64,000 bases of DNA. Source: Erythrobacter sanguineus (GTDB lineage: Bacteria > Pseudomonadota > Alphaproteobacteria > Sphingomonadales > Sphingomonadaceae). How positions within the stretch are numbered: the stretch's first letter is position 1; each line of letters opens with the position of its first letter. Below, piece by piece: positions 1-64,000 of the stretch. The stretch spans positions 1-64,000 of the forward strand of contig CAMCUB010000016.1 in the NCBI GenBank assembly GCA_945878845.1. The letters run 5' to 3'. A program made the position numbers and the translations under genes. A model generated the notes under the pieces. That model saw nothing but the letters and a program-made list of their open reading frames with translations, was not told the origin of the DNA and searched no databases.

Positions 1-419
1 AGCTTGTAGCCGGCATAGATGTCGAGCTCCATGCTCGAGCCGCCGAAGGTGCCCCAGCCGGCGAGGTTCGAGCCCCAGGTGCCGATATAGGCGCCGCTTT
101 CGTGGTTGACGGTGAAGCCGCCCTGGATCGCCATGCCTTCGTCCGACTGCGAGACGCCGCGGAAACGGTAGTCCGATGCGAGCGTCGCCGAACCGGTGAT
201 GGTGATGGCCGGGGTGTCTTCTTCCTGGCCCATGGCATCCGCGAGCGCGATCGGGGCGATCGCGGGGGTCAGGGCAGCAGCTTCGGAGACGGTGATTTCG
301 GTTTCGGAGTCAGCGGCCGGGCCGGAGGTTGCAGCAGCTGCCTCGCCAGCGAAAGCGGGGGTGGCAAGGCATGCGGCGAGTGCGACAGCCGAGGCGGCCG
401 ATGCGAAACGAATGGACAT
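1..419 (-). CDS. TorF family putative porin, C-terminus cut by window edge
   Basis: Reading leftward from the ATG at 417-419, the frame stays open to base 1 (about 139 residues). It begins with a clear signal peptide ending near AFA-GEAAA, then an Ala/Glu/Thr-rich linker. A beta-strand-rich stretch follows, with the motifs SATLASDYRFRGVSQSDEG and GTWGSNLAGWG. These resemble the TorF/Gcw_chp family (TIGR02001) of presumed outer-membrane barrels. The role is inferred to be outer-membrane uptake; the substrate is unknown. The 250 bases upstream (420-670) hold its presumed promoter and the terminator of the neighbouring dehydrogenase, and no other gene. Confidence 0.8.
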   Translation of the reverse strand, partial: MSIRFASAASAVALAACLATPAFAGEAAAATSGPAADSETEITVSEAAALTPAIAPIALADAMGQEEDTPAITITGSATLASDYRFRGVSQSDEGMAIQGGFTVNHESGAYIGTWGSNLAGWGTFGGSSMELDIYAGYK

Positions 420-625
420 AAGGAACGCTCCATAGAGAGGTTTGGATCGTTCCACCTGCGCGGCGTGCAGGACGTTCTTATCCGATGAGTCGGGTTCCCG
501 TCACGCCGACGTCATATTCCTCCATGCTGCACTTGCGCACAAAGGTTATGTGATGAGGCAACTTCGTATTAGGTTGTTGCGTGGCTTTCCTGCCACAGTT
601 TGCGGGCATGTCTAAAGGCCCCGGA

Positions 626-662
626 CGGGGGCGGTCGATACGTCAAGCGACCACCGCCCCCG
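626..662 (-). terminator. GC-rich hairpin after the alcohol dehydrogenase gene
   Basis: Arms CGGGGGCGGT (626-635) and ACCGCCCCCG (653-662) are perfectly complementary. They lie 9 bases past the stop of the minus-strand gene at 671. The tail on the minus strand is only weakly U-rich (CCTTTAG), so this is a probable rather than classical intrinsic terminator. Confidence 0.5.
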
Positions 663-670
663 GCGCGTCT

Positions 671-1744
671 TCAGGCGGTCTCGCGCAGCGACTCCATGTC
701 GATCACGAAGCGGTACTTGATGTCGCTCGCTTCCATCCGGTCATAGGCGGTCTGGATGTCCTGCATGCGGACGATCTCGATATCGGGGAGGATGCCCTTC
801 TCGGCGCAGAAATCGAGCATTTCCTGCGTTTCGGCCAGCCCGCCGATGCCACTGCCAGTCAACACCTTGCGGCCCAGCAGCACCCCGGTGTGGATCTCCG
901 GCATCTGCCCGATCAGCCCGACCAGCACCTGCACCCCGTCGATCCGCAGCAAGTGGAGATAGGGCACCACGTCATGGCGCACGGGGATGGTGTTGAGCAC
1001 CATGTCGAAATAGCCGCGCTTGGCCTTCATCGCGGCCTTGTCCTCGGTGTTGAGGAAGGCGTGCGCGCCCAGCTTCTCGGCATCGGCGCGCTTGCTCTCC
1101 GAGCGGCTGAGCACAGTCACCTCCGCGCCCATCGCCGCCGCCAGCTTTACGCCCATGTGCCCGAGCCCGCCGAGCCCCGCGACCGCGACCTTGCTGCCCG
1201 GGCCGACCTTCCACGTCCGCAGCGGCGAGTAGGAGGTGATCCCGGCGCACAGCAGCGGCGCGGCCTCGGCCATCGGCATGCCCTCGGGGACCTTGAGCAC
1301 GAATTCCTCGCGGCACACGATCCGTTCGGAATAGCCGCCGAAGGTCAGCGAGCCATCGCGGCGGTCCTTGCCGTTATAGGTGCCGGTGTTGCCGCCATCG
1401 AGGCAGTATTGTTCAAGATCGGCCTCGCAATGCGCGCATTCGAGGCAGGAATCGACCATGCAGCCGATCGCCACCCGGTCGCCGACCTTGTGGCGGGTGA
1501 CGCCCTCGCCAACCGCGCTGACGGTGCCGACGATCTCGTGACCCGGCACGATCGGATAGGTGGTGAAGCCCCAGTCGTTCCTCGCCGAGTGGAGGTCGGA
1601 ATGGCAGATGCCGCAGTGACTGATCTCGATCAGAACGTCGTCGTGGCGCAGGCCCCGGCGGGTGATTTCCATCGGGCCGACGCCGGAGTCCGGTGCGGTC
1701 GCGCCATAAGCCTTGCTGGGGTATTCGTTGGTCGCGGTGGTCAT
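671..1744 (-). CDS. Zinc-dependent NAD(P)+ alcohol dehydrogenase, YahK/cinnamyl-alcohol-dehydrogenase type
   Basis: This 357-residue medium-chain dehydrogenase has catalytic zinc ligands in HCGICHSDLHS (Cys44, plus the GHE at 68-70). Four structural zinc cysteines lie at about 100, 103, 106 and 114. The Rossmann dinucleotide motif is GLGGLG at 190-195. Family members interconvert aldehydes and primary alcohols in the cytoplasm, usually with NADPH. The real substrate cannot be read from the sequence. It lies downstream of an SDR gene on the same strand, but a hairpin-rich 122-base gap (1745-1866) separates them, so co-transcription is uncertain. Confidence 0.9.
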   Translation of the reverse strand: MTTATNEYPSKAYGATAPDSGVGPMEITRRGLRHDDVLIEISHCGICHSDLHSARNDWGFTTYPIVPGHEIVGTVSAVGEGVTRHKVGDRVAIGCMVDSCLECAHCEADLEQYCLDGGNTGTYNGKDRRDGSLTFGGYSERIVCREEFVLKVPEGMPMAEAAPLLCAGITSYSPLRTWKVGPGSKVAVAGLGGLGHMGVKLAAAMGAEVTVLSRSESKRADAEKLGAHAFLNTEDKAAMKAKRGYFDMVLNTIPVRHDVVPYLHLLRIDGVQVLVGLIGQMPEIHTGVLLGRKVLTGSGIGGLAETQEMLDFCAEKGILPDIEIVRMQDIQTAYDRMEASDIKYRFVIDMESLRETA

Positions 1745-1770
1745 TGGGCCTCTCCTGAAAAGTGCAGTCT

Positions 1771-1860
1771 CGAACCCACAGGGTTCGCAAGGGCAACCGC
1801 CCGCCGGCCGGTAGGCCGCCCCCGCGGAGGCGTTGGCGAAGCCAACTGGCCGTGAGCGAA
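1771..1860. repeat. Hairpin-rich intergenic element, divergent member of family D
   Basis: The gap between two minus-strand genes contains CGAACCC-aca-GGGTTCG (1771-1787), then CAAGGGCAACCGCCCGCC, CCCGCGGAGGCG and GTTGGCgaaGCCAAC. The same building blocks, a CGAACCC/GGGTTCG-type stem and CCCGCGGAGGCG, occur at 38370-38610 and 63538-63624. Membership is less certain than for those two copies because the order is rearranged. Confidence 0.45.
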
Positions 1861-1866
1861 AAAAGT

Positions 1867-2661
1867 CTACTTCGGCGGCATGCGGATGGCCCCGTCCAAG
1901 CGGAACTGGTGACCATTAATGTAGCTATTTCGGGCAATCTCTAACACGAGTGAAGCAAACTCCTCGGGCTCGCCGAGGCGCTTGGGGAAGGGGACGCTCG
2001 CGTTCAGCTGCGCCCACATCGGCGGATTGCGGTCTTTCATGCCGAGCATCAGCGGCGTCGCGAAGATCCCCGGCATCACCGAGTTCACCCGGATGCCCAT
2101 ATCCATCAGGTCGCGCGCCATCGGCAACACCAGCCCGTTCACCCCGGCCTTGCAGCTGCCATAGATCACCTGCCCGATCTGCCCGTCCTGCGCGGCAACG
2201 CTGGCGGTGAGGATGATGCAGCCGCGCTCGCCGTCATCATTGACGGGGTCAGCATTGGCCATCCCCAGCGCCGAGATACTGGCGATGCGATAACTGGCTA
2301 CCAGAATGCCTTCAGCCCCGAAGGCATAATCCTCGGTCGAGAGGCGCTTGTAGGCCCCGCTCTCCTTGTCCCAGCCCAGCGTCTTGCCGCGCCGGCTGGC
2401 CATCGCGCAGTGGAGCGTCACGCGCTCCTGCCCGTGCGCGGCGCGTGCCTTGGCAAAACCGGCCTCCACCGAAGCTTCGTCCATGATGTCGACATGGCAG
2501 AAGATGCCGCCGATCGCCGCCGCATGGGCCTCGCCCGCCTCGTCGTTGATGTCGAAGATCGCGACCTTCAGCCCTGCATCGGCAAAGGCCTGCGCGCTCG
2601 CCTTGCCGAGCCCGCTCGCCCCGCCGGTGACGACCACGGCCATGCCCGGTTCGAGTTTCAT
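1867..2661 (-). CDS. Short-chain dehydrogenase/reductase, HSD10-like but with altered NNAG motif
   Basis: This 264-residue SDR has the cofactor motif TGGASGLG at 12-19, Asp37 in FDIND (pointing to NAD), a Ser near 154, and the catalytic pair Tyr167-x3-Lys171 (YGSCK). Overall it resembles 3-hydroxyacyl-CoA dehydrogenase type 2 (HSD10). The usual NNAG/NCAG motif after strand 4 reads HCAM (84-87), and the helix-4 Asn region reads GAEGILVASYR, so the proton-relay Asn seems missing. It may oxidise a hydroxyacyl-CoA or a steroid-like alcohol, or have lost classic chemistry. The ATG at 2661 was chosen because the Rossmann fold starts directly after it. Confidence 0.8.
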   Translation of the reverse strand: MKLEPGMAVVVTGGASGLGKASAQAFADAGLKVAIFDINDEAGEAHAAAIGGIFCHVDIMDEASVEAGFAKARAAHGQERVTLHCAMASRRGKTLGWDKESGAYKRLSTEDYAFGAEGILVASYRIASISALGMANADPVNDDGERGCIILTASVAAQDGQIGQVIYGSCKAGVNGLVLPMARDLMDMGIRVNSVMPGIFATPLMLGMKDRNPPMWAQLNASVPFPKRLGEPEEFASLVLEIARNSYINGHQFRLDGAIRMPPK

Positions 2662-2818
2662 CCCCAGTCTCTCCCTGATTGCGTTTTGCCTGTGGCTAGG
2701 CGTTTGCGCACGCCTGCGCTAGCTGTTCAAATGCACACATCGCCGGTCGCTTGCCCGTCGCCTGAATGTCATGGAAGCGCACTACCGACCGGCGCATAAT
2801 TCCCGAGGGGCCTATATC

Positions 2819-3856
2819 ATGATCCGACCTTTCCACGGCTTCGCGCTCCTGTCGCTCGGCATTGCGGGGGCCTGTGCCACCGTGCCGCCGATCATGGGCG
2901 ATCCGGCTGTCACCGTAACCGCGACCGCCGAGACCCCGCCCGTGGGCACCGCGCGCGAGGATGCGGCGGATGATCCGGCGATCTGGCTGAATACGGCCAA
3001 CCCGGCGGCGAGCCTGGTGGTGGGCACCGACAAGAAGGGCGGGCTCTATGTCTATGACCTGAAAGGCGCCCAGAAGCACTTCATCCCCGCGCCCGGGCTC
3101 AACAATGTCGACCTCATCGATCTGCCCGATGGCCGCGTGCTGGTGGCGGCGAGCGACCGCAGCGATCTGACCAAAGTGCAGCTGTTCCTCGCTCTGCTCG
3201 ACACCGCCACCGGCACTCTCGCGCCCGCCGGCAAGATCGTGGTCGGCCCGGGCGAGGGTTACGGCATCTGCATGATCAAGCCCGCCGGCGCAGAAGGCAT
3301 CATCGCCTACAGCGCGCCCAAGGGCGGCACGATCTACAAGACCACCATCACGCAAGCGGGCGGCGCGTTCACGGGCACCACCACCACCCTCGCGCAGATC
3401 CCGACCCAGACCGAAGGCTGCATCGCCGACCCGCGCACGGGCACGCTCTATATCGGGGAGGAAGACGCCGGGATCTGGGCGATCGACACCGCCACCGGGG
3501 CCAAGCGGATGGTCGCTCCGATCGACAACACAATGCTGGTCGCCGACGTCGAAGGCCTCGCGATTGCGCCTGAGGGCAAGGACGGCGGCTACCTCGTCGC
3601 ATCTAGCCAAGGCGACAACGCCTATGCCGTGTTCCGCCTGCCCGGCATGACCCCGGTCGGCCGCTTCCGCATCGCGGCGGGCACTCTGGGCAGCACCGAG
3701 GAGACCGACGGGATCGAACTCGACAACCGCGCTTTCGGCCCGGACTTCCCCGGCGGGCTGTTCATCGCGCAGGACGGCATGAACATGCCATCCGCGCAGA
3801 ACTTCAAATATGCGCGCTGGGACGAAGTGCTTGCCGCTCTGGGCGAGCGCAAGTAA
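2819..3856 (+). CDS. Beta-propeller phytase, lipoprotein
   Basis: The 345-residue product begins with a lipoprotein signal (LLSLGIAGAC, Cys19). The hallmark beta-propeller phytase segment EDAADDPAIWLN follows near residue 45, then repeated blades (GTDKKGGLYVYDL, VEGLAIAPEG, EETDGIEL). These calcium-dependent enzymes remove phosphate from phytate outside the cytoplasm. The ATG at 2819 is preferred over the in-frame ATG 16 codons upstream because it places the signal peptide at the terminus. PhoX follows after 11 bases on the same strand, suggesting a phosphate-acquisition operon. Confidence 0.88.
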   Translation: MIRPFHGFALLSLGIAGACATVPPIMGDPAVTVTATAETPPVGTAREDAADDPAIWLNTANPAASLVVGTDKKGGLYVYDLKGAQKHFIPAPGLNNVDLIDLPDGRVLVAASDRSDLTKVQLFLALLDTATGTLAPAGKIVVGPGEGYGICMIKPAGAEGIIAYSAPKGGTIYKTTITQAGGAFTGTTTTLAQIPTQTEGCIADPRTGTLYIGEEDAGIWAIDTATGAKRMVAPIDNTMLVADVEGLAIAPEGKDGGYLVASSQGDNAYAVFRLPGMTPVGRFRIAAGTLGSTEETDGIELDNRAFGPDFPGGLFIAQDGMNMPSAQNFKYARWDEVLAALGERK

Positions 3857-3867
3857 CCCTGCCGGGC

Positions 3868-5232
3868 ATGACCCAGCCGATCCTGACGCCTGACCGCCGC
3901 CGCTTCCTCGGCGCGACCGCCACTGCTTTTGCCGCGCTTGCTGCGAGCGGTTGCATGAGCCGCGGGGCGGGCGGCAGCGGCGCGAAGGTGGCGAGCGGTG
4001 ACGGGGCCGCCGGATACGGCGCATTGCGCCCCGATCCGGCGGGCTTTCTCGACCTGCCCGAGGGCTTCTCCTACCGCGTCCTCTCGCGCCTCGGCGACGC
4101 GATGGATGACGGCGGCACCGTGCCCGACCGCGCCGACGGGATGGGGTGCTTCGACCTCGGAGGTGGCGAGATCGCGCTGGTGCGCAACCACGAATTGCAG
4201 CCCAAGCACGCTGCCGGAGGGCCGATCGCCAAGGGCTTCGGCAAGAAGGACGGCGTGTTCGTCCCGGGCGGCACCACCACCCTCGTGCTCGACGCCGCGA
4301 CGCTGCAAGTAAAGCGCCAGTTCCGCAGCCTCGGCGGCACGATCCGCAATTGTTCGGGCGGGGTCACGCCGTGGGGCAGCTGGCTGACCTGCGAGGAAGC
4401 GCCGACCGGCCCCGGCCAGCTCTATGGCGAGGGGCTCGAGCAGAACCACGGCTGGGTGTTCGAAGTCCCCGCTTCGGCGAAGGGCCTGGTCGATCCGGTG
4501 CCCTTGAAGGCGATGGGCCGCTTCAACCACGAGGCTGCCGCGGTCGATCCGGCGACCGGCATCGTCTACCTGACCGAGGACCGCGACGATTCCGTCCTCT
4601 ACCGCTTTCTCCCCAAGACCCCCGGCCGCCTCGCCGATGGCGGGCGCTTGCAGGCGATGGTGGCCGAAGGCCTTGCCGACACCCGCAACTGGAAGTCTGC
4701 CGCGATGCCGGTGGGCAAGCCGTTCCGCGTGTCGTGGGTCGATCTCGACGAGGTCGAGGCTCCGAAGGACGACCTGCGCCACCGCGCGGTCGCCAAGGGC
4801 GCGGCGCTGGTGGCGCGCGGCGAAGGCCTGCACATGGGCGTCAGCCGCAAGGTTTCGGAAGTCTATGCCTGCTGCACCAGCGGCGGGGCCAAGGAGCTCG
4901 GGCAGATCCTCAAGCTCACCGTCGGCGGCGCGGGCCAGCCCGACACAATCGAGCTGTTCTTCGAAAGCGAAAGCACCGATCAGTTCAACTTCGGCGACAA
5001 CCTCACCGTCGCCCCGAGCGGCCACCTGATCGTGTGCGAGGACCAATATACCGACGTGGTCGACAACCACATCCGCGGCATCACCCCCGATGGCCGCGCC
5101 TACAACTTGGCCAAGCTCCGCGCGCAGACCGAGCTGGCCGGCGCGTGCTTCTCGCCCGATGGCAAGGTGCTTTTCGTCAACGCCTATGGGCCGACTGCGA
5201 CGCTGGCGATCACCGGGCCGTGGCTCGCCTGA
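3868..5232 (+). CDS. phoX: PhoX-family alkaline phosphatase, Tat-exported
   Basis: 454 residues. The N-terminus carries a twin-arginine signal (DRRRFLGATATAFA) followed by a lipobox-like ALAASGC (Cys29). The body matches the PhoX/DUF839 fold: EGFSYRVLSRLGDAMDDG, VRNHEL, NCSGGVTPWGSWLTCEEA, NHEAAAVDPATGIVYLTED and FNFGDNLTVAPSGHLIVCED. Characterised PhoX enzymes need Ca2+ and Fe3+ and hydrolyse phosphomonoesters outside the cytoplasm. It sits between a phytase and a GDT1-like membrane gene with gaps of 11 and 12 bases, so the three are probably one transcript. Confidence 0.88.
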   Translation: MTQPILTPDRRRFLGATATAFAALAASGCMSRGAGGSGAKVASGDGAAGYGALRPDPAGFLDLPEGFSYRVLSRLGDAMDDGGTVPDRADGMGCFDLGGGEIALVRNHELQPKHAAGGPIAKGFGKKDGVFVPGGTTTLVLDAATLQVKRQFRSLGGTIRNCSGGVTPWGSWLTCEEAPTGPGQLYGEGLEQNHGWVFEVPASAKGLVDPVPLKAMGRFNHEAAAVDPATGIVYLTEDRDDSVLYRFLPKTPGRLADGGRLQAMVAEGLADTRNWKSAAMPVGKPFRVSWVDLDEVEAPKDDLRHRAVAKGAALVARGEGLHMGVSRKVSEVYACCTSGGAKELGQILKLTVGGAGQPDTIELFFESESTDQFNFGDNLTVAPSGHLIVCEDQYTDVVDNHIRGITPDGRAYNLAKLRAQTELAGACFSPDGKVLFVNAYGPTATLAITGPWLA

Positions 5233-5244
5233 CCGTTTTCTAGG

Positions 5245-5808
5245 GTGGACGGCTTTCTCCTCGCCATGCTGCTGGTCGCGATTCTGGCGACCGGCGGGCG
5301 CGACCAGCTGATGGTGGCGCAGTGGGCCGGGACGCTCGGCCAGAGCGCGCAGCTCCTCGCGGTGGCGCTCGCGTGCGCCTGCCTGAGCGCGGGCGCGATG
5401 GCCTGGATCGGGGCCGAGTTCGCCGCGCTTCTGCCGCGCCGCGCTGCGCAGATGCTGGTCGCCTTCGCGCTCGCCATCGCCGCGGGCGAGCTGGCGCTGC
5501 CGGTGCGCCTTAAGCCGCCCAAGGAGCCGACCCGCTCACTCGCCGCGCTCGGGATCGTGCTGCTCGCCCGCCAGTTCGGTGACGGCGCGCGTTTTGCGGT
5601 TTTCGCGCTGGCCGCGTGGACGGTGTGGCCGGTCACCGCAGGCCTCGGCGGGGCGATTGGCGGCGCGGCGGCGGTGACGCTGGGCTGGGCGGTGGGGACC
5701 GAGACGCTCGCCCGCTGGCCGCTGCGGATGCTGCGCATGGGGCTGGCGGTATGCCTCGGCATTGCGGCGCTTTTCATCGGTTTGAACGCCCGCTTCGCCG
5801 CATATTGA
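5245..5808 (+). CDS. GDT1/UPF0016 (TMEM165)-like membrane protein with degenerate ion motifs
   Basis: 187 residues, GTG start, 12 bases after phoX. About six hydrophobic helices form two related halves. GDT1-family Ca2+/Mn2+ exchangers carry E-x-G-D-K-T in each half. Here the equivalents read TGGRDQ (16-21) and QFGDGAR (110-116), so both acidic Glu residues are replaced. The architecture suggests a divergent or inactive exchanger paralogue. The metal link to its calcium-dependent neighbours (phytase, PhoX) is inference. It could be an unrelated small membrane protein. Confidence 0.6.
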   Translation: MDGFLLAMLLVAILATGGRDQLMVAQWAGTLGQSAQLLAVALACACLSAGAMAWIGAEFAALLPRRAAQMLVAFALAIAAGELALPVRLKPPKEPTRSLAALGIVLLARQFGDGARFAVFALAAWTVWPVTAGLGGAIGGAAAVTLGWAVGTETLARWPLRMLRMGLAVCLGIAALFIGLNARFAAY

Positions 5809-5824
5809 TCGCCTGAAGCGATCA
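5806..5824 (+). terminator. Intrinsic terminator overlapping the stop codon
   Basis: TGATCGC (5806-5812), loop CTGAA, GCGATCA (5818-5824), then CCATTTTCT. The stem begins on the TGA stop of the GDT1-like gene. It would end the phytase-phoX transcript before dps. Confidence 0.6.
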
Positions 5825-5927
5825 CCATTTTCTAGCAATTTCCGCACCCTGATCCATGTTCGTGCGGTGGGTATGCACCTATATACAGCGTGCAGCGCCT
5901 CTCGCAGGCGAACCCAAGGAGAATATC

Positions 5928-6389
5928 ATGGCAAACGCCAAAACCAATTCGAAGACCGCGCTGGTCGCCGAGCTCAACGGGCTCCTGGCCGATCACTTCG
6001 CGCTCTACATCAAGACCAAGAACTTCCACTGGCACGTCAAGGGCCCGCGCTTCCACGATCTGCACCTGCTGTTCGATGCTCAGGCCGGCGCGGTGCAGGG
6101 CCAGATCGACGCGATTGCCGAGCGGGTGCGCAAGCTCGATGCGGACACGCTGACGTCGCTCGGCGCAATGGCTGGCGCAACGCAGATCAAGGATCAGGAC
6201 AGCACCAGCCTCAAGGCCGAGGACATGATCGCCGAGCTGATGGCCGACAACGAAGCGGTCGTCACGCGGCTGAAGGCGATGAAGGACCTCACCGAACAGG
6301 CGGGCGACAACGCCACCGACGGTCTGCTCGACGATTGGACCGACATGGCCGAGGAACGCGTGTGGTTCCTGAAGTCGCTGCTGGCGTAA
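5928..6389 (+). CDS. dps: Dps-family DNA-binding ferritin
   Basis: 153 residues, the usual Dps size. The ferroxidase ligands fit the family spacing exactly: His34, His46, Asp61, Glu65 (12, 15 and 4 apart), within NFHWHVKGPRFHDLHLLFD and DAIAERVRKL. The short Lys/Asn-rich N-terminus (MANAKTNSKT) could contact DNA. Dps dodecamers store iron and protect DNA under starvation and peroxide stress. The start is fixed by AAGGAG at 5916-5921 ahead of ATG 5928. It is monocistronic between two hairpin terminators. Confidence 0.95.
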   Translation: MANAKTNSKTALVAELNGLLADHFALYIKTKNFHWHVKGPRFHDLHLLFDAQAGAVQGQIDAIAERVRKLDADTLTSLGAMAGATQIKDQDSTSLKAEDMIAELMADNEAVVTRLKAMKDLTEQAGDNATDGLLDDWTDMAEERVWFLKSLLA

Positions 6390-6411
6390 GCCTGCGCATA
6401 GGTTTCCTAGG

Positions 6412-6445
6412 AAGGGCCGTCCCCATTGCCGGGGGCGGCCCTTTT
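6412..6445 (+). terminator. Intrinsic terminator after dps
   Basis: AAGGGCCGTCCCC (6412-6424), loop ATTGCC, GGGGGCGGCCCTTTT. This is a 13-pair stem with one wobble and a T run, 23 bases after the dps stop and just before pgl. Confidence 0.85.
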
Positions 6446-6459
6446 GCTATGCTGGGCCC

Positions 6460-7074
6460 ATGGGTGACATCACGATTTTCGAAGGCGAGGGCCACGCCGC
6501 TATCGCCGTCTGGCTCGCGGCGCGCATGGGCGGCAGCGGGGCGATCACCGTGCCCGGCGGCTCGACCCCTTTCCCGATCATCGCTGCGCTGATCGAACAG
6601 GGCGGTGTCGACTGGCCGGGCTGGGCGGTGTGGCCGAATGACGACCGCATCGTCCCCGAGGATCATGAGGCCTCCAACACCGGCAAGATCCGCGCGCTGC
6701 TCGAGCCGCTGGGCGCGAAGGTTGTGCCGCTTGCCGAGGACGCTGCGCCGCCGCATTTCGCGCTGACCTGGCTCGGCATGGGGCCGGACGGGCATATCGC
6801 CTCGCTGTTTCCCAACACCGATCCGCAAGTCGAAGACCCGCAGGCGGTGCGCCGCCTCACCCCCGATCCGCTTCCAGCCCACGCGCCCTTCGACCGGATC
6901 ACGCTGACGATCCCGGCACTGCTGGCGACGGATGCGATCCTGTTCACGCTCGGCGGCGCGGCGGACAAGCGCGCGGTCTTCGATGCGGCGGCAAGGGGCG
7001 AGAATGATCTGCCCGTCGCCCGCCTGCTCGGCGCGGCGCGCGCGCGCGGCATCCCCGTTACGGTCTTTGCCTGA
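6460..7074 (+). CDS. pgl: 6-phosphogluconolactonase
   Basis: 204 residues, slightly shorter than the typical ~230. Sugar-isomerase-fold motifs are present: VPGGSTP (31-37), NDDR (60-63) and the active-site LGMGPDGHIASLFPN (105-119). It hydrolyses 6-phosphogluconolactone in the oxidative pentose phosphate branch, or in the Entner-Doudoroff route that most sphingomonads rely on. No zwf or edd gene is adjacent. It starts 15 bases after the dps terminator, so a promoter inside or just upstream of the terminator is likely. Confidence 0.88.
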   Translation: MGDITIFEGEGHAAIAVWLAARMGGSGAITVPGGSTPFPIIAALIEQGGVDWPGWAVWPNDDRIVPEDHEASNTGKIRALLEPLGAKVVPLAEDAAPPHFALTWLGMGPDGHIASLFPNTDPQVEDPQAVRRLTPDPLPAHAPFDRITLTIPALLATDAILFTLGGAADKRAVFDAAARGENDLPVARLLGAARARGIPVTVFA

Positions 7075-7078
7075 GCCG

Positions 7079-7552
7079 ATGGCGAACATCCTCCCCGCCT
7101 CGCTCCACCGCGCCCTGCTTCCGCTCGCCCATGCATTGCGGCACCGCTGGCGGCTGTGGCGCAAGACCCCGATCGCCGGGGTGAGCGTGATCGTCACCAA
7201 CCTCGGCGGTGACGTGCTGCTGCTCAAGCACTCCTACGGCCCCGCGGTCTGGAGCCTGCCGGGCGGCGGTCTCGGACGCGGCGAGGAGCCGCTCGCGGCC
7301 GCGCGGCGCGAGGTGCGCGAGGAACTGGGGGTGGACCTTGCGCGGCTCGAGCCGGTGGGCACGCTCGAGGAGGTGCTCTCGGGCTCCCCCCACACCGCGC
7401 ATATCTTCACCGGCGTGTGCGACCGCCAGCCGCAGCCCGACCGCCGCGAGGTGACCGAGGCGCGCTTCTTCCCCTCCCACTCGCTCCCCGAACCGCTGGG
7501 CGAGACCACCCGCAAGCGGATCGCGGTATGGCGCGGGCGCGGGGTGGGTTAG
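7079..7552 (+). CDS. Nudix hydrolase
   Basis: 157 residues with a full Nudix box from Gly63 to Val85: G-x5-E69-x7-REVREELGV. It follows pgl by 4 bases, so co-expression is likely. The substrate is some nucleoside diphosphate linked to another group and cannot be narrowed. The basic N-terminus (LRHRWRLWRKTP) resembles short Nudix proteins of alphaproteobacteria. Its last four bases overlap the end of the convergent gene at 7549. Confidence 0.88.
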   Translation: MANILPASLHRALLPLAHALRHRWRLWRKTPIAGVSVIVTNLGGDVLLLKHSYGPAVWSLPGGGLGRGEEPLAAARREVREELGVDLARLEPVGTLEEVLSGSPHTAHIFTGVCDRQPQPDRREVTEARFFPSHSLPEPLGETTRKRIAVWRGRGVG

Positions 7553-7959
7553 CGGTTGATCCGCTCGCGCACCGAAGAGCCGAAAATCTGCTTTTCGGTG
7601 TCGCCGCAGGTCTTCAGTTCGTCCGCCAACTTCGCGATTTCCGCCTTGCGGTCTGTGGAGCCGGTGAGCCCGGTCAGCAGGGCTTCATTGTTCGCCTTGA
7701 ACCGCTCGCGCACCAGCTGCTCGTTCCCGGGCGGGATGTCGCTGGCGTGTTCGAGGAAGCGAACCGCCGCCTCGGTCAGCGCTTCCTTGGCCGCCGGGTT
7801 CTCCTTGCCGATGAAGATGCTGAAGAAGGTGTAGACGGCGGCACAGCGCGCGGGGCCTTCGATCTGCGGATTGAAGGCTGCGGCCGGCTCATCGGCGCGG
7901 GCCGGCGATAGGGCGAGCAGCAGCGCGGCGAGGCCTGCGATCTGGTGAATTCTCGGCAT
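7549..7959 (-). CDS. Secreted protein of unknown function, 136 residues
   Basis: It has a signal peptide (GLAALLLALSPARA-DE) followed by a helical, charged domain with two cysteines (near residues 39 and 118) that could form a disulfide. No family was recognised. It converges with the Nudix gene, sharing 4 bases, and lies 24 bases after the dinB stop on the same strand, so read-through from dinB is possible. Confidence 0.7.
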   Translation of the reverse strand: MPRIHQIAGLAALLLALSPARADEPAAAFNPQIEGPARCAAVYTFFSIFIGKENPAAKEALTEAAVRFLEHASDIPPGNEQLVRERFKANNEALLTGLTGSTDRKAEIAKLADELKTCGDTEKQIFGSSVRERINR

Positions 7960-7983
7960 GACCTCGCGCTCCTTGTGGGCGGG

Positions 7984-9117
7984 CTATAGCAGCGAGAGTT
8001 GTGCGGTATCAATCGCCTCGCGCGCCGAAGTCTCCGCCCCCTCCAGCCCCGAGAGCGTAAGCCCCATCAGCCGGATCGGACCGCGCAGGGGCAATTCCGC
8101 CTCGAGCAGCGCGCGGGCGAGCTTGCCAAACTCGTCCTTGCCGCCGACAAAATCGGGCAGCGAGGTGGCGCGGGTCATGATCTGGAAATCGGTGAACTTC
8201 AGCTTCAGCGTCACCGTCCGGCCGCGCGCCTCGGCCGCCTCGATCCGCTCCCACACGATGTCGATGATGTTTTCGAGCGTCTCGCGCAGCATCGAGCCGC
8301 TGCCGATGTCTTGCGAAAATGTCCGCTCCCCGCCGACCGATTTGCGGATGCGGTGTGCCGCCACCGGCCTCAGGTCGATGCCGCGGGCGGCGCGGAACAG
8401 GTAGTCGGCCATGCTGCCGAAGTGCTGGCGCAGGAAGGCGATGTCCTTCGCCGCGAGATCCGCGCCGGTCGCGATGCCGAGCGCTCGCATTTTCTCCTCC
8501 GCCTTGGGCCCGACACCGTGGAACCGCCGGATCGGCAGGCCCGCCACGAACTGCGCGCCCTCGCCCGGGCGGATGATGCACATCCCGTCGGGCTTGTTCT
8601 GGTCGCTGGCGAGCTTGGCGAGGAACTTGTTGTAGCTCACCCCCGCGCTCGCGGTCAGCCGGGTCTTGGCGCGGATTTCCTGGCGGATCAGCGTGGCAAT
8701 GCGCGTGGCGCTGCCGATCCCGAGCCGGTCGTCGGTGACATCGAGATAGGCCTCGTCGAGGCTCAGCGGCTCAATCACGCTCGTGTAATGTTCGAACACC
8801 CGGCGGATCTGGCGGCTCGCCTCCTTGTAGGCATCGAAGCGCGGGCGCACGAAGACGAGGTCGGGGCACAATCGCTGCGCGGTGACCGAGGGCATGGCGC
8901 TCCTCACCCCGAACTTCCGCGCCTCGTAGCTCGCGGCCGCCACCACTCCGCGCCCGCCCGCGCCTCCCACAGCGACCGGCTTTCCCTTCAACTCGGGATT
9001 GTCGCGCTGTTCGACGCTGGCGAAGAAGGCGTCCATGTCGACATGGATGATCTTGCGCAGGCCAAGCTCGCCCGCGCGCGCGCTGTCATCCTCGTCTGAC
9101 GGAGCCCTCCGGGTCAT
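7984..9117 (-). CDS. dinB: DNA polymerase IV (Y-family)
   Basis: 377 residues from the chosen ATG (MTRRAPSDEDD); a TTG nine codons earlier would also be in frame. Y-family motifs are IHVDMDAFFASVEQ, SLDEAYLDV with the catalytic Asp-Glu, the steric region YEARKFGVRSAMP, and GVSYNKFLAKLASDQNKPDG. A little-finger domain follows. The extreme C-terminus QLSLL is a beta-clamp-binding peptide. It performs error-prone translesion synthesis. It is divergent from the exporter gene at 9194 with 76 bases between them; no LexA box was recognised. Confidence 0.95.
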   Translation of the reverse strand: MTRRAPSDEDDSARAGELGLRKIIHVDMDAFFASVEQRDNPELKGKPVAVGGAGGRGVVAAASYEARKFGVRSAMPSVTAQRLCPDLVFVRPRFDAYKEASRQIRRVFEHYTSVIEPLSLDEAYLDVTDDRLGIGSATRIATLIRQEIRAKTRLTASAGVSYNKFLAKLASDQNKPDGMCIIRPGEGAQFVAGLPIRRFHGVGPKAEEKMRALGIATGADLAAKDIAFLRQHFGSMADYLFRAARGIDLRPVAAHRIRKSVGGERTFSQDIGSGSMLRETLENIIDIVWERIEAAEARGRTVTLKLKFTDFQIMTRATSLPDFVGGKDEFGKLARALLEAELPLRGPIRLMGLTLSGLEGAETSAREAIDTAQLSLL

Positions 9118-9193
9118 CCCTTGCAAATAGAACCTTCGTGGCAATCAAGGAACTGTTGCTGGAACAATTCACCCCCGCGGCCATTTTGTGCAC

Positions 9194-10492
9194 ATGCGAA
9201 AAGAACAGTGGTCTTCCGGCGAACCCATGGGCAAGGGCCCCGCGATGGCCACCTCGCAAGCCTCTGTTATGCACGCACGCAAGGCGCTCGGCGAGACCGA
9301 GCTGATGTGGATGATGGCGATGCTGATGGCGCTCAACGCCTTCGGCATCGACGCGATTCTCCCCGCGCTGGACGCGCTCGCCGCCGACCTTTCGGTGAGC
9401 GGCAATGACCGTCAGTTCGTGATCGGCATCTACCTCCTGACCGGCGGCATCGGCTCGCTGGTGCCCGGCGCGCTGGCCGACCGCTTCGGGCGGCGACCGG
9501 TGCTGCTCGGCGCGGTCGCGGTCTATATCGTGCTCTCGGTGCTTTCCGCGCTCGCGCCGAGCTATGACGCGCTGATCACGGTCCGCGCCGCGCAGGGCTT
9601 CTTTGCAGCCGGCATCGTCGCGCTTCCCCCTGCGATCATCCGTGACCGCGTGGGCGGCGACAAGATGGCGCGGATGATGAGCCTCATCTTCGTGATCTTC
9701 CTGATGGTCCCGGCCATCGCGCCGACGATCGGCGAGGGCATCCTGCAATTCGGCAGCTGGCGCGCGATCTTCGCCGCGATGGCGGTGCTGGGTGTCGTGA
9801 TGGGCAGCTGGGTCTACATCCGCCTGCCCGAGAGCCTCACCGAGGAAAACCGCCAACCGATCGCGGTGCGCTCCATCGCTGCCAACATGGGCCGCGCGCT
9901 GACCCAGCCGAGCGTGGCGGGCTACGTGATCGGCTCGGCGCTGGTGTTCGGGGCCTTGTTCGGCTTCATCAATTCCTCGCAGCAGCTGATCACTCAGACC
10001 TTCCGCGCGGGCGACATCTTCCCGATGGTGTTCGGCATCTGCGCCGGGTCGATGGCGCTGGCGAGCTGGTCGAACTCGCGCATCGTCGAGCGTTTCGGCG
10101 CGCGCCGAGTGAGCCACACCGCGCTGTTCGCCTTCATCATCGTGAGCGCGGTGCAGGTGATGTTCGCCTTCCAGCCGGGCGAGGAACTGTGGCACTTCGT
10201 CCCGCTGATGGCGATCAACATGGCCTTGCTCGGCTTCATCGGCAGCAATTTCGGCGCGATCGCGATGAACCCCTTCTTCGCCATCGCCGGCGCGGCAAGC
10301 TCGGCCCACGGCTTCGTGCGGATGACCACCGCGGCGCTGCTCGGCGGGGCGATTGGCTATGCTTACGACGGCACCGCGCGCCCGCTGGCGCTGGCGCTGC
10401 TGGCGAGCGGGCTGGCGTGTCTGGCGCTGGTGCTCTGGAGCGAGAAGGGCAAGCTGTTCGGGCCGTCAGATGCGGAGATGCGGGGGCGCTAA
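9194..10492 (+). CDS. Bcr/CflA-type MFS drug exporter
   Basis: About 432 residues with 12 predicted membrane helices. The family signature is present: NAFGIDAILPALDALAADL in helix 1, the loop GALADRFGRRPVLLG between helices 2 and 3, and the motif-C-like GFFAAGIVALPPAIIRD. These proton antiporters export drugs or small metabolites across the inner membrane. The start is uncertain: a GTG at 9188 and ATGs at 9194, 9227 and 9245 are all in frame ahead of helix 1, and no strong ribosome site decides. Confidence 0.85.
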   Translation: MRKEQWSSGEPMGKGPAMATSQASVMHARKALGETELMWMMAMLMALNAFGIDAILPALDALAADLSVSGNDRQFVIGIYLLTGGIGSLVPGALADRFGRRPVLLGAVAVYIVLSVLSALAPSYDALITVRAAQGFFAAGIVALPPAIIRDRVGGDKMARMMSLIFVIFLMVPAIAPTIGEGILQFGSWRAIFAAMAVLGVVMGSWVYIRLPESLTEENRQPIAVRSIAANMGRALTQPSVAGYVIGSALVFGALFGFINSSQQLITQTFRAGDIFPMVFGICAGSMALASWSNSRIVERFGARRVSHTALFAFIIVSAVQVMFAFQPGEELWHFVPLMAINMALLGFIGSNFGAIAMNPFFAIAGAASSAHGFVRMTTAALLGGAIGYAYDGTARPLALALLASGLACLALVLWSEKGKLFGPSDAEMRGR

Positions 10493-10500
10493 GCGTCCAC

Positions 10501-10640
10501 CCCCCCTCCTCTTCAGAGGAGGGGCCGGGGGTGGTGGCGAGCGGAGCGAGCTCCCGCCTTCACCGCCCCGCACCACCCCGCTGCGACTAGCGAGCAAGCT
10601 CGCAAGTCTCGCGCCCCTCCTCTGAAGAGGAGGGGGGAGT
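10501..10640. repeat. Family A palindromic element, copy 1 (~140 bp)
   Basis: Both ends are palindromes: CCTCCTCTTCAGAGGAGGGG on the left and CCCCTCCTCTGAAGAGGAGG on the right. Between them are GGTGGTGGCGAGCGGAGCGAGC, then CACCACCCCGCTGCGACTAG and CAAGTCTCGC. A near-copy in the opposite orientation lies at 52783-52915. It fills the gap between two convergent genes and touches the carboxylase stop codon. Confidence 0.85.
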
Positions 10641-12190
10641 TACTCCGCCCCCAACCTTCTCCAAGCCAGCCCCGCAAACTCGCACAGCAGCGGCCGCGTA
10701 TCGCGTGGGTCGATGATGTCCTCGACATTGAAGCGTTCGGCTGAACGGAACGGCGAGGTCACCTTCGCCAGCCGTTCGCGGATCTCCTCCAGTAGCGCTT
10801 GGCTGTCATCTGAGGCTTCCAGCTCCGCCTTGTAAGCCACCTCCAGCCCGCCGGCGATCGGCAGGCTCCCCCAGTCGCCGCTCGGCCAGCAATAGCGGTA
10901 CTGGTAGCGCTCGGCGTTGCTCATCGCGCTGCCCGCAATGCCATAGGCGCGGCGCAGGACGACCGAGGCGAGCGGCACGGTGGCGCGGTAGATCGCGTTC
11001 ATCGCGTTGACGCCGTAGCGGATCGTCCCCGCCATTTCCGCCTCGCGCCCGATCATGAAGCCGGGGTTGTCGACGAGGTGCACGATCGGCAGCCGGAACT
11101 GGTCGGCGAGTTTGACGAAACGTTCGACCTTCTCCGAGGTCTTGGCCTCCCACGATCCGCCGAGGTAGCTGGGATCGCTGGCGATGACGCAGACCGGCCA
11201 GCCGTCGAGCCGCGCGAAAGCGGTGATCGCGGTGCGGCCCCATTGCTTGCCGATCTCGAACACGGTGCCGGTGTCGAACAGCATCTCCATGCAGCGGCGC
11301 ATCGAATAGACCTGTTTCGCGTCACGCGGGACGAGGCTGAGCAGCGCTTCCTCGCGCCGGTCAGCGGGGTCGTCGCAGGCCGAGCGGCGCGCGGGTTGGC
11401 CGACATATTCGGGCATGAAGCTCAGGAAATGCCGCGCGCGGGCGAAGGCCTCGGCCTCGCTGGCGACCTCGTCATCCACGACCCCATTGCGGGTGTGGAT
11501 CGCCGATCCGCCGAGCGCTTCCTTGGCCTCCTCATGATTGGCCGCGCCGCCCTTGTAGGCCTCGCCCAGCCCATCGACCACGGCAGGCCCCGCCGCAAAA
11601 ATCTGCGAGAGGCCCTTGACCATGATCGAATAGTGGCTCGCGACCGTCCGTGCCGCGCCGAGGCCCGCCGTAGGGCCAAGCGCCAGCGCCACCACCGGCA
11701 CGGTATCGAGGTTGGTCACCACATCGCCCCAACCGGGCACCGCCGGAATATAGGTCGCGCCGATCTGCTCCAAGGTCTTCACCGAGCCGCCGCCGCCCGT
11801 CCCGTCGATCATGCGGATGATCGGGAGCTTCAACTGGTGCGCCATCATCTCGGCCTGCACCATCTTGCGCGCAATCCCCGCATCCGCCGCGCCGCCGCGA
11901 ATGGTGAAGTCGTCGGCGGTGGCGACCACGGGGCGACCGTTGATCAGCGCCTTGCCGAAGAGGAAGGGGGCGGGGGTGACGCTTGCGAGGTCGCCGTTCG
12001 CGTCATACTTCGCAGAACCGGCGATCTTGCCGATCTCGCGGAACGAGCCTTCATCGCACAGCGCCGCGAGCCGCGCGCGGGCGTCCATCTTCCCGCGCCC
12101 ATGCTGCCGCGCAACCTTGTCCGCGCCGCCCATCTGCTCGGCCAGCGCCTCGCGCGCGCGCAGTTCTTCGAGTTCCTTGGCCCAGGTCAT
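10640..12190 (-). CDS. Biotin-dependent acyl-CoA carboxylase, carboxyltransferase (beta) subunit
   Basis: 516 residues in two crotonase-like halves typical of PccB/MccB: QHGRGKMDARARLAALCDEGSF near the N-terminus, RMIDGTGGGGSVKTL in the first half, and the second-half LVDNPGFMIGREAEMAG with YGIAGSAMSN. It transfers carboxylate from biotin to an acyl-CoA. The sequence differs from textbook propionyl- and methylcrotonyl-CoA subunits, so the substrate is left open. The ATG at 12190 is used; the earlier in-frame codon is TTG. Its partner alpha subunit is upstream on the same strand, separated by a palindromic repeat. Confidence 0.9.
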   Translation of the reverse strand: MTWAKELEELRAREALAEQMGGADKVARQHGRGKMDARARLAALCDEGSFREIGKIAGSAKYDANGDLASVTPAPFLFGKALINGRPVVATADDFTIRGGAADAGIARKMVQAEMMAHQLKLPIIRMIDGTGGGGSVKTLEQIGATYIPAVPGWGDVVTNLDTVPVVALALGPTAGLGAARTVASHYSIMVKGLSQIFAAGPAVVDGLGEAYKGGAANHEEAKEALGGSAIHTRNGVVDDEVASEAEAFARARHFLSFMPEYVGQPARRSACDDPADRREEALLSLVPRDAKQVYSMRRCMEMLFDTGTVFEIGKQWGRTAITAFARLDGWPVCVIASDPSYLGGSWEAKTSEKVERFVKLADQFRLPIVHLVDNPGFMIGREAEMAGTIRYGVNAMNAIYRATVPLASVVLRRAYGIAGSAMSNAERYQYRYCWPSGDWGSLPIAGGLEVAYKAELEASDDSQALLEEIRERLAKVTSPFRSAERFNVEDIIDPRDTRPLLCEFAGLAWRRLGAE

Positions 12191-12205
12191 CAATCCTCCC
12201 CAACC

Positions 12206-12310
12206 TCGTCATTGCGAGGAGCCGCAGGCGACGCGGCAATCCATGGTCGGACGGCGCGCCGGGATGCGAGGTCAGGTCATGGATTGCTTCGCTGACGCTC
12301 GCAATGACGA
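12206..12310. repeat. Family C palindromic repeat (CGTCATTGCGAG type)
   Basis: CGTCATTGCGAGGAGCCGC and GGCAATCCATG on the left are mirrored by CATGGATTGC and GCTCGCAATGACG on the right, giving a long imperfect hairpin. Repeats with CGTCATTGCGAG termini are widespread in bacterial intergenic DNA. This one lies between the alpha and beta carboxylase genes and could act as an mRNA-stabilising or attenuating hairpin. Confidence 0.85.
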
Positions 12311-12323
12311 AAAGAGGGGGCGG

Positions 12324-14261
12324 CTATTCCCCCAAAGGCACCACCCGGCACAACACCGCCTCGACCTGCACCTGCCCGCCCGCGCTGACGTTGAGCCCCT
12401 CGACCACCCCGTCGAAGGGCGCGGTGAGGGCGTGCTCCATCTTCATCGCCTCGAGCACCAGCAGCCGCTGCCCGGCGGTGACGGTCTGGCCCTCGGCAAC
12501 ATCGACCGCGATGACCTTGCCCGGCATCGGCGCAATGATCGCGCCATCGGCGGCGGAGGCTTGGCCGGTGCCATCATTGCGATAGAGTGCAAACCGCCAG
12601 GTCCTTCCTTCTTCGACCGTAAACAGGCCTTCGAGCGTGTGCAAAAACTCCTGTTGGAACTCGAAATCCTCGCCCTTCGGCAAGAGCGACAATTCAACCT
12701 CGTAGCGCTCGCCGTCTGCACTGATGGCAATCTTCTGAACTTCAGGCGCATTCAGGCGAATGCCTGAGGGCACGTCCCATAGCCCGATGAAGCCTTTGGT
12801 GTGCGCGGCGCCCAATGGCATGTCGTCCCGCAGCTTGCGAGCCGCGAGCGCGACCAAATCGGGGTGCGGTTTGGCTTCGGGGGCAAGGTCCTCGGCGAAG
12901 CGTTCGATGAAACCTGTGGTGATATTCCCGTCCCTGAAAGCGTCATGATCGAGCGCCTTGACGATGAACGCCGCGTTGGTCTTGACTGGCCATACCAGCG
13001 AATGCGCCATGGCATTGGAAAGACGCTCGATCGCCTCGTCACGGTCTTCCCCAATCGCGATGACCTTTGCGATCATCGGATCATAATAGGGATGGACGAC
13101 GTCCCTGGGCTCCACGCCGGTGTCGATGCGCAGGTTTTCGTCCTCGTAGAACGACGAGAAACGCCCAAGGTTCATCAACTCGATCTTGCCCGTGCTCGGC
13201 AAAAACCCCTTCGCCGGATCTTCGGCATAGAGCCGCGCCTCGATCGCGTGGCCGTTGATCGACAGCTCGTCCTGCCGCTTCGGCAACGGCTCCCCGCTCG
13301 CGACGCGCAGTTGCCATTCGACCAGATCTACCCCGGTGATCTCCTCGGTCACCGGATGCTCCACCTGAAGCCGGGTGTTCATCTCCATGAAGAAGATGCG
13401 GTCGGCGCGCAGACCCTCCGAGGCATCGGCGATGAATTCGATCGTGCCGGCGCCCTCGTAATCGACCGCCTTGGCGGCGCGCACGGCGGCGCCGCAGATC
13501 GCCTCGCGGGTGGCGGCGTCCATGCCGGGGGCGGGGGCTTCCTCGATCACCTTCTGGTGGCGGCGCTGGAGCGAGCAGTCGCGCTCGAACAGGTGGACGA
13601 CATTGCCGTGGGCATCGCCGAACACCTGCACCTCGATATGGCGGGGCGAGGTGATCCATTTTTCGAGCAGCACCTCGTCATTGCCGAAACTGGCCTTGGC
13701 CTCGCGGCGGCAGCTTTCGAGGCTCGCGGCGAAATCGGCAGGGGCATCGACCTTGCGCATCCCCTTGCCGCCGCCGCCCGCGACGGCCTTGATGAGGACG
13801 GGATAGCCGATCGCCTCGGCCTCTGCGGTGAGGCGTTCCAGCGACTGATCCGCGCCGAGATAGCCGGGCGTGACGGGAACACCCGCCTCGATCATCCGCG
13901 CCTTGGCCGCGTCCTTCAGGCCCATCGCGCGGATGCTGGCAGGCTTGGGGCCGACCCAGACGAGCCCTGCGTCGAGCACCGCCTGCGCGAAGTCGGCATT
14001 CTCGGAGAGGAAGCCATATCCCGGATGGATCGCATCTGCGCCGGTCTGCTTGGCGGCGGCGATGATCTTCGCGCCGACCAGATAGCTTTCGGCAGCGGGC
14101 GAGGGACCGATATGCACGGCCTCGTCGGCAGAGCGCACATGCAGCGCCTTGGCATCGGCATCGGAATAGACCGCGATCGTCGCCACGCCCATCGCCTTCG
14201 CGGTGCGCATGATCCGGCAGGCGATCTCGCCGCGGTTGGCGATCAGGAGTTTCTGAATCAT
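12324..14261 (-). CDS. Biotin-dependent acyl-CoA carboxylase, biotin carboxylase/carrier (alpha) subunit
   Basis: 645 residues from ATG 14261, where the biotin carboxylase signature starts (MIQKLLIANRGEIACRIMRT). Next come the ATP-grasp domain with AVAGGGGKGMRKV and EVQVFGD, catalytic FFMEMNTRLQVEHPVTEEITG, and a C-terminal biotinyl domain with EAMKM (biotin Lys near 607). It carboxylates its own biotin with ATP and bicarbonate. The start overlaps the stop of the upstream NTF2-like gene as ATGA, implying coupled translation. The middle BT region is short, as in the PCC/MCC class. Confidence 0.92.
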   Translation of the reverse strand: MIQKLLIANRGEIACRIMRTAKAMGVATIAVYSDADAKALHVRSADEAVHIGPSPAAESYLVGAKIIAAAKQTGADAIHPGYGFLSENADFAQAVLDAGLVWVGPKPASIRAMGLKDAAKARMIEAGVPVTPGYLGADQSLERLTAEAEAIGYPVLIKAVAGGGGKGMRKVDAPADFAASLESCRREAKASFGNDEVLLEKWITSPRHIEVQVFGDAHGNVVHLFERDCSLQRRHQKVIEEAPAPGMDAATREAICGAAVRAAKAVDYEGAGTIEFIADASEGLRADRIFFMEMNTRLQVEHPVTEEITGVDLVEWQLRVASGEPLPKRQDELSINGHAIEARLYAEDPAKGFLPSTGKIELMNLGRFSSFYEDENLRIDTGVEPRDVVHPYYDPMIAKVIAIGEDRDEAIERLSNAMAHSLVWPVKTNAAFIVKALDHDAFRDGNITTGFIERFAEDLAPEAKPHPDLVALAARKLRDDMPLGAAHTKGFIGLWDVPSGIRLNAPEVQKIAISADGERYEVELSLLPKGEDFEFQQEFLHTLEGLFTVEEGRTWRFALYRNDGTGQASAADGAIIAPMPGKVIAVDVAEGQTVTAGQRLLVLEAMKMEHALTAPFDGVVEGLNVSAGGQVQVEAVLCRVVPLGE

Positions 14262-14758
14262 TCGCCATCCTCCGGCGCGCCGAGGCGCTCGCATTCGCTT
14301 GGGCGTTCCATCGTGAAGCTGGTGTTGGCGACCTTCCAGCCGCTGTCGGTTTTCACAAGGCTCAGCGAATTGATCCCGCAATGCGTGGTCTCGCCGCGCA
14401 CCATGAAGCGATATGGCCCCCATACCTGCGCCATATCGCCGTCAACCAGCACGGTCTGCATGGCCATCACTTCATCGAGATCCTCGGGAGATGCAGCCCA
14501 GCGTTCAAGGTGCTTGGCTACCGGCACCACATCGACGCGGGGGGCGTCCGGCTTCATCCGATTGTGGATGAAGATCACGCCTTCGGGCAGCATCTGGCGG
14601 GCCAGCGCGGTCTTGTCCTCGCTGCGCAGCGCGGCGAAGAAGGCGTCGGCTGCGGCGGTGACGCTGGTAGTTTCCGGGGCCTGTTCGGGGGTCGGCTCCT
14701 CGGCGGCGAGGGGCGCGGCGGCGATGGCAGCGAGCGCGGCGGTGAAGAGGGCTTTCAT
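14258..14758 (-). CDS. Secreted NTF2/SnoaL-like protein
   Basis: 166 residues: signal peptide (ALFTAALAAIAAAPLAA-EE), then one compact alpha+beta domain. The pattern AADAFFAALRSEDKTALARQML, VDGDMAQVWGPYRFMV and SGWKVANTSFTME is typical of the NTF2-like superfamily (DUF4440/SnoaL). No catalytic function can be assigned. The stop overlaps the start of the carboxylase alpha gene by four bases, so it is translated from the same mRNA. Confidence 0.75.
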   Translation of the reverse strand: MKALFTAALAAIAAAPLAAEEPTPEQAPETTSVTAAADAFFAALRSEDKTALARQMLPEGVIFIHNRMKPDAPRVDVVPVAKHLERWAASPEDLDEVMAMQTVLVDGDMAQVWGPYRFMVRGETTHCGINSLSLVKTDSGWKVANTSFTMERPSECERLGAPEDGE

Positions 14759-14809
14759 GGCTGCCGGATTAGCCCGGCTTGGTTGCAAAGGAAACCGCTT
14801 CGCATCTGC

Positions 14810-14888
14810 CCCGTCCCGGACTTGATCCGGGACCCAGCTCCCTTTTTCCCGGCCCCAAAGAGCGGGGCCCCGGTTCAAGCCCGGGGCG
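14810..14888. repeat. Family B palindromic repeat, copy 1
   Basis: Two facing palindromes, GTCCCGGACTTGATCCGGGAC (14813-14833) and CCCGGTTCAAGCCCGGG (about 14868-14884). Related copies are at 57197-57277 and 58450-58541. The right half runs into the 3' end of crtB and supplies its last codons and stop. Confidence 0.85.
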
Positions 14889-15840
14889 GGGAGGAGGGCC
14901 GATAATCCGCGATCCCCCAGTGGATTCCGCCCACCGGCACCTTCTCGCGGTTGAGCACCGCCGAGAGGAACGCGCGCACGCCGTAGAGCGCCTTCTCGCC
15001 CCTCGGCACATAGGTGCGGCTGTTCCACGCCTCGCCGCCGCGGCTGCGCACCTTGCGGCCGATCGCGCCGTAGATGCGCGCGGCCGAGAGCACCGCCCAG
15101 CGGCTGCGGAAGGGGAGTTTTGCCGCGCCCACGCGCGCCGCCGCCTCGTGCTTTTCGACCAGCGCCACCAACCTTGCGGCCATCTCGGCGAGTTCCTTGC
15201 GGTGGTGCGGCTTGGTGTGCTGGCCGGGTTCGATATCCTGCTCGACCAGCCAGCTGATCGGCAAATAGCAGCGCCCCGCCGCATCATCCTCGACGATGTC
15301 GCGCGCGATGTTCGAAAGCTGGAAGGCGAGGCCCAGATCATTCGCCCGGTCGAGCGTCTCCTGATCCTGCGGCGAGACGCCCATCACCACCGCCATCATC
15401 ACGCCCACCGCGCCCGCGACATGGTAGCAATAGCGCAGCATGTCGGCCTCGGTGCGCGGGCGCCAGTCTTCGGCGTCGAGCTGGAAGCCGGCGATCACAT
15501 CCTCGGCCATTTGCGGGGTCAGGCCGACTTCTGCCGCGACCACGCCCAATGCGTCGAAGGCCGGGTCACCGGTCGGCTCCCCTGCGAAGGCCAGTGCGGT
15601 CAAGCGGCGGATATGGGCGAGGCGATCGGCGAGATCCGACTGGTCGCCCAGCTCGCCGCCCAATTCCTGATTGTCGGCAATGTCGTCGGCGCGGCGGCAC
15701 CAGGCGTAGAGCAGCCAGGCGCGCTCGCGGGTCTCGCGGTCGAACAGGCGCGCGGCCGCCGAGAAGCTCTGCGAGCCGTGCTTGATGGTCAGCCGGGCAT
15801 GCTCGACCAGCGCGGCGCGGGTGTCTGCATCGACCGCCAT
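14875..15840 (-). CDS. crtB: Phytoene synthase
   Basis: 321 residues. The two aspartate-rich motifs of the squalene/phytoene synthase fold are DDIAD (52-56) and DIVED (181-185), with WCRRADDIADNQ and GLAFQLSNIARDIVEDD around them. It condenses two geranylgeranyl diphosphates to phytoene, the first step to C40 carotenoids. It is the last gene of crtY-crtI-orf134-LOG-crtB, starting 10 bases after the LOG stop. The last residues (SSPPRA) are encoded inside a family B palindrome, so the C-terminus was probably rewritten by repeat insertion. Confidence 0.95.
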   Translation of the reverse strand: MAVDADTRAALVEHARLTIKHGSQSFSAAARLFDRETRERAWLLYAWCRRADDIADNQELGGELGDQSDLADRLAHIRRLTALAFAGEPTGDPAFDALGVVAAEVGLTPQMAEDVIAGFQLDAEDWRPRTEADMLRYCYHVAGAVGVMMAVVMGVSPQDQETLDRANDLGLAFQLSNIARDIVEDDAAGRCYLPISWLVEQDIEPGQHTKPHHRKELAEMAARLVALVEKHEAAARVGAAKLPFRSRWAVLSAARIYGAIGRKVRSRGGEAWNSRTYVPRGEKALYGVRAFLSAVLNREKVPVGGIHWGIADYRPSSPPRA

Positions 15841-15850
15841 CGCGCGCGCC

Positions 15851-16432
15851 CTACAGCTCCTCGGCCTTCATGCGGAAGATCGGGGTGTGGGGCTGGTAGG
15901 CGGCCATCTTGGCGAGCAGGTCGCCGATGGTCTCGCCCGCAATCAGGATGTTCTGGTGCTGGGGGCGCACGAAGCCGACCTCGGCCATCTTGGCGTTGAA
16001 GGCGAGGAGGTGGTCGTAGAAGCCGAAAGCGTTGAGGATGCCGACGGGCTTGGTGTGATAGCCCAGCTGCGACCAGCTGATCGCCTCCCACAGCTCGTCC
16101 ATCGTGCCCACGCCGCCGGGGATGGTGACGAAGCCGTCGGAGAGATCGGTGAAGCGCTGCTTCCTCTCGTGCATCCCTGAGACGGTGACGAGTTCGTCGC
16201 AATCATGGTTGGCGACTTCGGCGCGCACGAGGGCTTCGGGGATGATGCCAATGACGTGGCCGCCCGCCTCCTTGGCCCCGCGCGCAACCGCGCCCATCAG
16301 CCCGAGCTTGCCCCCGCCATAGACCAGCCCGATCCCGCGCAGCGCCAATTCCGCGCCGACATCATAGGCGAGTTCGAGGTAGCGCGGGTCTTCGGGCGAG
16401 GCCGAGCCGCAATAGACCGCGAGGCGTTTCAT
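15851..16432 (-). CDS. LOG-family protein (TIGR00730), nucleoside-monophosphate phosphoribohydrolase type
   Basis: 193 residues with a Rossmann fold. Family motifs are YGGGKLGLMG (38-47), MHERK (87-91) and PGGVGTMDE (105-113). Plant and bacterial LOG enzymes release cytokinin bases from their riboside monophosphates; many bacterial homologues have unassigned roles. Its place inside the carotenoid operon, with a one-base TGATG junction to the gene before and 10 bases to crtB, is the unusual point. A prenyl-metabolism link is only inference. Confidence 0.9.
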   Translation of the reverse strand: MKRLAVYCGSASPEDPRYLELAYDVGAELALRGIGLVYGGGKLGLMGAVARGAKEAGGHVIGIIPEALVRAEVANHDCDELVTVSGMHERKQRFTDLSDGFVTIPGGVGTMDELWEAISWSQLGYHTKPVGILNAFGFYDHLLAFNAKMAEVGFVRPQHQNILIAGETIGDLLAKMAAYQPHTPIFRMKAEEL

Positions 16433-16836
16433 CAGCGCGTGCCGCAGGCGGCTTCGAACAGCTTGCGGTCGCCCGCGTCAGTCGTGACATTGAGCGGCTC
16501 CATCTGGAGCTCTCCGATCGGCATTTCGGACGCGTCTCCGAGATCGGGAATGATGATCCGCGCGCGCTGCATGCCCATCTTCACCTTGTCGCAATCGACG
16601 ACCCCAATGATATCGGCGACGAGGAGGTCTTCCCCCTTGTCCACAGTGCGAAGCAGCAACTGCTTGTAGCGCACCCCATCGATCACGGTCTCGCTGCGCC
16701 AGGCCATGTCGATCCAGCCGGTCAGTTCCTCGTCATTCTGCGCCTCGACCCAGCGGTGCGCGTGGCCTGGCTCGGCCAGCGGCGATGCGCCGTAATCGGC
16801 TGCCCCGGCGGCGAGTAGAAGAAGCCATCCCATCAT
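16432..16836 (-). CDS. Small secreted unknown protein in the carotenoid operon
   Basis: 134 residues starting with a short hydrophobic leader (MMGWLLLLAAGAADYG). A domain of alternating strands follows, with a possible Cys pair (VVDCDK and the C-terminal AACGTR). The pattern resembles small periplasmic proteins that precede or follow a surface-adhesin-E-like fold, but no family was recognised firmly. The ATG shares one base with the crtI stop (TAATG), and its stop shares one base with the LOG start, so it is firmly in the operon. Confidence 0.75.
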   Translation of the reverse strand: MMGWLLLLAAGAADYGASPLAEPGHAHRWVEAQNDEELTGWIDMAWRSETVIDGVRYKQLLLRTVDKGEDLLVADIIGVVDCDKVKMGMQRARIIIPDLGDASEMPIGELQMEPLNVTTDAGDRKLFEAACGTR

Positions 16837-18398
16837 TACGCAGTCACCTTCGCAAGATCCTCCAACATCAGCCCGGCGGTCGCCTTTGCGCTGCCGACCA
16901 CGCCCGGGATGCCCGCGCCCGGGTGGGTGCCCGCACCGACGAGGTAGAAGTTGTCGACCACATCATCGCGGTTGTGGCCGCGCAGCCAGGCGCTCTGCCA
17001 CAGCACCGGCTCGAGGCTGAAGGCGCTGCCCATGTGGGCGTTGAGATCGGCCTTGAAGTCCTTGGGCGCGTAGCTGAACTTGGTGATGATCCGGTCATGG
17101 ATGTCGGGGATCAAGCGGCGGCCGAGCTCGTCGAGGATCATCTTTTCCAGCTTCGGGCCGACCTCATCCCAATCGAGCGGCATCTTGCCCATGTGGCTGA
17201 CCGGGACGAGCGCATAGAAGGTGCTCTTGCCCGCGGGCGCCATGCTCGGATCGGTGACGGTCGGGTGGTGGAGGTAGATCGCGAAATCCTCGGGCACCAC
17301 GCCGTTCTTGTAGATGTCGTCGAGCAGGCCTTTGTAGCGCTTGGCGAACAGGATCATGTGGTGCGGGATGCCGGGCCAGGTGCCCTCGAGCCCGAAGTGC
17401 ACCACGAAGAGGCTGGGCGAGAAGCTCTTGCGACCCAGCGACTTGGCCATCTGGGGCCCGCGCGCGCTGCCCGACATCAGGTCCTTGTAGGAATGCATGA
17501 TGTCCGCGTTAGAGGCCACCGCATCGAAGCGCTGGCGGAAGCCGCTCTTGGTCTCGACTTCGGTCGCCTTGGTGCCGAGCGTGTGGACCTGCACCACCGG
17601 ATCGCCGACCCGCATCGTGCCGCCCAAGCGCTCGAAATGGCGCACCATCCCCGCGATCAGCCGGTTGGTGCCGCCGCGCGCCCACCACACGCCGCCGTCC
17701 TTCTCCAGCTTGTGGATCAGGGCGTAGATCGACGAGGTGTTCATCGGGTTGCCGCCCACCAGCAGCGAGTGGAAGCTGAAGGCCTCGCGCAGCTTGGGGT
17801 GCTCGATATAGCTCGACACCATCGAATAGACCGAGCGCCACGCCTGTTCCTTGATCAGCGCGGGCGCGGCCTTGAGCATCGACTTGAAATCGAGGAACGG
17901 CACGGTGCCGAGCTTGAGATAGCCCTCACGATAAACGCGCTCGGAATATTCGAGGAAGCGCGCATAGCCCGCGACGTCGGCGGGGTTGAGCTTGGCGATC
18001 TCCGAATTGAGGCTGGCCTCGTCGTTCGAATAGTCGAAATTGGTGCCGTCGGGCCAGTTGAGGCGGTAGAAGGGCATGACCTTCATCAGCTCGACATCTT
18101 CGGCAATGTCGTGGCCGGTCAGCTCCCACAGCTCCTTCAGACAGGGCGGATCGGTGATCACGGTCGGGCCGGCGTCAAAGGTGAAGCCGTCCTTCTCCCA
18201 GAAATAGGCGCGCCCGCCGGGCTTGTCGCGGCTCTCGATCACGGTGGTCGCGATCCCGGCCGATTGCAGCCGGACGGCGAGCGCCATGCCGCCGAAGCCG
18301 GCGCCGATCACGCAGGCGGTGCGGCCCGCATAACGTTCGGCCAGCGCGGCATTGACGCCCTTGGCGCCCGAAAGGTTGAGCTTCGCATCGGCGTTCAT
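16836..18398 (-). CDS. crtI: Phytoene desaturase
   Basis: 520 residues from ATG 18398. FAD-binding GAGFGG (32-37) is followed by GGRAYFWEKDGFTFDAGPTVI. The C-terminal carotenoid-desaturase signature LVGAGTHPGAGIPGVVGSAKA closes the FAD site. Its four desaturations take phytoene to lycopene at the membrane. The first 15 or so residues before the Rossmann strand are longer than usual, but ATGA overlap with crtY (18395-18398) supports this start. Confidence 0.95.
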   Translation of the reverse strand: MNADAKLNLSGAKGVNAALAERYAGRTACVIGAGFGGMALAVRLQSAGIATTVIESRDKPGGRAYFWEKDGFTFDAGPTVITDPPCLKELWELTGHDIAEDVELMKVMPFYRLNWPDGTNFDYSNDEASLNSEIAKLNPADVAGYARFLEYSERVYREGYLKLGTVPFLDFKSMLKAAPALIKEQAWRSVYSMVSSYIEHPKLREAFSFHSLLVGGNPMNTSSIYALIHKLEKDGGVWWARGGTNRLIAGMVRHFERLGGTMRVGDPVVQVHTLGTKATEVETKSGFRQRFDAVASNADIMHSYKDLMSGSARGPQMAKSLGRKSFSPSLFVVHFGLEGTWPGIPHHMILFAKRYKGLLDDIYKNGVVPEDFAIYLHHPTVTDPSMAPAGKSTFYALVPVSHMGKMPLDWDEVGPKLEKMILDELGRRLIPDIHDRIITKFSYAPKDFKADLNAHMGSAFSLEPVLWQSAWLRGHNRDDVVDNFYLVGAGTHPGAGIPGVVGSAKATAGLMLEDLAKVTA

Positions 18399-19642
18399 GC
18401 CGGGGTCTCCATGTTGAGAGGCTTGCCTGAAGAAAATAGCGCACGGATCGCGCGCGGGATAGCTACGGGGGGCTTGCCCGTGAGGATGCGCAAACGGTCG
18501 GGCCAGGTCGAGCGGCCCGCGTAGAAGCGCTCCACCAGCCGGCCTTGCAGCGCGTAGAAATGTTCGAACACCACCACCCGCTTGCCGGGCTCGGCGGCCT
18601 CGAACAGCATGCGGCTGAGCATCCGGTAATAGGCGGTCGCGCGCCAATGGCGTTTGGCGCGGCGCGCGCAGAAGGCGGCGAGTTCCTCGCCCGTCAGCTC
18701 GGGCTGCCGCGCGATCATCTTGGCGATGGCGAGCGCATTGCTGGCCGCAAACGGGAGCGTGTAGCTGGTGAGCGGATGCGAGAAGCCCCCGCGCGCGCCT
18801 GCCACCGCGACCCCGGGGATCGCGACCTCAGCCGACGCCGCGGCAAAGTCTCCGCCCGAGATCACGGGAAGGATCCCCGCTTCCTGGTCGATCACTTCGC
18901 CCTTCCAGCCATTGCGATGGGCATATTCGGCGACGCGGCCCTTCAGCACCTCGGCGTCCATCTTGGGCTGGTCGGCATAATAGGTGTCCTCGATGAACAC
19001 CTCGTCTTCCGAGAGCGGCAGGACATAGACGAAGCGGTAGGCCTCGCCATTGCCGTGGGGGGCGATCTGGTCGACGCTCGCGTCCATGATTACCGGGCGG
19101 GTGAGGCCGTGGGGCGTCTCGCACTTGAAGTGCTGGCCGAGGAACACCTGCCAGCCGCCCGCAAGGTGCTTGGAAGGCTTGAACGGGCGGCAATCGATCA
19201 CGCGCTTGGCCGCCATCCGCGTGCCGTCCGCCAGCGTGACGCCGCCTGCATCGAGGCTGGCGGCCTTGGTCTCCAGCATCACGCGCTCAGGCGGAAGTTC
19301 TTCGATCAGCGCGCGGTGGAATTCGGCGCTGGCGAGCGAGCGGTAGGAGGTGGGCAGAGTGCGGCCAAGGCCGGGGAAGGTGATGTCGTAGCCTTCGTCC
19401 CAGCCGTTGACGTTGAAGCCCGCCATCAGTGCACGTTCGCGCAGCGGAATGTCGGTCTCGAACCAGCTCCAGCGGTGGTGCCCGCCGAAGCTGCGTCCGG
19501 CCTCCACCACCACAAAGCGGCAGCCGGGGGCATGGCGGTGGAGCGCCAGCGCGATCAACCCGCCGGCGAGCCCGCCGCCGACGATGATCACGTCATGCGC
19601 GGATCGCTCGGGCGTGGGGGAAGCGGGGATTGAATCGACCAT
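18395..19642 (-). CDS. crtY: Lycopene beta-cyclase
   Basis: 415 residues of the CrtY type. It has the dinucleotide motif VGGGLAGG (21-28), GGHHRWSWFETD, the conserved FVYVLPLSEDEVFIEDTYY and GARGGFSHPLTSYTLPFA. It closes both ends of lycopene to give beta-carotene. It is first in the operon, with ATGA overlap into crtI. The 164-base upstream gap, shared with the divergent ompV-like gene, contains inverted repeats that are candidate control sites. Confidence 0.95.
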   Translation of the reverse strand: MVDSIPASPTPERSAHDVIIVGGGLAGGLIALALHRHAPGCRFVVVEAGRSFGGHHRWSWFETDIPLRERALMAGFNVNGWDEGYDITFPGLGRTLPTSYRSLASAEFHRALIEELPPERVMLETKAASLDAGGVTLADGTRMAAKRVIDCRPFKPSKHLAGGWQVFLGQHFKCETPHGLTRPVIMDASVDQIAPHGNGEAYRFVYVLPLSEDEVFIEDTYYADQPKMDAEVLKGRVAEYAHRNGWKGEVIDQEAGILPVISGGDFAAASAEVAIPGVAVAGARGGFSHPLTSYTLPFAASNALAIAKMIARQPELTGEELAAFCARRAKRHWRATAYYRMLSRMLFEAAEPGKRVVVFEHFYALQGRLVERFYAGRSTWPDRLRILTGKPPVAIPRAIRALFSSGKPLNMETPA

Positions 19643-19671
19643 CGCGCATTGCCCTAGGCGAGGCGGCGGTA

Positions 19672-19722
19672 TTGGGCAATCGAATGCAGGAACCGTCGAG
19701 GGTTTGTGCCGCGATTGCCCAA
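19672..19722. promoter_or_regulatory. 11-bp inverted repeat between crtY and the ompV-like gene
   Basis: TTGGGCAATCG (19672-19682) and CGATTGCCCAA (19712-19722) are exact complements, 29 bases apart. A third ATTGCCC lies at 19648-19654 next to the crtY start. The spacing suits two operator half-sites or a DNA loop. The regulator is unknown; it does not match the TGT-N12-ACA box of PpsR/CrtJ. Confidence 0.5.
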
Positions 19723-19729
19723 GAATTGG

Positions 19730-19743
19730 AATGTTGCAACATT
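19730..19743. promoter_or_regulatory. Perfect 14-bp palindrome upstream of the ompV-like gene
   Basis: AATGTTGCAACATT reads the same on both strands. It lies 63 bases before the ATG at 19807, where an operator near a promoter would be expected. Confidence 0.5.
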
Positions 19744-19806
19744 ACCCGGAAACTTTGGAGCCCGCCCGCGTTTCGCCGGTCAAACCCTCTCAAGGATCGC
19801 AACATC

Positions 19807-20745
19807 ATGAAGAGCCGCCCCTCGCTTGCCCCGCTGACGCTCGCCCTTTTGCTTTCAGCCACGCCCGCGCTCGCTTCGGAAGATACCGAAGCCGAAAGCC
19901 CCGCGCCCGAGGAACAGGCCCAGCCCGAACCCGCGCCGGCCCCTCCCGCGCCCCCGCCCTTCGCCTTCACCAAGCCGGTGTTTGACGAGACCTGGGCGAC
20001 CATCGGTCTCGGCGTCGGGATGGTGCCGAGCTATGCGGGCTCGGATGATTACATCGCTTTCCCGCTGCCGCTGATTGCCGGGCGCGTGGGCGGGGTGGGG
20101 ATTGCGCCCAACGGGCCGGGCTTCGTGCTCGATCTCAACCCCGGCAAGCCCGGCCTCGCCCCGAGAAAGCGCGCGCGCCTCGCCTTCGGCCCGGCCTTCC
20201 GCTTCCGCAATGATCGCAACAACCGCATTGGCGACGAGGTCGTGGCGCGCGCGGGCAAGCTCGACGCGGCGCTCGAGGTCGGTGCCAATGTCGCGGTCAG
20301 CATTCCCAATGTGGTCAAGCCCTTCGACCAGCTCAATCTCGGCGTGCAGGCCCGCCGCGACGTGCTGGGCGCGCACGGGGGCTGGGTGATCGAGCCGCAG
20401 GTGGGCTACCGCGCGCTGGTGGGGAAGGGCTTCACCTTGCAGGCACAGGCGAGCATCGAGATCGTCACCGACCGCTTCGCCGATTACTACTTCTCCGTCA
20501 CCCCCGGGCAGAGCGCCGCCTCGGGCCTCGCGCAATTCCGCGCCGATGGCGGGGTGAACCGGATCGGCACCACCGCGATCCTCGCCTATGATCTCGACCG
20601 CAATCCGCTGAACGGTGGGTGGTCGCTGACCGGGGTGGGCGGCTATTCGCGCCTGATCGGGGACAGCGCCGACACGCCCTACACTGCGGTGCGGGGCGAT
20701 GCGAACCTGTTCATCCTCGGCGCAGGCGTCGCCTTCACCTTCTGA
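19807..20745 (+). CDS. MipA/OmpV family outer-membrane protein
   Basis: 312 residues from ATG 19807. After a signal peptide (LTLALLLSATPALA-SE) there is a Pro/Glu/Ala-rich linker (residues 25-55), then a strand-rich barrel: WATIGLGVGMVPSYAGSDDY, GPAFRFRNDRNN, and a C-terminal strand ending in Phe (AGVAFTF). These match MipA/OmpV proteins, which form outer-membrane pores or scaffolds. The long Pro-rich linker is more extended than usual. It is divergent from crtY and convergent with the DUF2059 gene. Confidence 0.85.
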   Translation: MKSRPSLAPLTLALLLSATPALASEDTEAESPAPEEQAQPEPAPAPPAPPPFAFTKPVFDETWATIGLGVGMVPSYAGSDDYIAFPLPLIAGRVGGVGIAPNGPGFVLDLNPGKPGLAPRKRARLAFGPAFRFRNDRNNRIGDEVVARAGKLDAALEVGANVAVSIPNVVKPFDQLNLGVQARRDVLGAHGGWVIEPQVGYRALVGKGFTLQAQASIEIVTDRFADYYFSVTPGQSAASGLAQFRADGGVNRIGTTAILAYDLDRNPLNGGWSLTGVGGYSRLIGDSADTPYTAVRGDANLFILGAGVAFTF

Positions 20746-20765
20746 AGCAGCCCCTCTTTACGCAA

Positions 20766-21560
20766 TCACTTGCCGATATGTTCCTCGATCGCGGTGATCG
20801 CCGCCTGCTCGATCGCCGCGATTTCGCCCGCATTGGGCTCTTCGTTCGCGATCTGTGTCTGCAGCGCGAGCATCTCGCTACGGATCGTCGCGAGCTTGAG
20901 TAGCGCGGGCTTTTCCGCCGCTAGCCGGGCGAGTTCGGTCAGCTCCTCCTCGGACATCGCACCCGTCGTAGAGCGGACCGCCTTGTCGAAGTCGCTGGCA
21001 ACCTGTGCACTTGTGACTTGCACCTCGGAAAGGTCCTTGCCCGAGGTGATCTCTTCGCCGAGACCCTCCAGCATGCTGGCGTCCGCCATGCTGCGCGAGG
21101 CTTGGTCCACGATCTTCATGCCCAAGGGCGAACGGTAGAACGCGGTGAGATCTTCTGCTTCGCTCGGGGTGATGTACCGGGCAAGCAGCGCCCTCTTGCG
21201 CGGGCGGTATTCGTTCTCCACCCTCGCCATGACGCTTTTGAGCACCGGGCGCATGCCGCGCACCGCCGCATCAATAAGCCCGGGCTTCTCCTTCTCCAGC
21301 GCCGCGATCTCGGACACCTGGGCGTATTCGCGCGCGATGGCGGCCGTCAGGCTGTCATAGAACGTGTCCCAATTGACCGATGCGTCAATCGCTTGGATGA
21401 GCTCGCCATAGGCGGGGTGATCGGGGTCCGGGGCGGGGGTGATGCGCACGGGGGGATAGGCAGGCTGGTCCTGAGCGGTGGCGGGCGCTCCCGACAACGC
21501 CAGCGTAGCGGCGGCCAGCGCGGCCATGACAAAGCGTGCGGACGGACGGATCATCGGCAT
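20766..21560 (-). CDS. Secreted DUF2059-type protein
   Basis: 264 residues: signal peptide ending near PATAQ, then all-helical sequence. The stretch ALLARYITPSEAEDLTAFYRSPLGMKIVDQ is characteristic of DUF2059. The domain is common in secreted proteins of Proteobacteria and its role is not established. The first part (residues 40-120) also looks like a partial copy of the same helical unit. It is monocistronic and converges on the ompV-like gene with a 20-base gap. Confidence 0.75.
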   Translation of the reverse strand: MPMIRPSARFVMAALAAATLALSGAPATAQDQPAYPPVRITPAPDPDHPAYGELIQAIDASVNWDTFYDSLTAAIAREYAQVSEIAALEKEKPGLIDAAVRGMRPVLKSVMARVENEYRPRKRALLARYITPSEAEDLTAFYRSPLGMKIVDQASRSMADASMLEGLGEEITSGKDLSEVQVTSAQVASDFDKAVRSTTGAMSEEELTELARLAAEKPALLKLATIRSEMLALQTQIANEEPNAGEIAAIEQAAITAIEEHIGK

Positions 21561-21709
21561 TCACCTGCTGCATCGATTCACCCGCCAAGCATAGCGCCGG
21601 CGCCCTGCCAACCCAAGTGCTGGACTGATGATCCACGATTTTTCGTCGCGCGCTTGCCTTGGGCTCCGGCCCGCGTCATCACCCCGGTCAAGCAACTCAG
21701 GGGAGAGAC

Positions 21710-22987
21710 ATGATGCACCCGTTCCGCAAGGCCCTTGCCGCAGGCACCGCGCTGCTGGCGCTCGCCGCAGGCCCGCTCGCTGCCGAGACCGTCGCGATCC
21801 GCGCCGGGAGCGTCATCACCGACGCTGCAGCCGAGCCGAGCGGCCCGGCGACGATCCTGGTCGAGGACGGCAAGATCCTCAGCATCACCCCCGGCCATAC
21901 GGTCAAGGCCGACCGCGAGATCGACCTCAAGGGCAAGACCGTGCTGCCCGGCCTGATCGATCTCCACACCCACCTCACCGGCGATCCGGGCGGTGACTTC
22001 TGGAAGGAAGCGACCGAGCCCGACGAATGGGGCGTGGTCGTCGGCGCCAAGAATGCGCGGATCACCGCGCTCGCGGGCTTCACCACGGTGCGCGAGGCGG
22101 GTAGCGGGCAGGAGACCGCCTTCTCGCTGCGCCGCGGCACGGCCGAGGGCCTCATCGCAGGCCCGCGCATCATCGCCGCCGGCCCCGCGCTCGCGATCAT
22201 TGGCGGGCACGCCGACACCAACGGCTTCCGCCCCGAGGTCAACGAATTGCTCGACACCGGCTATAACTGCACCGGCGCGGTCGAGTGCGCGGCGAAGGTG
22301 CGGCTCGCCAGCCAGAACGGCGCGGACATCATCAAGATCACCGCGACCGGCGGCGTCCTCAGCCAGCAGGGCCGGGGCCTCGAGGCGCATTTCACGCCTG
22401 AGGAAATGAAGGCGATTGCCGACACCGCGCACAGCCTTGGCCTCAAGGTCATGGCCCACGCCCACGGCGCGCGCGGCATCCAGAAGGCGGCCGAGGCCGG
22501 GATCGACACGATCGAGCACGGCACCTATCTCGACGAGGCCGCCGCCAAGGCCATGCGCGATCGCGGCGTGGTGCTGGTGCCGACGCTGATGGCGCTGGAG
22601 GGCGTTTCGGAAGGGCTCGGCAAGGGGGTCTATACCCCGGTGGTCGAGAACAAGATCCGCGCGGTCCAGCCACTGATGGCCTCGCTGGTTTCGCGGGCGC
22701 GCCAATTCGGCGTCACCGTCGCCTTCGGCACCGACGCGGGCGTCTACCAGCACGGCCGCAATGCCGAGGAACTGGCGCTGATGAAGAAGCAGGGCATGTC
22801 CGACCGCGAAGTGCTCGCCAGCGCCACCACCGTGGCGGCCAAGGTCCTCGGGATGGAGAGCCAGATCGGCAAGCTCGCGCCCGGCTATTCGGCCGACATC
22901 ATCGCGGTCGCGGGCAATCCGCTGAAGGATGTGACGGTGCTCGAGACAGTCGACTTCGTGATGGTCCGTGGGCGGGTGATCGAATAG
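21710..22987 (+). CDS. Exported metal-dependent amidohydrolase
   Basis: 425 residues. A signal peptide (AAGTALLALAAGPLAA-ET) is followed by an amidohydrolase TIM barrel: DLHTHL (His86, His88), KITATGG with the likely carboxylated-Lys position, HAHG, IEHGTYL, and the final metal-binding FGTDAG. It closes with SADIIAVAGNPL. It belongs to the imidazolonepropionase-like/prolidase branch that cleaves dipeptides or cyclic amides in the periplasm; the substrate is unknown. GGGAGAGAC precedes two consecutive ATGs, and the first was taken. Confidence 0.88.
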   Translation: MMHPFRKALAAGTALLALAAGPLAAETVAIRAGSVITDAAAEPSGPATILVEDGKILSITPGHTVKADREIDLKGKTVLPGLIDLHTHLTGDPGGDFWKEATEPDEWGVVVGAKNARITALAGFTTVREAGSGQETAFSLRRGTAEGLIAGPRIIAAGPALAIIGGHADTNGFRPEVNELLDTGYNCTGAVECAAKVRLASQNGADIIKITATGGVLSQQGRGLEAHFTPEEMKAIADTAHSLGLKVMAHAHGARGIQKAAEAGIDTIEHGTYLDEAAAKAMRDRGVVLVPTLMALEGVSEGLGKGVYTPVVENKIRAVQPLMASLVSRARQFGVTVAFGTDAGVYQHGRNAEELALMKKQGMSDREVLASATTVAAKVLGMESQIGKLAPGYSADIIAVAGNPLKDVTVLETVDFVMVRGRVIE

Positions 22988-23015
22988 CGCCCGCCGCCCC
23001 GCAGCGAGCACCGCA

Positions 23016-24155
23016 GTGACCGACGACGCCATTCCCCCGCAGCCCTATCGCCCGGCGCATTTCCATGCCGTCGACGTGCTGCGCGGGATCGCGGCGATTG
23101 CGGTGCTGGTCTACCACTACAAGCACTTCTTCTACGATCCCGGCACCTTCGAAATCAGCGTGCCGGCGCTGGCCGACCAGTTTCCCTTCTATCACCTGCT
23201 CTGGCCGATCTAGCTGTTCGGCAATGGCGCGGTGCAGGTGTTCTGGGTGATTTCGGGCTTTGTCTTTGCCAAGGTCTATGCGGGCCAGCGCACGGCGGGC
23301 CGCGACTTCGCGCTGCGCCGCTTCGCGCGGCTCTATCCGCTGCATTTCGTCACGCTGCTGATCGTGGCGCTGCTCCAGCTGGCCGCCACGGCGCTGGTCG
23401 GCAGCAACCTGATCTACCAGTACAACGATCCCTACCACTTCGCGCTGCAGCTGGTCTTCGCTTCCAACTGGGGGCTGGAGAGCGGCTTTTCCTTCAACGG
23501 CCCGATCTGGTCGGTCTCGGTCGAGGTGCTGGTCTACCTGTTGTTCTGGCTGGTCGCCGAGCACCTGTTGAAGCGCGGCATCCTCGGGCCGCTGGCGATG
23601 GTGGCAGGCGCGGGGGTGATGCTCAAAACGGGGCTGGGCGAGGAGCAGATCTGGCAATGCGTCCAGTACTTCTTCATCGGGGCCGCGCTCTACCGGATCG
23701 CCGGACACCATGCCCGCCCGGTGCGCGACCTGGCCATCGTGGTGGCGCTGGCTGCGGCGGGGGCGGCGGCGTTCGTGATGCTTTCGGCCGACCTCAGAGT
23801 GAGCAACCTGCTGGTGCCCGTCGCCATCGTGCTGGTCGGCTGCGCGGCGATCATCGATCTCCACAAGGCGGGCGCAAAGGCGCGGGCGCTCGCCTTCATC
23901 GGCGACAGCACTTACGGCATCTATCTGTGGCATGTGCCCTTGCAGGTCGCGACGCTGATCGTGCTCCACCGGCTGGGCATCGCCGCCGAGGCGCGGTCGA
24001 GCCCGCTCTTCTTCACCGCGTTCCTGCTGGTGGCCTGCACCGCGGGCTGGCTGTCCTTTACCTTCTTCGAGAAGCCCGCCAACCGCTGGGTCCTGCGCCG
24101 GGCCGAGCGGCGCGCACAATCCGAAATGAACCCCGCTGCCCCGCCTGTAACCTGA
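23016..24155 (+). pseudogene. Acyltransferase-3 family membrane protein interrupted by in-frame TAG
   Basis: Two open segments in one frame are separated only by TAG at 23211-23213. The first (from GTG 23016) starts with HAVDVLRGIAAIAVLVYHY, the typical helix-1 motif of acyltransferase-3 proteins. The second continues with QVFWVISGFVFAKVYA and RLYPLH, then further membrane helices and FEKPANRW at the end. Joined, the product would be a full-length ~380-residue O-acyltransferase. The family modifies sugars or surface polymers. The TAG could be a mutation, a read error or a suppressed codon. It follows the amidohydrolase by 28 bases. Confidence 0.85.
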
Positions 24156-24205
24156 CCTCGCGCAGCGGCGAACCGGCCGCAGACATTACAGGGGGTCACC
24201 GTTCC

Positions 24206-24799
24206 ATGCCTATCACCCACCAGAACGCCGTCCGTGCGGTCGCCGCCCTGCTGATCCTCGCCTGCGTCACCCAAGGCGTCTACACCGCGCTCTACGTCGC
24301 CAAGCTCGATGTGCCGCGCCAGCTGCTGTGGGGCACGGAAGGGCTGCTGTTCCCGCTGCTCGCCGCGCTCGCCGGGGCGGCGATGGTGCGGAGCGAGCGG
24401 CTGACGCTGGCCTTCGCCGCGATCGCCTTTGGCGCGGTGCTGAATTTTCTGCAGGTCGGCGTGGGCCTGACCTTGTTCTTCCCCTTCTCCGACGCCGCCA
24501 AGGCCGACCCGGCGCTCGCCCCGGTCGCAGGCGCGATCGTCGCCTTTGCCTTCTTCATCTACAACGCCGCCAAGCTGCTGCTGGGCTTTGCCGCGCTGCT
24601 GGTCGGCCTGTCGCGGATGTCGGCCGGGAGCAAGGCCCTCGGCGGAGCGACGGCGCTGGTCGGCGGCATCGCGATGATTGCCAACGGCGCAGCCATTGTC
24701 GGCGCGGGCGAGATCGCGGGCAGGATCGCAGGCGGATCGGGCGTGCTGGCGACGCTGCTGCTGGCGGTGTGTCTGATGGGGGCGACCAAAGACGACTGA
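24206..24799 (+). CDS. Inner-membrane protein of unknown function, 197 residues
   Basis: ATG 24206 begins a hydrophobic protein with about six predicted helices (for example AVRAVAALLILACVTQGVYTA near the start and VLATLLLAVCLMG at the end). Charged residues are few and no domain was recognised. It starts 50 bases after the broken acyltransferase gene. The long in-frame extension upstream lies inside that gene and is a shadow frame. Confidence 0.7.
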   Translation: MPITHQNAVRAVAALLILACVTQGVYTALYVAKLDVPRQLLWGTEGLLFPLLAALAGAAMVRSERLTLAFAAIAFGAVLNFLQVGVGLTLFFPFSDAAKADPALAPVAGAIVAFAFFIYNAAKLLLGFAALLVGLSRMSAGSKALGGATALVGGIAMIANGAAIVGAGEIAGRIAGGSGVLATLLLAVCLMGATKDD

Positions 24800-24864
24800 G
24801 GGATCCCCCTTATTAACCCGATCAAAATCTGAGCGCGGTATTCTGACACCGAAAGGCTATCGGC

Positions 24865-26292
24865 ATGTTTCAGAATATCGCGAATGACTTTGCTCTCGAT
24901 ACTGCCGCAAAAAGCATGTCATTGTCGGAGATACTGAGCGCGTTCAGTTTCGCCTTAGACATGACAGAGGGGCAGAGTCCGGGGCATAGCTTGCGGGCCT
25001 GCTGGATCGGAACCCATCTGGCCGCAGCCATCGGCCTGTCCGGTGCGGCATTACGCGATGTCTATTATGCAGTGATGCTCAAAGACCTGGGATGCAGCAG
25101 CAATGCGGCGCGCGTGTCCGAATTGTTTCTGGGCGATGATCGCGCGCTCAAATCCGGGTTCAAGCTGATCGGCACCACCGAAGCGGACTTTGCTGCATTC
25201 GTGACGGCCAATGTCGGCGTTGAAGCCGAAGCAGCGAGCCGCGATGCCGCGATTGCCAATCTTGCCGCTAATGCCGGTGTTATCCTGACCGAATTCATGG
25301 ATACGCGCTGTACGCGCGGCGCCGATATTGCCCGCCAATTGCGGTTCTCAGAGGATGTGGCCACGGCCATTGCCCATCTCGACGAACATTGGGATGGATC
25401 GGGCCTGCCGCGCAATCTGTCCGGCGATGCCATCCATATCGGAGGCCGGATTGCCCTTCTGGCACAGGTTGCCGACGTGTTCTTTTCAGCCAAGGGCTCT
25501 GCGGCGGCCATTGCCGAGGTGCGGGCCCGCCGGGGCACCTGGTTTGATCCGGCGCTGGTGGATGCCTTTGTCGCCGTGGCGTCAGTGCGCGGGTTCTGGG
25601 AGCCGCTGGCCCCCGGCCTGATCGAGACCGCGATCTTCCAGTTGGAACCGGCAAGCCTGCGGGTCACCGTTGATGGCGATTATCTGGATGATATCGCCAC
25701 GGCCTTTGGTCAGGTCATTGATGCCAAAAGCCCCTACACCGGCGGGCATAGTGACAGGGTCGGCCGGTTTAGCGATGCCATTGCCACACGCATGGGCCTG
25801 TGTGCCAGCGAACGCCGTGTGCTGCGCCGTGCTGCAATGCTGCATGATATCGGAAAGCTGGGTGTCAGCAGCACGATTCTGGAAAAACCGGGAAAACTGT
25901 CGGACGATGAATGGGTTGTGATGCGCAGCCATGCAATGCTGACCGGAGAAATTCTGGGCCGGGTTGGTGTGTTGCGCGATATGGCGATGATTGCCGCATC
26001 ACATCATGAACGGCTGGATGGCGCAGGCTATCCGCTAGCGTTGAGGGCCGAGATGATATCGCTCGAAACCCGGATCATCAGCACCGCAGACTTTTTCGAC
26101 GCCCTCACCGCCGATCGGCCATATCGCCCGGCCATGTCGGTTGATCAGGCTTTCTCCGTCATGCAGCCTGAAGTGGGCAAGGCCATTGATGGGGGATGCT
26201 TTGCAGCCTTGTGTGCCGAAGTCGACAGCATCGGCGGCATTCCAAAGGCACCCCTGCCAGAGATCAATCTGGGCTGGCAAAATCCGCAATAA
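24865..26292 (+). CDS. Tandem HD/HD-GYP phosphohydrolase, lower G+C than neighbours
   Basis: 475 residues. The C-terminal half is a full HD-GYP domain: GHSDRVGRFSDAIA, HD at 327-328 (MLHDIGKLGV) and HHERLDGAGYP (380-390); Ala replaces the second Gly of GYP-type GxGYP. The N-terminal half repeats the pattern in decayed form: HSLRACWIG, KD instead of HD at 73-74, and HLDEHWDGSGLP (171-182). HD-GYP domains degrade cyclic di-GMP. Base composition is visibly lower in G+C (about 57-63% in lines counted by eye) than flanking genes, suggesting transfer. It stands alone with its own upstream gap. Confidence 0.88.
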   Translation: MFQNIANDFALDTAAKSMSLSEILSAFSFALDMTEGQSPGHSLRACWIGTHLAAAIGLSGAALRDVYYAVMLKDLGCSSNAARVSELFLGDDRALKSGFKLIGTTEADFAAFVTANVGVEAEAASRDAAIANLAANAGVILTEFMDTRCTRGADIARQLRFSEDVATAIAHLDEHWDGSGLPRNLSGDAIHIGGRIALLAQVADVFFSAKGSAAAIAEVRARRGTWFDPALVDAFVAVASVRGFWEPLAPGLIETAIFQLEPASLRVTVDGDYLDDIATAFGQVIDAKSPYTGGHSDRVGRFSDAIATRMGLCASERRVLRRAAMLHDIGKLGVSSTILEKPGKLSDDEWVVMRSHAMLTGEILGRVGVLRDMAMIAASHHERLDGAGYPLALRAEMISLETRIISTADFFDALTADRPYRPAMSVDQAFSVMQPEVGKAIDGGCFAALCAEVDSIGGIPKAPLPEINLGWQNPQ

Positions 26293-26354
26293 GCTCAAGG
26301 CAAGTTGCCATCCCCGGGGGCAGTGGGCGGCCGCTTCGCCTCGGACCAAGACCC

Positions 26355-27386
26355 CTACTCCGCCAGAAACACGATCTTCGGCCCCGGATCGTCCATCGCG
26401 TCAACGGCATCGGCAAAGCGCGCCGTCCGGTGGGTCACGGGTTCGGACTTGAGCGCGCCGCAGGCGATGCAGGACAACACCTCGGGCACGCTCGCGCGCG
26501 ATTGCACCCGGCCGGTGTGGATCGTGATCCCCTTGTAATAGGCCTGATGCAGCGGCACCGGCGTGGTGGTGCCGAGATGGATGCTCACCACGGTGAGGAC
26601 GCCGTTGGGCGCGGTTGACTGCACCGCTAGGGCGAGCGCGGCAGGATCGCCCGCCGCTTCGACGACGATGTCATATTGCTCGGGCCGTTGCGGATCGGCG
26701 GAGGCTCGCGGCGCGGCTTGGGCGCCCACTGCTTCGGCCCGGGCGCGCCGTCCGGCGTCGTCATCGAGATAGGTCACGCGGCCCGCTCCCAAAGCCACCG
26801 CCGCCGCCGCCGCATAAAGCCCGACGCTTTGCGCCAGCCCGCCGATCACCAGCACGCTCGCGCCGGGACGCGCCTTGAGCGGCCCCGCCACCCCGCGCCA
26901 GCCATCGGCGATATTGTCGGAGATATTGGCGGCCACCGCGATGTCGACGCTGTCCGGGATCGGCACCAGCATGTGATCGGCAAAGGGCACATGCACCGCA
27001 TCGGAAAAGCCGCCGCCAAAGTCCGGGCGCGGGCCTGCGGCAAGGCCATATCCGGAATAGGGAGGAAAGGCGCTGCACGAATTGGTCCAGCCGCGCAGGC
27101 ACGCATCGCAGCGCCCGCAGGACAGCTGGAACGGCACGATCACCCGCGTGCCCGGCGCGACCTTCGCCTGCGGCCGGGCATCGATCACCTCGCCCACCAT
27201 TTCATGGCCAAAGGCGAACGGCCCCGGAAACGGCACGCGCCCGGTGACGATGTGATAATCAAGATCGCACCGCGCCACCGCCAGCGGCCGGACGATCGCA
27301 TCGCTATCGGATTTGAGCACCGGCACCGGCGCATCGCGCCATTCGAGCTGGCCGGGGGCGATGAAGGTCAATTGCCGCATGGTCAT
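26355..27386 (-). CDS. Zinc-dependent medium-chain alcohol dehydrogenase
   Basis: 343 residues. Catalytic zinc ligands are Cys40 (ARCDLDYH) and His61-Glu62 (FGHEMVG); structural zinc cysteines are 90, 93, 96 and 104. The Rossmann motif is degenerate (VIGGLAQSVGLYAA instead of GxGxxG), so cofactor binding may differ from classical members. The substrate is unknown. Its start overlaps the stop of the upstream DUF4267-like gene as ATGA. The pair is divergent from a LysR regulator that probably controls it. Confidence 0.85.
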   Translation of the reverse strand: MTMRQLTFIAPGQLEWRDAPVPVLKSDSDAIVRPLAVARCDLDYHIVTGRVPFPGPFAFGHEMVGEVIDARPQAKVAPGTRVIVPFQLSCGRCDACLRGWTNSCSAFPPYSGYGLAAGPRPDFGGGFSDAVHVPFADHMLVPIPDSVDIAVAANISDNIADGWRGVAGPLKARPGASVLVIGGLAQSVGLYAAAAAVALGAGRVTYLDDDAGRRARAEAVGAQAAPRASADPQRPEQYDIVVEAAGDPAALALAVQSTAPNGVLTVVSIHLGTTTPVPLHQAYYKGITIHTGRVQSRASVPEVLSCIACGALKSEPVTHRTARFADAVDAMDDPGPKIVFLAE

Positions 27387-27802
27387 GACTGGCGCTCCTG
27401 CTTGGCGGCGAGCCGCAGCAGGAGCGCGGCGGTGATGACGAGATAGACGCCGATGATGACGTGGCGGATGACGATGCTGCCGGGACCGTCGGCCGTGGTC
27501 ACCAGCAGCGCGTCGGCGACGGGCATGACCACCGCCACGCCCGCGAACCAGCCCAGCGCCCGGAACTGGCGCAGGCCCAGCAGCACCGCCGTTACCAGCG
27601 CGAGGAACACCGCGCGCGCGGCGTAGACTCGGACAAAGCCGGCATCGGCATCAGCCGCTCCGATCAGGCCAAAGCGGGCTGCAAACCCTGCCGGATCGGC
27701 AAAGGCCTGCCACGCGTTATAGGCCATCATGGCGGCAATCAATGCCGTCAACCACACGGCAAGGCTGCGCCATGGGAAGGGGCGGGGCGGGGACTGCGTC
27801 AT
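27383..27802 (-). CDS. Small membrane protein, DUF4267-like
   Basis: 139 residues with four predicted helices: SLAVWLTALIAAMMAYNAWQ, VRVYAARAVFLALVTAVLLG, WFAGVAVVMPVADALLV, HVIIGVYLVITAALLLR. The pattern AARFGL, then D-x-GFVRVYAARA, fits the DUF4267 family. These proteins often accompany oxidoreductases and LysR regulators; the role is unknown. It is first in a two-gene transcript with the alcohol dehydrogenase. Confidence 0.7.
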   Translation of the reverse strand: MTQSPPRPFPWRSLAVWLTALIAAMMAYNAWQAFADPAGFAARFGLIGAADADAGFVRVYAARAVFLALVTAVLLGLRQFRALGWFAGVAVVMPVADALLVTTADGPGSIVIRHVIIGVYLVITAALLLRLAAKQERQS

Positions 27803-27875
27803 CGGGGTTCTCCTGCTTTGCCCGAATCTAACGCAGCGCCCGCGCCCTCGTTACTGGCGAGATTGCAAAACAGAT

Positions 27876-27889
27876 TTGCGAAAGCGCAA
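27876..27889. promoter_or_regulatory. Candidate LysR operator
   Basis: TTGCG-AAAG-CGCAA is a perfect interrupted palindrome. It matches the T-N11-A layout of LysR boxes and lies in the 109-base gap between the divergent operon start (27802) and the LysR start (27912). A nearby ATTGCAAAACAGATTTGCG may add a second half-site. Confidence 0.5.
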
Positions 27890-27911
27890 CAATGTGCGTA
27901 GCCCTTGCGCC

Positions 27912-30910
<2,999 letters not shown>

Positions 30911-30952
30911 GGCTTGTAAGCCGGTGGACAGTTACATATCCCCGCGCGCGTC

Positions 30953-31531
30953 ATGCCCATGATTTGGCCCACCCATTATGCGCTGAGCGAGGCCTTGATC
31001 GTCGTCGGCGCAATCATTGCGATCAGGCGAACCTGGCAGCTTGACCGCTGGTTTGCGATCGGTCTCGCGGTGATTGCACTCGCCGGGTTGATCGGCGCGA
31101 TCAGGATTGTCGGTGGGATGACCGGGAATATTGTCATTATTCATGATTTTCTATCGCGCTTTGGATCCTTGTTCGGGCTTGGCTGCATGGTCGGGGCGTT
31201 GCTGGGATGGCGAACCCCGCATGCCCCGATCCTCGGACTGACCGCTGCTGCGACGGCGCTGGCAGTGCCCGTGACGGGTCTGCCCATCATGGCCGCTTTG
31301 TTGCTGGGTGGGGCTGTTTTGGCCTATCGCGGGGCGGCGGGCGCCAAGCTTTTGGCAGCGATCAGTTTTGGGTCACTGGTGCTTGCCCCGCTCGCCAGCG
31401 CGCCCTTCCGCCCGAATGATCTGGCCATCGCCTGGCATGTCTTTCACACTCTGGTGGCCGCTTGGTTTGTCTTGGTCGGCATCTATGTCGCGACCTGTTT
31501 GGCGCCCCGCCGGGACGCGCCACTGTCATGA
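30953..31531 (+). CDS. Membrane protein of unknown function, first of a lower-G+C trio
   Basis: 192 residues with about six predicted helices and short polar loops (SEALIVVGAIIAI, IGLAVIALAGLIGAIRIVGG, FHTLVAAWFVLVGIYVATCL). No family was recognised. Its stop overlaps the next start as ATGA. G+C and codon choice (more TTG, GTT, ATT) are clearly lower than in thiC just upstream, suggesting the three-gene block was acquired as a unit. Confidence 0.72.
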   Translation: MPMIWPTHYALSEALIVVGAIIAIRRTWQLDRWFAIGLAVIALAGLIGAIRIVGGMTGNIVIIHDFLSRFGSLFGLGCMVGALLGWRTPHAPILGLTAAATALAVPVTGLPIMAALLLGGAVLAYRGAAGAKLLAAISFGSLVLAPLASAPFRPNDLAIAWHVFHTLVAAWFVLVGIYVATCLAPRRDAPLS

Positions 31532-31953
31532 CAATGGCGATTTTGGTCCCTTTGGCAGCTGTGGCGTCGTCCGGATTTCTGGTGTGGCTTGCCTACTTGC
31601 TAGGGTATCATGGTGGTCGGCGCTTCGAAAGCGAGGCTGAATTTCTGGCGCTCTGCACGCCATATGGCGGGGCCCGGCAGCATCTTCTCGATTTGGGTGG
31701 GCAGAGCGGCATCGCCTTGGTCGGCAATGGTCAGGTGCTGGTTGCAAAGATGGTTGGTGATCGGGTTGCGACCCGCGTTTTTTCGCCTTCGGCTATCGAG
31801 GCGTTCGATGTGACGCACACCGACCCTGGCGAGATTGTCGCAGTAAAATTGCACTTCAAGGATGTTGGTTTTTCAGCGGTGACGTTGAAGACAACATTGG
31901 GCACAATGCCTTGCTGGCTTGATCATCTGCAACCGAAAGTGTCCGCTCAATGA
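31528..31953 (+). CDS. Small membrane-anchored protein of unknown function
   Basis: 141 residues from ATG 31528: one N-terminal helix (AILVPLAAVASSGFLVWLAYLLG), then a soluble domain of alternating strands ending with PCWLDHLQPK. No domain was recognised. It overlaps both neighbours by ATGA, so the three proteins are translated together and probably act together at the membrane. Confidence 0.7.
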   Translation: MTMAILVPLAAVASSGFLVWLAYLLGYHGGRRFESEAEFLALCTPYGGARQHLLDLGGQSGIALVGNGQVLVAKMVGDRVATRVFSPSAIEAFDVTHTDPGEIVAVKLHFKDVGFSAVTLKTTLGTMPCWLDHLQPKVSAQ

Positions 31954-32870
31954 TGCCGAAAACGCCAGACTGGGCCACCACGGATATCCTCGGGATTTCG
32001 CTGGTACTGTTTTTCTTCCTGATGATCGGCGAAATGGTGTTTTCGCGACGCCGCAATGCCGGGGCTTACGAGTTCAGGGATACAGCGACATCGCTGTTTA
32101 TGGGGCTTGGCAGCCTGATCGTTGACGCGATTTATGCGGGCATTCATTTGGTGATTGTTCTCGCCGTCTATGATGTGCGCTTGTTTGATATTGGCTGGAC
32201 GTGGTGGGCGTTGATCCTGTGCTTTTTCGCTGTGGATTTCGTTTATTACTGGGGGCACCGGCTTAGCCATGAGCATCGGCTGTGGTGGGCGAGCCACGTC
32301 GTTCACCATTCGTCGCAGCATTTCAACGGATCAACCGCGCTGCGGCAGTCTTGGACCGGGCTGTTGGGAATTGGTTTTTTCCTCCGCCTGCCGCTGTTCT
32401 TCATCGGCTTTCCGCCGGCAATGGTCGTTTTGTTTATCGTGATAACGGCGGCATATCAGCTTTGGGTTCATACTGAGGCAGTGAAGCGGATCGGGCCGTT
32501 CGAGTGGATTTTGAATACGGCTTCACACCACCGCGTGCATCATGCGACAAACCCCCGCTATCTTGATACGAATTATGGCGGGTTCCTGATCATCTGGGAC
32601 CGCTTGTTTGGGACATTTGCCGCCGAAGTCGATGAAGAGCCGTGCCGGTATGGTATCGTATCCAACCTGGGCACCTTCAATCTGGTGCGCGTCGCTTTTC
32701 ATGAATGGGCGGCGATTGGCCGGGACTTGGCCAGCGCGCGGTCATTTCGCGATGCGCTGGGGTTTGTGCTTGGACCGCCGGGATGGAGCCCGGACGGGTC
32801 GCGCGACACGTCTGCGAGCATAAAGAAAAAATGGGCTGCTGACGATGCGTCGTTCGTTCCTGCCGAATAG
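31950..32870 (+). CDS. Sterol desaturase/fatty acid hydroxylase superfamily protein
   Basis: 306 residues with about five membrane helices and the full diiron histidine set: WGHRLSHEH (His103, His107), HVVHHSSQHF (116-124), an extra His174, and HHRVHH (193-198). Superfamily members hydroxylate or desaturate lipid chains, sphingolipids, sterols or carotenoids using O2. The closest role here (sphingolipid or fatty-acid hydroxylation) is inference. It is not close to CrtZ, which is much shorter. It is last of the translationally coupled lower-G+C trio. Confidence 0.85.
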   Translation: MMPKTPDWATTDILGISLVLFFFLMIGEMVFSRRRNAGAYEFRDTATSLFMGLGSLIVDAIYAGIHLVIVLAVYDVRLFDIGWTWWALILCFFAVDFVYYWGHRLSHEHRLWWASHVVHHSSQHFNGSTALRQSWTGLLGIGFFLRLPLFFIGFPPAMVVLFIVITAAYQLWVHTEAVKRIGPFEWILNTASHHRVHHATNPRYLDTNYGGFLIIWDRLFGTFAAEVDEEPCRYGIVSNLGTFNLVRVAFHEWAAIGRDLASARSFRDALGFVLGPPGWSPDGSRDTSASIKKKWAADDASFVPAE

Positions 32871-32872
32871 CG

Positions 32873-33052
32873 ATGGCGCGGTGCGCACGGCGAGCGGCTG
32901 TCGCGCATCGCCCTGAAGGAAGGGCAGGCCCGCCTAACACCACCCGGGAAGGGGCAAGCCTGATCACGCTCAAGGAGGTCGATTTCCTCGACGAGCCCGG
33001 CGAGCAATGGTTCGGCCGCAACCGCAGCGTGCTCGAGAAAACGGGCGGGTAG
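32873..33052 (+). pseudogene. Possible gene remnant, 59 codons
   Basis: The frame starts at ATG 32873, two bases after the hydroxylase stop. The first 29 codons read as an unstructured Arg/Ala/Pro-rich string. The last 30 (LITLKEVDFLDEPGEQWFGR onward) read like a genuine protein C-terminus. This looks like the tail of a lost gene left at the right edge of the lower-G+C block. It could also be a short functional ORF. Confidence 0.4.
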
Positions 33053-33085
33053 GCGCCTAGCGCCCTGCCGCCCGGACGCGGCGCC

Positions 33086-33754
33086 TCACCACCCCCACGG
33101 CGCGGGCGGCGGGGTGACGGGGCGGGTGAGGTCGAACTCGACCCGGAACAAGCGCCCCTCGCGGCTGAGCTGATAGGCATAGGTCGCCGCCGTCACCTCT
33201 ACCCGCCACACGTTGGTCACCGACTTGTCGAGGCCATTGGCGCGGAACATCGCGATGCTCTCCGCGTCCACCGGGAAGTCCTGCGCGCCCGCGCTGCCGC
33301 TGTCCGCCGTGTCCCCGCCATAGAAGGTCACCGCATCGGCCGATCCGTCCGCGTGGCGGTGGTCATGCTTGAGGCGCAGGCCGGTGGCCGTGCGGGTGAT
33401 CAGCCAGGTGCGCGAGCGGTCCCACGTCCCGTCCTCGCCCTGCACATGGAACGGGATCGCCATGCGGTCCTCTGAACACTCGCGGAAATGCACCACCATC
33501 GCCCGGCCCGCCATATCGGCATCGGCCGCGTCGGTGGAGACGAGGCGCCCCGCATAGGCCTTGCCGCAATGGCCCGCCAGCGCCGCCATGAAGCGGGCTT
33601 GCGCATCCGCCTCGGCCAACTCGAGTGGCACAGGCACCGTCTTGCCGGGAACGACACACCCTGCAGCCGCCAGCAACGGCGCAAGAGCGAAAGCGACGAA
33701 CACGGCAGAGCCGGGGCGGGCGAAAGCAGGGGCGAGGGCGCGAAGATTGGTCAT
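33086..33754 (-). CDS. Predicted lipoprotein of unknown function
   Basis: 222 residues from ATG 33754. The signal peptide ends in the lipobox LLAAAGC. The mature part has paired cysteines (GHCGKAY and FRECSED) and many strands (RTWLITRTATGLRLKHDHRH, YAYQLSREGRLFRVEFDLTR). No family was recognised. The longer upstream frame continues into non-coding sequence with a shared 26-base motif and was not used. Confidence 0.72.
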   Translation of the reverse strand: MTNLRALAPAFARPGSAVFVAFALAPLLAAAGCVVPGKTVPVPLELAEADAQARFMAALAGHCGKAYAGRLVSTDAADADMAGRAMVVHFRECSEDRMAIPFHVQGEDGTWDRSRTWLITRTATGLRLKHDHRHADGSADAVTFYGGDTADSGSAGAQDFPVDAESIAMFRANGLDKSVTNVWRVEVTAATYAYQLSREGRLFRVEFDLTRPVTPPPAPWGW

Positions 33755-33801
33755 CCCCCGTCCTGACCCGAGCCCGCGCAAAAGGCAAACCCCTCGCGGG
33801 T

Positions 33802-33827
33802 GAGCCTGATGGGAGGCGGTGTGAATG
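33802..33827. repeat. Motif E, copy 1
   Basis: GAGCCTGATGGGAGGCGGTG followed by TGAATG. It recurs with three base differences at 35608-35633, again just upstream of a minus-strand gene. On the minus strand it reads TTCACACCGCC, similar to a -35 box. Confidence 0.5.
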
Positions 33828-33870
33828 AAGCGGGCCCGGGCCACGCCCCGGCCCCGCCAACGCCCGCGCC

Positions 33871-34362
33871 TCAGAGCATCTTGCCCGCCAGAATCGCCGC
33901 CCACAGCGCCAGCGTCAGCCCCGCGCCGGCGATGGTCAGGCGGATCGCCAGCGTCAGCCGCCGCGCCTGCGCATCGATCGAGCGCACGAAGGCGGCAAAC
34001 AGCCGCTGGCGCAGCGCATCGCCCTCCAGCCCCTCGCTCTCGAACTCCTCGCCCAGCAGCATCGCCTGGAGCAGCAGCCAGCTCGACAGGGCCAGCGGCA
34101 CCAGCGCCGCGAGGCTGAGGAGGGTCATGACCGGCTGGCTCGCGGCATCAAGGCTGAGCGGCGCGCCGGGGCTGGCGGAGACCGGATGGGTACCGATGGT
34201 CAGCAGCAGCGCATTGAACCCCAACAGCGCGCCCGAGCGGACCGAGAGATCGAGATCGCGGTTCTCGAGAAATTCGAGATCGGCGACAAAGGCGGGATCG
34301 GGCGGATCGCCGCGCACGTGCTGGAACGCGCGCAAGGCATGGCGGAAGGACGAGCGGTGCAT
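33871..34362 (-). CDS. Membrane protein of unknown function, 163 residues
   Basis: ATG 34362 was chosen; in-frame ATGs up to 45 codons earlier exist but give low-complexity sequence. Three hydrophobic segments: SGALLGFNALLLTIG, PVMTLLSLAALVPLALSSWLLLQAMLLG and LTIAGAGLTLALWAAILAG. An amphipathic charged stretch lies between the last two. The layout, a soluble helix, LDLSVRSGALLGFNALLL, a second hairpin, then a charged linker and final helix, is reminiscent of Pycsar-type effector membrane domains. No nucleotide cyclase is adjacent and the resemblance is weak. Confidence 0.65.
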   Translation of the reverse strand: MHRSSFRHALRAFQHVRGDPPDPAFVADLEFLENRDLDLSVRSGALLGFNALLLTIGTHPVSASPGAPLSLDAASQPVMTLLSLAALVPLALSSWLLLQAMLLGEEFESEGLEGDALRQRLFAAFVRSIDAQARRLTLAIRLTIAGAGLTLALWAAILAGKML

Positions 34363-34552
34363 GGCCCCGATGTGCGATGAACCGCGCGGCGGAGCAAGAG
34401 GGGAGTGTGGGCCGCGGGGCCGCTGCCTGAGGCTGCGTTTCATCATCACCGCGCGGCAGGCGGTGCGGGAGGACTTTGCGTTGCCAGCCGCTGGCACCTG
34501 CGCCGCTGCATGCTAAGCCCAAGGGCAGGGTATCGAATCAAGGGGGGACAGC

Positions 34553-35419
34553 ATGACCAGCATTCACCGCATCTCGGCCATCGCGCTCGCCGCACTGGCG
34601 CTGGCGCTTGGCGCGGCTCCGGCGCAGGCGACCGACAAGAAGGTCGACGTGCTCGGGATCCCCGCCGACATGCCCCGGATCGGCAAGACCCGCTGCGTGG
34701 TGCCCAATGTCTGCTTCAAGAAGGACGCGCCCACCATCGCCTCCTATGATCCGGGCGTCATCGGCAGCCCCAAGTTCCGCCCCGGCGAGGTGACCCTGCG
34801 CGACGGCACCGTGCTCAAAGGCACCGTGGCACTGCTCAACACCGCGGCCGACTGGGAGTTCGTGAAGCAGGTCGCGCTGGTCATCCCCGACGGCGAGAGC
34901 GCCGCGATCTTTCTCGGGCAGGAGGACGCGCTGCTGATCCGGCAGGAGCAGAAGGACGGCACGGACATCTATGACCGCTATGGCAACGGCTATCTGCGGC
35001 GGCTGGTGTCGGGCCGGATGCGGCTGTCATACAACCCGGCCGCCGGCACCTCGCGCCCGCTGTCCGACTTTGTCCCGGCGGGGGTGCTCAACAACCTGTC
35101 AGGCGCGCTCGGCCGCGAGGCGGTGATCGCCGCGCTGCGCGATGGCAAGACCGTGGGCGAGAGCCTCGGCGCGGGCAAGAGCCTGGGCAGCGCGGTATCC
35201 GACGCGCTGGGCTCGATCGAAATCACCGAGAAGGAATACCTGCTCTATGACGAGCAGAGCGGCACGCTCACCGCGATCACCAAGGCGAGCCACGGGCCTG
35301 CGATGGAGCGCATGTTCGCCGCCTGCCCCGCCGCCGATCCCAAGCAGGTCAAGGCGCTCGCCCGCAATTACGGCAAGATCGCCGAGGCGGTGACCTACTA
35401 CAACAGCGTCTGCAGGTAG
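34553..35419 (+). CDS. Secreted protein of unknown function, 288 residues
   Basis: A signal peptide (AIALAALALALGAAPAQA-TD) is followed by a mature part with a Cys pair (TRCVVPNVCF), a strand-rich region (GEVTLRDGTVLKGTVALL), and a helical C-terminus ending in CR. No family was recognised. GGGGGGACAGC precedes ATG 34553. It stands alone, divergent from the membrane protein at 33871-34362 and convergent with the small gene at 35432. Confidence 0.75.
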   Translation: MTSIHRISAIALAALALALGAAPAQATDKKVDVLGIPADMPRIGKTRCVVPNVCFKKDAPTIASYDPGVIGSPKFRPGEVTLRDGTVLKGTVALLNTAADWEFVKQVALVIPDGESAAIFLGQEDALLIRQEQKDGTDIYDRYGNGYLRRLVSGRMRLSYNPAAGTSRPLSDFVPAGVLNNLSGALGREAVIAALRDGKTVGESLGAGKSLGSAVSDALGSIEITEKEYLLYDEQSGTLTAITKASHGPAMERMFAACPAADPKQVKALARNYGKIAEAVTYYNSVCR

Positions 35420-35431
35420 ACCGAGGCGCCC

Positions 35432-35566
35432 TCAGGAGTTCTTCATGTTCTCCAGCCCCTTGATCCCGCCGGGCTTGGTGCTGGGCTGACTGGCGTTCTG
35501 CTTGGGTCCCTTGTCCGCCTTGGGCTTGCGCGCTTCGCGGCTCTTCTTCTGTTGGCCCTTGGCCAT
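35432..35566 (-). CDS. 44-residue lysine-rich small protein
   Basis: MAKGQQKKSREARKPKADKG and on to GLENMKNS: strongly basic, with no hydrophobic segment. Short basic proteins of this look (MAKGQ...KSNREAKKPK) are seen in sphingomonads and other Proteobacteria, with unknown role. The start at 35566 is followed on the other side by motif E (35608-35633), a possible promoter region. It may bind RNA or DNA, by composition only. Confidence 0.65.
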   Translation of the reverse strand: MAKGQQKKSREARKPKADKGPKQNASQPSTKPGGIKGLENMKNS

Positions 35567-35607
35567 GAGGTTTTCCGATCGGGGGCGAGATGCCCGGGCG
35601 CGGGCGT

Positions 35608-35633
35608 GGGCCTGATGGGGGGCGGTGTCAATG
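35608..35633. repeat. Motif E, copy 2
   Basis: GGGCCTGATGGGGGGCGGTG followed by TCAATG. On the minus strand it contains TTGACA (complement of 35626-35631), a consensus -35 hexamer upstream of the small gene at 35566. No convincing -10 follows at 17 bases. Confidence 0.5.
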
Positions 35634-35667
35634 CGAGCGCCGTTGCCCGCCCCGCACTCGGCCCGCC

Positions 35668-36135
35668 CTAGCGCGCCATCCCCACCATCACCCGGTCGAG
35701 CGCCTGCAAGAACCGCGAGCGGTCCGCCTTGCTGAACGGCGCAGGCCCGCCGCCGACCCCGTCCATCCCGGCGCGCAAGTCTGCCATGATCGCGCGGGTC
35801 GCGATGGCTGTGCTGATGCTGGCGGGGGTGAATTCCTCGCCATTGTGCTTGAGCACCCGCGCGCCCGCTTTCAGGCACCGCTCGGCGAGCAGGATGTCGC
35901 CGGTGACGACCACGCACTTGCCCTTGGGCAGAGCGTCGGCGGCCTCGGCGATCCAGTCATCCGCCGCGTCGAAGCTATCCGAGACCACCACGCGCTTCAC
36001 CCGCGGGCTGTCAGGGATGCGGAACGGGGCGTTGCTGACCACGCGCACCTCGGCGCGGTAACGCTCGGCGACGCGATAAATCTCGTCCTTCACCGGACAG
36101 GCATCGGCGTCGATCAGAATGGTGACAGGGGACAT
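35668..36135 (-). CDS. YaiI/YqxD family protein (UPF0178, DUF188)
   Basis: 155 residues with the family N-terminus ILIDADACPVKDEI (6-19), then VVVTGDILLAERCL and a C-terminal GGGPAPFSKADRSRFLQALDR. DUF188 proteins have a PIN/Toprim-like acidic fold and are thought to be nucleases, but no activity is established. Length and motifs are complete. It is likely co-transcribed with the small gene at 35432 despite a 100-base gap. Confidence 0.9.
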   Translation of the reverse strand: MSPVTILIDADACPVKDEIYRVAERYRAEVRVVSNAPFRIPDSPRVKRVVVSDSFDAADDWIAEAADALPKGKCVVVTGDILLAERCLKAGARVLKHNGEEFTPASISTAIATRAIMADLRAGMDGVGGGPAPFSKADRSRFLQALDRVMVGMAR

Positions 36136-36223
36136 CGCGCCAGCCTAGCCGAATGGGACGCGCGGCGTAAATGGCAAGCCCGGTCCTCCCCGGCACGGGG
36201 GGGTGGCGGAGGGGCGGGCGCTC

Positions 36224-36252
36224 TTGACACCCCGCTCGCGCCGCGAATAGCT
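36224..36252 (+). promoter_or_regulatory. Candidate sigma-70 promoter
   Basis: TTGACA (36224-36229), 17-base spacer, ATAGCT (36247-36252), 23 bases before ATG 36276. The -35 is consensus; the -10 is the degenerate type common in high-G+C alphaproteobacteria. Confidence 0.5.
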
Positions 36253-36275
36253 TTCCGGTCGGGGGGAACCGGGAA

Positions 36276-37256
36276 ATGACGAAACGCCATTTGTTGCCGT
36301 TGGCCGCGGCCGCGCTGCTGGCCGTTCCCGCGGAGGCGCAGCAGCTTCCGCTTCCCACGGCGCAGGAGCAGGCGAAGACCGTCGCGCGCTATTTTGCCCA
36401 ATCCTCGGCCTGCAAGTGGTCGAACCCGATCATCGGCAACGCCCACGGAGCGCTCAACGGCTTCGCCTATCGTCTGGTGCTGGCCGAGCAGGGCAAGGCT
36501 GTGGCCGACACCGTCGAGCCGGGCAGCCTCAAACCCGAGCCCTGCGACGGGCCGGTCGACAAGGCGGCGCGCGATGCGGCCTTCATGATCACCTTCGAAT
36601 GGCTGACCCGCCTCGCCGCGGCCGGGCAAATGAACGCGCAGGAGGGATTTGCCAAGGACATGCTGCGGCTGACCGAGGGCGCGCGCAGGGCCGAACCCGT
36701 CCGCGCCAGAATGGAGGCGGACATTCTGCGCAGCCTCGGCAACGACCAGCTCCAGGCGTTTTACCAGAAGATCTTCCAGGAGACATCGAACGAGTTCGTG
36801 CTCGCCTGCGACAGCCGCAAGGACAACGGCAAAAGCACGCGCGCCTGCCCGCCCGTCCCGCCCGAAGCGGCCGCCTATATCCCCCTGGCCAAGGCGCGGG
36901 TCGATGCGATCGAAGCAATGGCCTTTCGCCTCGACAAGGCGTTCGCGAAGGAAGCGAGAGGCGAGTTCGGGAGCGCATACCAGCTCGTCGACCCCAACAA
37001 CCCCTACAGCTTCAGCACCGATTGCCGCGCGAACAACCTGGTGATCTATCCCGCCGCGCCGGATACCGAGGTGAAGCAAGGCGCCAGCACGGTCACGCTG
37101 CGCCGCCTTGCGCGGACCGATAATCTCGGGCGGATCAGCGTCAAGAAGAACCCGGACGGCAGCTATGTGCTGGCTGACCCACTGCAGGTCGCGCTACCCG
37201 AACTGCGCCCCACCTTCTACGCGCTCGACTTCCGCCTGTGCTTTACCGCCGACTAG
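36276..37256 (+). CDS. Secreted protein of unknown function, 326 residues
   Basis: Signal peptide LLPLAAAALLAVPAEAQ, then a long helical region (residues 25-200) with two widely spaced cysteine pairs (SSACKWSN with EPCDGP; LACDSR with RACPP). A strand-rich C-terminal domain includes TDCRANNLVIYP and LDFRLCFTAD. The helical part loosely resembles DUF2059-like secreted proteins, but no motif confirms it. GGGGGGAACCGGGAA precedes the ATG. The 133 bases after it (37257-37389) hold only an imperfect GC-rich hairpin. Confidence 0.72.
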   Translation: MTKRHLLPLAAAALLAVPAEAQQLPLPTAQEQAKTVARYFAQSSACKWSNPIIGNAHGALNGFAYRLVLAEQGKAVADTVEPGSLKPEPCDGPVDKAARDAAFMITFEWLTRLAAAGQMNAQEGFAKDMLRLTEGARRAEPVRARMEADILRSLGNDQLQAFYQKIFQETSNEFVLACDSRKDNGKSTRACPPVPPEAAAYIPLAKARVDAIEAMAFRLDKAFAKEARGEFGSAYQLVDPNNPYSFSTDCRANNLVIYPAAPDTEVKQGASTVTLRRLARTDNLGRISVKKNPDGSYVLADPLQVALPELRPTFYALDFRLCFTAD

Positions 37257-37389
37257 GTGGAATGACCACCTCGGCCCCCTAGCCGAACACCCGCGCTGAA
37301 CTGCAACCCGTCCCCACCAGCACCCGCCCGGCACGGGGTGAGGGCGCTGGTTGTGGTGGGGCGAGGGGCCTCCGACCCTCGCCTCCCAT

Positions 37390-37731
37390 TCAGAGATTCA
37401 GTTCGTCCCACATGGTGTCGGGGTGGACGCAGCGCTTCAGCGTGGGGACTTCCTCGCAAGGGTCTTTGCACCGCTCGCGGACGACGGACGGGTCCGGACC
37501 ATCCCAGCACCGGCGCGGCACTTCCCCGCAGGAGTCGAGCCATTCGCATTCCTGGCGGGGCGGTTTGCCGCAAAGCCCTTCCAGCCGGTCGAGTCGATCG
37601 CAGTTGATGACGCTCCGTTCGGTGGGGCTGATCGGGTCTCCCCCCCCGATCGTCGTGGCGGTTGCCATGGCCGGCGACCCAGCGGTCACGATCATGACGG
37701 AGGCGCAGATTGCAGTGAGAAACCGGTTCAT
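37390..37731 (-). CDS. Secreted cysteine-rich small protein
   Basis: 113 residues: signal peptide (FLTAICASVMIVTAGSPAMA-TA), then about 90 mature residues carrying eight cysteines (VINCDRL, EGLCGK, QECEWLDSCGE, RRCWDG, ERCKDPCEE, KRCVHP). An even number suggests a disulfide-stapled periplasmic or secreted mini-protein. No family was recognised. It follows the gene at 37757-37972 by 25 bases on the same strand. Confidence 0.7.
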   Translation of the reverse strand: MNRFLTAICASVMIVTAGSPAMATATTIGGGDPISPTERSVINCDRLDRLEGLCGKPPRQECEWLDSCGEVPRRCWDGPDPSVVRERCKDPCEEVPTLKRCVHPDTMWDELNL

Positions 37732-37756
37732 AGCATGTGCTCCTGACTGAGGGCGA

Positions 37757-37972
37757 TCAGTAGGTGATCAGGATATCGACGCCATTCTGGCTGGCGCCGA
37801 GCGAGGTGTCCTTGCCGACGGGCAGGCGGTAATCATGCGACTTGTCGCGCATTTCCTCGCGCACCCGTTCGCGTTCGATCCGTTCGGCGACTTCGCGCGC
37901 CTCGCGCATGTTGCGATCAAAGTCGCTTTGGGCGCGGGGGGTGGAGGGTCCGAAGAAATCCCGCTCGCCCAT
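37757..37972 (-). CDS. 71-residue hydrophilic protein, possibly 5'-truncated
   Basis: The sequence MGERDFFGPSTPRAQSDFDR followed by a charged helix (EAREVAERIERERVREEMRD) reads as a genuine protein. Upstream of Met at 37972 the frame becomes the reverse of another coding sequence, so the natural N-terminus may have been lost at a rearrangement point. The function is unknown. It is likely co-transcribed with the Cys-rich gene downstream. Confidence 0.5.
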   Translation of the reverse strand: MGERDFFGPSTPRAQSDFDRNMREAREVAERIERERVREEMRDKSHDYRLPVGKDTSLGASQNGVDILITY

Positions 37973-38332
37973 GCCGCGCTCGAACGGGCGCTCAATGGGG
38001 TCGAGCGGCCGGTGTTCTACAAGGGCGAGCAGGTCGGCTCCTACCGCCGCTATGACGAGAGCCTGACGCGCGCGTTGCTGCGTTCGCAGACGATGGGCGG
38101 CAATCCGATGTTCGGGCGGCTCGCCGGAATGGCCGAGCGCCACGCGCGCGATTTCGAGAGCCTGCTGGCGCGGCTTGCCGAGGGCAAGGCGGTCGAGACA
38201 GGGGCGCTCACCCCCGAAGATCCGGCCGAGTTCGACCGCTTCAAACGCGATTCCGCGCGCGAAAACTTTTGTCCGTCCGCTCTGTCGGATGACGAATTAA
38301 TGGAGCAATTACAGGAGAATGGATGGGAGTAG
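37967..38332 (+). pseudogene. Truncated helix-turn-helix/terminase-small-subunit-like protein
   Basis: From about 37967 the plus frame reads AHAALERALNGVERPVFYKG, then EQVGSYRRYDESLTRALLRS, ending in LMEQLQENGWE. Sphingomonads have proteins with an N-terminal helix-turn-helix followed by exactly this ALERALNGxxxPxFYxGxQVGxxRRYD pattern. Here the upstream frame (37835-37966) is only the antisense of the neighbouring gene, so the DNA-binding half is missing. A short promoterless remnant is most likely. Confidence 0.55.
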
Positions 38333-38369
38333 GAAACGTGACACGGTGTAACTTTTGTAACCTTTGTTT

Positions 38370-38610
38370 GCGTCACCGCCTCCGCGGTGACGTCCTCGGT
38401 GCTGTTCCCCTTCGCTGCGCTACGGGGGCACCTGCGGCTCGCGCCGTGCGCTCGCGGCCCTCGCGGGCCGGATCACCGCCTTCCAAGAGGGGGAGCGCTG
38501 GTTCGGTCCGCCAACGGACGGACCGCAAGGCCGAACGGCCGCCCGCAGGCGCCCGAAGCGAAGTGGAGGAACAGCACCGAGGACGAACCCGCGGAGGCGG
38601 GTTCGCAAAA
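38370..38610. repeat. Family D structured element, largest copy, with 39-bp terminal inverted repeats
   Basis: The left end (38370-38408) and the reverse complement of the right end (38568-38606) match at 33 of 39 positions. All six mismatches form compensatory pairs inside a local hairpin: GTCACC/GGTGAC on the left, GAACCC/GGGTTC on the right. Further hairpins inside include GGCC-gaac-GGCC (38529-38540). Related elements: 63538-63624 and, more distantly, 1771-1860. It fills the 282-base gap before the GGDEF gene's stop codon. Confidence 0.85.
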
Positions 38611-38614
38611 CAAA

Positions 38615-39367
38615 TCAAGCAGCCCGCTCGCTCCGATTCCGCCCCGCCAGCTTGGCGCTATACAGCGCTTGGTCGGCGCGGGTGATGAGGCGGCCGGGGG
38701 TTTCGGCGGGGGCTTGCTCGGCGAGGCCGAAGCTGGCGGTCAGGCGCCAGGGGCCGGCCGGGGTGATCAGCGGGGTCTCGGCGATGGCGGTGCGCAGGGC
38801 CTCGATCCGGGCGGCGAAGGTGGCAAAGTCGGTGGTGCGGGCGGCGATGAGGAACTCCTCGCCGCCGATCCGGGCGACCAGCCAGCCCTCCGGCACCATG
38901 CGGCGCAGCATGGCGGCAAAGTGGACGAGGCTGGCGTCGCCGCCGTCATGGCCGAGCCGGTCGTTGACGCGCTTGAAGTGGTCGATGTCGGCGATCGCGA
39001 GGGCAATCGGGGCGCTGCTCCCGGCCGACCACTCGGCCAGCTGCGCCAGGGCCGCGCGGCGGTTGGCGAGGCGGGTGAGCGGGTCCTCGTGCGCAAGGCG
39101 TTCAAGCTCGCCGCGCGAGGCTTCGAGCTCGAGGGTGAGCGCGGTGATCCAGCGGAAGGCGAGGCTCGCCACCACCAGCGGGATCGTTGTGGCGAAGACC
39201 ATGGTGTGCGAATACTGGACCTGGCCGAACATGGTGAAGGAGGTGTGGGCGAAGAACACCGACGTGGCGACCGATCCGCCGACGACGATGATGCCGGTGC
39301 GGCGCACGCGGCGGCGCAGCTCGGACGGGGCGCCGGTGGCGGCATGAGAGGCGGGAAGCGGGTTCAT
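38615..39367 (-). CDS. Membrane-anchored GGDEF diguanylate cyclase
   Basis: 250 residues: two membrane helices (about 24-46 and 54-77), a short coiled linker, then a complete GGDEF domain. The active-site loop is RIGGEEF (GGEEF at 168-172), with ADIDHFKRVNDRLGHDGGD for Mg/GTP binding. The RxxD inhibitory site five residues before GGEEF is absent, so feedback inhibition is not expected. It should make cyclic di-GMP, opposing the HD-GYP protein at 24865. It is divergent from the cold-shock gene. Confidence 0.92.
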   Translation of the reverse strand: MNPLPASHAATGAPSELRRRVRRTGIIVVGGSVATSVFFAHTSFTMFGQVQYSHTMVFATTIPLVVASLAFRWITALTLELEASRGELERLAHEDPLTRLANRRAALAQLAEWSAGSSAPIALAIADIDHFKRVNDRLGHDGGDASLVHFAAMLRRMVPEGWLVARIGGEEFLIAARTTDFATFAARIEALRTAIAETPLITPAGPWRLTASFGLAEQAPAETPGRLITRADQALYSAKLAGRNRSERAA

Positions 39368-39491
39368 CGCACCGCGCAGGATAGCAGACGAGGTGTCGCG
39401 AATGTCTTAACGCCGGGCTCCGGGGCCGGGGCGGGTGCGACGGGCCGATTAGGCGATCTGTGGAAAGCGTGCTACGGGCACGGTGCTGACG

Positions 39492-39522
39492 TCGAAATTT
39501 GCGACGGACTTCGAAATTTGCG
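39492..39522. promoter_or_regulatory. Direct repeat TCGAAATTTGCG x2
   Basis: Exact 12-base copies at 39492-39503 and 39511-39522, 19 bases apart (start to start), each with an AAATTT core. They lie in the AT-richer middle of the 281-base gap between the GGDEF and cold-shock genes. The two-turn spacing suits paired protein binding. The rest of this gap shows nothing else clear. Confidence 0.45.
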
Positions 39523-39627
39523 CTCAACCACCCGGCCCCGGCCGCTTGGCGACTCCCAGACGACGACTTCCTTTCATCGGACGATACGACGCACGGCCCG
39601 AAGGCATATAGCCTGCGGGCAACCTAT

Positions 39628-39644
39628 TGTTCTTGAAAGGAACA
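39628..39644 (+). promoter_or_regulatory. Small hairpin presenting the cold-shock ribosome site
   Basis: TGTTC (39628-39632), loop TTGAAAG, GAACA (39640-39644). The Shine-Dalgarno AAAGGA (39636-39641) spans the loop and the start of the right stem, 7 bases before ATG 39649. Melting could adjust translation with temperature. The stem has only five pairs. Confidence 0.4.
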
Positions 39645-39648
39645 TCGC

Positions 39649-39861
39649 ATGAGCACCAAGACCGGAGTCGTCAAGTTCTTCAACACCGAAAAGGGCTATG
39701 GCTTCATCCAGCCCGACGATGGCTCGTCGGACAGCTTCGTCCACATCACTGCCGTGCAGGCCGCTGGCATGCACAGCCTCGATAAGGACCAGCGTCTGAG
39801 CTACGATCTCGAGCGCGGGCGCAACGGCAAGGAAAGCGCCGTGAACCTGGCCGCGGCCTGA
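39649..39861 (+). CDS. Cold-shock protein, CspA family
   Basis: 70 residues, one cold-shock domain. RNA-binding motifs are KGYGFIQP (RNP1, 15-22) and SFVHI (RNP2, 31-35), preceded by GVVKFFNTEKG. It binds single-stranded RNA/DNA and melts RNA structure. The surface is typical except for an Asp/Ser insertion (DDGSSD). The 5' region contains a possible -10 (TATAGC at about 39607) and the hairpin described separately. Confidence 0.95.
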   Translation: MSTKTGVVKFFNTEKGYGFIQPDDGSSDSFVHITAVQAAGMHSLDKDQRLSYDLERGRNGKESAVNLAAA

Positions 39862-39948
39862 TCTGACTATAGGGAGCGGGGTGCTGCGGCATCCCGCTCC
39901 TGCGCCTAACGAATCCCGCCGATCCCCTCCCATGGCAGGACACCCCCG

Positions 39949-40176
39949 ATGGCCCAGACCTACGAATTCTGCAGCGAGCGTGCCGACGAGGCCGCCGATC
40001 TTGCCGCCAAGGCGACGCTCGACAATGTGCGCGATCGCGAATTGCGCTCCGAGAAGACCTGGCGCGGCCTAGCCGAACAGGCGCGCAAGACCATCGCAGA
40101 GCGTGAGAAGGCGGAAGCCATCAGGGCCGAGCGCCGTGCGGCAGACGCCCCTGTTCCCGAACGCTCGGTCGGATAG
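39949..40176 (+). CDS. 75-residue charged helical protein
   Basis: MAQTYEFCSERADEAADLAA, then an Arg/Glu/Ala-rich helix through KTIAEREKAEAIRAERRA. It looks like a single long amphipathic helix with no membrane segment. Short proteins of this kind occur in sphingomonads without known role. It follows the cold-shock gene by 87 bases on the same strand. Confidence 0.6.
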   Translation: MAQTYEFCSERADEAADLAAKATLDNVRDRELRSEKTWRGLAEQARKTIAEREKAEAIRAERRAADAPVPERSVG

Positions 40177-40247
40177 GGTTCGCACCCGCGACGTTGCCGC
40201 CCGGATCGAGGCGCGGCCGCGCGGGGTCTCGTCCGATCGGGGGGTAA

Positions 40248-41432
40248 CTAGAGCCCCTTGCGCCCGAACACCCGCGCCCGCACCCCGCGCCCGCTGACCC
40301 CGGTCAGCCCCGGCTCGGCAGGGGGCGGCGGCGGCGCTGCCGCGGGCACATCCGGATGGCGCACCTCGAAGCGCCCGCCGATCCCCTCGGCGAGCTTGCG
40401 CTTCTCGAACCACTCATTGGCGAGCGCCATCTTCTCGTCCTGATCCGCCGGCATGAGATCGAGCGGGAAGGCGCGGTCGTCGATAACGCGGTCGTCGGGC
40501 ACGTGTTCAGGCGAGACGAAGCCGTGGGCAAGGTGCTTCAAGGGAACCAGTTCGTAGAGCGGCATGTCGGCGGGCGAGGGGTCGGTCTGGCCGATCATCG
40601 CGCCCGTCTCGTGGTGCAGCACCCGGTAGGAGAGGCTGCGATCCTCGGGTCCGAAGGTGTCGCCATCGGGGATGACATAGCCGTTCTCCGCGGTCGCGAT
40701 CCGCATGAAGGCGAGGATCGTCTCGAAATTGGCGGTCCATGGCAGGACATTGGGCTCGACGATGATCTCGCGACCCAGCCAGTGGCGGGCGCCGAAGGTG
40801 CGGATGCCGACCAGCGGCGTGTCGCCGGACGCCGCGCGCGGCCCGAACATCTGGGGGTGGATGTGGAGCGGCCCGGGCACGCTGTCGCTCGCGGCGATGT
40901 GCTCGAACACCTCGCCCCCCAGCAGCAGGCCCGATTGCGTCCAGTGCATCGCGAGCGGCATGGCATGGTCGATCGCGATCCGCGTCAGCAGGGTGAGCAC
41001 CGCGAGGCGCCGCTCGAACTGCGGCTGGCTTGCGCCCGAGCGCGGGCGGCCGATGGCTTCTAACATCGCCGCGATCTTGGGATCCTCCTCGACCCCGCCC
41101 ATCACCCCGTGCGAGACCTCGAGCAGGACGTGGCCATAGGTCCGGCCGATGCGGCTGCGGATGTCGGGGGTGACGATCCCGGTATAGGGCGAGGCGAGCG
41201 GCCCCGCAAAATGCCGTTCGTCGCACGGCCCGTCGACATATTCGAGCGTGACCATCAGCTCCTCGGTCCCCTCGAACAGGCGGTAGAAGCGGCCCGGGTT
41301 CTGTTCGGAGAGATGGAAATGCGCGTTCGAGCGGATGCCCTCGATCCGCAGGAAATCGCGCATCACCGTTTCGAGATGATCGACGCGGGTATCGAACAGC
41401 AGCGCAGTCTGGATTCGGTTGGGGTAGAGCAT
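40248..41432 (-). CDS. Conserved-looking cytoplasmic protein of unknown function, 394 residues
   Basis: ATG 41432 (MLYPNRIQTALLFDTRVDHL) was chosen; a start 12 codons earlier is possible. No signal peptide or membrane helix. The first ~120 residues are alpha+beta. The next part (AMHWTQSGLLLGGEVFEHIA, then TFGARHWLGREIIVEPN) weakly recalls DUF4261 domains. The C-terminus is a Pro-rich tail (AAAPPPPPAEPG) ending in a basic ARVFGRKGL. No catalytic motif was found. It follows the FAD-domain gene by 54 bases on the same strand. Confidence 0.7.
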   Translation of the reverse strand: MLYPNRIQTALLFDTRVDHLETVMRDFLRIEGIRSNAHFHLSEQNPGRFYRLFEGTEELMVTLEYVDGPCDERHFAGPLASPYTGIVTPDIRSRIGRTYGHVLLEVSHGVMGGVEEDPKIAAMLEAIGRPRSGASQPQFERRLAVLTLLTRIAIDHAMPLAMHWTQSGLLLGGEVFEHIAASDSVPGPLHIHPQMFGPRAASGDTPLVGIRTFGARHWLGREIIVEPNVLPWTANFETILAFMRIATAENGYVIPDGDTFGPEDRSLSYRVLHHETGAMIGQTDPSPADMPLYELVPLKHLAHGFVSPEHVPDDRVIDDRAFPLDLMPADQDEKMALANEWFEKRKLAEGIGGRFEVRHPDVPAAAPPPPPAEPGLTGVSGRGVRARVFGRKGL

Positions 41433-41486
41433 GGCGATGGCGGGTCCGGGCGTGGATGACAGCCGCAAGGTGTTACGCCAGCAGGG

Positions 41487-42746
41487 TTAACTCCGGGTTG
41501 AAGCGGGCACTGCGCCGCCGTGGATTGCGCATTCGGCTAGCAGGTTGTCGATCGCTTTGGCGACCCCGAAGAACCCCGCCTTGGCGAGCGGCCAGGTGGC
41601 GCGGTCGAGATCGCCGAGCAGGGTGACGACCCGGCCCGGCTCGCCAAGCGTTGCGAGGTCGGGCGCGAGCGCGTCGCGGGTCCATCCGGTTGGCAGATAG
41701 GGCACCGCGATCCGCTCCACCCCCGCCGCCGCCAGCAGGGGCGCGAGCGGCTCGCCCGCGCGCCATTCCACCGCGGGGCAGCCGAAGGCAGCCGCGGCCT
41801 CGGCCATCCCGCCCGCCAGCGCGCCCTTGGCGAAGGCGAGCGCATGGGTGCCGGGCGCGTGGGGGGAGCGCGCTTCGGGCCGGGCGGCAGCGATCACCAG
41901 CGCGGGCGCGGCGGGGAGGGCGAGGGGGGCGTGGTGCGCGGCCTCGTCATGCAGCAGCAGTGCGAAGGGTTTTGCGAGGTCGGCGGCGGCGACGGGCGCA
42001 GGCAAGTCGAGCTTCTGCCGTGCGTATTCCTGCGGCTCGGTCAGCGGCTCGGCCTCGTCCCCCGCAAGCCGCGCAGCATCAAGCGCCCCCTCGGGCCGCC
42101 CGGCGGTGTAGCGCGCGATGTTGTCGGCCCGCGCGAGGTAGTGCTTGCCCTTGGTGTGCAGTCCCGCGACCCAGCGCCATGACAGCGTGTTCGACGCCGC
42201 GTCGCCGTCCTTCAGGTGCCGCAGGAAGAAATCCGCCCCGAGGCGCCAGTCGAGCTTCAACGTGAAAATCCAGATGCTCGCAAACCACATCCGCGCGTGG
42301 TTGTGGAGGTAGCCGGTCGCCACCAGCTCCAGCGCCCAGACGTCGAAAGCTTCGATCCCCGTGCGGCCTTCCACCGCCTCGGAATAGGCCTTGCGCAGGC
42401 CTGCATTGGCATCAAGAGCGGCCACAGCGCCATCGCGGCCGCTACAAAAATCCGCCCAGATCGCGGGGCGCTGTTCGAGGTAGCCCTTGAAGTAGATCCG
42501 CCAGAACACCTCGGCGATGAACTTTTCCGCCGCGCGGGGGCTGTGCTGGCCCAGCACCGCCTCCAGCACCTCGGTCTCGCTGATCACCCCGGCGTGGAGC
42601 CACGGCGAAAGCTGCGAGACATTGCCGCGACCCTCGGCCCTCGGGCCATCATCGGCATTGCGGGTCTCGGCATAGCGGCGGCCGGCGGCGGGGAGAAAGG
42701 CGGCGAGGCGCGCAAGCGCAGCGGCGCGGGTGGGGGCAAGGTCCAT
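41487..42746 (-). CDS. Cryptochrome/photolyase FAD-binding-domain protein with unusual domain order
   Basis: 419 residues. The first ~220 are the helical FAD domain of the photolyase family: NVSQLSPWLHAGVIS (42-56), FIAEVFWRIYFKGYLEQRP (76-94), HNHARMWFASIWIF (148-161), DWRLGADFFLRHLKDGDAAS (166-185) and TLSWRWVAGLHTKGKHYLAR (187-206). In ordinary photolyases this domain follows an alpha/beta antenna domain. Here it comes first, and residues 230-419 form an Ala-rich alpha/beta region (PALVIAAARPEARS). Light-driven repair or signalling is possible; activity is unproven. Confidence 0.8.
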   Translation of the reverse strand: MDLAPTRAAALARLAAFLPAAGRRYAETRNADDGPRAEGRGNVSQLSPWLHAGVISETEVLEAVLGQHSPRAAEKFIAEVFWRIYFKGYLEQRPAIWADFCSGRDGAVAALDANAGLRKAYSEAVEGRTGIEAFDVWALELVATGYLHNHARMWFASIWIFTLKLDWRLGADFFLRHLKDGDAASNTLSWRWVAGLHTKGKHYLARADNIARYTAGRPEGALDAARLAGDEAEPLTEPQEYARQKLDLPAPVAAADLAKPFALLLHDEAAHHAPLALPAAPALVIAAARPEARSPHAPGTHALAFAKGALAGGMAEAAAAFGCPAVEWRAGEPLAPLLAAAGVERIAVPYLPTGWTRDALAPDLATLGEPGRVVTLLGDLDRATWPLAKAGFFGVAKAIDNLLAECAIHGGAVPASTRS

Positions 42747-42821
42747 GGGCGGGCAATGCCTTGGCGTGGCTGCGGTTCCGGCCTATTCCTGCAAGTGAGG
42801 AGAGACCCAATTCAACACCGC

Positions 42822-43250
42822 TTGCCCTTGCGCCTTCTGCAGCTCGCCATGCTTGCGCTGGCCGCCGCCTGCGCTCCCGCCAAGACCGACGGCATCGACC
42901 CGCAAGGCAAGGCCTTCGATGCCGTCAAGCCGCAAGAGGCGGTCACCATGCTCGGCACCGAGCCGTTCTGGAACCTTGCGGTGACCGGCGACGGGGGGCT
43001 GTGGACCACCCCCGAAAACCAGCCCGGCGCGCGCTTTGTGGTCAAGCGCTTTGCTGGCAACGGGGGCCTCGGCTTCTCGGGCGAGGTCGACGGCAAGCCC
43101 CTCACCGCCACGCTCACCCCCGGCCAGTGCAGCGACGGGATGAGCGACCGCAGCTTCCCCTTCGTCGCCACTATCGCTTTGGGCGGGGAGACTCTGAAGG
43201 GCTGCGGCTATACGGATAGCCAGCCATTCACCGGCCCCGCAGCGCCATAA
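42822..43250 (+). CDS. Predicted lipoprotein, COG3650-like
   Basis: About 142 residues. A TTG start at 42822 gives a complete lipoprotein leader (MPLRLLQLAMLALAAAC). The only in-frame ATG nearby (42849) would leave almost no signal peptide, and an AGGAGAGA lies at 42797-42804. The mature domain has MLGTEPFWNLAVTGDGGLWT and LTPGQCSDGMSDRSFPF, the COG3650 pattern with a likely Cys pair (GQCSD and LKGCGY). The function is unknown. It is divergent from the FAD-domain gene. Confidence 0.7.
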   Translation: MPLRLLQLAMLALAAACAPAKTDGIDPQGKAFDAVKPQEAVTMLGTEPFWNLAVTGDGGLWTTPENQPGARFVVKRFAGNGGLGFSGEVDGKPLTATLTPGQCSDGMSDRSFPFVATIALGGETLKGCGYTDSQPFTGPAAP

Positions 43251-43283
43251 GGCGCGCGGGCGTCCTCACTGGGGAGAGACAAT

Positions 43284-43691
43284 ATGACCATGACCGGAGG
43301 CTGCCTGTGCGGCGCCGTGCGCTACACCTGCGAGAGTGACCCGCTGCTTTGCGTCACCTGCCATTGCAAGAACTGCCAGCGGCAGGCGGGCAGCGCGCTC
43401 TCGGTGATCATCGGCGTGCCCGAGGACGCGGTCGCCTTCGAGGGCACGCTCAAGACCTATAACGACACCGGCGATAGCGGCGCGACGGTGCGGCGGCAGT
43501 TCTGCCCGGAATGCGGATCGCCGGTCTTCACCCGGGTCGACAGTCCGCCGGGGATGATGTTCATCAAGGCCGGGACGCTCGACGATACCAGCATCCTGAA
43601 GCCCGCCTTCCACTGCTACGCCAAGAGCAAGCAGGACTGGGTCGACCTCGGCGACACGCCGAGTTTCGAGACCGTGCCCCAAGGCTTGTAA
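43284..43691 (+). CDS. GFA-family zinc protein
   Basis: 135 residues. Cysteines are arranged as in the glutathione-dependent formaldehyde-activating family: GGCLCGAVRY (two), VTCHCKNCQR (three), FCPECGSPVF (two). These coordinate two zinc ions. Most GFA members are of unknown function and are not formaldehyde enzymes. GGGAGAGAC precedes ATG 43284, 33 bases after the lipoprotein stop, so the two may be co-transcribed. Confidence 0.92.
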   Translation: MTMTGGCLCGAVRYTCESDPLLCVTCHCKNCQRQAGSALSVIIGVPEDAVAFEGTLKTYNDTGDSGATVRRQFCPECGSPVFTRVDSPPGMMFIKAGTLDDTSILKPAFHCYAKSKQDWVDLGDTPSFETVPQGL

Positions 43692-43698
43692 CTTGGCG

Positions 43699-45162
43699 TT
43701 AGAACAGGCCGGGCAGTTCGCGCTGGGCCGGCGCGGGCGCTGCGGGCTGGAGCAGCTCGCGGCTCGGGAGGTTCAGCCCGGCGCTCTCGTTCTGACCGGC
43801 GTTGTCGCCCGTGCTGGCCGAAGCTGACGCGCTAAACGGAGTGCAGGAGCGTCCGGCAAGGAAATCGAGCGCCACTGCGGTCGAGGCCTCGCGCGGATCG
43901 CCGAAGGGCCGCGTGATATCGTCCCCGGCGCGGCAGGTATTGGGCACGAAGGGCCCGATCCCGAAGAAGTAGTCGCCCTGGTTGTTGGCGTTCACGGTCT
44001 GGAAGGTCACCGCCCGGACGCGCAGATCGCAGGCGGCCAGATCGAAGCCGAACTGGCCGACCGGCTTGCCCGAGGTATCCGCGCCGATCAGCGCGACATT
44101 ATTGCCGAGATAGGGCAGCATCGCATTGATAATGAGCTCGCTCGCCGAGGCGCTGGCCTGCGTGGTGATGAAAGCGATGCGGGTCGGCGCGATGGCATTG
44201 GCCTCGTTGCGGAACAGGCGGGTGGTGTTTTCCGAGGCCTTGGAGGGACGCAGCACGGTGCGGCTGAACACCTGGCCGGTGCGGCCCCGGCCCATCAGAT
44301 CGCCCATCGTCTCGGCCACGCTCACCAGCCCGCCGCCATTATAGCGCAGGTCGATGATCAGCTCGGTCACCCCTTGCGCGGCGAACTGGCCATAGGCTGC
44401 ACGCAGCTGCGCGGCGGCATCGGACACGATGAAGGTGCGGAAGTTGAGGTAACCGACCCGCCGCCCGCCATCGTTGAGGATGGTGACGCCGTAGCGATCG
44501 GAAATCGGATCGAGCGAGAAGTCGCTCTTGGTGATGTTGGTTTCAACCGTCGCCCCGCCGGGCTGGACGAAGCGCAGCACCCGCGCAAGACCGGCGGTGG
44601 ACGGGCCGAGCGCATCGACCACGGCCTGCGCCCCGCCGCTCGCCATCAGGCTCGAGACGCTTTGCAGGTTGGCGCTGGTGGTGCCGATCGCGGTGATCTC
44701 GCTCCCCCGGTCAAGCCCGGCGGCAAGGCCGTTGGTGCCTTCATAGGCCTCGACCACGAACACGCGGCGCGCGGCGTTGTCGAAGCTTAGACGAATGCCG
44801 AACCCGGCGCTGGAGCCGGAATTGATCAGTGCAGTTTCTTGCGCGATCGAGGTGGAGAAGGTGAAGCCCTGATCGCGGCCCTGCGCGCGGGCGGGGGCGA
44901 CGCGCGCGTCGAGGAAGCTCTGCACCGAACTGAAGCTCGCCGGGTTGGCCGCGGCGAGCAGATCGGGGAACAGATACCACTCATTGAGCACCTGATCGGC
45001 AAAGTCTTGCTGCGCGCGCAGCGAGCAGGCGCCCGAGGTCGGCGTCGGTGTCGGGGTGCCGCCGCCGCCGGTGGGCGGGGCGGAGGAGGACGCGCCCCCG
45101 CCGCCGCAGGCGGCAAGCTGGAAGGCCAGAACAAGGCTGAGGGCAGTGCGACCGACACGCAT
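43699..45162 (-). CDS. S41-family peptidase, lipoprotein
   Basis: 487 residues from ATG 45162. Lipobox FQLAACGGGG (Cys19) is followed by a Gly/Pro/Thr linker. Next come an N-terminal helical region (QQDFADQVLNEWYLFPD), a PDZ-like domain with SAGFGIRLSFD and GLDRGSEITAIGT, and the S41 protease core: LIIDLRYNGGGLVSVAE, the nucleophile region TTQASASASELI, and GADTSGKPVGQFGF with the likely Lys. It is C-terminal-processing-protease-like and acts in the periplasm. It is convergent with GFA. Confidence 0.9.
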   Translation of the reverse strand: MRVGRTALSLVLAFQLAACGGGGASSSAPPTGGGGTPTPTPTSGACSLRAQQDFADQVLNEWYLFPDLLAAANPASFSSVQSFLDARVAPARAQGRDQGFTFSTSIAQETALINSGSSAGFGIRLSFDNAARRVFVVEAYEGTNGLAAGLDRGSEITAIGTTSANLQSVSSLMASGGAQAVVDALGPSTAGLARVLRFVQPGGATVETNITKSDFSLDPISDRYGVTILNDGGRRVGYLNFRTFIVSDAAAQLRAAYGQFAAQGVTELIIDLRYNGGGLVSVAETMGDLMGRGRTGQVFSRTVLRPSKASENTTRLFRNEANAIAPTRIAFITTQASASASELIINAMLPYLGNNVALIGADTSGKPVGQFGFDLAACDLRVRAVTFQTVNANNQGDYFFGIGPFVPNTCRAGDDITRPFGDPREASTAVALDFLAGRSCTPFSASASASTGDNAGQNESAGLNLPSRELLQPAAPAPAQRELPGLF

Positions 45163-45404
45163 GGCAGGAATCTCTCCGGGGCATTCTCGCGCGCCGTCTG
45201 GGCGGCGCGCATGGGCAGGAATGCCCCGCCAAACGCGCAAGAGCAAGCACGCCTGACACGGTTCGACCCGTTATGGCGCAAAAAAACGTGACCTTTTTGC
45301 CTGCATTTGCAGGGTTTTCCGCAGAATCCGCTGAAAATGCCCTTGCCTAGTCTCGCAAGCCGCATCCGAAGGGACTAGCACGAGGCCAGTGAAAAGACAG
45401 AATC

Positions 45405-45995
45405 ATGACTAATTTCCCCGCCTGGCTTGCACCCCATGTGCCCGCGTCCGCGCGTCATCCCGGTCTTGCGATCGCGCAGCTCGGCTCTGCGCAGAGCTTT
45501 GCGCGCGGCGGCTTTGCGCTGACGAGCCCGGCGTTCCGCAGCGGCGAGGCGCTCGATCCGAGCTTCACCGCCGAGGAAGAAGACGCGGTCGCTCCGCCGC
45601 TCGAATGGAGCGCGCCGCCGCCCGGCTCGGCGGAGCTGGTGCTGGTGGTCGAGGATGCCTCGAACGCGGCCGCTGCCGATCCCGCCTGCCACTGGCTGGT
45701 CTGGGGCCTCGCCGGCCAGCGCGGCAAGCTGCTTGAGGGCGAGGTGCCGCCGCGCACCGGCAAGAACGCGGTCGGCAATTCCGAATGGCTGCTGCCCGCT
45801 CCGCCCGAAGGCGAGACGCGCCACTACCTGTTTCAACTTTTCGCGACTGACCTGCCGCTGGTGCTGATGCCCGGCGCAGGGCGGGCGGAACTGCTCGCAT
45901 CATTGCAAGGGTCGATAACGGCTTGCGCGGTGCTCCACGCCACCTTCACCGGTGGCGGAGACGAGGATGCGGACTGGGAAGACGATGATTTGTGA
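45405..45995 (+). CDS. YbhB/YbcL family (PEBP) protein
   Basis: 196 residues, cytoplasmic. It has the phosphatidylethanolamine-binding-protein pattern FALTSPAFRSGEALDPSFTA, VAPPLEWSAPPPGSAELVLV, CHWLVWGLAG and HYLFQLFATD. It ends with an acidic tail (GGDEDADWEDDDL). Bacterial members resemble Raf-kinase-inhibitor proteins but their role is unknown. The N-terminal 27 residues before the fold are extra. SWIB follows 31 bases later. Confidence 0.9.
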   Translation: MTNFPAWLAPHVPASARHPGLAIAQLGSAQSFARGGFALTSPAFRSGEALDPSFTAEEEDAVAPPLEWSAPPPGSAELVLVVEDASNAAAADPACHWLVWGLAGQRGKLLEGEVPPRTGKNAVGNSEWLLPAPPEGETRHYLFQLFATDLPLVLMPGAGRAELLASLQGSITACAVLHATFTGGGDEDADWEDDDL

Positions 45996-46026
45996 TCAAC
46001 CTGCCACTGACATAAGGGAGTAGACA

Positions 46027-46278
46027 ATGGCTGGAACGACCAACGCACTGCAGAAGCCGGTGACCCTTTCGGGTGACCTGGAAGCTGTGATCGGCAAGGG
46101 CCCGATGACCCGCGCTCAGGTGACGTCGAAGGTGTGGGAATACATCAAGGCGAACGACCTTCAGGACAAGACGGACAAGCGCCAGATCAATCCCGACGCC
46201 AAGCTCGGCGCGGTGATCGGCAAAGACCAGATCTCGATGTTCAAGATGACCGCTGCGGTCTCGAAGCACCTGAGCTAA
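46027..46278 (+). CDS. SWIB/MDM2-domain protein
   Basis: 83 residues consisting of one SWIB domain: KPVTLSGDLEAVIGKGPMTR, VTSKVWEYIKANDLQDKTDK, INPDAKLGAVIGKDQISMF. Small SWIB proteins occur in Chlamydiae, plants and many Alphaproteobacteria, where a chromatin- or nucleoid-related role is suspected. AAGGGAG precedes ATG 46027. Likely in one transcript with the PEBP gene. Confidence 0.93.
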   Translation: MAGTTNALQKPVTLSGDLEAVIGKGPMTRAQVTSKVWEYIKANDLQDKTDKRQINPDAKLGAVIGKDQISMFKMTAAVSKHLS

Positions 46279-46320
46279 GCCTGCCGGGCGCCGCTTGGCG
46301 CACGTGCGAGCTTGCACACA

Positions 46321-46554
46321 TCAGCGGCGCGCGATCCGGTAGGGTCCGCGCCGCTTTTGCGTTTCTGTGCCCTTCCACGAGAGGCGCAGCATCCCTGCCT
46401 CGGCCAGTGCATCGGTGGCGGCGTGGACCGCCTCCATCTCGGCGCGCCAGTCGCCCTGCGGCCCTGCCAGCAGGCGCGCGGCCTCACTCGGGCAGATCGT
46501 GGCGCCCTCGGCGCGGCTTGCGAGCAGGGCGAGGATCACCTCCCCGGCTGTCAC
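46321..46554 (-). CDS. DUF3253-like winged-helix protein
   Basis: 77 residues from GTG 46554. The pattern ILALLASRAEGATICPSEAA, then GDWRAEMEAVHAATDALAEA and KRRGPYRIAR, matches DUF3253, a small winged-helix fold. GTGA overlap with the upstream DoxX-like stop (46551-46554) supports the GTG start over the longer frame. It is third in a coupled cupin-DoxX-DUF3253 operon. The function is unknown. Confidence 0.8.
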   Translation of the reverse strand: MTAGEVILALLASRAEGATICPSEAARLLAGPQGDWRAEMEAVHAATDALAEAGMLRLSWKGTETQKRRGPYRIARR

Positions 46555-46949
46555 TGTGCCTTGCGCCTCAATGGCAGGCACTCGCCCACCCACAGCGCGA
46601 GCAAGATGATGGCCGGCTGCGCAAACATGCGCGGCACGTGATAGGCAAGGCCGAGCCCGCCGCTAGCCTTGGCCATGTCGAGCGCGAAGTGGTTGATGTT
46701 GGCAGGCCACACGCACAGGGCATAGGCCGCCAGCCCCCACCCCGCCGCCTGCCGCAGCGGCTTGGAGAACGGCTGCACCAACCCGATCGCGCCGAGGATT
46801 TCGGCCAGCCCCGTCCAGAGCACCACCGCCTCGGGGGCGGGCACCCAGTCGGGCATGATGGTGAGGAAGGGCGCAGGGCTGATGAGGTGGATCACCCCGG
46901 CGGCGAAGTAGAACACCGCCAGCAGCCAGCGAAGGGCGGTCTTTGTCAT
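46551..46949 (-). CDS. DoxX-like membrane protein
   Basis: 132 residues with four helices: RWLLAVFYFAAGVIHLISPA, VLWTGLAEILGAIGLVQPF, AAGWGLAAYALCVWPANINH and MFAQPAIILLALWVGE. The AGVxHLxxPxPF start is typical of the DoxX/COG4270 group. These proteins may support quinone or sulfur redox chemistry; the role is unproven. It overlaps both neighbours by four bases. Confidence 0.82.
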   Translation of the reverse strand: MTKTALRWLLAVFYFAAGVIHLISPAPFLTIMPDWVPAPEAVVLWTGLAEILGAIGLVQPFSKPLRQAAGWGLAAYALCVWPANINHFALDMAKASGGLGLAYHVPRMFAQPAIILLALWVGECLPLRRKAQ

Positions 46950-47386
46950 GCGCCGGGCTCCCAGCCCGGAGGCGCGAGCTTGAACCCCGCAAAATCGAAC
47001 CCCGGCACCACCACGCAGGAGACGAGGCTGTAGCCATGCACCGCCTCGCCGAAAGGCCGCGCCGCCTGCCATTCGCCGGGCGCGACGAGGCCCTGCAATT
47101 GCTGGCCGGCCGTCACATCGGCCCCGAGGATCACCGACCGTGCGGGGCCTGCATCGCTCGCCGCCAGCCGCAGCTCGACCGGATCGCCCGCCTGCCACAG
47201 CCACAGCTCGGCCGCATCGACCGTGTGCCAGTGCGAGGCTTCGCCGCTGCGGAGCAGGAAGATGATCGCGGTTCCCTGCGCGCGGCCGTCCGGCCCCGTC
47301 TCGCCACGCCACGTCTCGCGATACCACCCGCCCTCGGGGTGCGCCGCAAGGCCCAATTGTTCGATGAGCTCACTCGCGCTATCCAT
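46946..47386 (-). CDS. Cupin-2/DUF985 protein
   Basis: 146 residues. DUF985 cupin motifs: LAAHPEGGWYRETWRG, FLLRSGEASHWHTVDAAELW, GYSLVSCVVVPGFDFAGFKL. The His pair in SHWH could bind metal. Eukaryotic and bacterial DUF985 proteins have no firm function. First gene of the translationally coupled trio on the minus strand. Confidence 0.88.
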   Translation of the reverse strand: MDSASELIEQLGLAAHPEGGWYRETWRGETGPDGRAQGTAIIFLLRSGEASHWHTVDAAELWLWQAGDPVELRLAASDAGPARSVILGADVTAGQQLQGLVAPGEWQAARPFGEAVHGYSLVSCVVVPGFDFAGFKLAPPGWEPGA

Positions 47387-47452
47387 GCCGCATACCCCCT
47401 GCCTGTCCGGTCACCTGCCGGTGCAGGCGCTCTAGCTTCGGGAGCCTCCCCC

Positions 47453-48763
47453 ATGCAACTCTCCGCGCCTTCACGCCTCGTTCTTGCCGCGCTCCTGCTT
47501 GCCAGCCCGCTCGCAGCGCAGCAGGCCAAGCCCCCCGTGATCGACGACGCCACCGCGGCCGCCATCGCCAACGCCGCGCTCGAAGCCGCGCCGGTGTTCG
47601 ACGGGCACAACGACGCGCCCGGCCAGCTGCGCCAGCGCTTCGACAACCAGATCAACGCCTTCGACTTCACCGACACCATGGACGAGCACGACCACGTCGG
47701 CGGCGATGACGGCGCGATGCACACCGATCTCATCCGGCTGATGAAGGGCAAGGTCGGCGCGCAGTTCTGGTCGGTCTATGTGCCGCACAACGCCAACGAG
47801 GCGGCGGCGATCCAGCAGACCATCGAGCAGATCGACGTCACCAAGCGGCTGATCGCGCGCAATCCCGATACCATGCGCTATGCCCTGACCGCCGATCAGG
47901 TCGAAACCGCGATGCGCGAGGGCAAGGTTGCCTCCCTGCTGGGGATGGAGGGCGGCTATTCGATCGGATCGAGCCTTGCCGTGCTGCGCCAGTTCCACGC
48001 GATGGGCGCGCGCTACATGACGCTGACCCACAATTTCAACATCCCTTGGGCCGATGCCGCGACCGATGCGCCCAAGCATGGCGGCCTCACTGCATTCGGC
48101 ATGGACGTGGTGCGCGAGATGAACCGGCTGGGGATGCTGGTCGACCTCTCCCATGTCAGCGAGAACACGATGATGGACGCGCTGGATGTGGCCAAGGCTC
48201 CGGTGATCTTCAGCCACTCGGGCGCGCGCGGGGTGACGCCGCATCCGCGCAACGTGCCCGATGCCGTGCTGGCGCGTCTGCCCGAGAACGGCGGCGTGGT
48301 GATGGTGGTCGCCCTGCCGCGCTTCATCGACGAGGATATCCGCCAGTGGGACGCGAAGCGCGCGGGCGAGTTGGCGCGGCTCAAGGTCGTTCACCTCGGC
48401 AATCCCGATGCCGCGACCAAGGCGTTTGCGGACTGGCTCGCCGCCAATCCCGAGCCCAAGGCGTCGATCAACGATGTCGCCGACCATATCGACCACATCC
48501 GCAAGATCGCCGGGGTCGAGCATATCGGCATCGGCGGCGATTATGACGGCATGCCGATCGGCCCGGTCGGGATGGAGGATGTCAGCGGCTACCCCGCGCT
48601 GTTCACCGAACTCGCCAAGCGCGGCTATTCGCAGGCCGAGCTGGAGCTTATCGCGAGCCGAAATATCCTGCGGGTGATGCGCGCGGCCGAGGCCTACGCA
48701 GCGAGCGTGGCCGGAGAGCCGCCGATCGAAACGCTGATCACCCCGCCCGCCAAGGCGGAGTGA
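47453..48763 (+). CDS. Exported membrane-type dipeptidase (peptidase family M19)
   Basis: 436 residues from ATG 47453. Signal peptide (LVLAALLLASPLAAQ), then the renal-dipeptidase TIM barrel: FDGHNDAPGQL (His-x-Asp zinc pair), LLGMEGGYSIG (bridging Glu), LTHNFNIPWADAA, VDLSHVSENTM, IFSHSGARGV and HIGIGGDYDGMP. Binuclear zinc enzyme that cleaves dipeptides, often D-amino-acid-containing or beta-lactam-like, in the periplasm. Complete set of ligands. Confidence 0.93.
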   Translation: MQLSAPSRLVLAALLLASPLAAQQAKPPVIDDATAAAIANAALEAAPVFDGHNDAPGQLRQRFDNQINAFDFTDTMDEHDHVGGDDGAMHTDLIRLMKGKVGAQFWSVYVPHNANEAAAIQQTIEQIDVTKRLIARNPDTMRYALTADQVETAMREGKVASLLGMEGGYSIGSSLAVLRQFHAMGARYMTLTHNFNIPWADAATDAPKHGGLTAFGMDVVREMNRLGMLVDLSHVSENTMMDALDVAKAPVIFSHSGARGVTPHPRNVPDAVLARLPENGGVVMVVALPRFIDEDIRQWDAKRAGELARLKVVHLGNPDAATKAFADWLAANPEPKASINDVADHIDHIRKIAGVEHIGIGGDYDGMPIGPVGMEDVSGYPALFTELAKRGYSQAELELIASRNILRVMRAAEAYAASVAGEPPIETLITPPAKAE

Positions 48764-48770
48764 TAGGCGA

Positions 48771-48929
48771 TCAATGTGCCATTGCGATCGCCGGGACGAT
48801 CCACACGAGGCTCATCGCGATCACCGCAAAGGCCAGGCTGAAGCCCAGCACATAGCGTAGGCCGGTATTGCTGACCGCACCGCGCGCGTCTTCGTCATTG
48901 ATGCGGATGGTGTCCTTCGGATCGGCCAT
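48771..48929 (-). CDS. 52-residue single-helix membrane protein, paralogue of 49260-49535
   Basis: ATG 48929 to TGA 48771 encodes MADPKDTIRINDEDARG, then SNTGLRYVLGFSLAFAVIAM and a short tail. The N-terminal DExDA-G-SN-G-xR-VL-FSLA-AVIAM-L-W pattern is shared with the 91-residue protein at 49260-49535, so the two are diverged duplicates. A cytoplasmic charged head and one membrane helix are predicted. The function is unknown. A 15-bp perfect hairpin lies 19 bases upstream. It converges with the dipeptidase gene. Confidence 0.75.
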   Translation of the reverse strand: MADPKDTIRINDEDARGAVSNTGLRYVLGFSLAFAVIAMSLVWIVPAIAMAH

Positions 48930-48947
48930 CGTCGCTCTCCCCTTGTT

Positions 48948-48982
48948 GTTGACGTAGCGGAACTACCTTCCGCTACGTCAAC
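48948..48982. promoter_or_regulatory. Perfect 15-bp inverted repeat with 5-base loop
   Basis: GTTGACGTAGCGGAA (48948-48962), CTACC, TTCCGCTACGTCAAC (48968-48982). It is just upstream of the 52-residue gene and downstream of the DUF2945 gene. No U run follows on either strand, so an operator or mRNA-stability hairpin is as likely as a terminator. Confidence 0.65.
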
Positions 48983-49041
48983 CAACCGCGCGGACGCCAA
49001 TTCGTTCCCGCGCGGCGGTGGGAGGGCGGGAGGCGAGCGCT

Positions 49042-49263
49042 TCAACCCGCCGCAGCGAGCTCGCTGGCGAGCTTGAGCACCTCGTTCCCGTCGTCTTGCT
49101 CGACCAGGTAGGCGGGGTTGTCATGATCGCCGTTGCGGGTGATCTCGGCGCCCTTGATCTTGCGCGTCACCTGGCGCTCGTAACGTTCCTTGATGATGCC
49201 GGTCGCGTTGCCGGAGCCCCAGCTCCAGGAGACCTTCTGACCCATGCGGAATTTGTCGATCAT
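49042..49263 (-). CDS. DUF2945-type small protein
   Basis: 73 residues: FRMGQKVSWSWGSGNATGII, RQVTRKIKGAEITRNGDHDN, PAYLVEQDDGNEVLKLASEL. This is the DUF2945 pattern (SH3/Tudor-like barrel, also called hypervirulence-associated protein). The role is not established. It overlaps the 91-residue membrane-protein gene by ATGA, so the two are made together. Confidence 0.88.
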   Translation of the reverse strand: MIDKFRMGQKVSWSWGSGNATGIIKERYERQVTRKIKGAEITRNGDHDNPAYLVEQDDGNEVLKLASELAAAG

Positions 49264-49535
49264 TGATCGGCGGCGGCGGCGGTGGCCGGGGTGGTGATCC
49301 CGTCGGTCGAGCTGTCCTCTGACGTGGCTGCATCGGCCGCGGCATCGGGCTTGCGCGCGACATTCATCTGGCTCTCGTCGGCATCCTGCGTCAGCGCGCC
49401 GGTGACCCAGATCAGCGTCATCGCGATGACCGCGCCCGCAAGGCTGAACAGCAGCACCCAGCGCACCACGCCCTCATTGCTCCCGCCCTTGGCGTCGGTC
49501 TCGTCGATGCTGGTGCGGCGTTTGGGATCGGGCAT
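49260..49535 (-). CDS. 91-residue single-helix membrane protein, paralogue of 48771-48929
   Basis: MPDPKRRTSIDETDAKGGSN, then EGVVRWVLLFSLAGAVIAMT as the membrane helix. An Asp/Ala/Thr-rich tail of about 40 residues follows, probably periplasmic and disordered. The first 45 residues align with the 52-residue protein nearby; the tail is extra. Its stop overlaps the DUF2945 start. The function is unknown. Confidence 0.78.
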   Translation of the reverse strand: MPDPKRRTSIDETDAKGGSNEGVVRWVLLFSLAGAVIAMTLIWVTGALTQDADESQMNVARKPDAAADAATSEDSSTDGITTPATAAAADQ

Positions 49536-49644
49536 GCGCGTCTCCTGCTAAGTCAAGCAGGGGACCATGCCAGAGCGGCGACCAAGTTTCGCTGCGCTGT
49601 GTTGGTGCGGAGCGGAAACGGGGCAGGGCGGGCCTGCCGCCGGT

Positions 49645-50481
49645 TCAGTCGCGCAGCAGTTCGTTGATGCCGGTCTTGGAGCGGGTCTGCGCGTCGACGG
49701 TCTTGACGATCACCGCGCAATAGAGGCTTGGGCCCATCGTGCCGTCGGGGAGCGGCTTGCCCGGCATCGAGCCGGGGACGACCACGGCATAGGGCGGAAC
49801 GCTGCCCATGTGGACCTCGCCCGTCGCACGGTCGACGATCTTGGTCGAGGCGCCGAGATAGACCCCCATCGAGAGGACCGCGCCTTCGCCGACGCGCACG
49901 CCCTCGGCGACTTCGGCGCGGGCGCCGATGAAGGCGTTGTCGCCGATGATCACCGGCTCGGCCTGCAGCGGTTCGAGCACCCCGCCGATCCCCGCGCCGC
50001 CCGAAATGTGGACGTTCGCGCCGATCTGCGCGCAGGAGCCCACGGTCGCCCAGGTGTCGATCATGGTGTTCTCGCCGACGTAGGCGCCGATGTTGACGAA
50101 GCTCGGCATAAGAACTGCGCCCTTCGAAATATGCGCCCCGCGCCGCACGACCGCGCCGGGAACGACGCGGAAGCCGGCATCGCGGAAGCGGTTCTCGCCC
50201 CAACCGGCGAACTTGAGCGGCACCTTGTCATAGGCCGGCGCACTCGCCGCGCCGCCTTCGACCACCGCGTTGTCGTTGAGGCGGAAGCTCAGGAGCACGG
50301 CCTTCTTGAGCCACTGGTTGACCTGCCAGCCACCATTGCCGTCGGGCTGGGCGACGCGCGCTGCGCCGCTGTCGAGCAGCGCCAGCGCCTGCTCCACCGC
50401 CTTGCCCACCGGATGGCCGGGAGTGACCGAGGTGCGGTCTTCCCATGCGGCTTCGATGGCGGTGATGAGGCTGTCGGTCAT
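49645..50481 (-). CDS. dapD: Tetrahydrodipicolinate N-succinyltransferase
   Basis: 278 residues. N-terminal helical domain ([18 protein letters not shown]), then a left-handed beta-helix of hexapeptide repeats: [60 protein letters not shown]. Succinyl-CoA-dependent step of lysine and diaminopimelate (cell wall) synthesis. Length is normal. No other dap gene is adjacent. Confidence 0.96.
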
Positions 50482-50594
50482 GGGCGTGCTCCGGCGTCAG
50501 GTTACGAAGCCGCGCCTAGCCGCGCCGCGCGCGCTCGGCAAGCGGGGGCTGCATGGGGCGGGGCGGCATACGTAAACCGCCCCCAGCCTGGGTG

Positions 50595-51677
50595 TTACGC
50601 GGGCATCCCGGCGGCGAGCGCAAACTGGTAGGCGCGCTCGGCCAGCGGGCGCACGCGCTCGCTCATGGCTTGAGCGTGGGCGCTGGAGGCGGTGCCGTCG
50701 ATCACGCGCTTCTTGATGCCCTGCATGATGCCCGCGAGCCGGAACAGGTTGTAGGCAAAGTACCAGTCCATCGGCGGCACGGGGAAGCCGGTGCGCGCCA
50801 CATAGCGCTCCACCGCCTGCTCGACCGTGGGGATGCCGAGCGCTTCCAGATCGAGCCCCAGCAGCCCCGCGCGGCCATCGGCGGGCTGGAACCAGTTGAG
50901 CATCAGGTAGCTGAAGTCCGCAATCGGATCGCCCAGCGTCGACAGCTCCCAGTCGAGCACCGCGATGATGCGGGGTTCGGTCTTGTGGAAGATCACATTG
51001 TCGAGCCGGTAGTCGCCGTGGACGACGGATGAGCCATGCTGCGGCGGGATGGTCTGCGGCAGCCATTCGATCAGCCGTTCCATCTCTGGCATCAGCTCGG
51101 TTTCGGACAGCTTGTATTGCTTCGACCAGCGCCCGATCTGGCGCGCGCAATAATCGGTCGGCTTGCCGTAATCGCCCATCCCGATGCGGTCGGGCTGGTT
51201 GAGGTGCAGGTCGGCCATGGTGTCGATCAGCGCGTGGTACAGCTCGCGGCGCTCGTCGGGCTCCATGCCGGGGAGCGCGCCGTTCCACAGCGAGCGGCCA
51301 TCGGCCATGCTCATCACGAAGAACTTGGAGCCGATCACCTCGGGGTCCTCGCAGAGCCCATAGGTGCGCGGCACAGGGAAGCCGGTCGGGAACAGCCCGG
51401 TCATCGCCGCATATTCGCGGTCGACCGCGTGGGCACTGGGGAGCAGTTTGCCGAAGGGCTGGCGGCGCAGCACGTAGCTCGCAGCCGGAGTGTCGATCCG
51501 GTAGGTCGGGTTCGACTGGCCGCCCTTGAACTTGGTGTAGCTGATCGGGCCTTCGAAGCCTTCGACATGGGCCTCGAACCATGCGGTCAGGGCGGCAAGG
51601 TCGAGCGCGTCCTTCTCGGTCACGGCGACCGTGCCGACCATTTCCTTGTCGAAATCGATCTGGGGCGCGTCAGTCAT
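50595..51677 (-). CDS. APH-type kinase resembling the kinase part of ACAD10/11 (LvaA-like)
   Basis: 360 residues. Aminoglycoside-phosphotransferase fold: KFKGGQSNPTYRID, YVLRRQPFG with the ATP-site Lys replaced by Arg in context, catalytic VVHGDYRLDNVIF (HGDxxxxN) and AVLDWELSTLGDPIADFSY (D of DxD). Such kinases phosphorylate 4-hydroxyacyl-CoAs in the mammalian ACAD11 and Pseudomonas LvaA routes. A matching ACAD11-like dehydrogenase is two genes upstream. Its start shares one base with the stop of the alcohol dehydrogenase (TGATG). Confidence 0.85.
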   Translation of the reverse strand: MTDAPQIDFDKEMVGTVAVTEKDALDLAALTAWFEAHVEGFEGPISYTKFKGGQSNPTYRIDTPAASYVLRRQPFGKLLPSAHAVDREYAAMTGLFPTGFPVPRTYGLCEDPEVIGSKFFVMSMADGRSLWNGALPGMEPDERRELYHALIDTMADLHLNQPDRIGMGDYGKPTDYCARQIGRWSKQYKLSETELMPEMERLIEWLPQTIPPQHGSSVVHGDYRLDNVIFHKTEPRIIAVLDWELSTLGDPIADFSYLMLNWFQPADGRAGLLGLDLEALGIPTVEQAVERYVARTGFPVPPMDWYFAYNLFRLAGIMQGIKKRVIDGTASSAHAQAMSERVRPLAERAYQFALAAGMPA

Positions 51678-52765
51678 CAGTCGAACACCACTACCGTGCG
51701 CGCGGAGTGCCCGGCGCGCATCGTGTTGAAGCCCTCGTTCACCTGCTCGAGCGTGATGCGCTCGGCGATGATCGTGTCGAGATCGAGCAGACCGCGCAGG
51801 TAGAAATCGACCAGACGCGGCAGATCGACCGGGAAGTGGTTCATCCCCATGATCGCGCCCATCAGCTTCTTGCCGCTGAGCAGGTCAAAGGCGCCGAGCC
51901 CGACCTTGCAGTCGAGCGGCATCATGCCGAGGATCACCGCAGTGCCCCCGCGCTTCAGCGAGGCGACCGCGAGATCGGCCGAGGCCTGACGCCCGACCGC
52001 CTCGATCCCCCAATCGACCCCGCCGCCGCTGATCGCGATGATCTGCTTGGCGGCATCTTCGGCGAGCGCATCGACGGTGTGGGTCGCGCCCAGTACTTCG
52101 GCGAGCGCGCGCTTTTCGGGGAGCGGATCGGCGGCGATGATCTTGCCTGCGCCGGCAATTTTCGCGGCGTTGATCGCGGCAAGGCCGACGCCCCCGCAGC
52201 CGACCACCAGCACGGTCTCACCCGGGGTGACCTTGCAGGCGTTGAAGATCGTCCCCGCGCCGGTCGTCACCGCGCAGCCGAGCAGGGCGGCGCGGTCGAA
52301 GGGCATGGCCTTGTCGATCGCCACACAAGCGTGTTCGTGGATCAGCATCTGTTCGGACAGCGCCGAGAGGTTGAGCATCTGCGCAACCGGCGCGCCATCG
52401 GTGAAGGCGATGCGCGGCGCTTCGCCCTTGCCGCGGCGGGTGTCGCCGCCGAGGCACAGTGCCATGCGGCCGGTGACGCAGAACTCGCAATGCCCGCAGA
52501 AGGCCGAGAGGCAGGAGACGACATGGTCGCCCGGCTTGACGGTCTGCACCTGCGATCCGACCGCGCGCACTACGCCCGCCGCCTCGTGCCCCGGAATGCA
52601 GGGGAGCGCGTGGGGGTAGTGCCCGTCGATGAAGTGCAGGTCCGAATGACATAGCCCGCAGGCTTTGGTGTCGATCAGGACTTCATGCGGGCCGGGCTCG
52701 GCATAAGTGACCTCGGCGATGCGAAGGCCTTGGCCGGGGGCTTCGAGAATGGCGGCTTTTGCCAA
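51677..52765 (-). CDS. Zinc-dependent alcohol dehydrogenase, class III-like
   Basis: 362 residues. Catalytic zinc ligands in KACGLCHSDLHF and PGHEAAG; structural zinc loop SAFCGHCEFCVTGRMALC. NAD motif VVGCGGVGLAAINAAK. The long chain with a segment before SALSEQMLIHEHACVAID places it nearer the long-chain/class III group than YahK. It probably oxidises a hydroxy intermediate for the kinase and dehydrogenase pair. Overlapped with the kinase gene. Confidence 0.9.
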   Translation of the reverse strand: MAKAAILEAPGQGLRIAEVTYAEPGPHEVLIDTKACGLCHSDLHFIDGHYPHALPCIPGHEAAGVVRAVGSQVQTVKPGDHVVSCLSAFCGHCEFCVTGRMALCLGGDTRRGKGEAPRIAFTDGAPVAQMLNLSALSEQMLIHEHACVAIDKAMPFDRAALLGCAVTTGAGTIFNACKVTPGETVLVVGCGGVGLAAINAAKIAGAGKIIAADPLPEKRALAEVLGATHTVDALAEDAAKQIIAISGGGVDWGIEAVGRQASADLAVASLKRGGTAVILGMMPLDCKVGLGAFDLLSGKKLMGAIMGMNHFPVDLPRLVDFYLRGLLDLDTIIAERITLEQVNEGFNTMRAGHSARTVVVFD

Positions 52766-52782
52766 AGGTGTTCTCCCATTTC

Positions 52783-52915
52783 CGCCCTCCTCTTGAGAGG
52801 AGGGCCGCGAGACTTGGTGAGCGCAGCGAACCTAGTCGCAGCGGGGTGGTGCCGCGGCGCTCGCTACGCTCGCCACCACCCCCCGACCCCCTCCTCTGAA
52901 GAGGAGGGGGAGTTA
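52783..52915. repeat. Family A palindromic element, copy 2 (inverted)
   Basis: The reverse complement of this 133-base stretch follows copy 1 (10501-10640) block by block: CCTCCTCTTCAGAGGAGGGG, GGTGGTGGCGAGCG, CACCACCCCGCTGCGACTAG, CAAGTCTCGCGGCCCTCC. Most differences are in the central hairpin loops. It separates the ACAD11-like gene from the alcohol dehydrogenase/kinase pair. Confidence 0.85.
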
Positions 52916-52933
52916 GGCGTCAGCGCGCCCCCA

Positions 52934-54271
52934 TCAACGAGCAACGCCCATGTCGCCCGAGCTGAAGCTCGGGGCGTCATTGGCCGCCCGCCCGTGGTTG
53001 CCGCGCAGGGCGTTCGCCGTCGGCCCCGGGACGGGGGCGTGCTTGGCGAATTCCATGTGCGCGATCGAGCGGGCGTGGACTTCGTCCGGCCCGTCGGCGA
53101 GGCGCAGAGTGCGCTGGTGGGCATAGGCCGAGGCAAGGCCGTAGTCTTCCGACACCCCGCCGCCGCCATGCGCCTGGATCGCGTCGTCGATGATCTTCAG
53201 CGCCATGTTGGGCGCCTGCACCTTGATCATCGCGATTTCCTGCTTGGCCGCCTTATTGCCGACCTTGTCCATCATGTCGGCTGCCTTGAGGCAGAGCAGA
53301 CGGGTCATGTCGATGTCGATGCGGGCGCGCGCGACGCGCTCTTCCCAGACCGAATGCTTGTAGACCGGCTTGCCGAACGCCTCGCGCTCCTGAAGGCGGC
53401 GGCACATCTTGGCGAGCGCCTCTTCGGCGACGCCGATGGTGCGCATGCAGTGGTGGATGCGGCCCGGCCCGAGGCGGCCTTGCGCGATCTCGAAACCGCG
53501 GCCTTCACCGAGCAGCACGTTGGCGACGGGGACGCGCACGTCCTTCATCTCGACTTCCATGTGACCGTGCGGGGCATCGTCATAGCCGAACACGGGGAGG
53601 TGCCTGAGGATGTTCACGCCGGGCGTGTCGATCGGCATCAGGACCTGCGATTGCTGCGCATGACGCTGCGATTCCGGATTGGTCTTGCCCATCACGATCG
53701 CGATCTTGCAGCGCGGATCGCCGAGGCCCGACGACCACCACTTGCGCCCGTTGATCACATAGTGATCGCCGTCGCGCTCGATCCGGGTCTCAATATTGGT
53801 CGCGTCCGAGGAGGCGGTATAGGGCTCGGTCATCAGGAAGGCCGAACGGATCTCGCCGTTCATCAGCGGGCGAAGCCACTCTTCCTTCTGCTCGCGGGTG
53901 CCGTAGCGATGGAAGACTTCCATGTTGCCGGTGTCGGGCGCTGAGCAGTTGAACACTTCAGACGCCCAGCCAAGACGGCCCATTTCCTCGGCGCACAGCG
54001 CATATTCGAGGTTGGTGAGGCCCGGGCCGTCGAATTCGAAGGTGTCGTCGACGTGGTGGTGGCTGTCATTGCGCGGCGGCATGAACAGGTTCCAGATCCC
54101 CGCTTCCTTGGCGATCTTCTTCTTGTCCTCGATGATCTGGATCACCTTCCAGCGGCTGCCCTCGGCATCCTGCGCCTTGTAGACATCCATGTTGGGGCGC
54201 ACGTGCGTCTCGATGAAATCGCGCACGCGGTCACGCCAATAGGCCTGCCGTTCGGTGGGTTCGAAATCCAT
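52934..54271 (-). CDS. ACAD11-like acyl-CoA dehydrogenase
   Basis: 445 residues. The sequence follows the dehydrogenase part of ACAD10/11 closely: [107 protein letters not shown]-like ending. Vertebrate ACAD10/11 fuse this domain to a kinase; here the kinase is a separate gene downstream. It is a flavoprotein that would act on 4-phosphoacyl-CoA or a related substrate. The last ~30 residues are a low-complexity tail. Confidence 0.92.
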
Positions 54272-54353
54272 GGGGGGTTCCTCTCGTCCTCAGAAGTAAT
54301 CGAATCTTTGCGTGACCGTGGCAGAGCCTCACGCCCCCGCCAAGCTCTCATTT

Positions 54354-55784
54354 CTATGGCGTGACCACCCTGGCAAGCCCGCGCTCGCGGGCGATCCGGG
54401 CGGCGATGCGGGTCTCGTGATCGGCGCGGGTGATGGGGAAACGCGCAAGCCAGAAGGCCGCCGTCACCGCCAGCACCGTGGCCACGAGCAGATAGGCAAT
54501 CGCGAGATTGCGCACCACGTCGGGTGCGACCGCCGCTTGGGTTGTGCCCGGCGCGAGGCCCACGGTCTGCACGATCAGGCTGGTGAGCAGAATGCCCCCG
54601 CCGGTCGCGGCCTTGGTGACCAGCCAGTTGCCCGCATAGAACGTCCCCTCGGCGCGCTTGCCGGTGCGCTCCTCATAGGCCTCGACAATCTCGGCGACCA
54701 TCGAGGTGGCGGAGATGATCGTCACCACCCCGGCGGTATTGGCCGCGACCATGAAGCCCATGAACAGCGCGGTGGAGAGCACCGATCCGGTGGTCGGCCA
54801 AAGCCCCGTCAGGAACATGACATAAGGCGTCGCCGCGATGGCCAGCGTCACCAGCGATCCGGCCGCGCCGCTCATCGGCTTGCCGAAGCGGCGGTGGAGC
54901 GGGCCGACGATCAGGAACATCGCGATCACCGAAAGCCCCAGCGCCAGCGGGTAGAGCTTGAAGGCGAGCTCGCTGAACTGCCAGACATAGCGCGTGACAT
55001 AGAGCGTGATCGACAGCGACAGCCCGGTACTGACATGCGCCGCGAGCGCTCCGCAGGCGAAGATCACAAAGGCGCGCTCGCGGAAGGCGTCGAAGATTTC
55101 GCCGAAGGCGCGGGTGAGCGAGAAGGGCGGCGAGGTGGTCTCGGGCAGGCGCGCGACATAGCGGTGCTGGCCCAACGCCGAACCGATCACCGAGATTAGC
55201 ATGACAACGGCCCCGACCATCCCGAACAGCGCATAGCCATCAGGCTCGAGCTGGGATTGCGGGGTCGGCAGGAACACCGTGAAGGCCAGCACCGACATAG
55301 CCAGCCCGCCCATCCAGCCCGACAAGTAGCGGTAGCGGAACAGCGTGGTGCGCTCGACATAATCGGCGGTGATCTCGGGCACCATGCTGATCGAGGGCAC
55401 CTCGCAGGCCGACAGCAGCAGGCGCACGCCGACCGCCAGTGCAACGATCTCCCAGAAGCCCGGCACCCCGGTGAAAGGCGGGCTCCACAGCAGCGTCCAG
55501 GCCAGCGCCAGCGGCAGCGGTGCGATATAGAGCCACGGCAGGCGGCGGCCCCAGCGGGTATAGGTGCGGTCGCACAAGTGCCCGATCAGCGGATCGACCA
55601 GCGCGTCGATCACCAGCGCCGTCGCCAGCGCCGCGCCGACGATCCCGGCATCCACGCCCAGCACCAGATTGTAGAACGGCAGCAGGAAGAACGAGAAACC
55701 GCCGTCCTTCACCCCGAAGGCCACCGCGCCGAAGCCGTGCATCAGTTTGAGCCGCAAGGGGAGCGGCCCGGTGATCATGCTCAT
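54354..55784 (-). CDS. GPH-type (glycoside/cation symporter-like) MFS transporter
   Basis: 476 residues, 12 predicted helices. The helix 2/3 loop DALVDPLIGHLCDRTYTRWG with RRLPWLYIAPLPLAL is the GPH (MelB-like) hallmark. Many such proteins in alphaproteobacteria sit beside lipid or steroid catabolic genes rather than sugar genes, which fits here. Substrate unknown. 82 bases upstream of the ACAD11-like gene on the same strand; divergent from the second acyl-CoA dehydrogenase operon. Confidence 0.88.
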   Translation of the reverse strand: MSMITGPLPLRLKLMHGFGAVAFGVKDGGFSFFLLPFYNLVLGVDAGIVGAALATALVIDALVDPLIGHLCDRTYTRWGRRLPWLYIAPLPLALAWTLLWSPPFTGVPGFWEIVALAVGVRLLLSACEVPSISMVPEITADYVERTTLFRYRYLSGWMGGLAMSVLAFTVFLPTPQSQLEPDGYALFGMVGAVVMLISVIGSALGQHRYVARLPETTSPPFSLTRAFGEIFDAFRERAFVIFACGALAAHVSTGLSLSITLYVTRYVWQFSELAFKLYPLALGLSVIAMFLIVGPLHRRFGKPMSGAAGSLVTLAIAATPYVMFLTGLWPTTGSVLSTALFMGFMVAANTAGVVTIISATSMVAEIVEAYEERTGKRAEGTFYAGNWLVTKAATGGGILLTSLIVQTVGLAPGTTQAAVAPDVVRNLAIAYLLVATVLAVTAAFWLARFPITRADHETRIAARIARERGLARVVTP

Positions 55785-55881
55785 CCGGCCCGCACCTTGT
55801 CGCAGTGCATTCTGCCGATTCCGGCCACGTTGCTCTCTCCCATTTCGGTTTCGAACCTAGACCGATTGGCCCGCGCGTCAA

Positions 55882-55907
55882 TTGCCGTCAGGCTGACGCT
55901 ACGGCAA
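55882..55907. promoter_or_regulatory. Palindromic candidate operator between two catabolic operons
   Basis: TTGCCGT-cagg-ctg-acgct-ACGGCAA: outer arms TTGCCGT (55882-55888) and ACGGCAA (55901-55907), with an inner CGTCA/TGACG pair. A related ACGTAAGCGTCA lies at 55956-55967 beside the acyl-CoA dehydrogenase start. The shape recalls operators of TetR- or MerR-type fatty-acid regulators, but the regulator is not in the window. Confidence 0.45.
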
Positions 55908-55995
55908 CCGATGCAGGCATATTGGATGCTTGCAGGGCCATGCAAATTGCTCCTAACGTAAGCGTCAAGTGAGAGACGAGAGAGGAGAGTCGGTC

Positions 55996-57189
55996 ATGGC
56001 CGATCTTGAGCAATTCCGCAGTGAAACCCGCAGCTGGCTTGAAGCCAACTGCCCGCCCGAAATGCGCGAGCCGGTGCGCGGTGAGGACGACATCTACTGG
56101 GGCGGCCGCCGCGCCACCTTCAAGAACGATGCGCAAAAGGCGTGGCTCGAGGCGTGCATCGCCAAGGGCTATACTGTGCCGATGTGGCCCAAGGCCTATG
56201 GCGGCGCGGGGCTCAGCCCGGCAGAAGCCAAGGTGCTGCGCGAGGAAATGGGCCGCATCAACGCCCGCCCGCCGCTCTCGTCCTTCGGCATCTGGATGCT
56301 CGGCCCGGCGCTGCTGCACTTCGGCACGGAAGGGCAGAAGCAGCGCTTTCTCAACGAGATCGCCCGCGGCGAAATCCGCTGGTGTCAGGGTTATTCGGAA
56401 CCGGGCTCGGGCTCGGACCTCGTCAGCTTGCAGACCTTCGGCGAGGACAAGGGCGACCATTGGGTCGTCAACGGCCAGAAGATCTGGACCTCCTACGCCG
56501 ACCACGCCGACTGGATCTTCTGCCTCGTCCGCACCGACAAGGCCGACAAGTATCAGGGCATCACCTTCATGCTGTTCGACATGGCGAGCGAAGGCGTGAC
56601 CACCAAGCCGATCCTGCTGATCAGCGGCTCCTCGCCGTTCTGCGAGACCTTCTTCGACAATGTCTCGGTGCCCAAGTCCTATGGCGATGATTGCCCGGCG
56701 CAGGTCGGCACGATCAACCGCGGCTGGGACGTCGCCAAGTATCTCCTCGGCCACGAGCGCGAGATGATCTCGGGCGCGGACGGCGGCGAGCGTGCGGCGG
56801 CGATCGGCGCGATGATGAAGCGCCATGCGGCGAAGCTCGGCGATGATCTTGACCCGGTGCTGCGCGCGGAACTCGCCAATTTCGATGTCGACGCGCTGGC
56901 CTATGCCGCGATGGGCGAGAAGTTCCTCGACGAGATCAAGGTCGGCAAGGCGCACCCCGCGCAGCCGAACATGATGAAATACGCCGGCACCGAGCTCAAC
57001 AAGCGCCGCCACGAGCTGATGATGGCGGTCGGCGGCTCGCGCAGTCTCGAATGGGAAAGCGAGGCGACCGAGAAGGGCAAGCCCGCCAAAAACTGGCTGC
57101 GCACCAAGGCCAACTCGATCGAGGGCGGCACGAGCGAGGTGATGCTCAACGTCATCGCCAAGCGCATCCTCGATTTGCCGGGGGCTTGA
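55996..57189 (+). CDS. Acyl-CoA dehydrogenase, family member 1
   Basis: 397 residues from ATG 55996 with AGGAGAG upstream. ACAD motifs: WCQGYSEPGSGSDLVSLQTF, GQKIWTSYADHADWIFCLVR, and the C-terminal SIEGGTSEVMLNVIAKRILD. The early AYGGAGLSPAEAKVLREEMG is typical of the larger-substrate branch that works as heteromers with a second ACAD in steroid or bile-acid side-chain degradation. The paired ACAD directly downstream supports a heteromer. Confidence 0.92.
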   Translation: MADLEQFRSETRSWLEANCPPEMREPVRGEDDIYWGGRRATFKNDAQKAWLEACIAKGYTVPMWPKAYGGAGLSPAEAKVLREEMGRINARPPLSSFGIWMLGPALLHFGTEGQKQRFLNEIARGEIRWCQGYSEPGSGSDLVSLQTFGEDKGDHWVVNGQKIWTSYADHADWIFCLVRTDKADKYQGITFMLFDMASEGVTTKPILLISGSSPFCETFFDNVSVPKSYGDDCPAQVGTINRGWDVAKYLLGHEREMISGADGGERAAAIGAMMKRHAAKLGDDLDPVLRAELANFDVDALAYAAMGEKFLDEIKVGKAHPAQPNMMKYAGTELNKRRHELMMAVGGSRSLEWESEATEKGKPAKNWLRTKANSIEGGTSEVMLNVIAKRILDLPGA

Positions 57190-57196
57190 TGGAAGC

Positions 57197-57277
57197 GTCG
57201 CCCCGGACTTGATCCGGGGCCGCTATCGCCCTTGGCGCCAAGATCACAGCGGTCCCGGGTCAAGCCCGGGATGACGG
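57197..57277. repeat. Family B palindromic repeat, copy 2
   Basis: GCCCCGGACTTGATCCGGGGC (57200-57220 approx.) faces TCCCGGGTCAAGCCCGGGA (about 57253-57271) followed by TGACGG. Fills the 115-base gap between the two acyl-CoA dehydrogenase genes. Confidence 0.85.
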
Positions 57278-57304
57278 ACAGAATTTCCGGGAGAGGGAAA
57301 ACCA

Positions 57305-58444
57305 ATGCCCCTGTATCACAATGAAGATCAGGCGATGCTCGCCGACACCGCGCGCGGGTTCATTGCCGAGGAAGGCAATATCGCCAAGCAGCTGCGCCAC
57401 TGGCGCGACCGCAACTGCAAGGACGGCTTCGGCCATGCCCTGTGGAAGCAGATGGCCGAGATGGGCTTTACCGGCATGCTGGTCGAGGAAGCCGACGGCG
57501 GGCTCGGGATGGGCCATGTCGAAGCGGGGATCGTGCTCGAGGAAATCGGCCGCAATCTGACGCCTTCGCCGTTCCTGACGTCGTCGGTGCTGGCAGCGAC
57601 GGCGCTCAAGCACGGGTCGGCGGACCTGAAGGGCCGCTACCTACCCGGCCTGATTGCGGGCGATTCCGTGTTTGCGGTGGCGATTGACGAGACCGCCAAG
57701 CACCGACCCTCGCGCATCACCACCCGCGCCGAAAAGTCGGGCAACGGGTTCAAGCTGTCGGGCGCCAAGAGCTTCGTCATCCACGGCAGCAGCGCCGACA
57801 TGATCGTGGTCGCCGCGCGCACGGCGGGGGGCGACGATGATGCGGACGGCATCACGCTCTTCGCAGTGCCCAAGGACGCGGCGGGCATGAGCCATGATGC
57901 CGTGCGGCTGGTCGATAGCTCGATGGCCACCCACACCAAGTTTGACGGCGTCGAGCTCGACGGCGACGCTGTGATCGGCGAGATCGACGGCGGGCGCGCC
58001 GTGCTCGATGCCATGCTGGTCGCGGGCCGCGTCGGCGCTGCCGCCGAGGGCGTGGGCGTCGCGCGCGGGGCGATGGACATGACGGTCGATTACCTCAAGC
58101 AGCGCAAGCAGTTCGGCAAGCTGATCGGCGAATTCCAGGCGCTCCAGCACCGCGCCAGCCACCTCTATTCCGAGGTCGAGATCGCCCGCGCGGTGACCAT
58201 CAAGGCGCAGCAATTGCTCGACGGCGGATCGGCCCACGCCGACCTGATGGCGAGCGTCGCCAAGGCCAAGGTCGCCAAGACCGCGCGCCTCGCGGTGCAG
58301 GAAGGCGTGCAGATGCACGGCGGCATCGGCATGACCGACGAATACGACATCGGCCTCTACATGAAGCGCGACCGCGCGCTGGCCGAATTCCTCGGCGACG
58401 CCAACTTCCACACGGGCCGCGTGGCGGAACTGAGCGGGTACTAG
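57305..58444 (+). CDS. Acyl-CoA dehydrogenase, family member 2
   Basis: 379 residues. FAD/ACAD pattern: GFTGMLVEEADGGLGMGHVE, SGAKSFVIHGSSADMIVVAA, VDYLKQRKQFGKLIGEFQAL (Arg/Gln of the FAD-binding helix), MHGGIGMTDEYDIGLYMKRD. The active-site Glu position after the FAD helix is not obvious, as in non-catalytic partners of heteromeric ACADs. GGGAGAGGG precedes ATG 57305. Likely forms a complex with the upstream ACAD. Confidence 0.9.
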   Translation: MPLYHNEDQAMLADTARGFIAEEGNIAKQLRHWRDRNCKDGFGHALWKQMAEMGFTGMLVEEADGGLGMGHVEAGIVLEEIGRNLTPSPFLTSSVLAATALKHGSADLKGRYLPGLIAGDSVFAVAIDETAKHRPSRITTRAEKSGNGFKLSGAKSFVIHGSSADMIVVAARTAGGDDDADGITLFAVPKDAAGMSHDAVRLVDSSMATHTKFDGVELDGDAVIGEIDGGRAVLDAMLVAGRVGAAAEGVGVARGAMDMTVDYLKQRKQFGKLIGEFQALQHRASHLYSEVEIARAVTIKAQQLLDGGSAHADLMASVAKAKVAKTARLAVQEGVQMHGGIGMTDEYDIGLYMKRDRALAEFLGDANFHTGRVAELSGY

Positions 58445-58449
58445 GCCGA

Positions 58450-58541
58450 TGTCGTCTCCCCGGGCTTGACCCGGGGCCCCGCTTCTTTCTCGCGGCGGGC
58501 AAAAAAGTGAGCGGGATCCCGGGTCAAGCCCGGGAAGACGG
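58450..58541. repeat. Family B palindromic repeat, copy 3
   Basis: TCCCCGGGCTTGACCCGGGG (about 58456-58475) faces ATCCCGGGTCAAGCCCGGGA (about 58516-58535), followed by AGACGG. Fills the gap between the second acyl-CoA dehydrogenase and the SDR. Confidence 0.85.
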
Positions 58542-58552
58542 AGAGATTTCAA

Positions 58553-59365
58553 ATGGACCTAAAATCACTATTCAGCCTCGAAGGCCGCATCGCCCTCGTC
58601 ACCGGGGGCAGCCGCGGGATCGGCAAGATGTTCGTCGAGGGGCTCCTCGCGGCAGGCTGCGCGCGGGTCTATATCTCGGCGCGCAAGGTCGAGCAGATGC
58701 AGGCGACCATCGATGAATTCGGCGCGGATCGCGTCATCGGCATCCCCGCCGACCTCTCGCAGATGGACGGCATGGTGAGCCTCGCCAATGAAATGAAGGC
58801 GCGCGAGAGCCATCTCGACATCCTCATCAACAATGCTGGCGCGGCGTGGGGCCAGCCCTATCTCGAATTCTCCGAGGCCGGCTGGCACCGGACGATGGAT
58901 TTGAACGTCAAGACGCCGTTCTTCCTCACCCAGAAGCTCCACGACCTGCTGGTCGCAGGCGGCAAGCAGGGGCACCCGGCCAAGGTGATCCACGTCTCCT
59001 CGATCGATGGCCAGCGGATCAACCCGTGGGAGACCTATGCCTATCAGGCGTCGAAGGCGGCGGTGATCCAGCTCACCCGGCGCATGGCCGCGCGGCTGAT
59101 CCAGGACAATATCGTTGTCTCCTCGATCGCGCCGGGCGCTTTCCCCTCCGAGATGAACAAGGCCGCCAAGGATGCGCCCGACGCATCGGCGAGCGGCATC
59201 CCCGCCAAGCGCATCGGCACCGCCGAAGACATGGCGGCGGCCGCGATCTACCTGTGCAGCCGCGCGGGCGATTATGTGGTGGGCGACACGCTCACGGTCG
59301 ACGGCGGCGTGGTCAACGCGCTGCTCCCCAATCACTTCGCCGATCCGAGCGGCGGCGGGCACTGA
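58553..59365 (+). CDS. Short-chain dehydrogenase/reductase, RhlG/FabG-like
   Basis: 270 residues with all classical SDR motifs: VTGGSRGIG (16-24), NNAG (about 92-95), Ser in VIHVSSIDG, and YQASK (Tyr-x3-Lys). ARKVEQM after strand 2 favours NADPH. Sequence context fits 3-oxoacyl reductase-type members, including the RhlG group. Third gene of the ACAD-ACAD-SDR set, which is closed by a strong terminator. Confidence 0.9.
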   Translation: MDLKSLFSLEGRIALVTGGSRGIGKMFVEGLLAAGCARVYISARKVEQMQATIDEFGADRVIGIPADLSQMDGMVSLANEMKARESHLDILINNAGAAWGQPYLEFSEAGWHRTMDLNVKTPFFLTQKLHDLLVAGGKQGHPAKVIHVSSIDGQRINPWETYAYQASKAAVIQLTRRMAARLIQDNIVVSSIAPGAFPSEMNKAAKDAPDASASGIPAKRIGTAEDMAAAAIYLCSRAGDYVVGDTLTVDGGVVNALLPNHFADPSGGGH

Positions 59366-59386
59366 TTGGCGCCGCGATCGCTAGAC

Positions 59387-59420
59387 AAAAGGGCCGCCGG
59401 ATCGCTCCGGCGGCCCTTTT
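59387..59420 (+). terminator. Strong intrinsic terminator closing the ACAD-ACAD-SDR operon
   Basis: AAAAGGGCCGCCGG (59387-59400), loop ATCGCT, CCGGCGGCCCTTTT (59407-59420): a perfect 14-pair stem ending in a T run, 21 bases after the SDR stop. The A run upstream makes it work in both directions. Confidence 0.92.
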
Positions 59421-59499
59421 CGTGCGCCGCTTCGGCGATTGCGGCCCTGTCCGGTTCGGCATAGACTGACGCCTCGTCACAGTTGCGAGGGCCGCAAAA

Positions 59500-60159
59500 A
59501 TGCTCCGATTCCCCAAGACTTTGATCGGGGCCTGCGGGCTGGCGCTGATGCTGCCGGGGGCGGTGTTCGCACAGCAACCGGCCGAGCCCCCACTGGCACC
59601 CGCGCCCCCTCCGTCCCCCGAAGCGCCGCCAGCCGGAAAGGACGAGGAGTTCCTGCTCGACGAGGCTCCTGCCGCGCCTGCCGAAGTCTCGCCCGAAATC
59701 ACCACCATCCTCGAGCAGATGGACCAGGTGATCAAGGCGATCGATGCCAAGGCGGAGCGCAGCGGCAACAGCTGGCAGTTCACGCTGCAGGAGCGGGTGA
59801 AGGTGGTCGTCACTGATACCACCGCCGGGCGGATGCGGATCATCACCCCGATCGCGCTAGTCGCCGAACTGACCGAGGGCGGCATGCAGCGCCTGATGCA
59901 GGCCAATTTCGATACCGCTCTCGACGCGCGCTATGCGGTGGCGCAGGGCCTTGTGTGGGGTGCGTTCATCCATCCGCTCGACTCGCTCACCACCCGCGAT
60001 TTTGCTGCAGGGATTCTCCAGACCCATGCCATCGGCGAGACCTTCGGCACCACCTATTCGAGCGGTGCGATCAGCTATGGCGGGGGTGACAGCAGTGCGA
60101 TCTACGAAGAGCAGCTAAAGGAGCTGCTGGAAGAGATCGAACGCAACTCTTCGACCTGA
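59500..60159 (+). CDS. Secreted protein of unknown function, YbjN/CesT-like fold suspected
   Basis: 219 residues. Signal peptide (IGACGLALMLPGAVFAQ) and a Pro/Ala-rich linker to residue 65. Then a single domain: LEQMDQVIKAIDAKAERSGN, WQFTLQERVKVVVTDTTAGR, RLMQANFDTALDARYAVAQG, WGAFIHPLDSLTTRDFAAGI. The helix-strand order resembles the YbjN/CesT chaperone-like fold. The Gly/Ser stretch and acidic helix at the end are extra. No firm function. Confidence 0.7.
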   Translation: MLRFPKTLIGACGLALMLPGAVFAQQPAEPPLAPAPPPSPEAPPAGKDEEFLLDEAPAAPAEVSPEITTILEQMDQVIKAIDAKAERSGNSWQFTLQERVKVVVTDTTAGRMRIITPIALVAELTEGGMQRLMQANFDTALDARYAVAQGLVWGAFIHPLDSLTTRDFAAGILQTHAIGETFGTTYSSGAISYGGGDSSAIYEEQLKELLEEIERNSST

Positions 60160-60190
60160 TCGCCGATCTCCGGCGCTCGCCCAAAAAAGA

Positions 60191-60223
60191 GGCCCACATC
60201 CCCTCTCACAAGGAATGTGGGCC
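60191..60223 (-). terminator. Minus-strand-oriented intrinsic terminator with no assigned gene
   Basis: GGCCCACAT (60191-60199) pairs with ATGTGGGCC (60215-60223). Read on the minus strand the stem is followed by CTCTTTTTTGG, a good U run; on the plus strand no U run follows. Both flanking genes are on the plus strand, so it would end an antisense or small RNA started in 60224-60405 or within the Crp/Fnr gene. The rest of this 246-base gap shows nothing clear. Confidence 0.55.
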
Positions 60224-60405
60224 TAAGAGGCAGGGGAGAATTGCTCCCCCGCCCGGGTCGCACCTTCCCTATCGCGCATAGCCTCAGCGCCGTCTGTGAT
60301 GGCCATCACGGCTTTGCGCGGCGGCGCGATTTATTCTGACCCCCGTCAGCCGTTGCCGGGGGTCTTCAGCGCCCCTATCCACGGCGATCACAGGGGGCTC
60401 TCATA

Positions 60406-61107
60406 ATGATGGATAAGCTCGACGATCTCATCGCCCGGCTCGCGCCCGACTCGCTGCTGCGTGCGCTCGCGCCCGAACAGCTTGAACAGCTGCTGCGCGA
60501 GGCCACCCGCCGCGACCTGCGCCCCGGCGAGCCGATCATCTCGCAGGGCGACGAGCACGGCGATTTTGCGGTGGTGGTGCTGACCGGCGGGCTCAAGATC
60601 ACCATGGTCAGCGCCAGCGGGCACGAGATCATCCTGAACTATTGCGGCCCCGGAGAGCTGGTCGGCGAGATCGCGATGCTCGATTCCGGCCCGCGCACCG
60701 CGACCGTGATCGCGGCGGTGCCGTCAGCGGTGCTGCTGCTGCCCTCGCACACCTTCCTTGCCGCGGCGACCGCCAACCCGGTCTCGGCCTCAGGCGTGAT
60801 GCGTGAATTGGCGCGGCGGGTGCGCCAGCTCAATCTGGTGATCGAGAGCGACCGCACCTTCTCGATGGCCCCGCGCCTCGCCCGCGCGCTGGTGCGGCTG
60901 ATCGATCCGGCGCGCGATGACGGGCGGCTGCGCTTCGATCCCAACCAGAGCGATCTTGGAGCCTTTGCCGGCCTCGCGCGCGAGAATGTCAGCCGGCTGC
61001 TGTCGGACTGGGAAGCGCAAGGCGTGATTGCCCGCGAGGGCCGTGCGTTGACGGTGCGCGATATGGGCTACCTCCAGACCCTCGCCGAGTTCGGCGACGA
61101 TGCCTGA
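60406..61107 (+). CDS. Crp/Fnr-family transcriptional regulator
   Basis: 233 residues. N-terminal cyclic-nucleotide-binding fold (LRPGEPIISQGDEHGDFAVV, GPGELVGEIAMLDSGPRTAT), a dimerisation helix, and a C-terminal helix-turn-helix (LGAFAGLARENVSRLLSDWE). The cAMP-contact Arg-Ser pair reads SGPRTATV, as in many sphingomonad members. No Fnr-type N-terminal cysteines, so an iron-sulfur sensor is not indicated. The ligand and regulon are unknown. Confidence 0.92.
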   Translation: MMDKLDDLIARLAPDSLLRALAPEQLEQLLREATRRDLRPGEPIISQGDEHGDFAVVVLTGGLKITMVSASGHEIILNYCGPGELVGEIAMLDSGPRTATVIAAVPSAVLLLPSHTFLAAATANPVSASGVMRELARRVRQLNLVIESDRTFSMAPRLARALVRLIDPARDDGRLRFDPNQSDLGAFAGLARENVSRLLSDWEAQGVIAREGRALTVRDMGYLQTLAEFGDDA

Positions 61108-61127
61108 GGGGCACCGGGCTTAAAACC

Positions 61128-61778
61128 TTAACCCATCAGCCCGCGCACGAAGGGAATGAGCCCGGTCTGGCGCATGCGCTTCATGCGCTCGGCCTCGAGG
61201 ATCGCGCGGACCTTCTCGAAACACACGTCGATATCGTCGTTGATGATGACGTAGTCGTAGCCGTCCCAGTGGCTGATCTCTGCCCGCGCGCGTTCCATGC
61301 GGGCGGCGATGACCTCGGCGCTGTCGGTGGCGCGGCCCTTGAGGCGGCGGTGGAGCTCGTCGATCGAGGGCGGCAGGATGAACACCCGGACCACGTCCTG
61401 CTGGTCCTTCTGGTAGAGCTGCTGGGTGCCCTGCCAGTCGATATCGAACAGGAAGTCCTGCCCTTCTTTCAGTCCGGCGCGGATCTTGCCCTTGGGCGTG
61501 CCGTAGCGATGGCCGAAGACCTCGGCCCATTCGTAGAAATCATCCTCCTCGATCATCGCCTCGAACTGTTCGGGCGAGACGAAGTGGTAATGCACCCCGT
61601 CGACCTCGTTCGGGCGCGGCGGGCGGGTGGTGGCGCTGACCGAGAGCCTGATCTCGGCGTCCTTGGCCAGCAGCATCCGCGACAGCGTGGTCTTCCCCGC
61701 GCCCGAGGGCGAGGAGAGGATGAACATCAGGCCCCGGCGGTGAAGCTGGTCTGCGGCATTGTGTGAGGATTCGCCCAT
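61128..61778 (-). CDS. gmk: Guanylate kinase
   Basis: 216 residues. P-loop SSPSGAGKTTLSRML (23-37), RPPRPNEVDGVHYHF for GMP binding, and DIDWQGTQQLYQKD. It phosphorylates GMP and dGMP. The N-terminus is about 15 residues longer than in E. coli, as often in alphaproteobacteria. Likely transcribed from the right-hand side; the next gene upstream is the unknown at 61821. Confidence 0.97.
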   Translation of the reverse strand: MGESSHNAADQLHRRGLMFILSSPSGAGKTTLSRMLLAKDAEIRLSVSATTRPPRPNEVDGVHYHFVSPEQFEAMIEEDDFYEWAEVFGHRYGTPKGKIRAGLKEGQDFLFDIDWQGTQQLYQKDQQDVVRVFILPPSIDELHRRLKGRATDSAEVIAARMERARAEISHWDGYDYVIINDDIDVCFEKVRAILEAERMKRMRQTGLIPFVRGLMG

Positions 61779-61820
61779 GGGCTCCGTTGCACCATTGCGA
61801 CGCGGGAAATCAAGCGTGGA

Positions 61821-62261
61821 TCAGGATTCGCCGGTAGTCGGGGGTGCAGGGGGCGGCGCGGCCTTGGCCGCACGCCGCTTCTTGTCGAGCCGGCGCCCGC
61901 GGTCGTAGAACACCTTGGCAGCCAATCCCCCCGCGATCACCGCCAGACCCAGCGGCGAGCGGCGCGCGAGGCGGCTTGCTCCGTAAAGCGCGAGGCTCGA
62001 CGCCAGCCCGCGGTTGCCAACCAGCTTGTCGGCCTTGTCCTGCCCGTGGCTCTTGACGATCAGGCCCTTCTCGAGCCGGTCACGCAGCAGGCCCCCGGCC
62101 GCGCGCAGCACGATGTCGGCGATGACGAGATTGGTGCCGACCGAAGGGCTGGGGAGCGGCAGGCCTGCGGGGCCGGTGGGCTTGGCAGTTGCCGGAGCCT
62201 CGGCTGCAGGCGCGGCGGGTGTCCCGCGTTTGGCTTTTCCTGTCCGTCTGGCCGCTGCCAT
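61821..62261 (-). CDS. Unknown alanine-rich protein with hydrophobic C-terminal part
   Basis: 146 residues from ATG 62261. An Ala/Pro/Lys-rich first 50 residues (MAAARRTGKAKRGTPAAPAA), then DIVLRAAGGLLRDRLEKGL and a hydrophobic LGLAVIAGGLAAKVFYD helix, ending in a basic tail. No family was recognised; the layout suggests a membrane-peripheral protein. The longer upstream frame is antisense to sspB and was not used. It follows sspB by 10 bases. Confidence 0.65.
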   Translation of the reverse strand: MAAARRTGKAKRGTPAAPAAEAPATAKPTGPAGLPLPSPSVGTNLVIADIVLRAAGGLLRDRLEKGLIVKSHGQDKADKLVGNRGLASSLALYGASRLARRSPLGLAVIAGGLAAKVFYDRGRRLDKKRRAAKAAPPPAPPTTGES

Positions 62262-62271
62262 CAGGACGAGC

Positions 62272-62751
62272 CTACTTCTTGCGGCCGAAATCGATCGAGA
62301 CGACGTTGGAGCCGTCCGGATCGGTGTCCGGTCCGTCATTCTCGGCATCCTCGTGCGCTTCGGGCTCGAGCTCGTCGACCGCGGCCTGGAATTGCAGGCC
62401 GAAATCGACCGCCGGATCGACGAAGGCGGTGATCGCGGCAAACGGGATCGTCAGCTTGGCGGGCACCTGATTGAAGGTGAGGCTGACCGAGAAGAGCTGC
62501 GGAAGCACCTCGAGATCCCAGAACTTGTTCTGGAGCACGATCGTCATCTCGTCCGGAAAACGCTCGCGCAGGTGCGGCGGGATCGAGACGCCGGGGGCGG
62601 CGGTCTTGAAGGTGATGTAGAAATGATGCGCGCCCGGCAGCATGCCGCCGCCGCTGACAATCGAGCCCAGCACCCGGCCGACAACCGCGCGCAGAGCTTC
62701 CTGCACGATCTCGTCGTAGGGGATCAGGCTGTCGGGCGTGTCGGCGTTCAT
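62272..62751 (-). CDS. sspB: SspB-type ClpXP adaptor protein
   Basis: 159 residues from ATG 62751. Alphaproteobacterial SspB pattern: IPYDEIVQEALRAVVGRVLG, GAHHFYITFKTAAPGVSIPP, MTIVLQNKFWDLEVLPQLFS, and an acidic linker ending in a basic VVSIDFGRKK, the ClpX-docking tail. It hands ssrA-tagged proteins to ClpXP. Divergent from hisB with 152 bases between. Confidence 0.92.
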   Translation of the reverse strand: MNADTPDSLIPYDEIVQEALRAVVGRVLGSIVSGGGMLPGAHHFYITFKTAAPGVSIPPHLRERFPDEMTIVLQNKFWDLEVLPQLFSVSLTFNQVPAKLTIPFAAITAFVDPAVDFGLQFQAAVDELEPEAHEDAENDGPDTDPDGSNVVSIDFGRKK

Positions 62752-62903
62752 GGCAAGGCGGATTCGTGGCCGCACAGGCGGACTTGGTCAAGGGTATTTG
62801 ATGTGTCACGCCGGATTGACAGTGGACACTCCCGGTGCGGTGCCAGTGCTGGGCCGGTGCCGGTGATGCTTGTCATGCGGGCGAAGCGGACTATAGCGCC
62901 GAC

Positions 62904-63512
62904 ATGGCCAGCACTCCTCCCCGCACCGGCGCGGCAGACCGCAACACCACCGAGACGAAGATCGCCATTGCCGTCAATCTCGACGGGACCGGCGCCTATG
63001 ACGTTTCGACTGGCATCGGCTTTCTTGATCACATGGTGGAGCAGTTCAGCCGCCACTCGCTGATCGACGTGACGATGAAGGTCGAGGGCGACCTCCACGT
63101 CGACCAGCACCACACCACCGAGGATTCGGCGATCGCGCTGGGTCAGGCGATTTCTCAGGCGCTGGGCGAAAAGGCCGGGATCGGGCGTTACGGCGCGGCC
63201 TATTCGCCGATGGACGAGACCCTTTCGCGGGTTGCCTTGGACATCTCCGGGCGGCCGTATCTGGTGTGGAAGGCCAAGTTCACCCAGGAACGCCTCGGCG
63301 AATGGGACACCGAGCTGATCGAGCACTGGTTCCACTCGGTCGCCCAAGCGGCGGGCATCACGCTCCACATGGAGCTGCTCTACGGCACCAACAACCATCA
63401 CATCTGCGAGAGCCTCTACAAGGGTTTCGCCCGCGCCATGCGGCAGGCCGTCGAGCGCGACCCGAGGAAGGGCGGGGCGATCCCCTCGACGAAAGGCCAG
63501 TTGCGTGGCTGA
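62904..63512 (+). CDS. hisB: Imidazoleglycerol-phosphate dehydratase
   Basis: 202 residues from ATG 62904. Complete manganese-site motifs: [27 protein letters not shown] and [20 protein letters not shown]. Sixth step of histidine synthesis. Monofunctional, without the phosphatase domain of enterobacterial HisB. hisH follows after a structured repeat. Confidence 0.97.
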
Positions 63513-63537
63513 ACAGAGCAATTCGGTTGCGAAGCAG

Positions 63538-63624
63538 CCGCAAGCCCGAACGGGCGCCCGCAGCGGGCGCAGCTGTGCTGCGCGCATAGCGAGGACCGCA
63601 CCCGCGGAGGCGGGTGCGGAAAAC
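63538..63624. repeat. Family D structured element between hisB and hisH
   Basis: CCGCAAG-CCC-GAAC-GGG-CGCCCGCAG and GCGAGGACC-GCACCC-GCGGAGG-CGGGTGC match the right part of the 38370-38610 element. The two hairpin stems carry different bases that still pair: GCCC/GGGC here versus GGCC/GGCC there, and GCACCC/GGGTGC versus GAACCC/GGGTTC. It ends 4 bases before the hisH start codon and may shape hisH translation. Confidence 0.8.
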
Positions 63625-63628
63625 CAAG

Positions 63629-64000
63629 ATGCCTGAGGTTATCGCGCTGATTGATTACGGCGTGGGCAATCTGCATTCGGTTCACAATGCGCTCAAGGCG
63701 GCGGGGGCTTCGGTCACCGTCACCGCCGACCCTTACGTGGTGCGCGCGGCTGACCGCATCGTGCTCCCCGGCGTCGGCGCCTTCCGCGCCTGCGCCGATG
63801 GGCTGCGCGCGCTGCCCGGCATGGTCGAGGCGATGACCGAGCGTGTGCATGTCGGCGGCGCACCCTTCCTCGGCATCTGCGTGGGGATGCAATTGCTGGC
63901 GGATCGCGGCCTCGAGTTCGGCGCGCATTCCGGCCTCGGCTGGATCCCGGGCGAGGTGCGGCTGATCGCGCCCACCGACGCGAGCATCAAGGTCCCGCAC
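63629..64000 (+). CDS. hisH: Imidazole glycerol phosphate synthase glutaminase subunit, 3' end outside window
   Basis: 124 codons open to the window edge, from ATG 63629. MPEVIALIDYGVGNLHSVHN, VLPGVGAFRACADGL and FLGICVGMQLLADRG with the nucleophilic Cys show a class-I glutamine amidotransferase of the HisH type. It makes ammonia for HisF. The His and Glu of the triad lie beyond the edge. Directly after the family D repeat, with no clear ribosome site except CCAAG in the repeat's tail. Confidence 0.92.
   Translation, partial: MPEVIALIDYGVGNLHSVHNALKAAGASVTVTADPYVVRAADRIVLPGVGAFRACADGLRALPGMVEAMTERVHVGGAPFLGICVGMQLLADRGLEFGAHSGLGWIPGEVRLIAPTDASIKVPH

Follow-up and report, generated by a model that had tools for sequence, protein, structure and literature searches.

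A dispersed family of four-hairpin repeats abutting gene 3' ends in Erythrobacter and its relatives

The intergenic element described here, termed D, was noticed in a stretch of 64,000 nucleotides from Erythrobacter sanguineus (the window). Our best reading is that it is a REP/BIME-like repeat of new architecture, of which one particular strand folds in single-stranded form, probably as RNA, at the 3' ends of genes. Follow-up of the first-pass annotation, which had described a structured repeat family with compensatory base changes, confirmed that the original observation was real, and the family is larger than first described.

A D unit is about 105 nt long and contains four hairpins (P1 to P4) in a fixed order, with the conserved linkers CCGCRAG, CCGCAG and GAGGA in between. 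All three linkers could be parsed in 235 of the 258 distinct copies gathered in total, and GAGGA lay directly 5' of P4 in most of these 235. The P4 loop has the form C(GGAG/GGAT)G, P3 is of several types, and the 3' end is an A-rich tail, with 46-81% A at every one of its first 8 positions (213 copies). A T-run after the hairpin on the folding strand, i.e., the trait of an intrinsic terminator, was not found in these 213 copies. Units occurred singly, in which case they were not symmetric palindromes, or as divergent doublets with inverted ends; among neighbouring copies less than 400 bp apart, 35 of 39 pairs had this divergent (-+) arrangement.

To score the copies in the window we used a covariance model (R1) derived from 12 copies elsewhere in the home genome, with none from the window itself. 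Four copies were recovered, the next among 83 listed matches having an E value of 0.21. Two of them form a divergent inverted doublet (38364-38612) with the A-rich tails pointing outward and the P1 hairpins inward, i.e., a left unit on the minus strand (38364-38471; 77.6 bits, E = 6.3e-14) and a right unit on the plus strand (38503-38612; 62.8 bits, E = 5.4e-11). As had been claimed, the reverse complement of 38370-38408 differs from 38568-38606 at exactly six of 39 positions, and the six differences make up three complementary pairs in one stem (GTCACC/GGTGAC versus GAACCC/GGGTTC). The tail of the right-hand unit does indeed abut a GGDEF gene on the minus strand (38615-39367; PF00990, E = 2.3e-32), lying two bases from its stop codon (38615-38617).

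The third copy, a single unit on the plus strand (63523-63625; 64.1 bits, E = 3e-11), separates hisB from hisH, also on the plus strand, as originally described. The upstream gene, hisB, encodes imidazoleglycerol-phosphate dehydratase (62835-63512; PF00475, E = 6.7e-65), and hisH, a glutamine amidotransferase gene cut by the window end, lies downstream (63629-64000; PF00117, E = 5.8e-9). Along the plus strand, this copy comprises P1 (CGGTTGC-GAA-GCAGCCG, with one T-G pair; 63524-63540), P2 (GCCC-GAAC-GGGC; 63544-63555), P3 (GCGCAGC-TGT-GCTGCGC; 63567-63583), the GAGGA linker between P3 and P4 (63591-63595), P4 (CCGCACCCGC-GGAG-GCGGGTGCGG; 63596-63619) and the A-rich tail (AAAACCAAG; 63620-63628), which is immediately 5' of the hisH start codon. 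The annotated third version of the doublet stem (GCACCC/GGGTGC) was present in it, as was the second covarying stem around GAAC, which reads GCCC/GGGC here and, in the right-hand doublet unit, GGCC/GGCC. Both regions folded more stably than shuffled sequences (z = -9.5 for 38365-38615 and -4.4 for 63520-63630, with none of 200 shuffles as good in either case).

The proposed third member of the family stood in part. A D-like sequence on the plus strand (1770-1845) matched model R1 (39.4 bits, E = 2.5e-6), but it is divergent and atypical, having lost the central hairpin, and a profile query with the region 1766-1862 recovered only itself in 211 sequences.

Model searches gave 49 matches in the home genome, and matches outside the training set reached E = 5.0e-21. 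In the genomes sampled from the family, order and class, matches were confined to one family (Erythrobacter, Porphyrobacter and relatives); among the 289 genomes sampled from the class there were none outside it. A chance likeness of GC-rich hairpins in a GC-rich genome has only the high GC in its favor and is refuted by the three linkers shared by most copies, by the E values outside the training set and by the restriction to one family; its probability is negligible. Carriage on plasmids was rejected too, the doublet having no match at E = 1e-5 among 72,556 plasmid records.

Among the 12 D copies, 19 of 32 base pairs had changed on both sides, and none of 500 shuffles scored as high by any of five measures. 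Pair 4 of P4, in 236 copies, was CG in 119, GC in 94, TA in 14, AT in 4 and something else in 5; the P2 pairs were counted in 228 copies. The stems thus vary and yet stay paired. From a single doublet and its two ends, selection cannot be told apart from stem exchange between copies; with 49 matches, and with covariation at a level that no shuffle attained, the earlier claim of selection on structure and not just shared descent is supported. Neither of the outcomes named beforehand as refuting it was seen, since further copies exist and their stem positions vary with pairing retained. An RNAalifold consensus of 15 class-B copies was weak (covariation term -0.92), which we think reflects misalignment of the variable hairpins by MAFFT.

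At orthologous sites we counted 106 paired changes affecting both sides against 17 others, or 16 one-sided ones, where 26.6 double changes would be expected if the two arms were independent. These counts came from 35, 29 and 26 of 37 site pairs for P4, P2 and P1, respectively, and they are biased toward paired changes, because the stem parsers require most pairs to be intact and so leave out badly broken copies. Such an excess of two-sided changes over one-sided ones is what would be seen if template switching at imperfect palindromes used one arm to rewrite its partner, so that stems stayed perfect in the absence of selection. We consider this explanation very improbable. It leaves the conserved linkers, the loop and the tail unexplained, and it predicts equal numbers of G.T and A.C defects, whereas with one copy per site and only stems with a single defect the ratio was 47:9 (p = 2.6e-7), which disfavors template switching as the sole cause.

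Across all anchored stems there were 76 G.T and 21 A.C defects. These supersede a first wobble count, based on looser hairpin finding and including P3, in which the difference was not significant (134 versus 108; p = 0.11); we report both. Since defects that are G.T rather than A.C mark one strand as the folded one, the excess suggests that selection acts on just one of the two strands, in its single-stranded form. Its direction was identical in every context of neighboring genes, i.e., 13:1, 12:4, 12:3 and 5:1, with 5:0 for unclassified cases (p = 0.002, 0.08, 0.04, 0.2 and 0.06, respectively). D has two traits of a structured RNA, covariation and strand-specific tolerance of G-U pairs (not significant in the looser count), and the folded strand is probably RNA. 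A similar G.T excess could also arise through strand-biased mutation, or if the selected form were a single-stranded DNA intermediate.

The tail of D often adjoins the 3' end of an opposite-strand gene. It lay at a facing stop codon (-12 to +25 nt) in 120 of 228 cases (90 of 161 sites), whereas 200 runs in which position and orientation were randomized within the gaps concerned gave a mean of 46.6 and a maximum of 59. That the stop codon itself is the target can be rejected, because tails also adjoin non-coding genes: of ten tRNAs lying within 150 bp of D on its tail side, eight present their 3' end to it, at 1-31 nt, and the 3' ends of the RNase P RNA and 6S RNA genes are about 1 and about 6 nt away. 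In 71 of 228 cases both neighbors are oriented against the folding strand, which leaves no obvious origin for a transcript of it. In 38200-38800 no promoter was detected by a consensus scan, and an informal look at base composition and 6-mers revealed no obvious one 5' of P1.

The position directly after stop codons is also what would be expected if D belonged to the transcript of the abutting gene itself, as its 3'-terminal element (stop codon, U-rich stretch, hairpins), acting like an E. coli REP on mRNA stability, ribosome stalling or re-initiation. According to PMC12306157, some E. coli REPs lie near stop codons and lower translation if within 15 nt, and PMC7518266 describes stable structures directly 3' of stop codons, treating them as structural features rather than as a family of repeats. 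Unlike such ribosome termination structures, D is a repeat family with the opposite polarity. The strand that shows the G.T excess is opposite in sense to such a transcript, and tails at tRNA, RNase P and 6S ends cannot involve ribosomes; we regard this explanation as quite improbable.

Equivalent sites in relatives can lack D or carry an unrelated palindrome. Between the LytTR gene and nadC, D was directly 3' of the stop codon in five of 17 matched genomes, four had other palindromes (judged by eye), and in two near-identical ones stop and start codons overlapped. The hisB-hisH site also exists without D, and at this single site an imperfect 8-base repeat flanks the insert. Copies homogenize within the home genome: P2 loops GACC or GACT occurred in none of its 42 readable copies versus 118 of 191 others, a difference that holds at shared sites. 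Part of the covariation is therefore turnover, and not every covarying change arose in place; the few one-sided changes and genome-specific P2 loops suggest that stems were partly replaced wholesale.

These observations would also fit a mobile repeat in which selection on structure serves movement, always the same strand being excised, copied or converted in single-stranded form by a putative enzyme and re-entering or overwriting preferred sites at gene 3' ends, with any function in place absent or secondary. In its favor are the defect polarity independent of neighboring gene direction, the genome-specific loops, whole-element differences despite about 90% flank identity (e.g., L242 versus L160), the sites lacking D and the recurrent divergent doublets. 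However, copies at orthologous sites are more alike than copies paired at random (0.71 versus 0.51 for P4), and the likeness declines with flank divergence. The REP transposase domain (Y1_Tnp) was found in none of 15 D-bearing genomes tested and was present in one of two genomes with no D match (G200, not G388), and mobilization by RAYTs was rejected on these grounds. RVT_1 occurred in two of the 15, and retro-mobilization was likewise rejected. No transposase or other mobilizer gene was enclosed by or adjacent to widely spaced copies among the called genes of eight stretches (by eye), so an autonomous element enclosed by copies was rejected. A mobile repeat of this kind seems to us unlikely, although a serious contender.

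We tentatively favor, at somewhat less than an even chance, a dispersed non-autonomous repeat in which one given strand folds on its own and which would act in cis as a boundary, its tail often at the 3' end of an opposite-strand gene. The strand would fold from P1 to P4, followed by the A-rich tail. Transcription entering a gene from the wrong end would cross D in the folding orientation, and at the tail, shortly before overlapping the gene, the transcript would be terminated or processed; a divergent doublet could serve both neighbors in the same way. In operons such as his, where D is in the sense direction, it might separate or process two cistrons. Counting against this reading are the 71 of 228 cases with both neighbors oriented against the folding strand, the lack of an obvious promoter, the A-rich tail in place of a U-run and the signs of wholesale stem replacement. 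D may thus be a new kind of folded spacer. A bolder proposal, which we rate as a long shot, is that D is the founding family of boundary RNAs at coding and non-coding gene 3' ends, halting or processing transcription from the antisense side and swappable between species with unrelated palindromes. If true, intergenic palindromes of bacteria would gain a general role as antisense insulators.

Interspersed palindromes in bacteria are usually attributed to REP transposases or to effects on translation near stop codons. Neither suffices here, given that the D genomes tested lack the REP transposase and that D also adjoins the 3' ends of genes for tRNAs, RNase P RNA and 6S RNA. Some genomes carry dozens of copies, the hairpins are interchangeable, and close relatives offer natural sites with no D or another palindrome, so that the role of gene-end palindromes becomes directly testable.

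D had no overlapping match at gathering score in Rfam release 15 for the window and 46 loci, which rules out a known RNA family, and no published family of this type was found in the literature searched by title. REP, BIME and REPIN palindromes often occur in doublets, and REP hairpins have a conserved tetranucleotide of the GTAG type at the foot. As far as the available accounts of Enterobacteria and Pseudomonas go, D resembles them in being a dispersed intergenic palindrome, often paired (35 divergent doublets among 258 copies) and sometimes directly 3' of stop codons. It differs in its four hairpins per unit, its freely covarying stems, its genomes without Y1_Tnp and its presence at non-coding RNA gene ends. 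ERIC and similar MITE-like repeats are, like D, palindromic, intergenic and about 100-250 bp long; unlike them, single D units are asymmetric and lack the inverted ends that doublets have. RNAs of the CsrB/RsmZ type likewise carry GGA in a hairpin loop and linker, but CsrA (PF02599), found in three of 14 control genomes, is absent from the home genome, and a CsrA-sequestering sponge was rejected for that reason. The modularity of BOX lies in repeated boxB units, whereas in D, compared by description, P1 to P4 always follow in the same order and P3 comes in several types. PMC3049150 portrays BOX, RUP and SPRITE as small interspersed pneumococcal repeats that are extensively folded and have multiplied within one group, as D has. 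The accessible parts of PMC4741004 contain nothing relevant to D, and those of PMC2267715, an analysis of 40 genomes, have no occurrence of Sphingo or Caulobacter. The available part of PMC12306157 tabulates 3,055 predicted REPs for Erythrobacter cryptus, and since the genome of this species carries D (L206), D copies may sit among those counts, where they are not described as a family. Finally, RNAalifold hinted at pairing between CCCGC and GCG-A-GG in the linkers around P3, which are invariant and hence give no covariation readout.

The repeat D, about 105 nt long, was aligned across its copies, 46 of which were recovered from the home genome by an iterated profile search of fetched stretches. 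The alignment revealed four hairpins with conserved linkers between them. The first hairpin, P1, has CGG at its start and CCG at its end in most copies, and is followed by CRAG; P2 has four pairs, with loops such as GAAC, GACC or ACGC, and is followed by CCGCAG; P3 occurs in several types and is followed by GAGGA; and P4 has eight to ten pairs with a loop that is mostly GGAG or GGAT, and runs into an A-rich tail. The first-pass annotation had described an element at 38370-38610 with inverted ends whose differences preserve a hairpin, and had proposed that structure is under selection; the two ends of this doublet (38364-38612) do indeed differ by three compensated pairs. The further copy that it placed at 63538-63624, i.e., the one between hisB and hisH (63523-63625), holds a third version of the doublet-end stem, and the sequence also bears out its divergent copy at 1771-1860. 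This D-like copy (1766-1862) has a rearranged 3' half and is without relatives in the 211 sequences; it may be a decayed D copy, or belong to another family with P1 and P2 in common. Just outside the doublet lies the direct repeat TGTAACTTTTGTAAC (38347-38361), which resembles the TGTAACTTTCGTAAC adjoining a D copy in a fetched locus, L172. TGGCTGA and TGCCTGA border the his insert (63505-63637) and may represent an imperfect duplication of its target, the overlap at the hisB/hisH junction found in relatives.

In a structural alignment of 12 copies, 92% of the cells were paired, falling to 29-43% once the structure was slid. Changes on both sides were seen in 19 of 32 pairs, a count biased in favour of the structure because it was derived from the same 12 copies; none of 500 shuffles was as high on any measure. 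An alignment-free count, anchored on the P4 loop (236 copies) or the first linker (227-228 copies), found all four Watson-Crick forms at several stem positions. The full set comprised 258 distinct copies, from 263 profile hits in 211 sequences (the window and fetched loci); a first parse located all three linkers in 235 and excluded 23 (at the first linker 11, the second nine, the third three). Among the parsed copies, the first linker was CCGCAAG in 187 and the P4 loop CGGAGG or CGGATG in 208, while the arms included 94 different P1 and 159 different P4 sequences. A weak GCGCTG-like motif lies 5' of P1 in many copies, with GCGCTG itself within 40 bases in 27 of 162 singles.

Flank comparison yielded 143 orthologous pairs of copies in 37 site clusters. 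Taking the closest pair per site, 106 base pairs of P1, P2 and P4 had changed on both sides with pairing kept, nine had become G-U-type pairs by a one-sided change, and seven one-sided and one two-sided change broke pairing, as counted by parsers that needed mostly intact stems (of 37 site pairs, P4 was counted in 35, P2 in 29 and P1 in 26). At the LytTR-nadC site of three species, P1 is identical and P4 goes AA/TT, AG/CT, GG/CC. In P4 stems one or two pairs apart, there were 39 double paired changes (13 sites), eight single paired (three sites) and three broken (three sites), pairs of one cluster not being independent. Several observations speak against simple compensation in place: one-sided changes were surprisingly rare at orthologous sites, the whole element differed at some sites whose flanks were about 90% identical, P3 types were exchanged, and the P2 loop tracked the genome, not the site. 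That loop was GACC or GACT in none of 42 readable home copies versus 118 of 191 elsewhere, the two groups having been collected by different searches. Taken together, D copies seem to have evolved both by compensation during descent and by being replaced or homogenised.

Where the hairpin that matters is RNA or a single strand of DNA, G.T is tolerated on that strand and A.C is not; equal numbers of the two are expected from neutral decay or from DNA cruciforms. Read on the folding strand, G.T:A.C in anchored stems was 39:13 in P4, 28:8 in P1 and 9:0 in P2; the ninth, outermost P4 pair (41:18) was kept out of the P4 count. Restricting the count to one copy from each site cluster and to stems carrying just one defect gave 47:9 (p = 2.6e-7; 185 copies), with 16 other mismatches. 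The excess, of which a mutation process biased by strand could be the source, had the same direction for every neighbour-gene orientation, some classes not being significant alone. A looser hairpin finder that included P3 gave 134:108, which was not significant (p = 0.11); by stem it gave 59:25 in P4, 29:24 in P1, 6:8 in P2 and 40:51 in P3, and we consider it unreliable for P3 and for stems lacking an anchor.

Genes were called by codon usage, stop codons being robust and start codons less so. Six of the 258 copies lay inside a called gene. For the 228 copies with both neighbours called, the tail-side neighbour was on the opposite strand in 160, and in 120 (90 of 161 sites) the tail fell within -12 to +25 nt of the facing opposite-strand stop codon, compared with a mean of 46.6 when copies were placed and oriented at random within these gaps. 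The tail was near a start codon in 18 copies; for the P1 end, 36 copies had a stop and five a start nearby. Non-coding genes and D tails follow the same 3'-end rule as coding genes: the tail is about 1 nt away at RNase P RNA, about 6 nt away at 6S RNA, and 1-31 nt away at tRNA-Thr, tRNA-Trp and tRNA-Gln genes in eight cases, probably about three independent sites. Two more tail-side tRNAs, at 79 and 92 nt, show their 5' end to the tail, and a CC2171-like match below the gathering score lies about 15 nt from a tail. In the fetched locus L158, a copy (5090-5174) stands between tolQ- and tolR-type genes (MotA_ExbB, ExbD/TolR), a second split operon besides his.

The data favour a model in which D folds as one strand, always of the same polarity, and its tail abuts the 3' end of another gene. 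RNA entering the neighbouring gene from the wrong end would then be the RNA holding the folded unit and, for this reason, we propose with modest confidence a putative role as a boundary or antisense insulator. The main rival is selection on D at the level of movement, and both may be true. D is similar to REP/BIME repeats in dispersion, doublets and placement near stop codons; we do not class it as a REP/RAYT member because a search for the defining transposase did not find it in 15 element-bearing genomes. According to PMC12306157, E. coli REPs up to 15 nt from a stop codon can reduce translation; D at non-coding genes needs a reason other than, or additional to, this effect. Comparable structured repeats are described for pneumococcus in PMC3049150.

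A covariance model of D, which scored 150 of 8,804 first-look candidates in the home genome, found 49 places there at E ≤ 0.01, its training copies included. Among sampled genomes it had matches in 45 of 199 (23 of 96 genera) from the same family (E ≤ 1e-3), 66 of 296 genomes across the order and three of 289 across the class (both E ≤ 1e-4), the last three all from the home family; these counts are lower bounds that weak presence may escape, the best 13-19 candidates per genome having been scored under stricter filters. Five further genomes had 14 to 38 matches each. An exact pattern occurred in at least 116 stretches of a named genome collection; the matches listed were mostly from Erythrobacter, Porphyrobacter, Altererythrobacter, Aurantiacibacter, Alteraurantiacibacter and bins labelled Sphingomonadales or Alphaproteobacteria, with one bin labelled Gammaproteobacteria and one Proteobacteria. 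We infer mis-binning for the latter two, so the restriction of D to one family rests on the genome samples. Another 11 stretches are on IMG/VR contigs; on one, L263, Pfam identified phage-type capsid and tail genes (two proteins). Phage-like structural genes lie on both sides of the D copies in L263 and two other such contigs, L270 and L271, in clusters that resemble gene transfer agents.

The hisB-hisH junction was readable in 16 same-genus genomes and contained D in two (G205 and G210); in the remainder the genes overlapped or abutted, or were separated by short gaps or about 290-410 extra bases. At LytTR-nadC, with genes identified by Pfam, 17 of 18 genomes searched were matched, and D stood directly 3' of the LytTR stop codon in five of the 17. 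Two genomes, G200 and G388, are near-identical there, with overlapping stop and start codons. Six gave no significant D match, remnants being visible by eye in two of these. Because different palindromic sequences stand at D's point in four genomes (G377, G318, G199 and G091), hairpin repeats in general seem to be attracted to, or tolerated at, this position. Motifs from three of the palindromes were found again in fetched loci (20, eight and five matches). The one with 20 matches, in 13 scanned loci, is the TGAGCTTGTCGAAG-type palindrome, 3' of the LytTR stop in L274 (the G377 locus), where relatives have D. A palindrome with GGGTCAAGCCCGG occupies the LytTR 3' end in G318 and G199, where other genomes have D; in the window, this motif is part of a palindrome unrelated to D at 57257-57269, 58460-58472 and 58521-58533.
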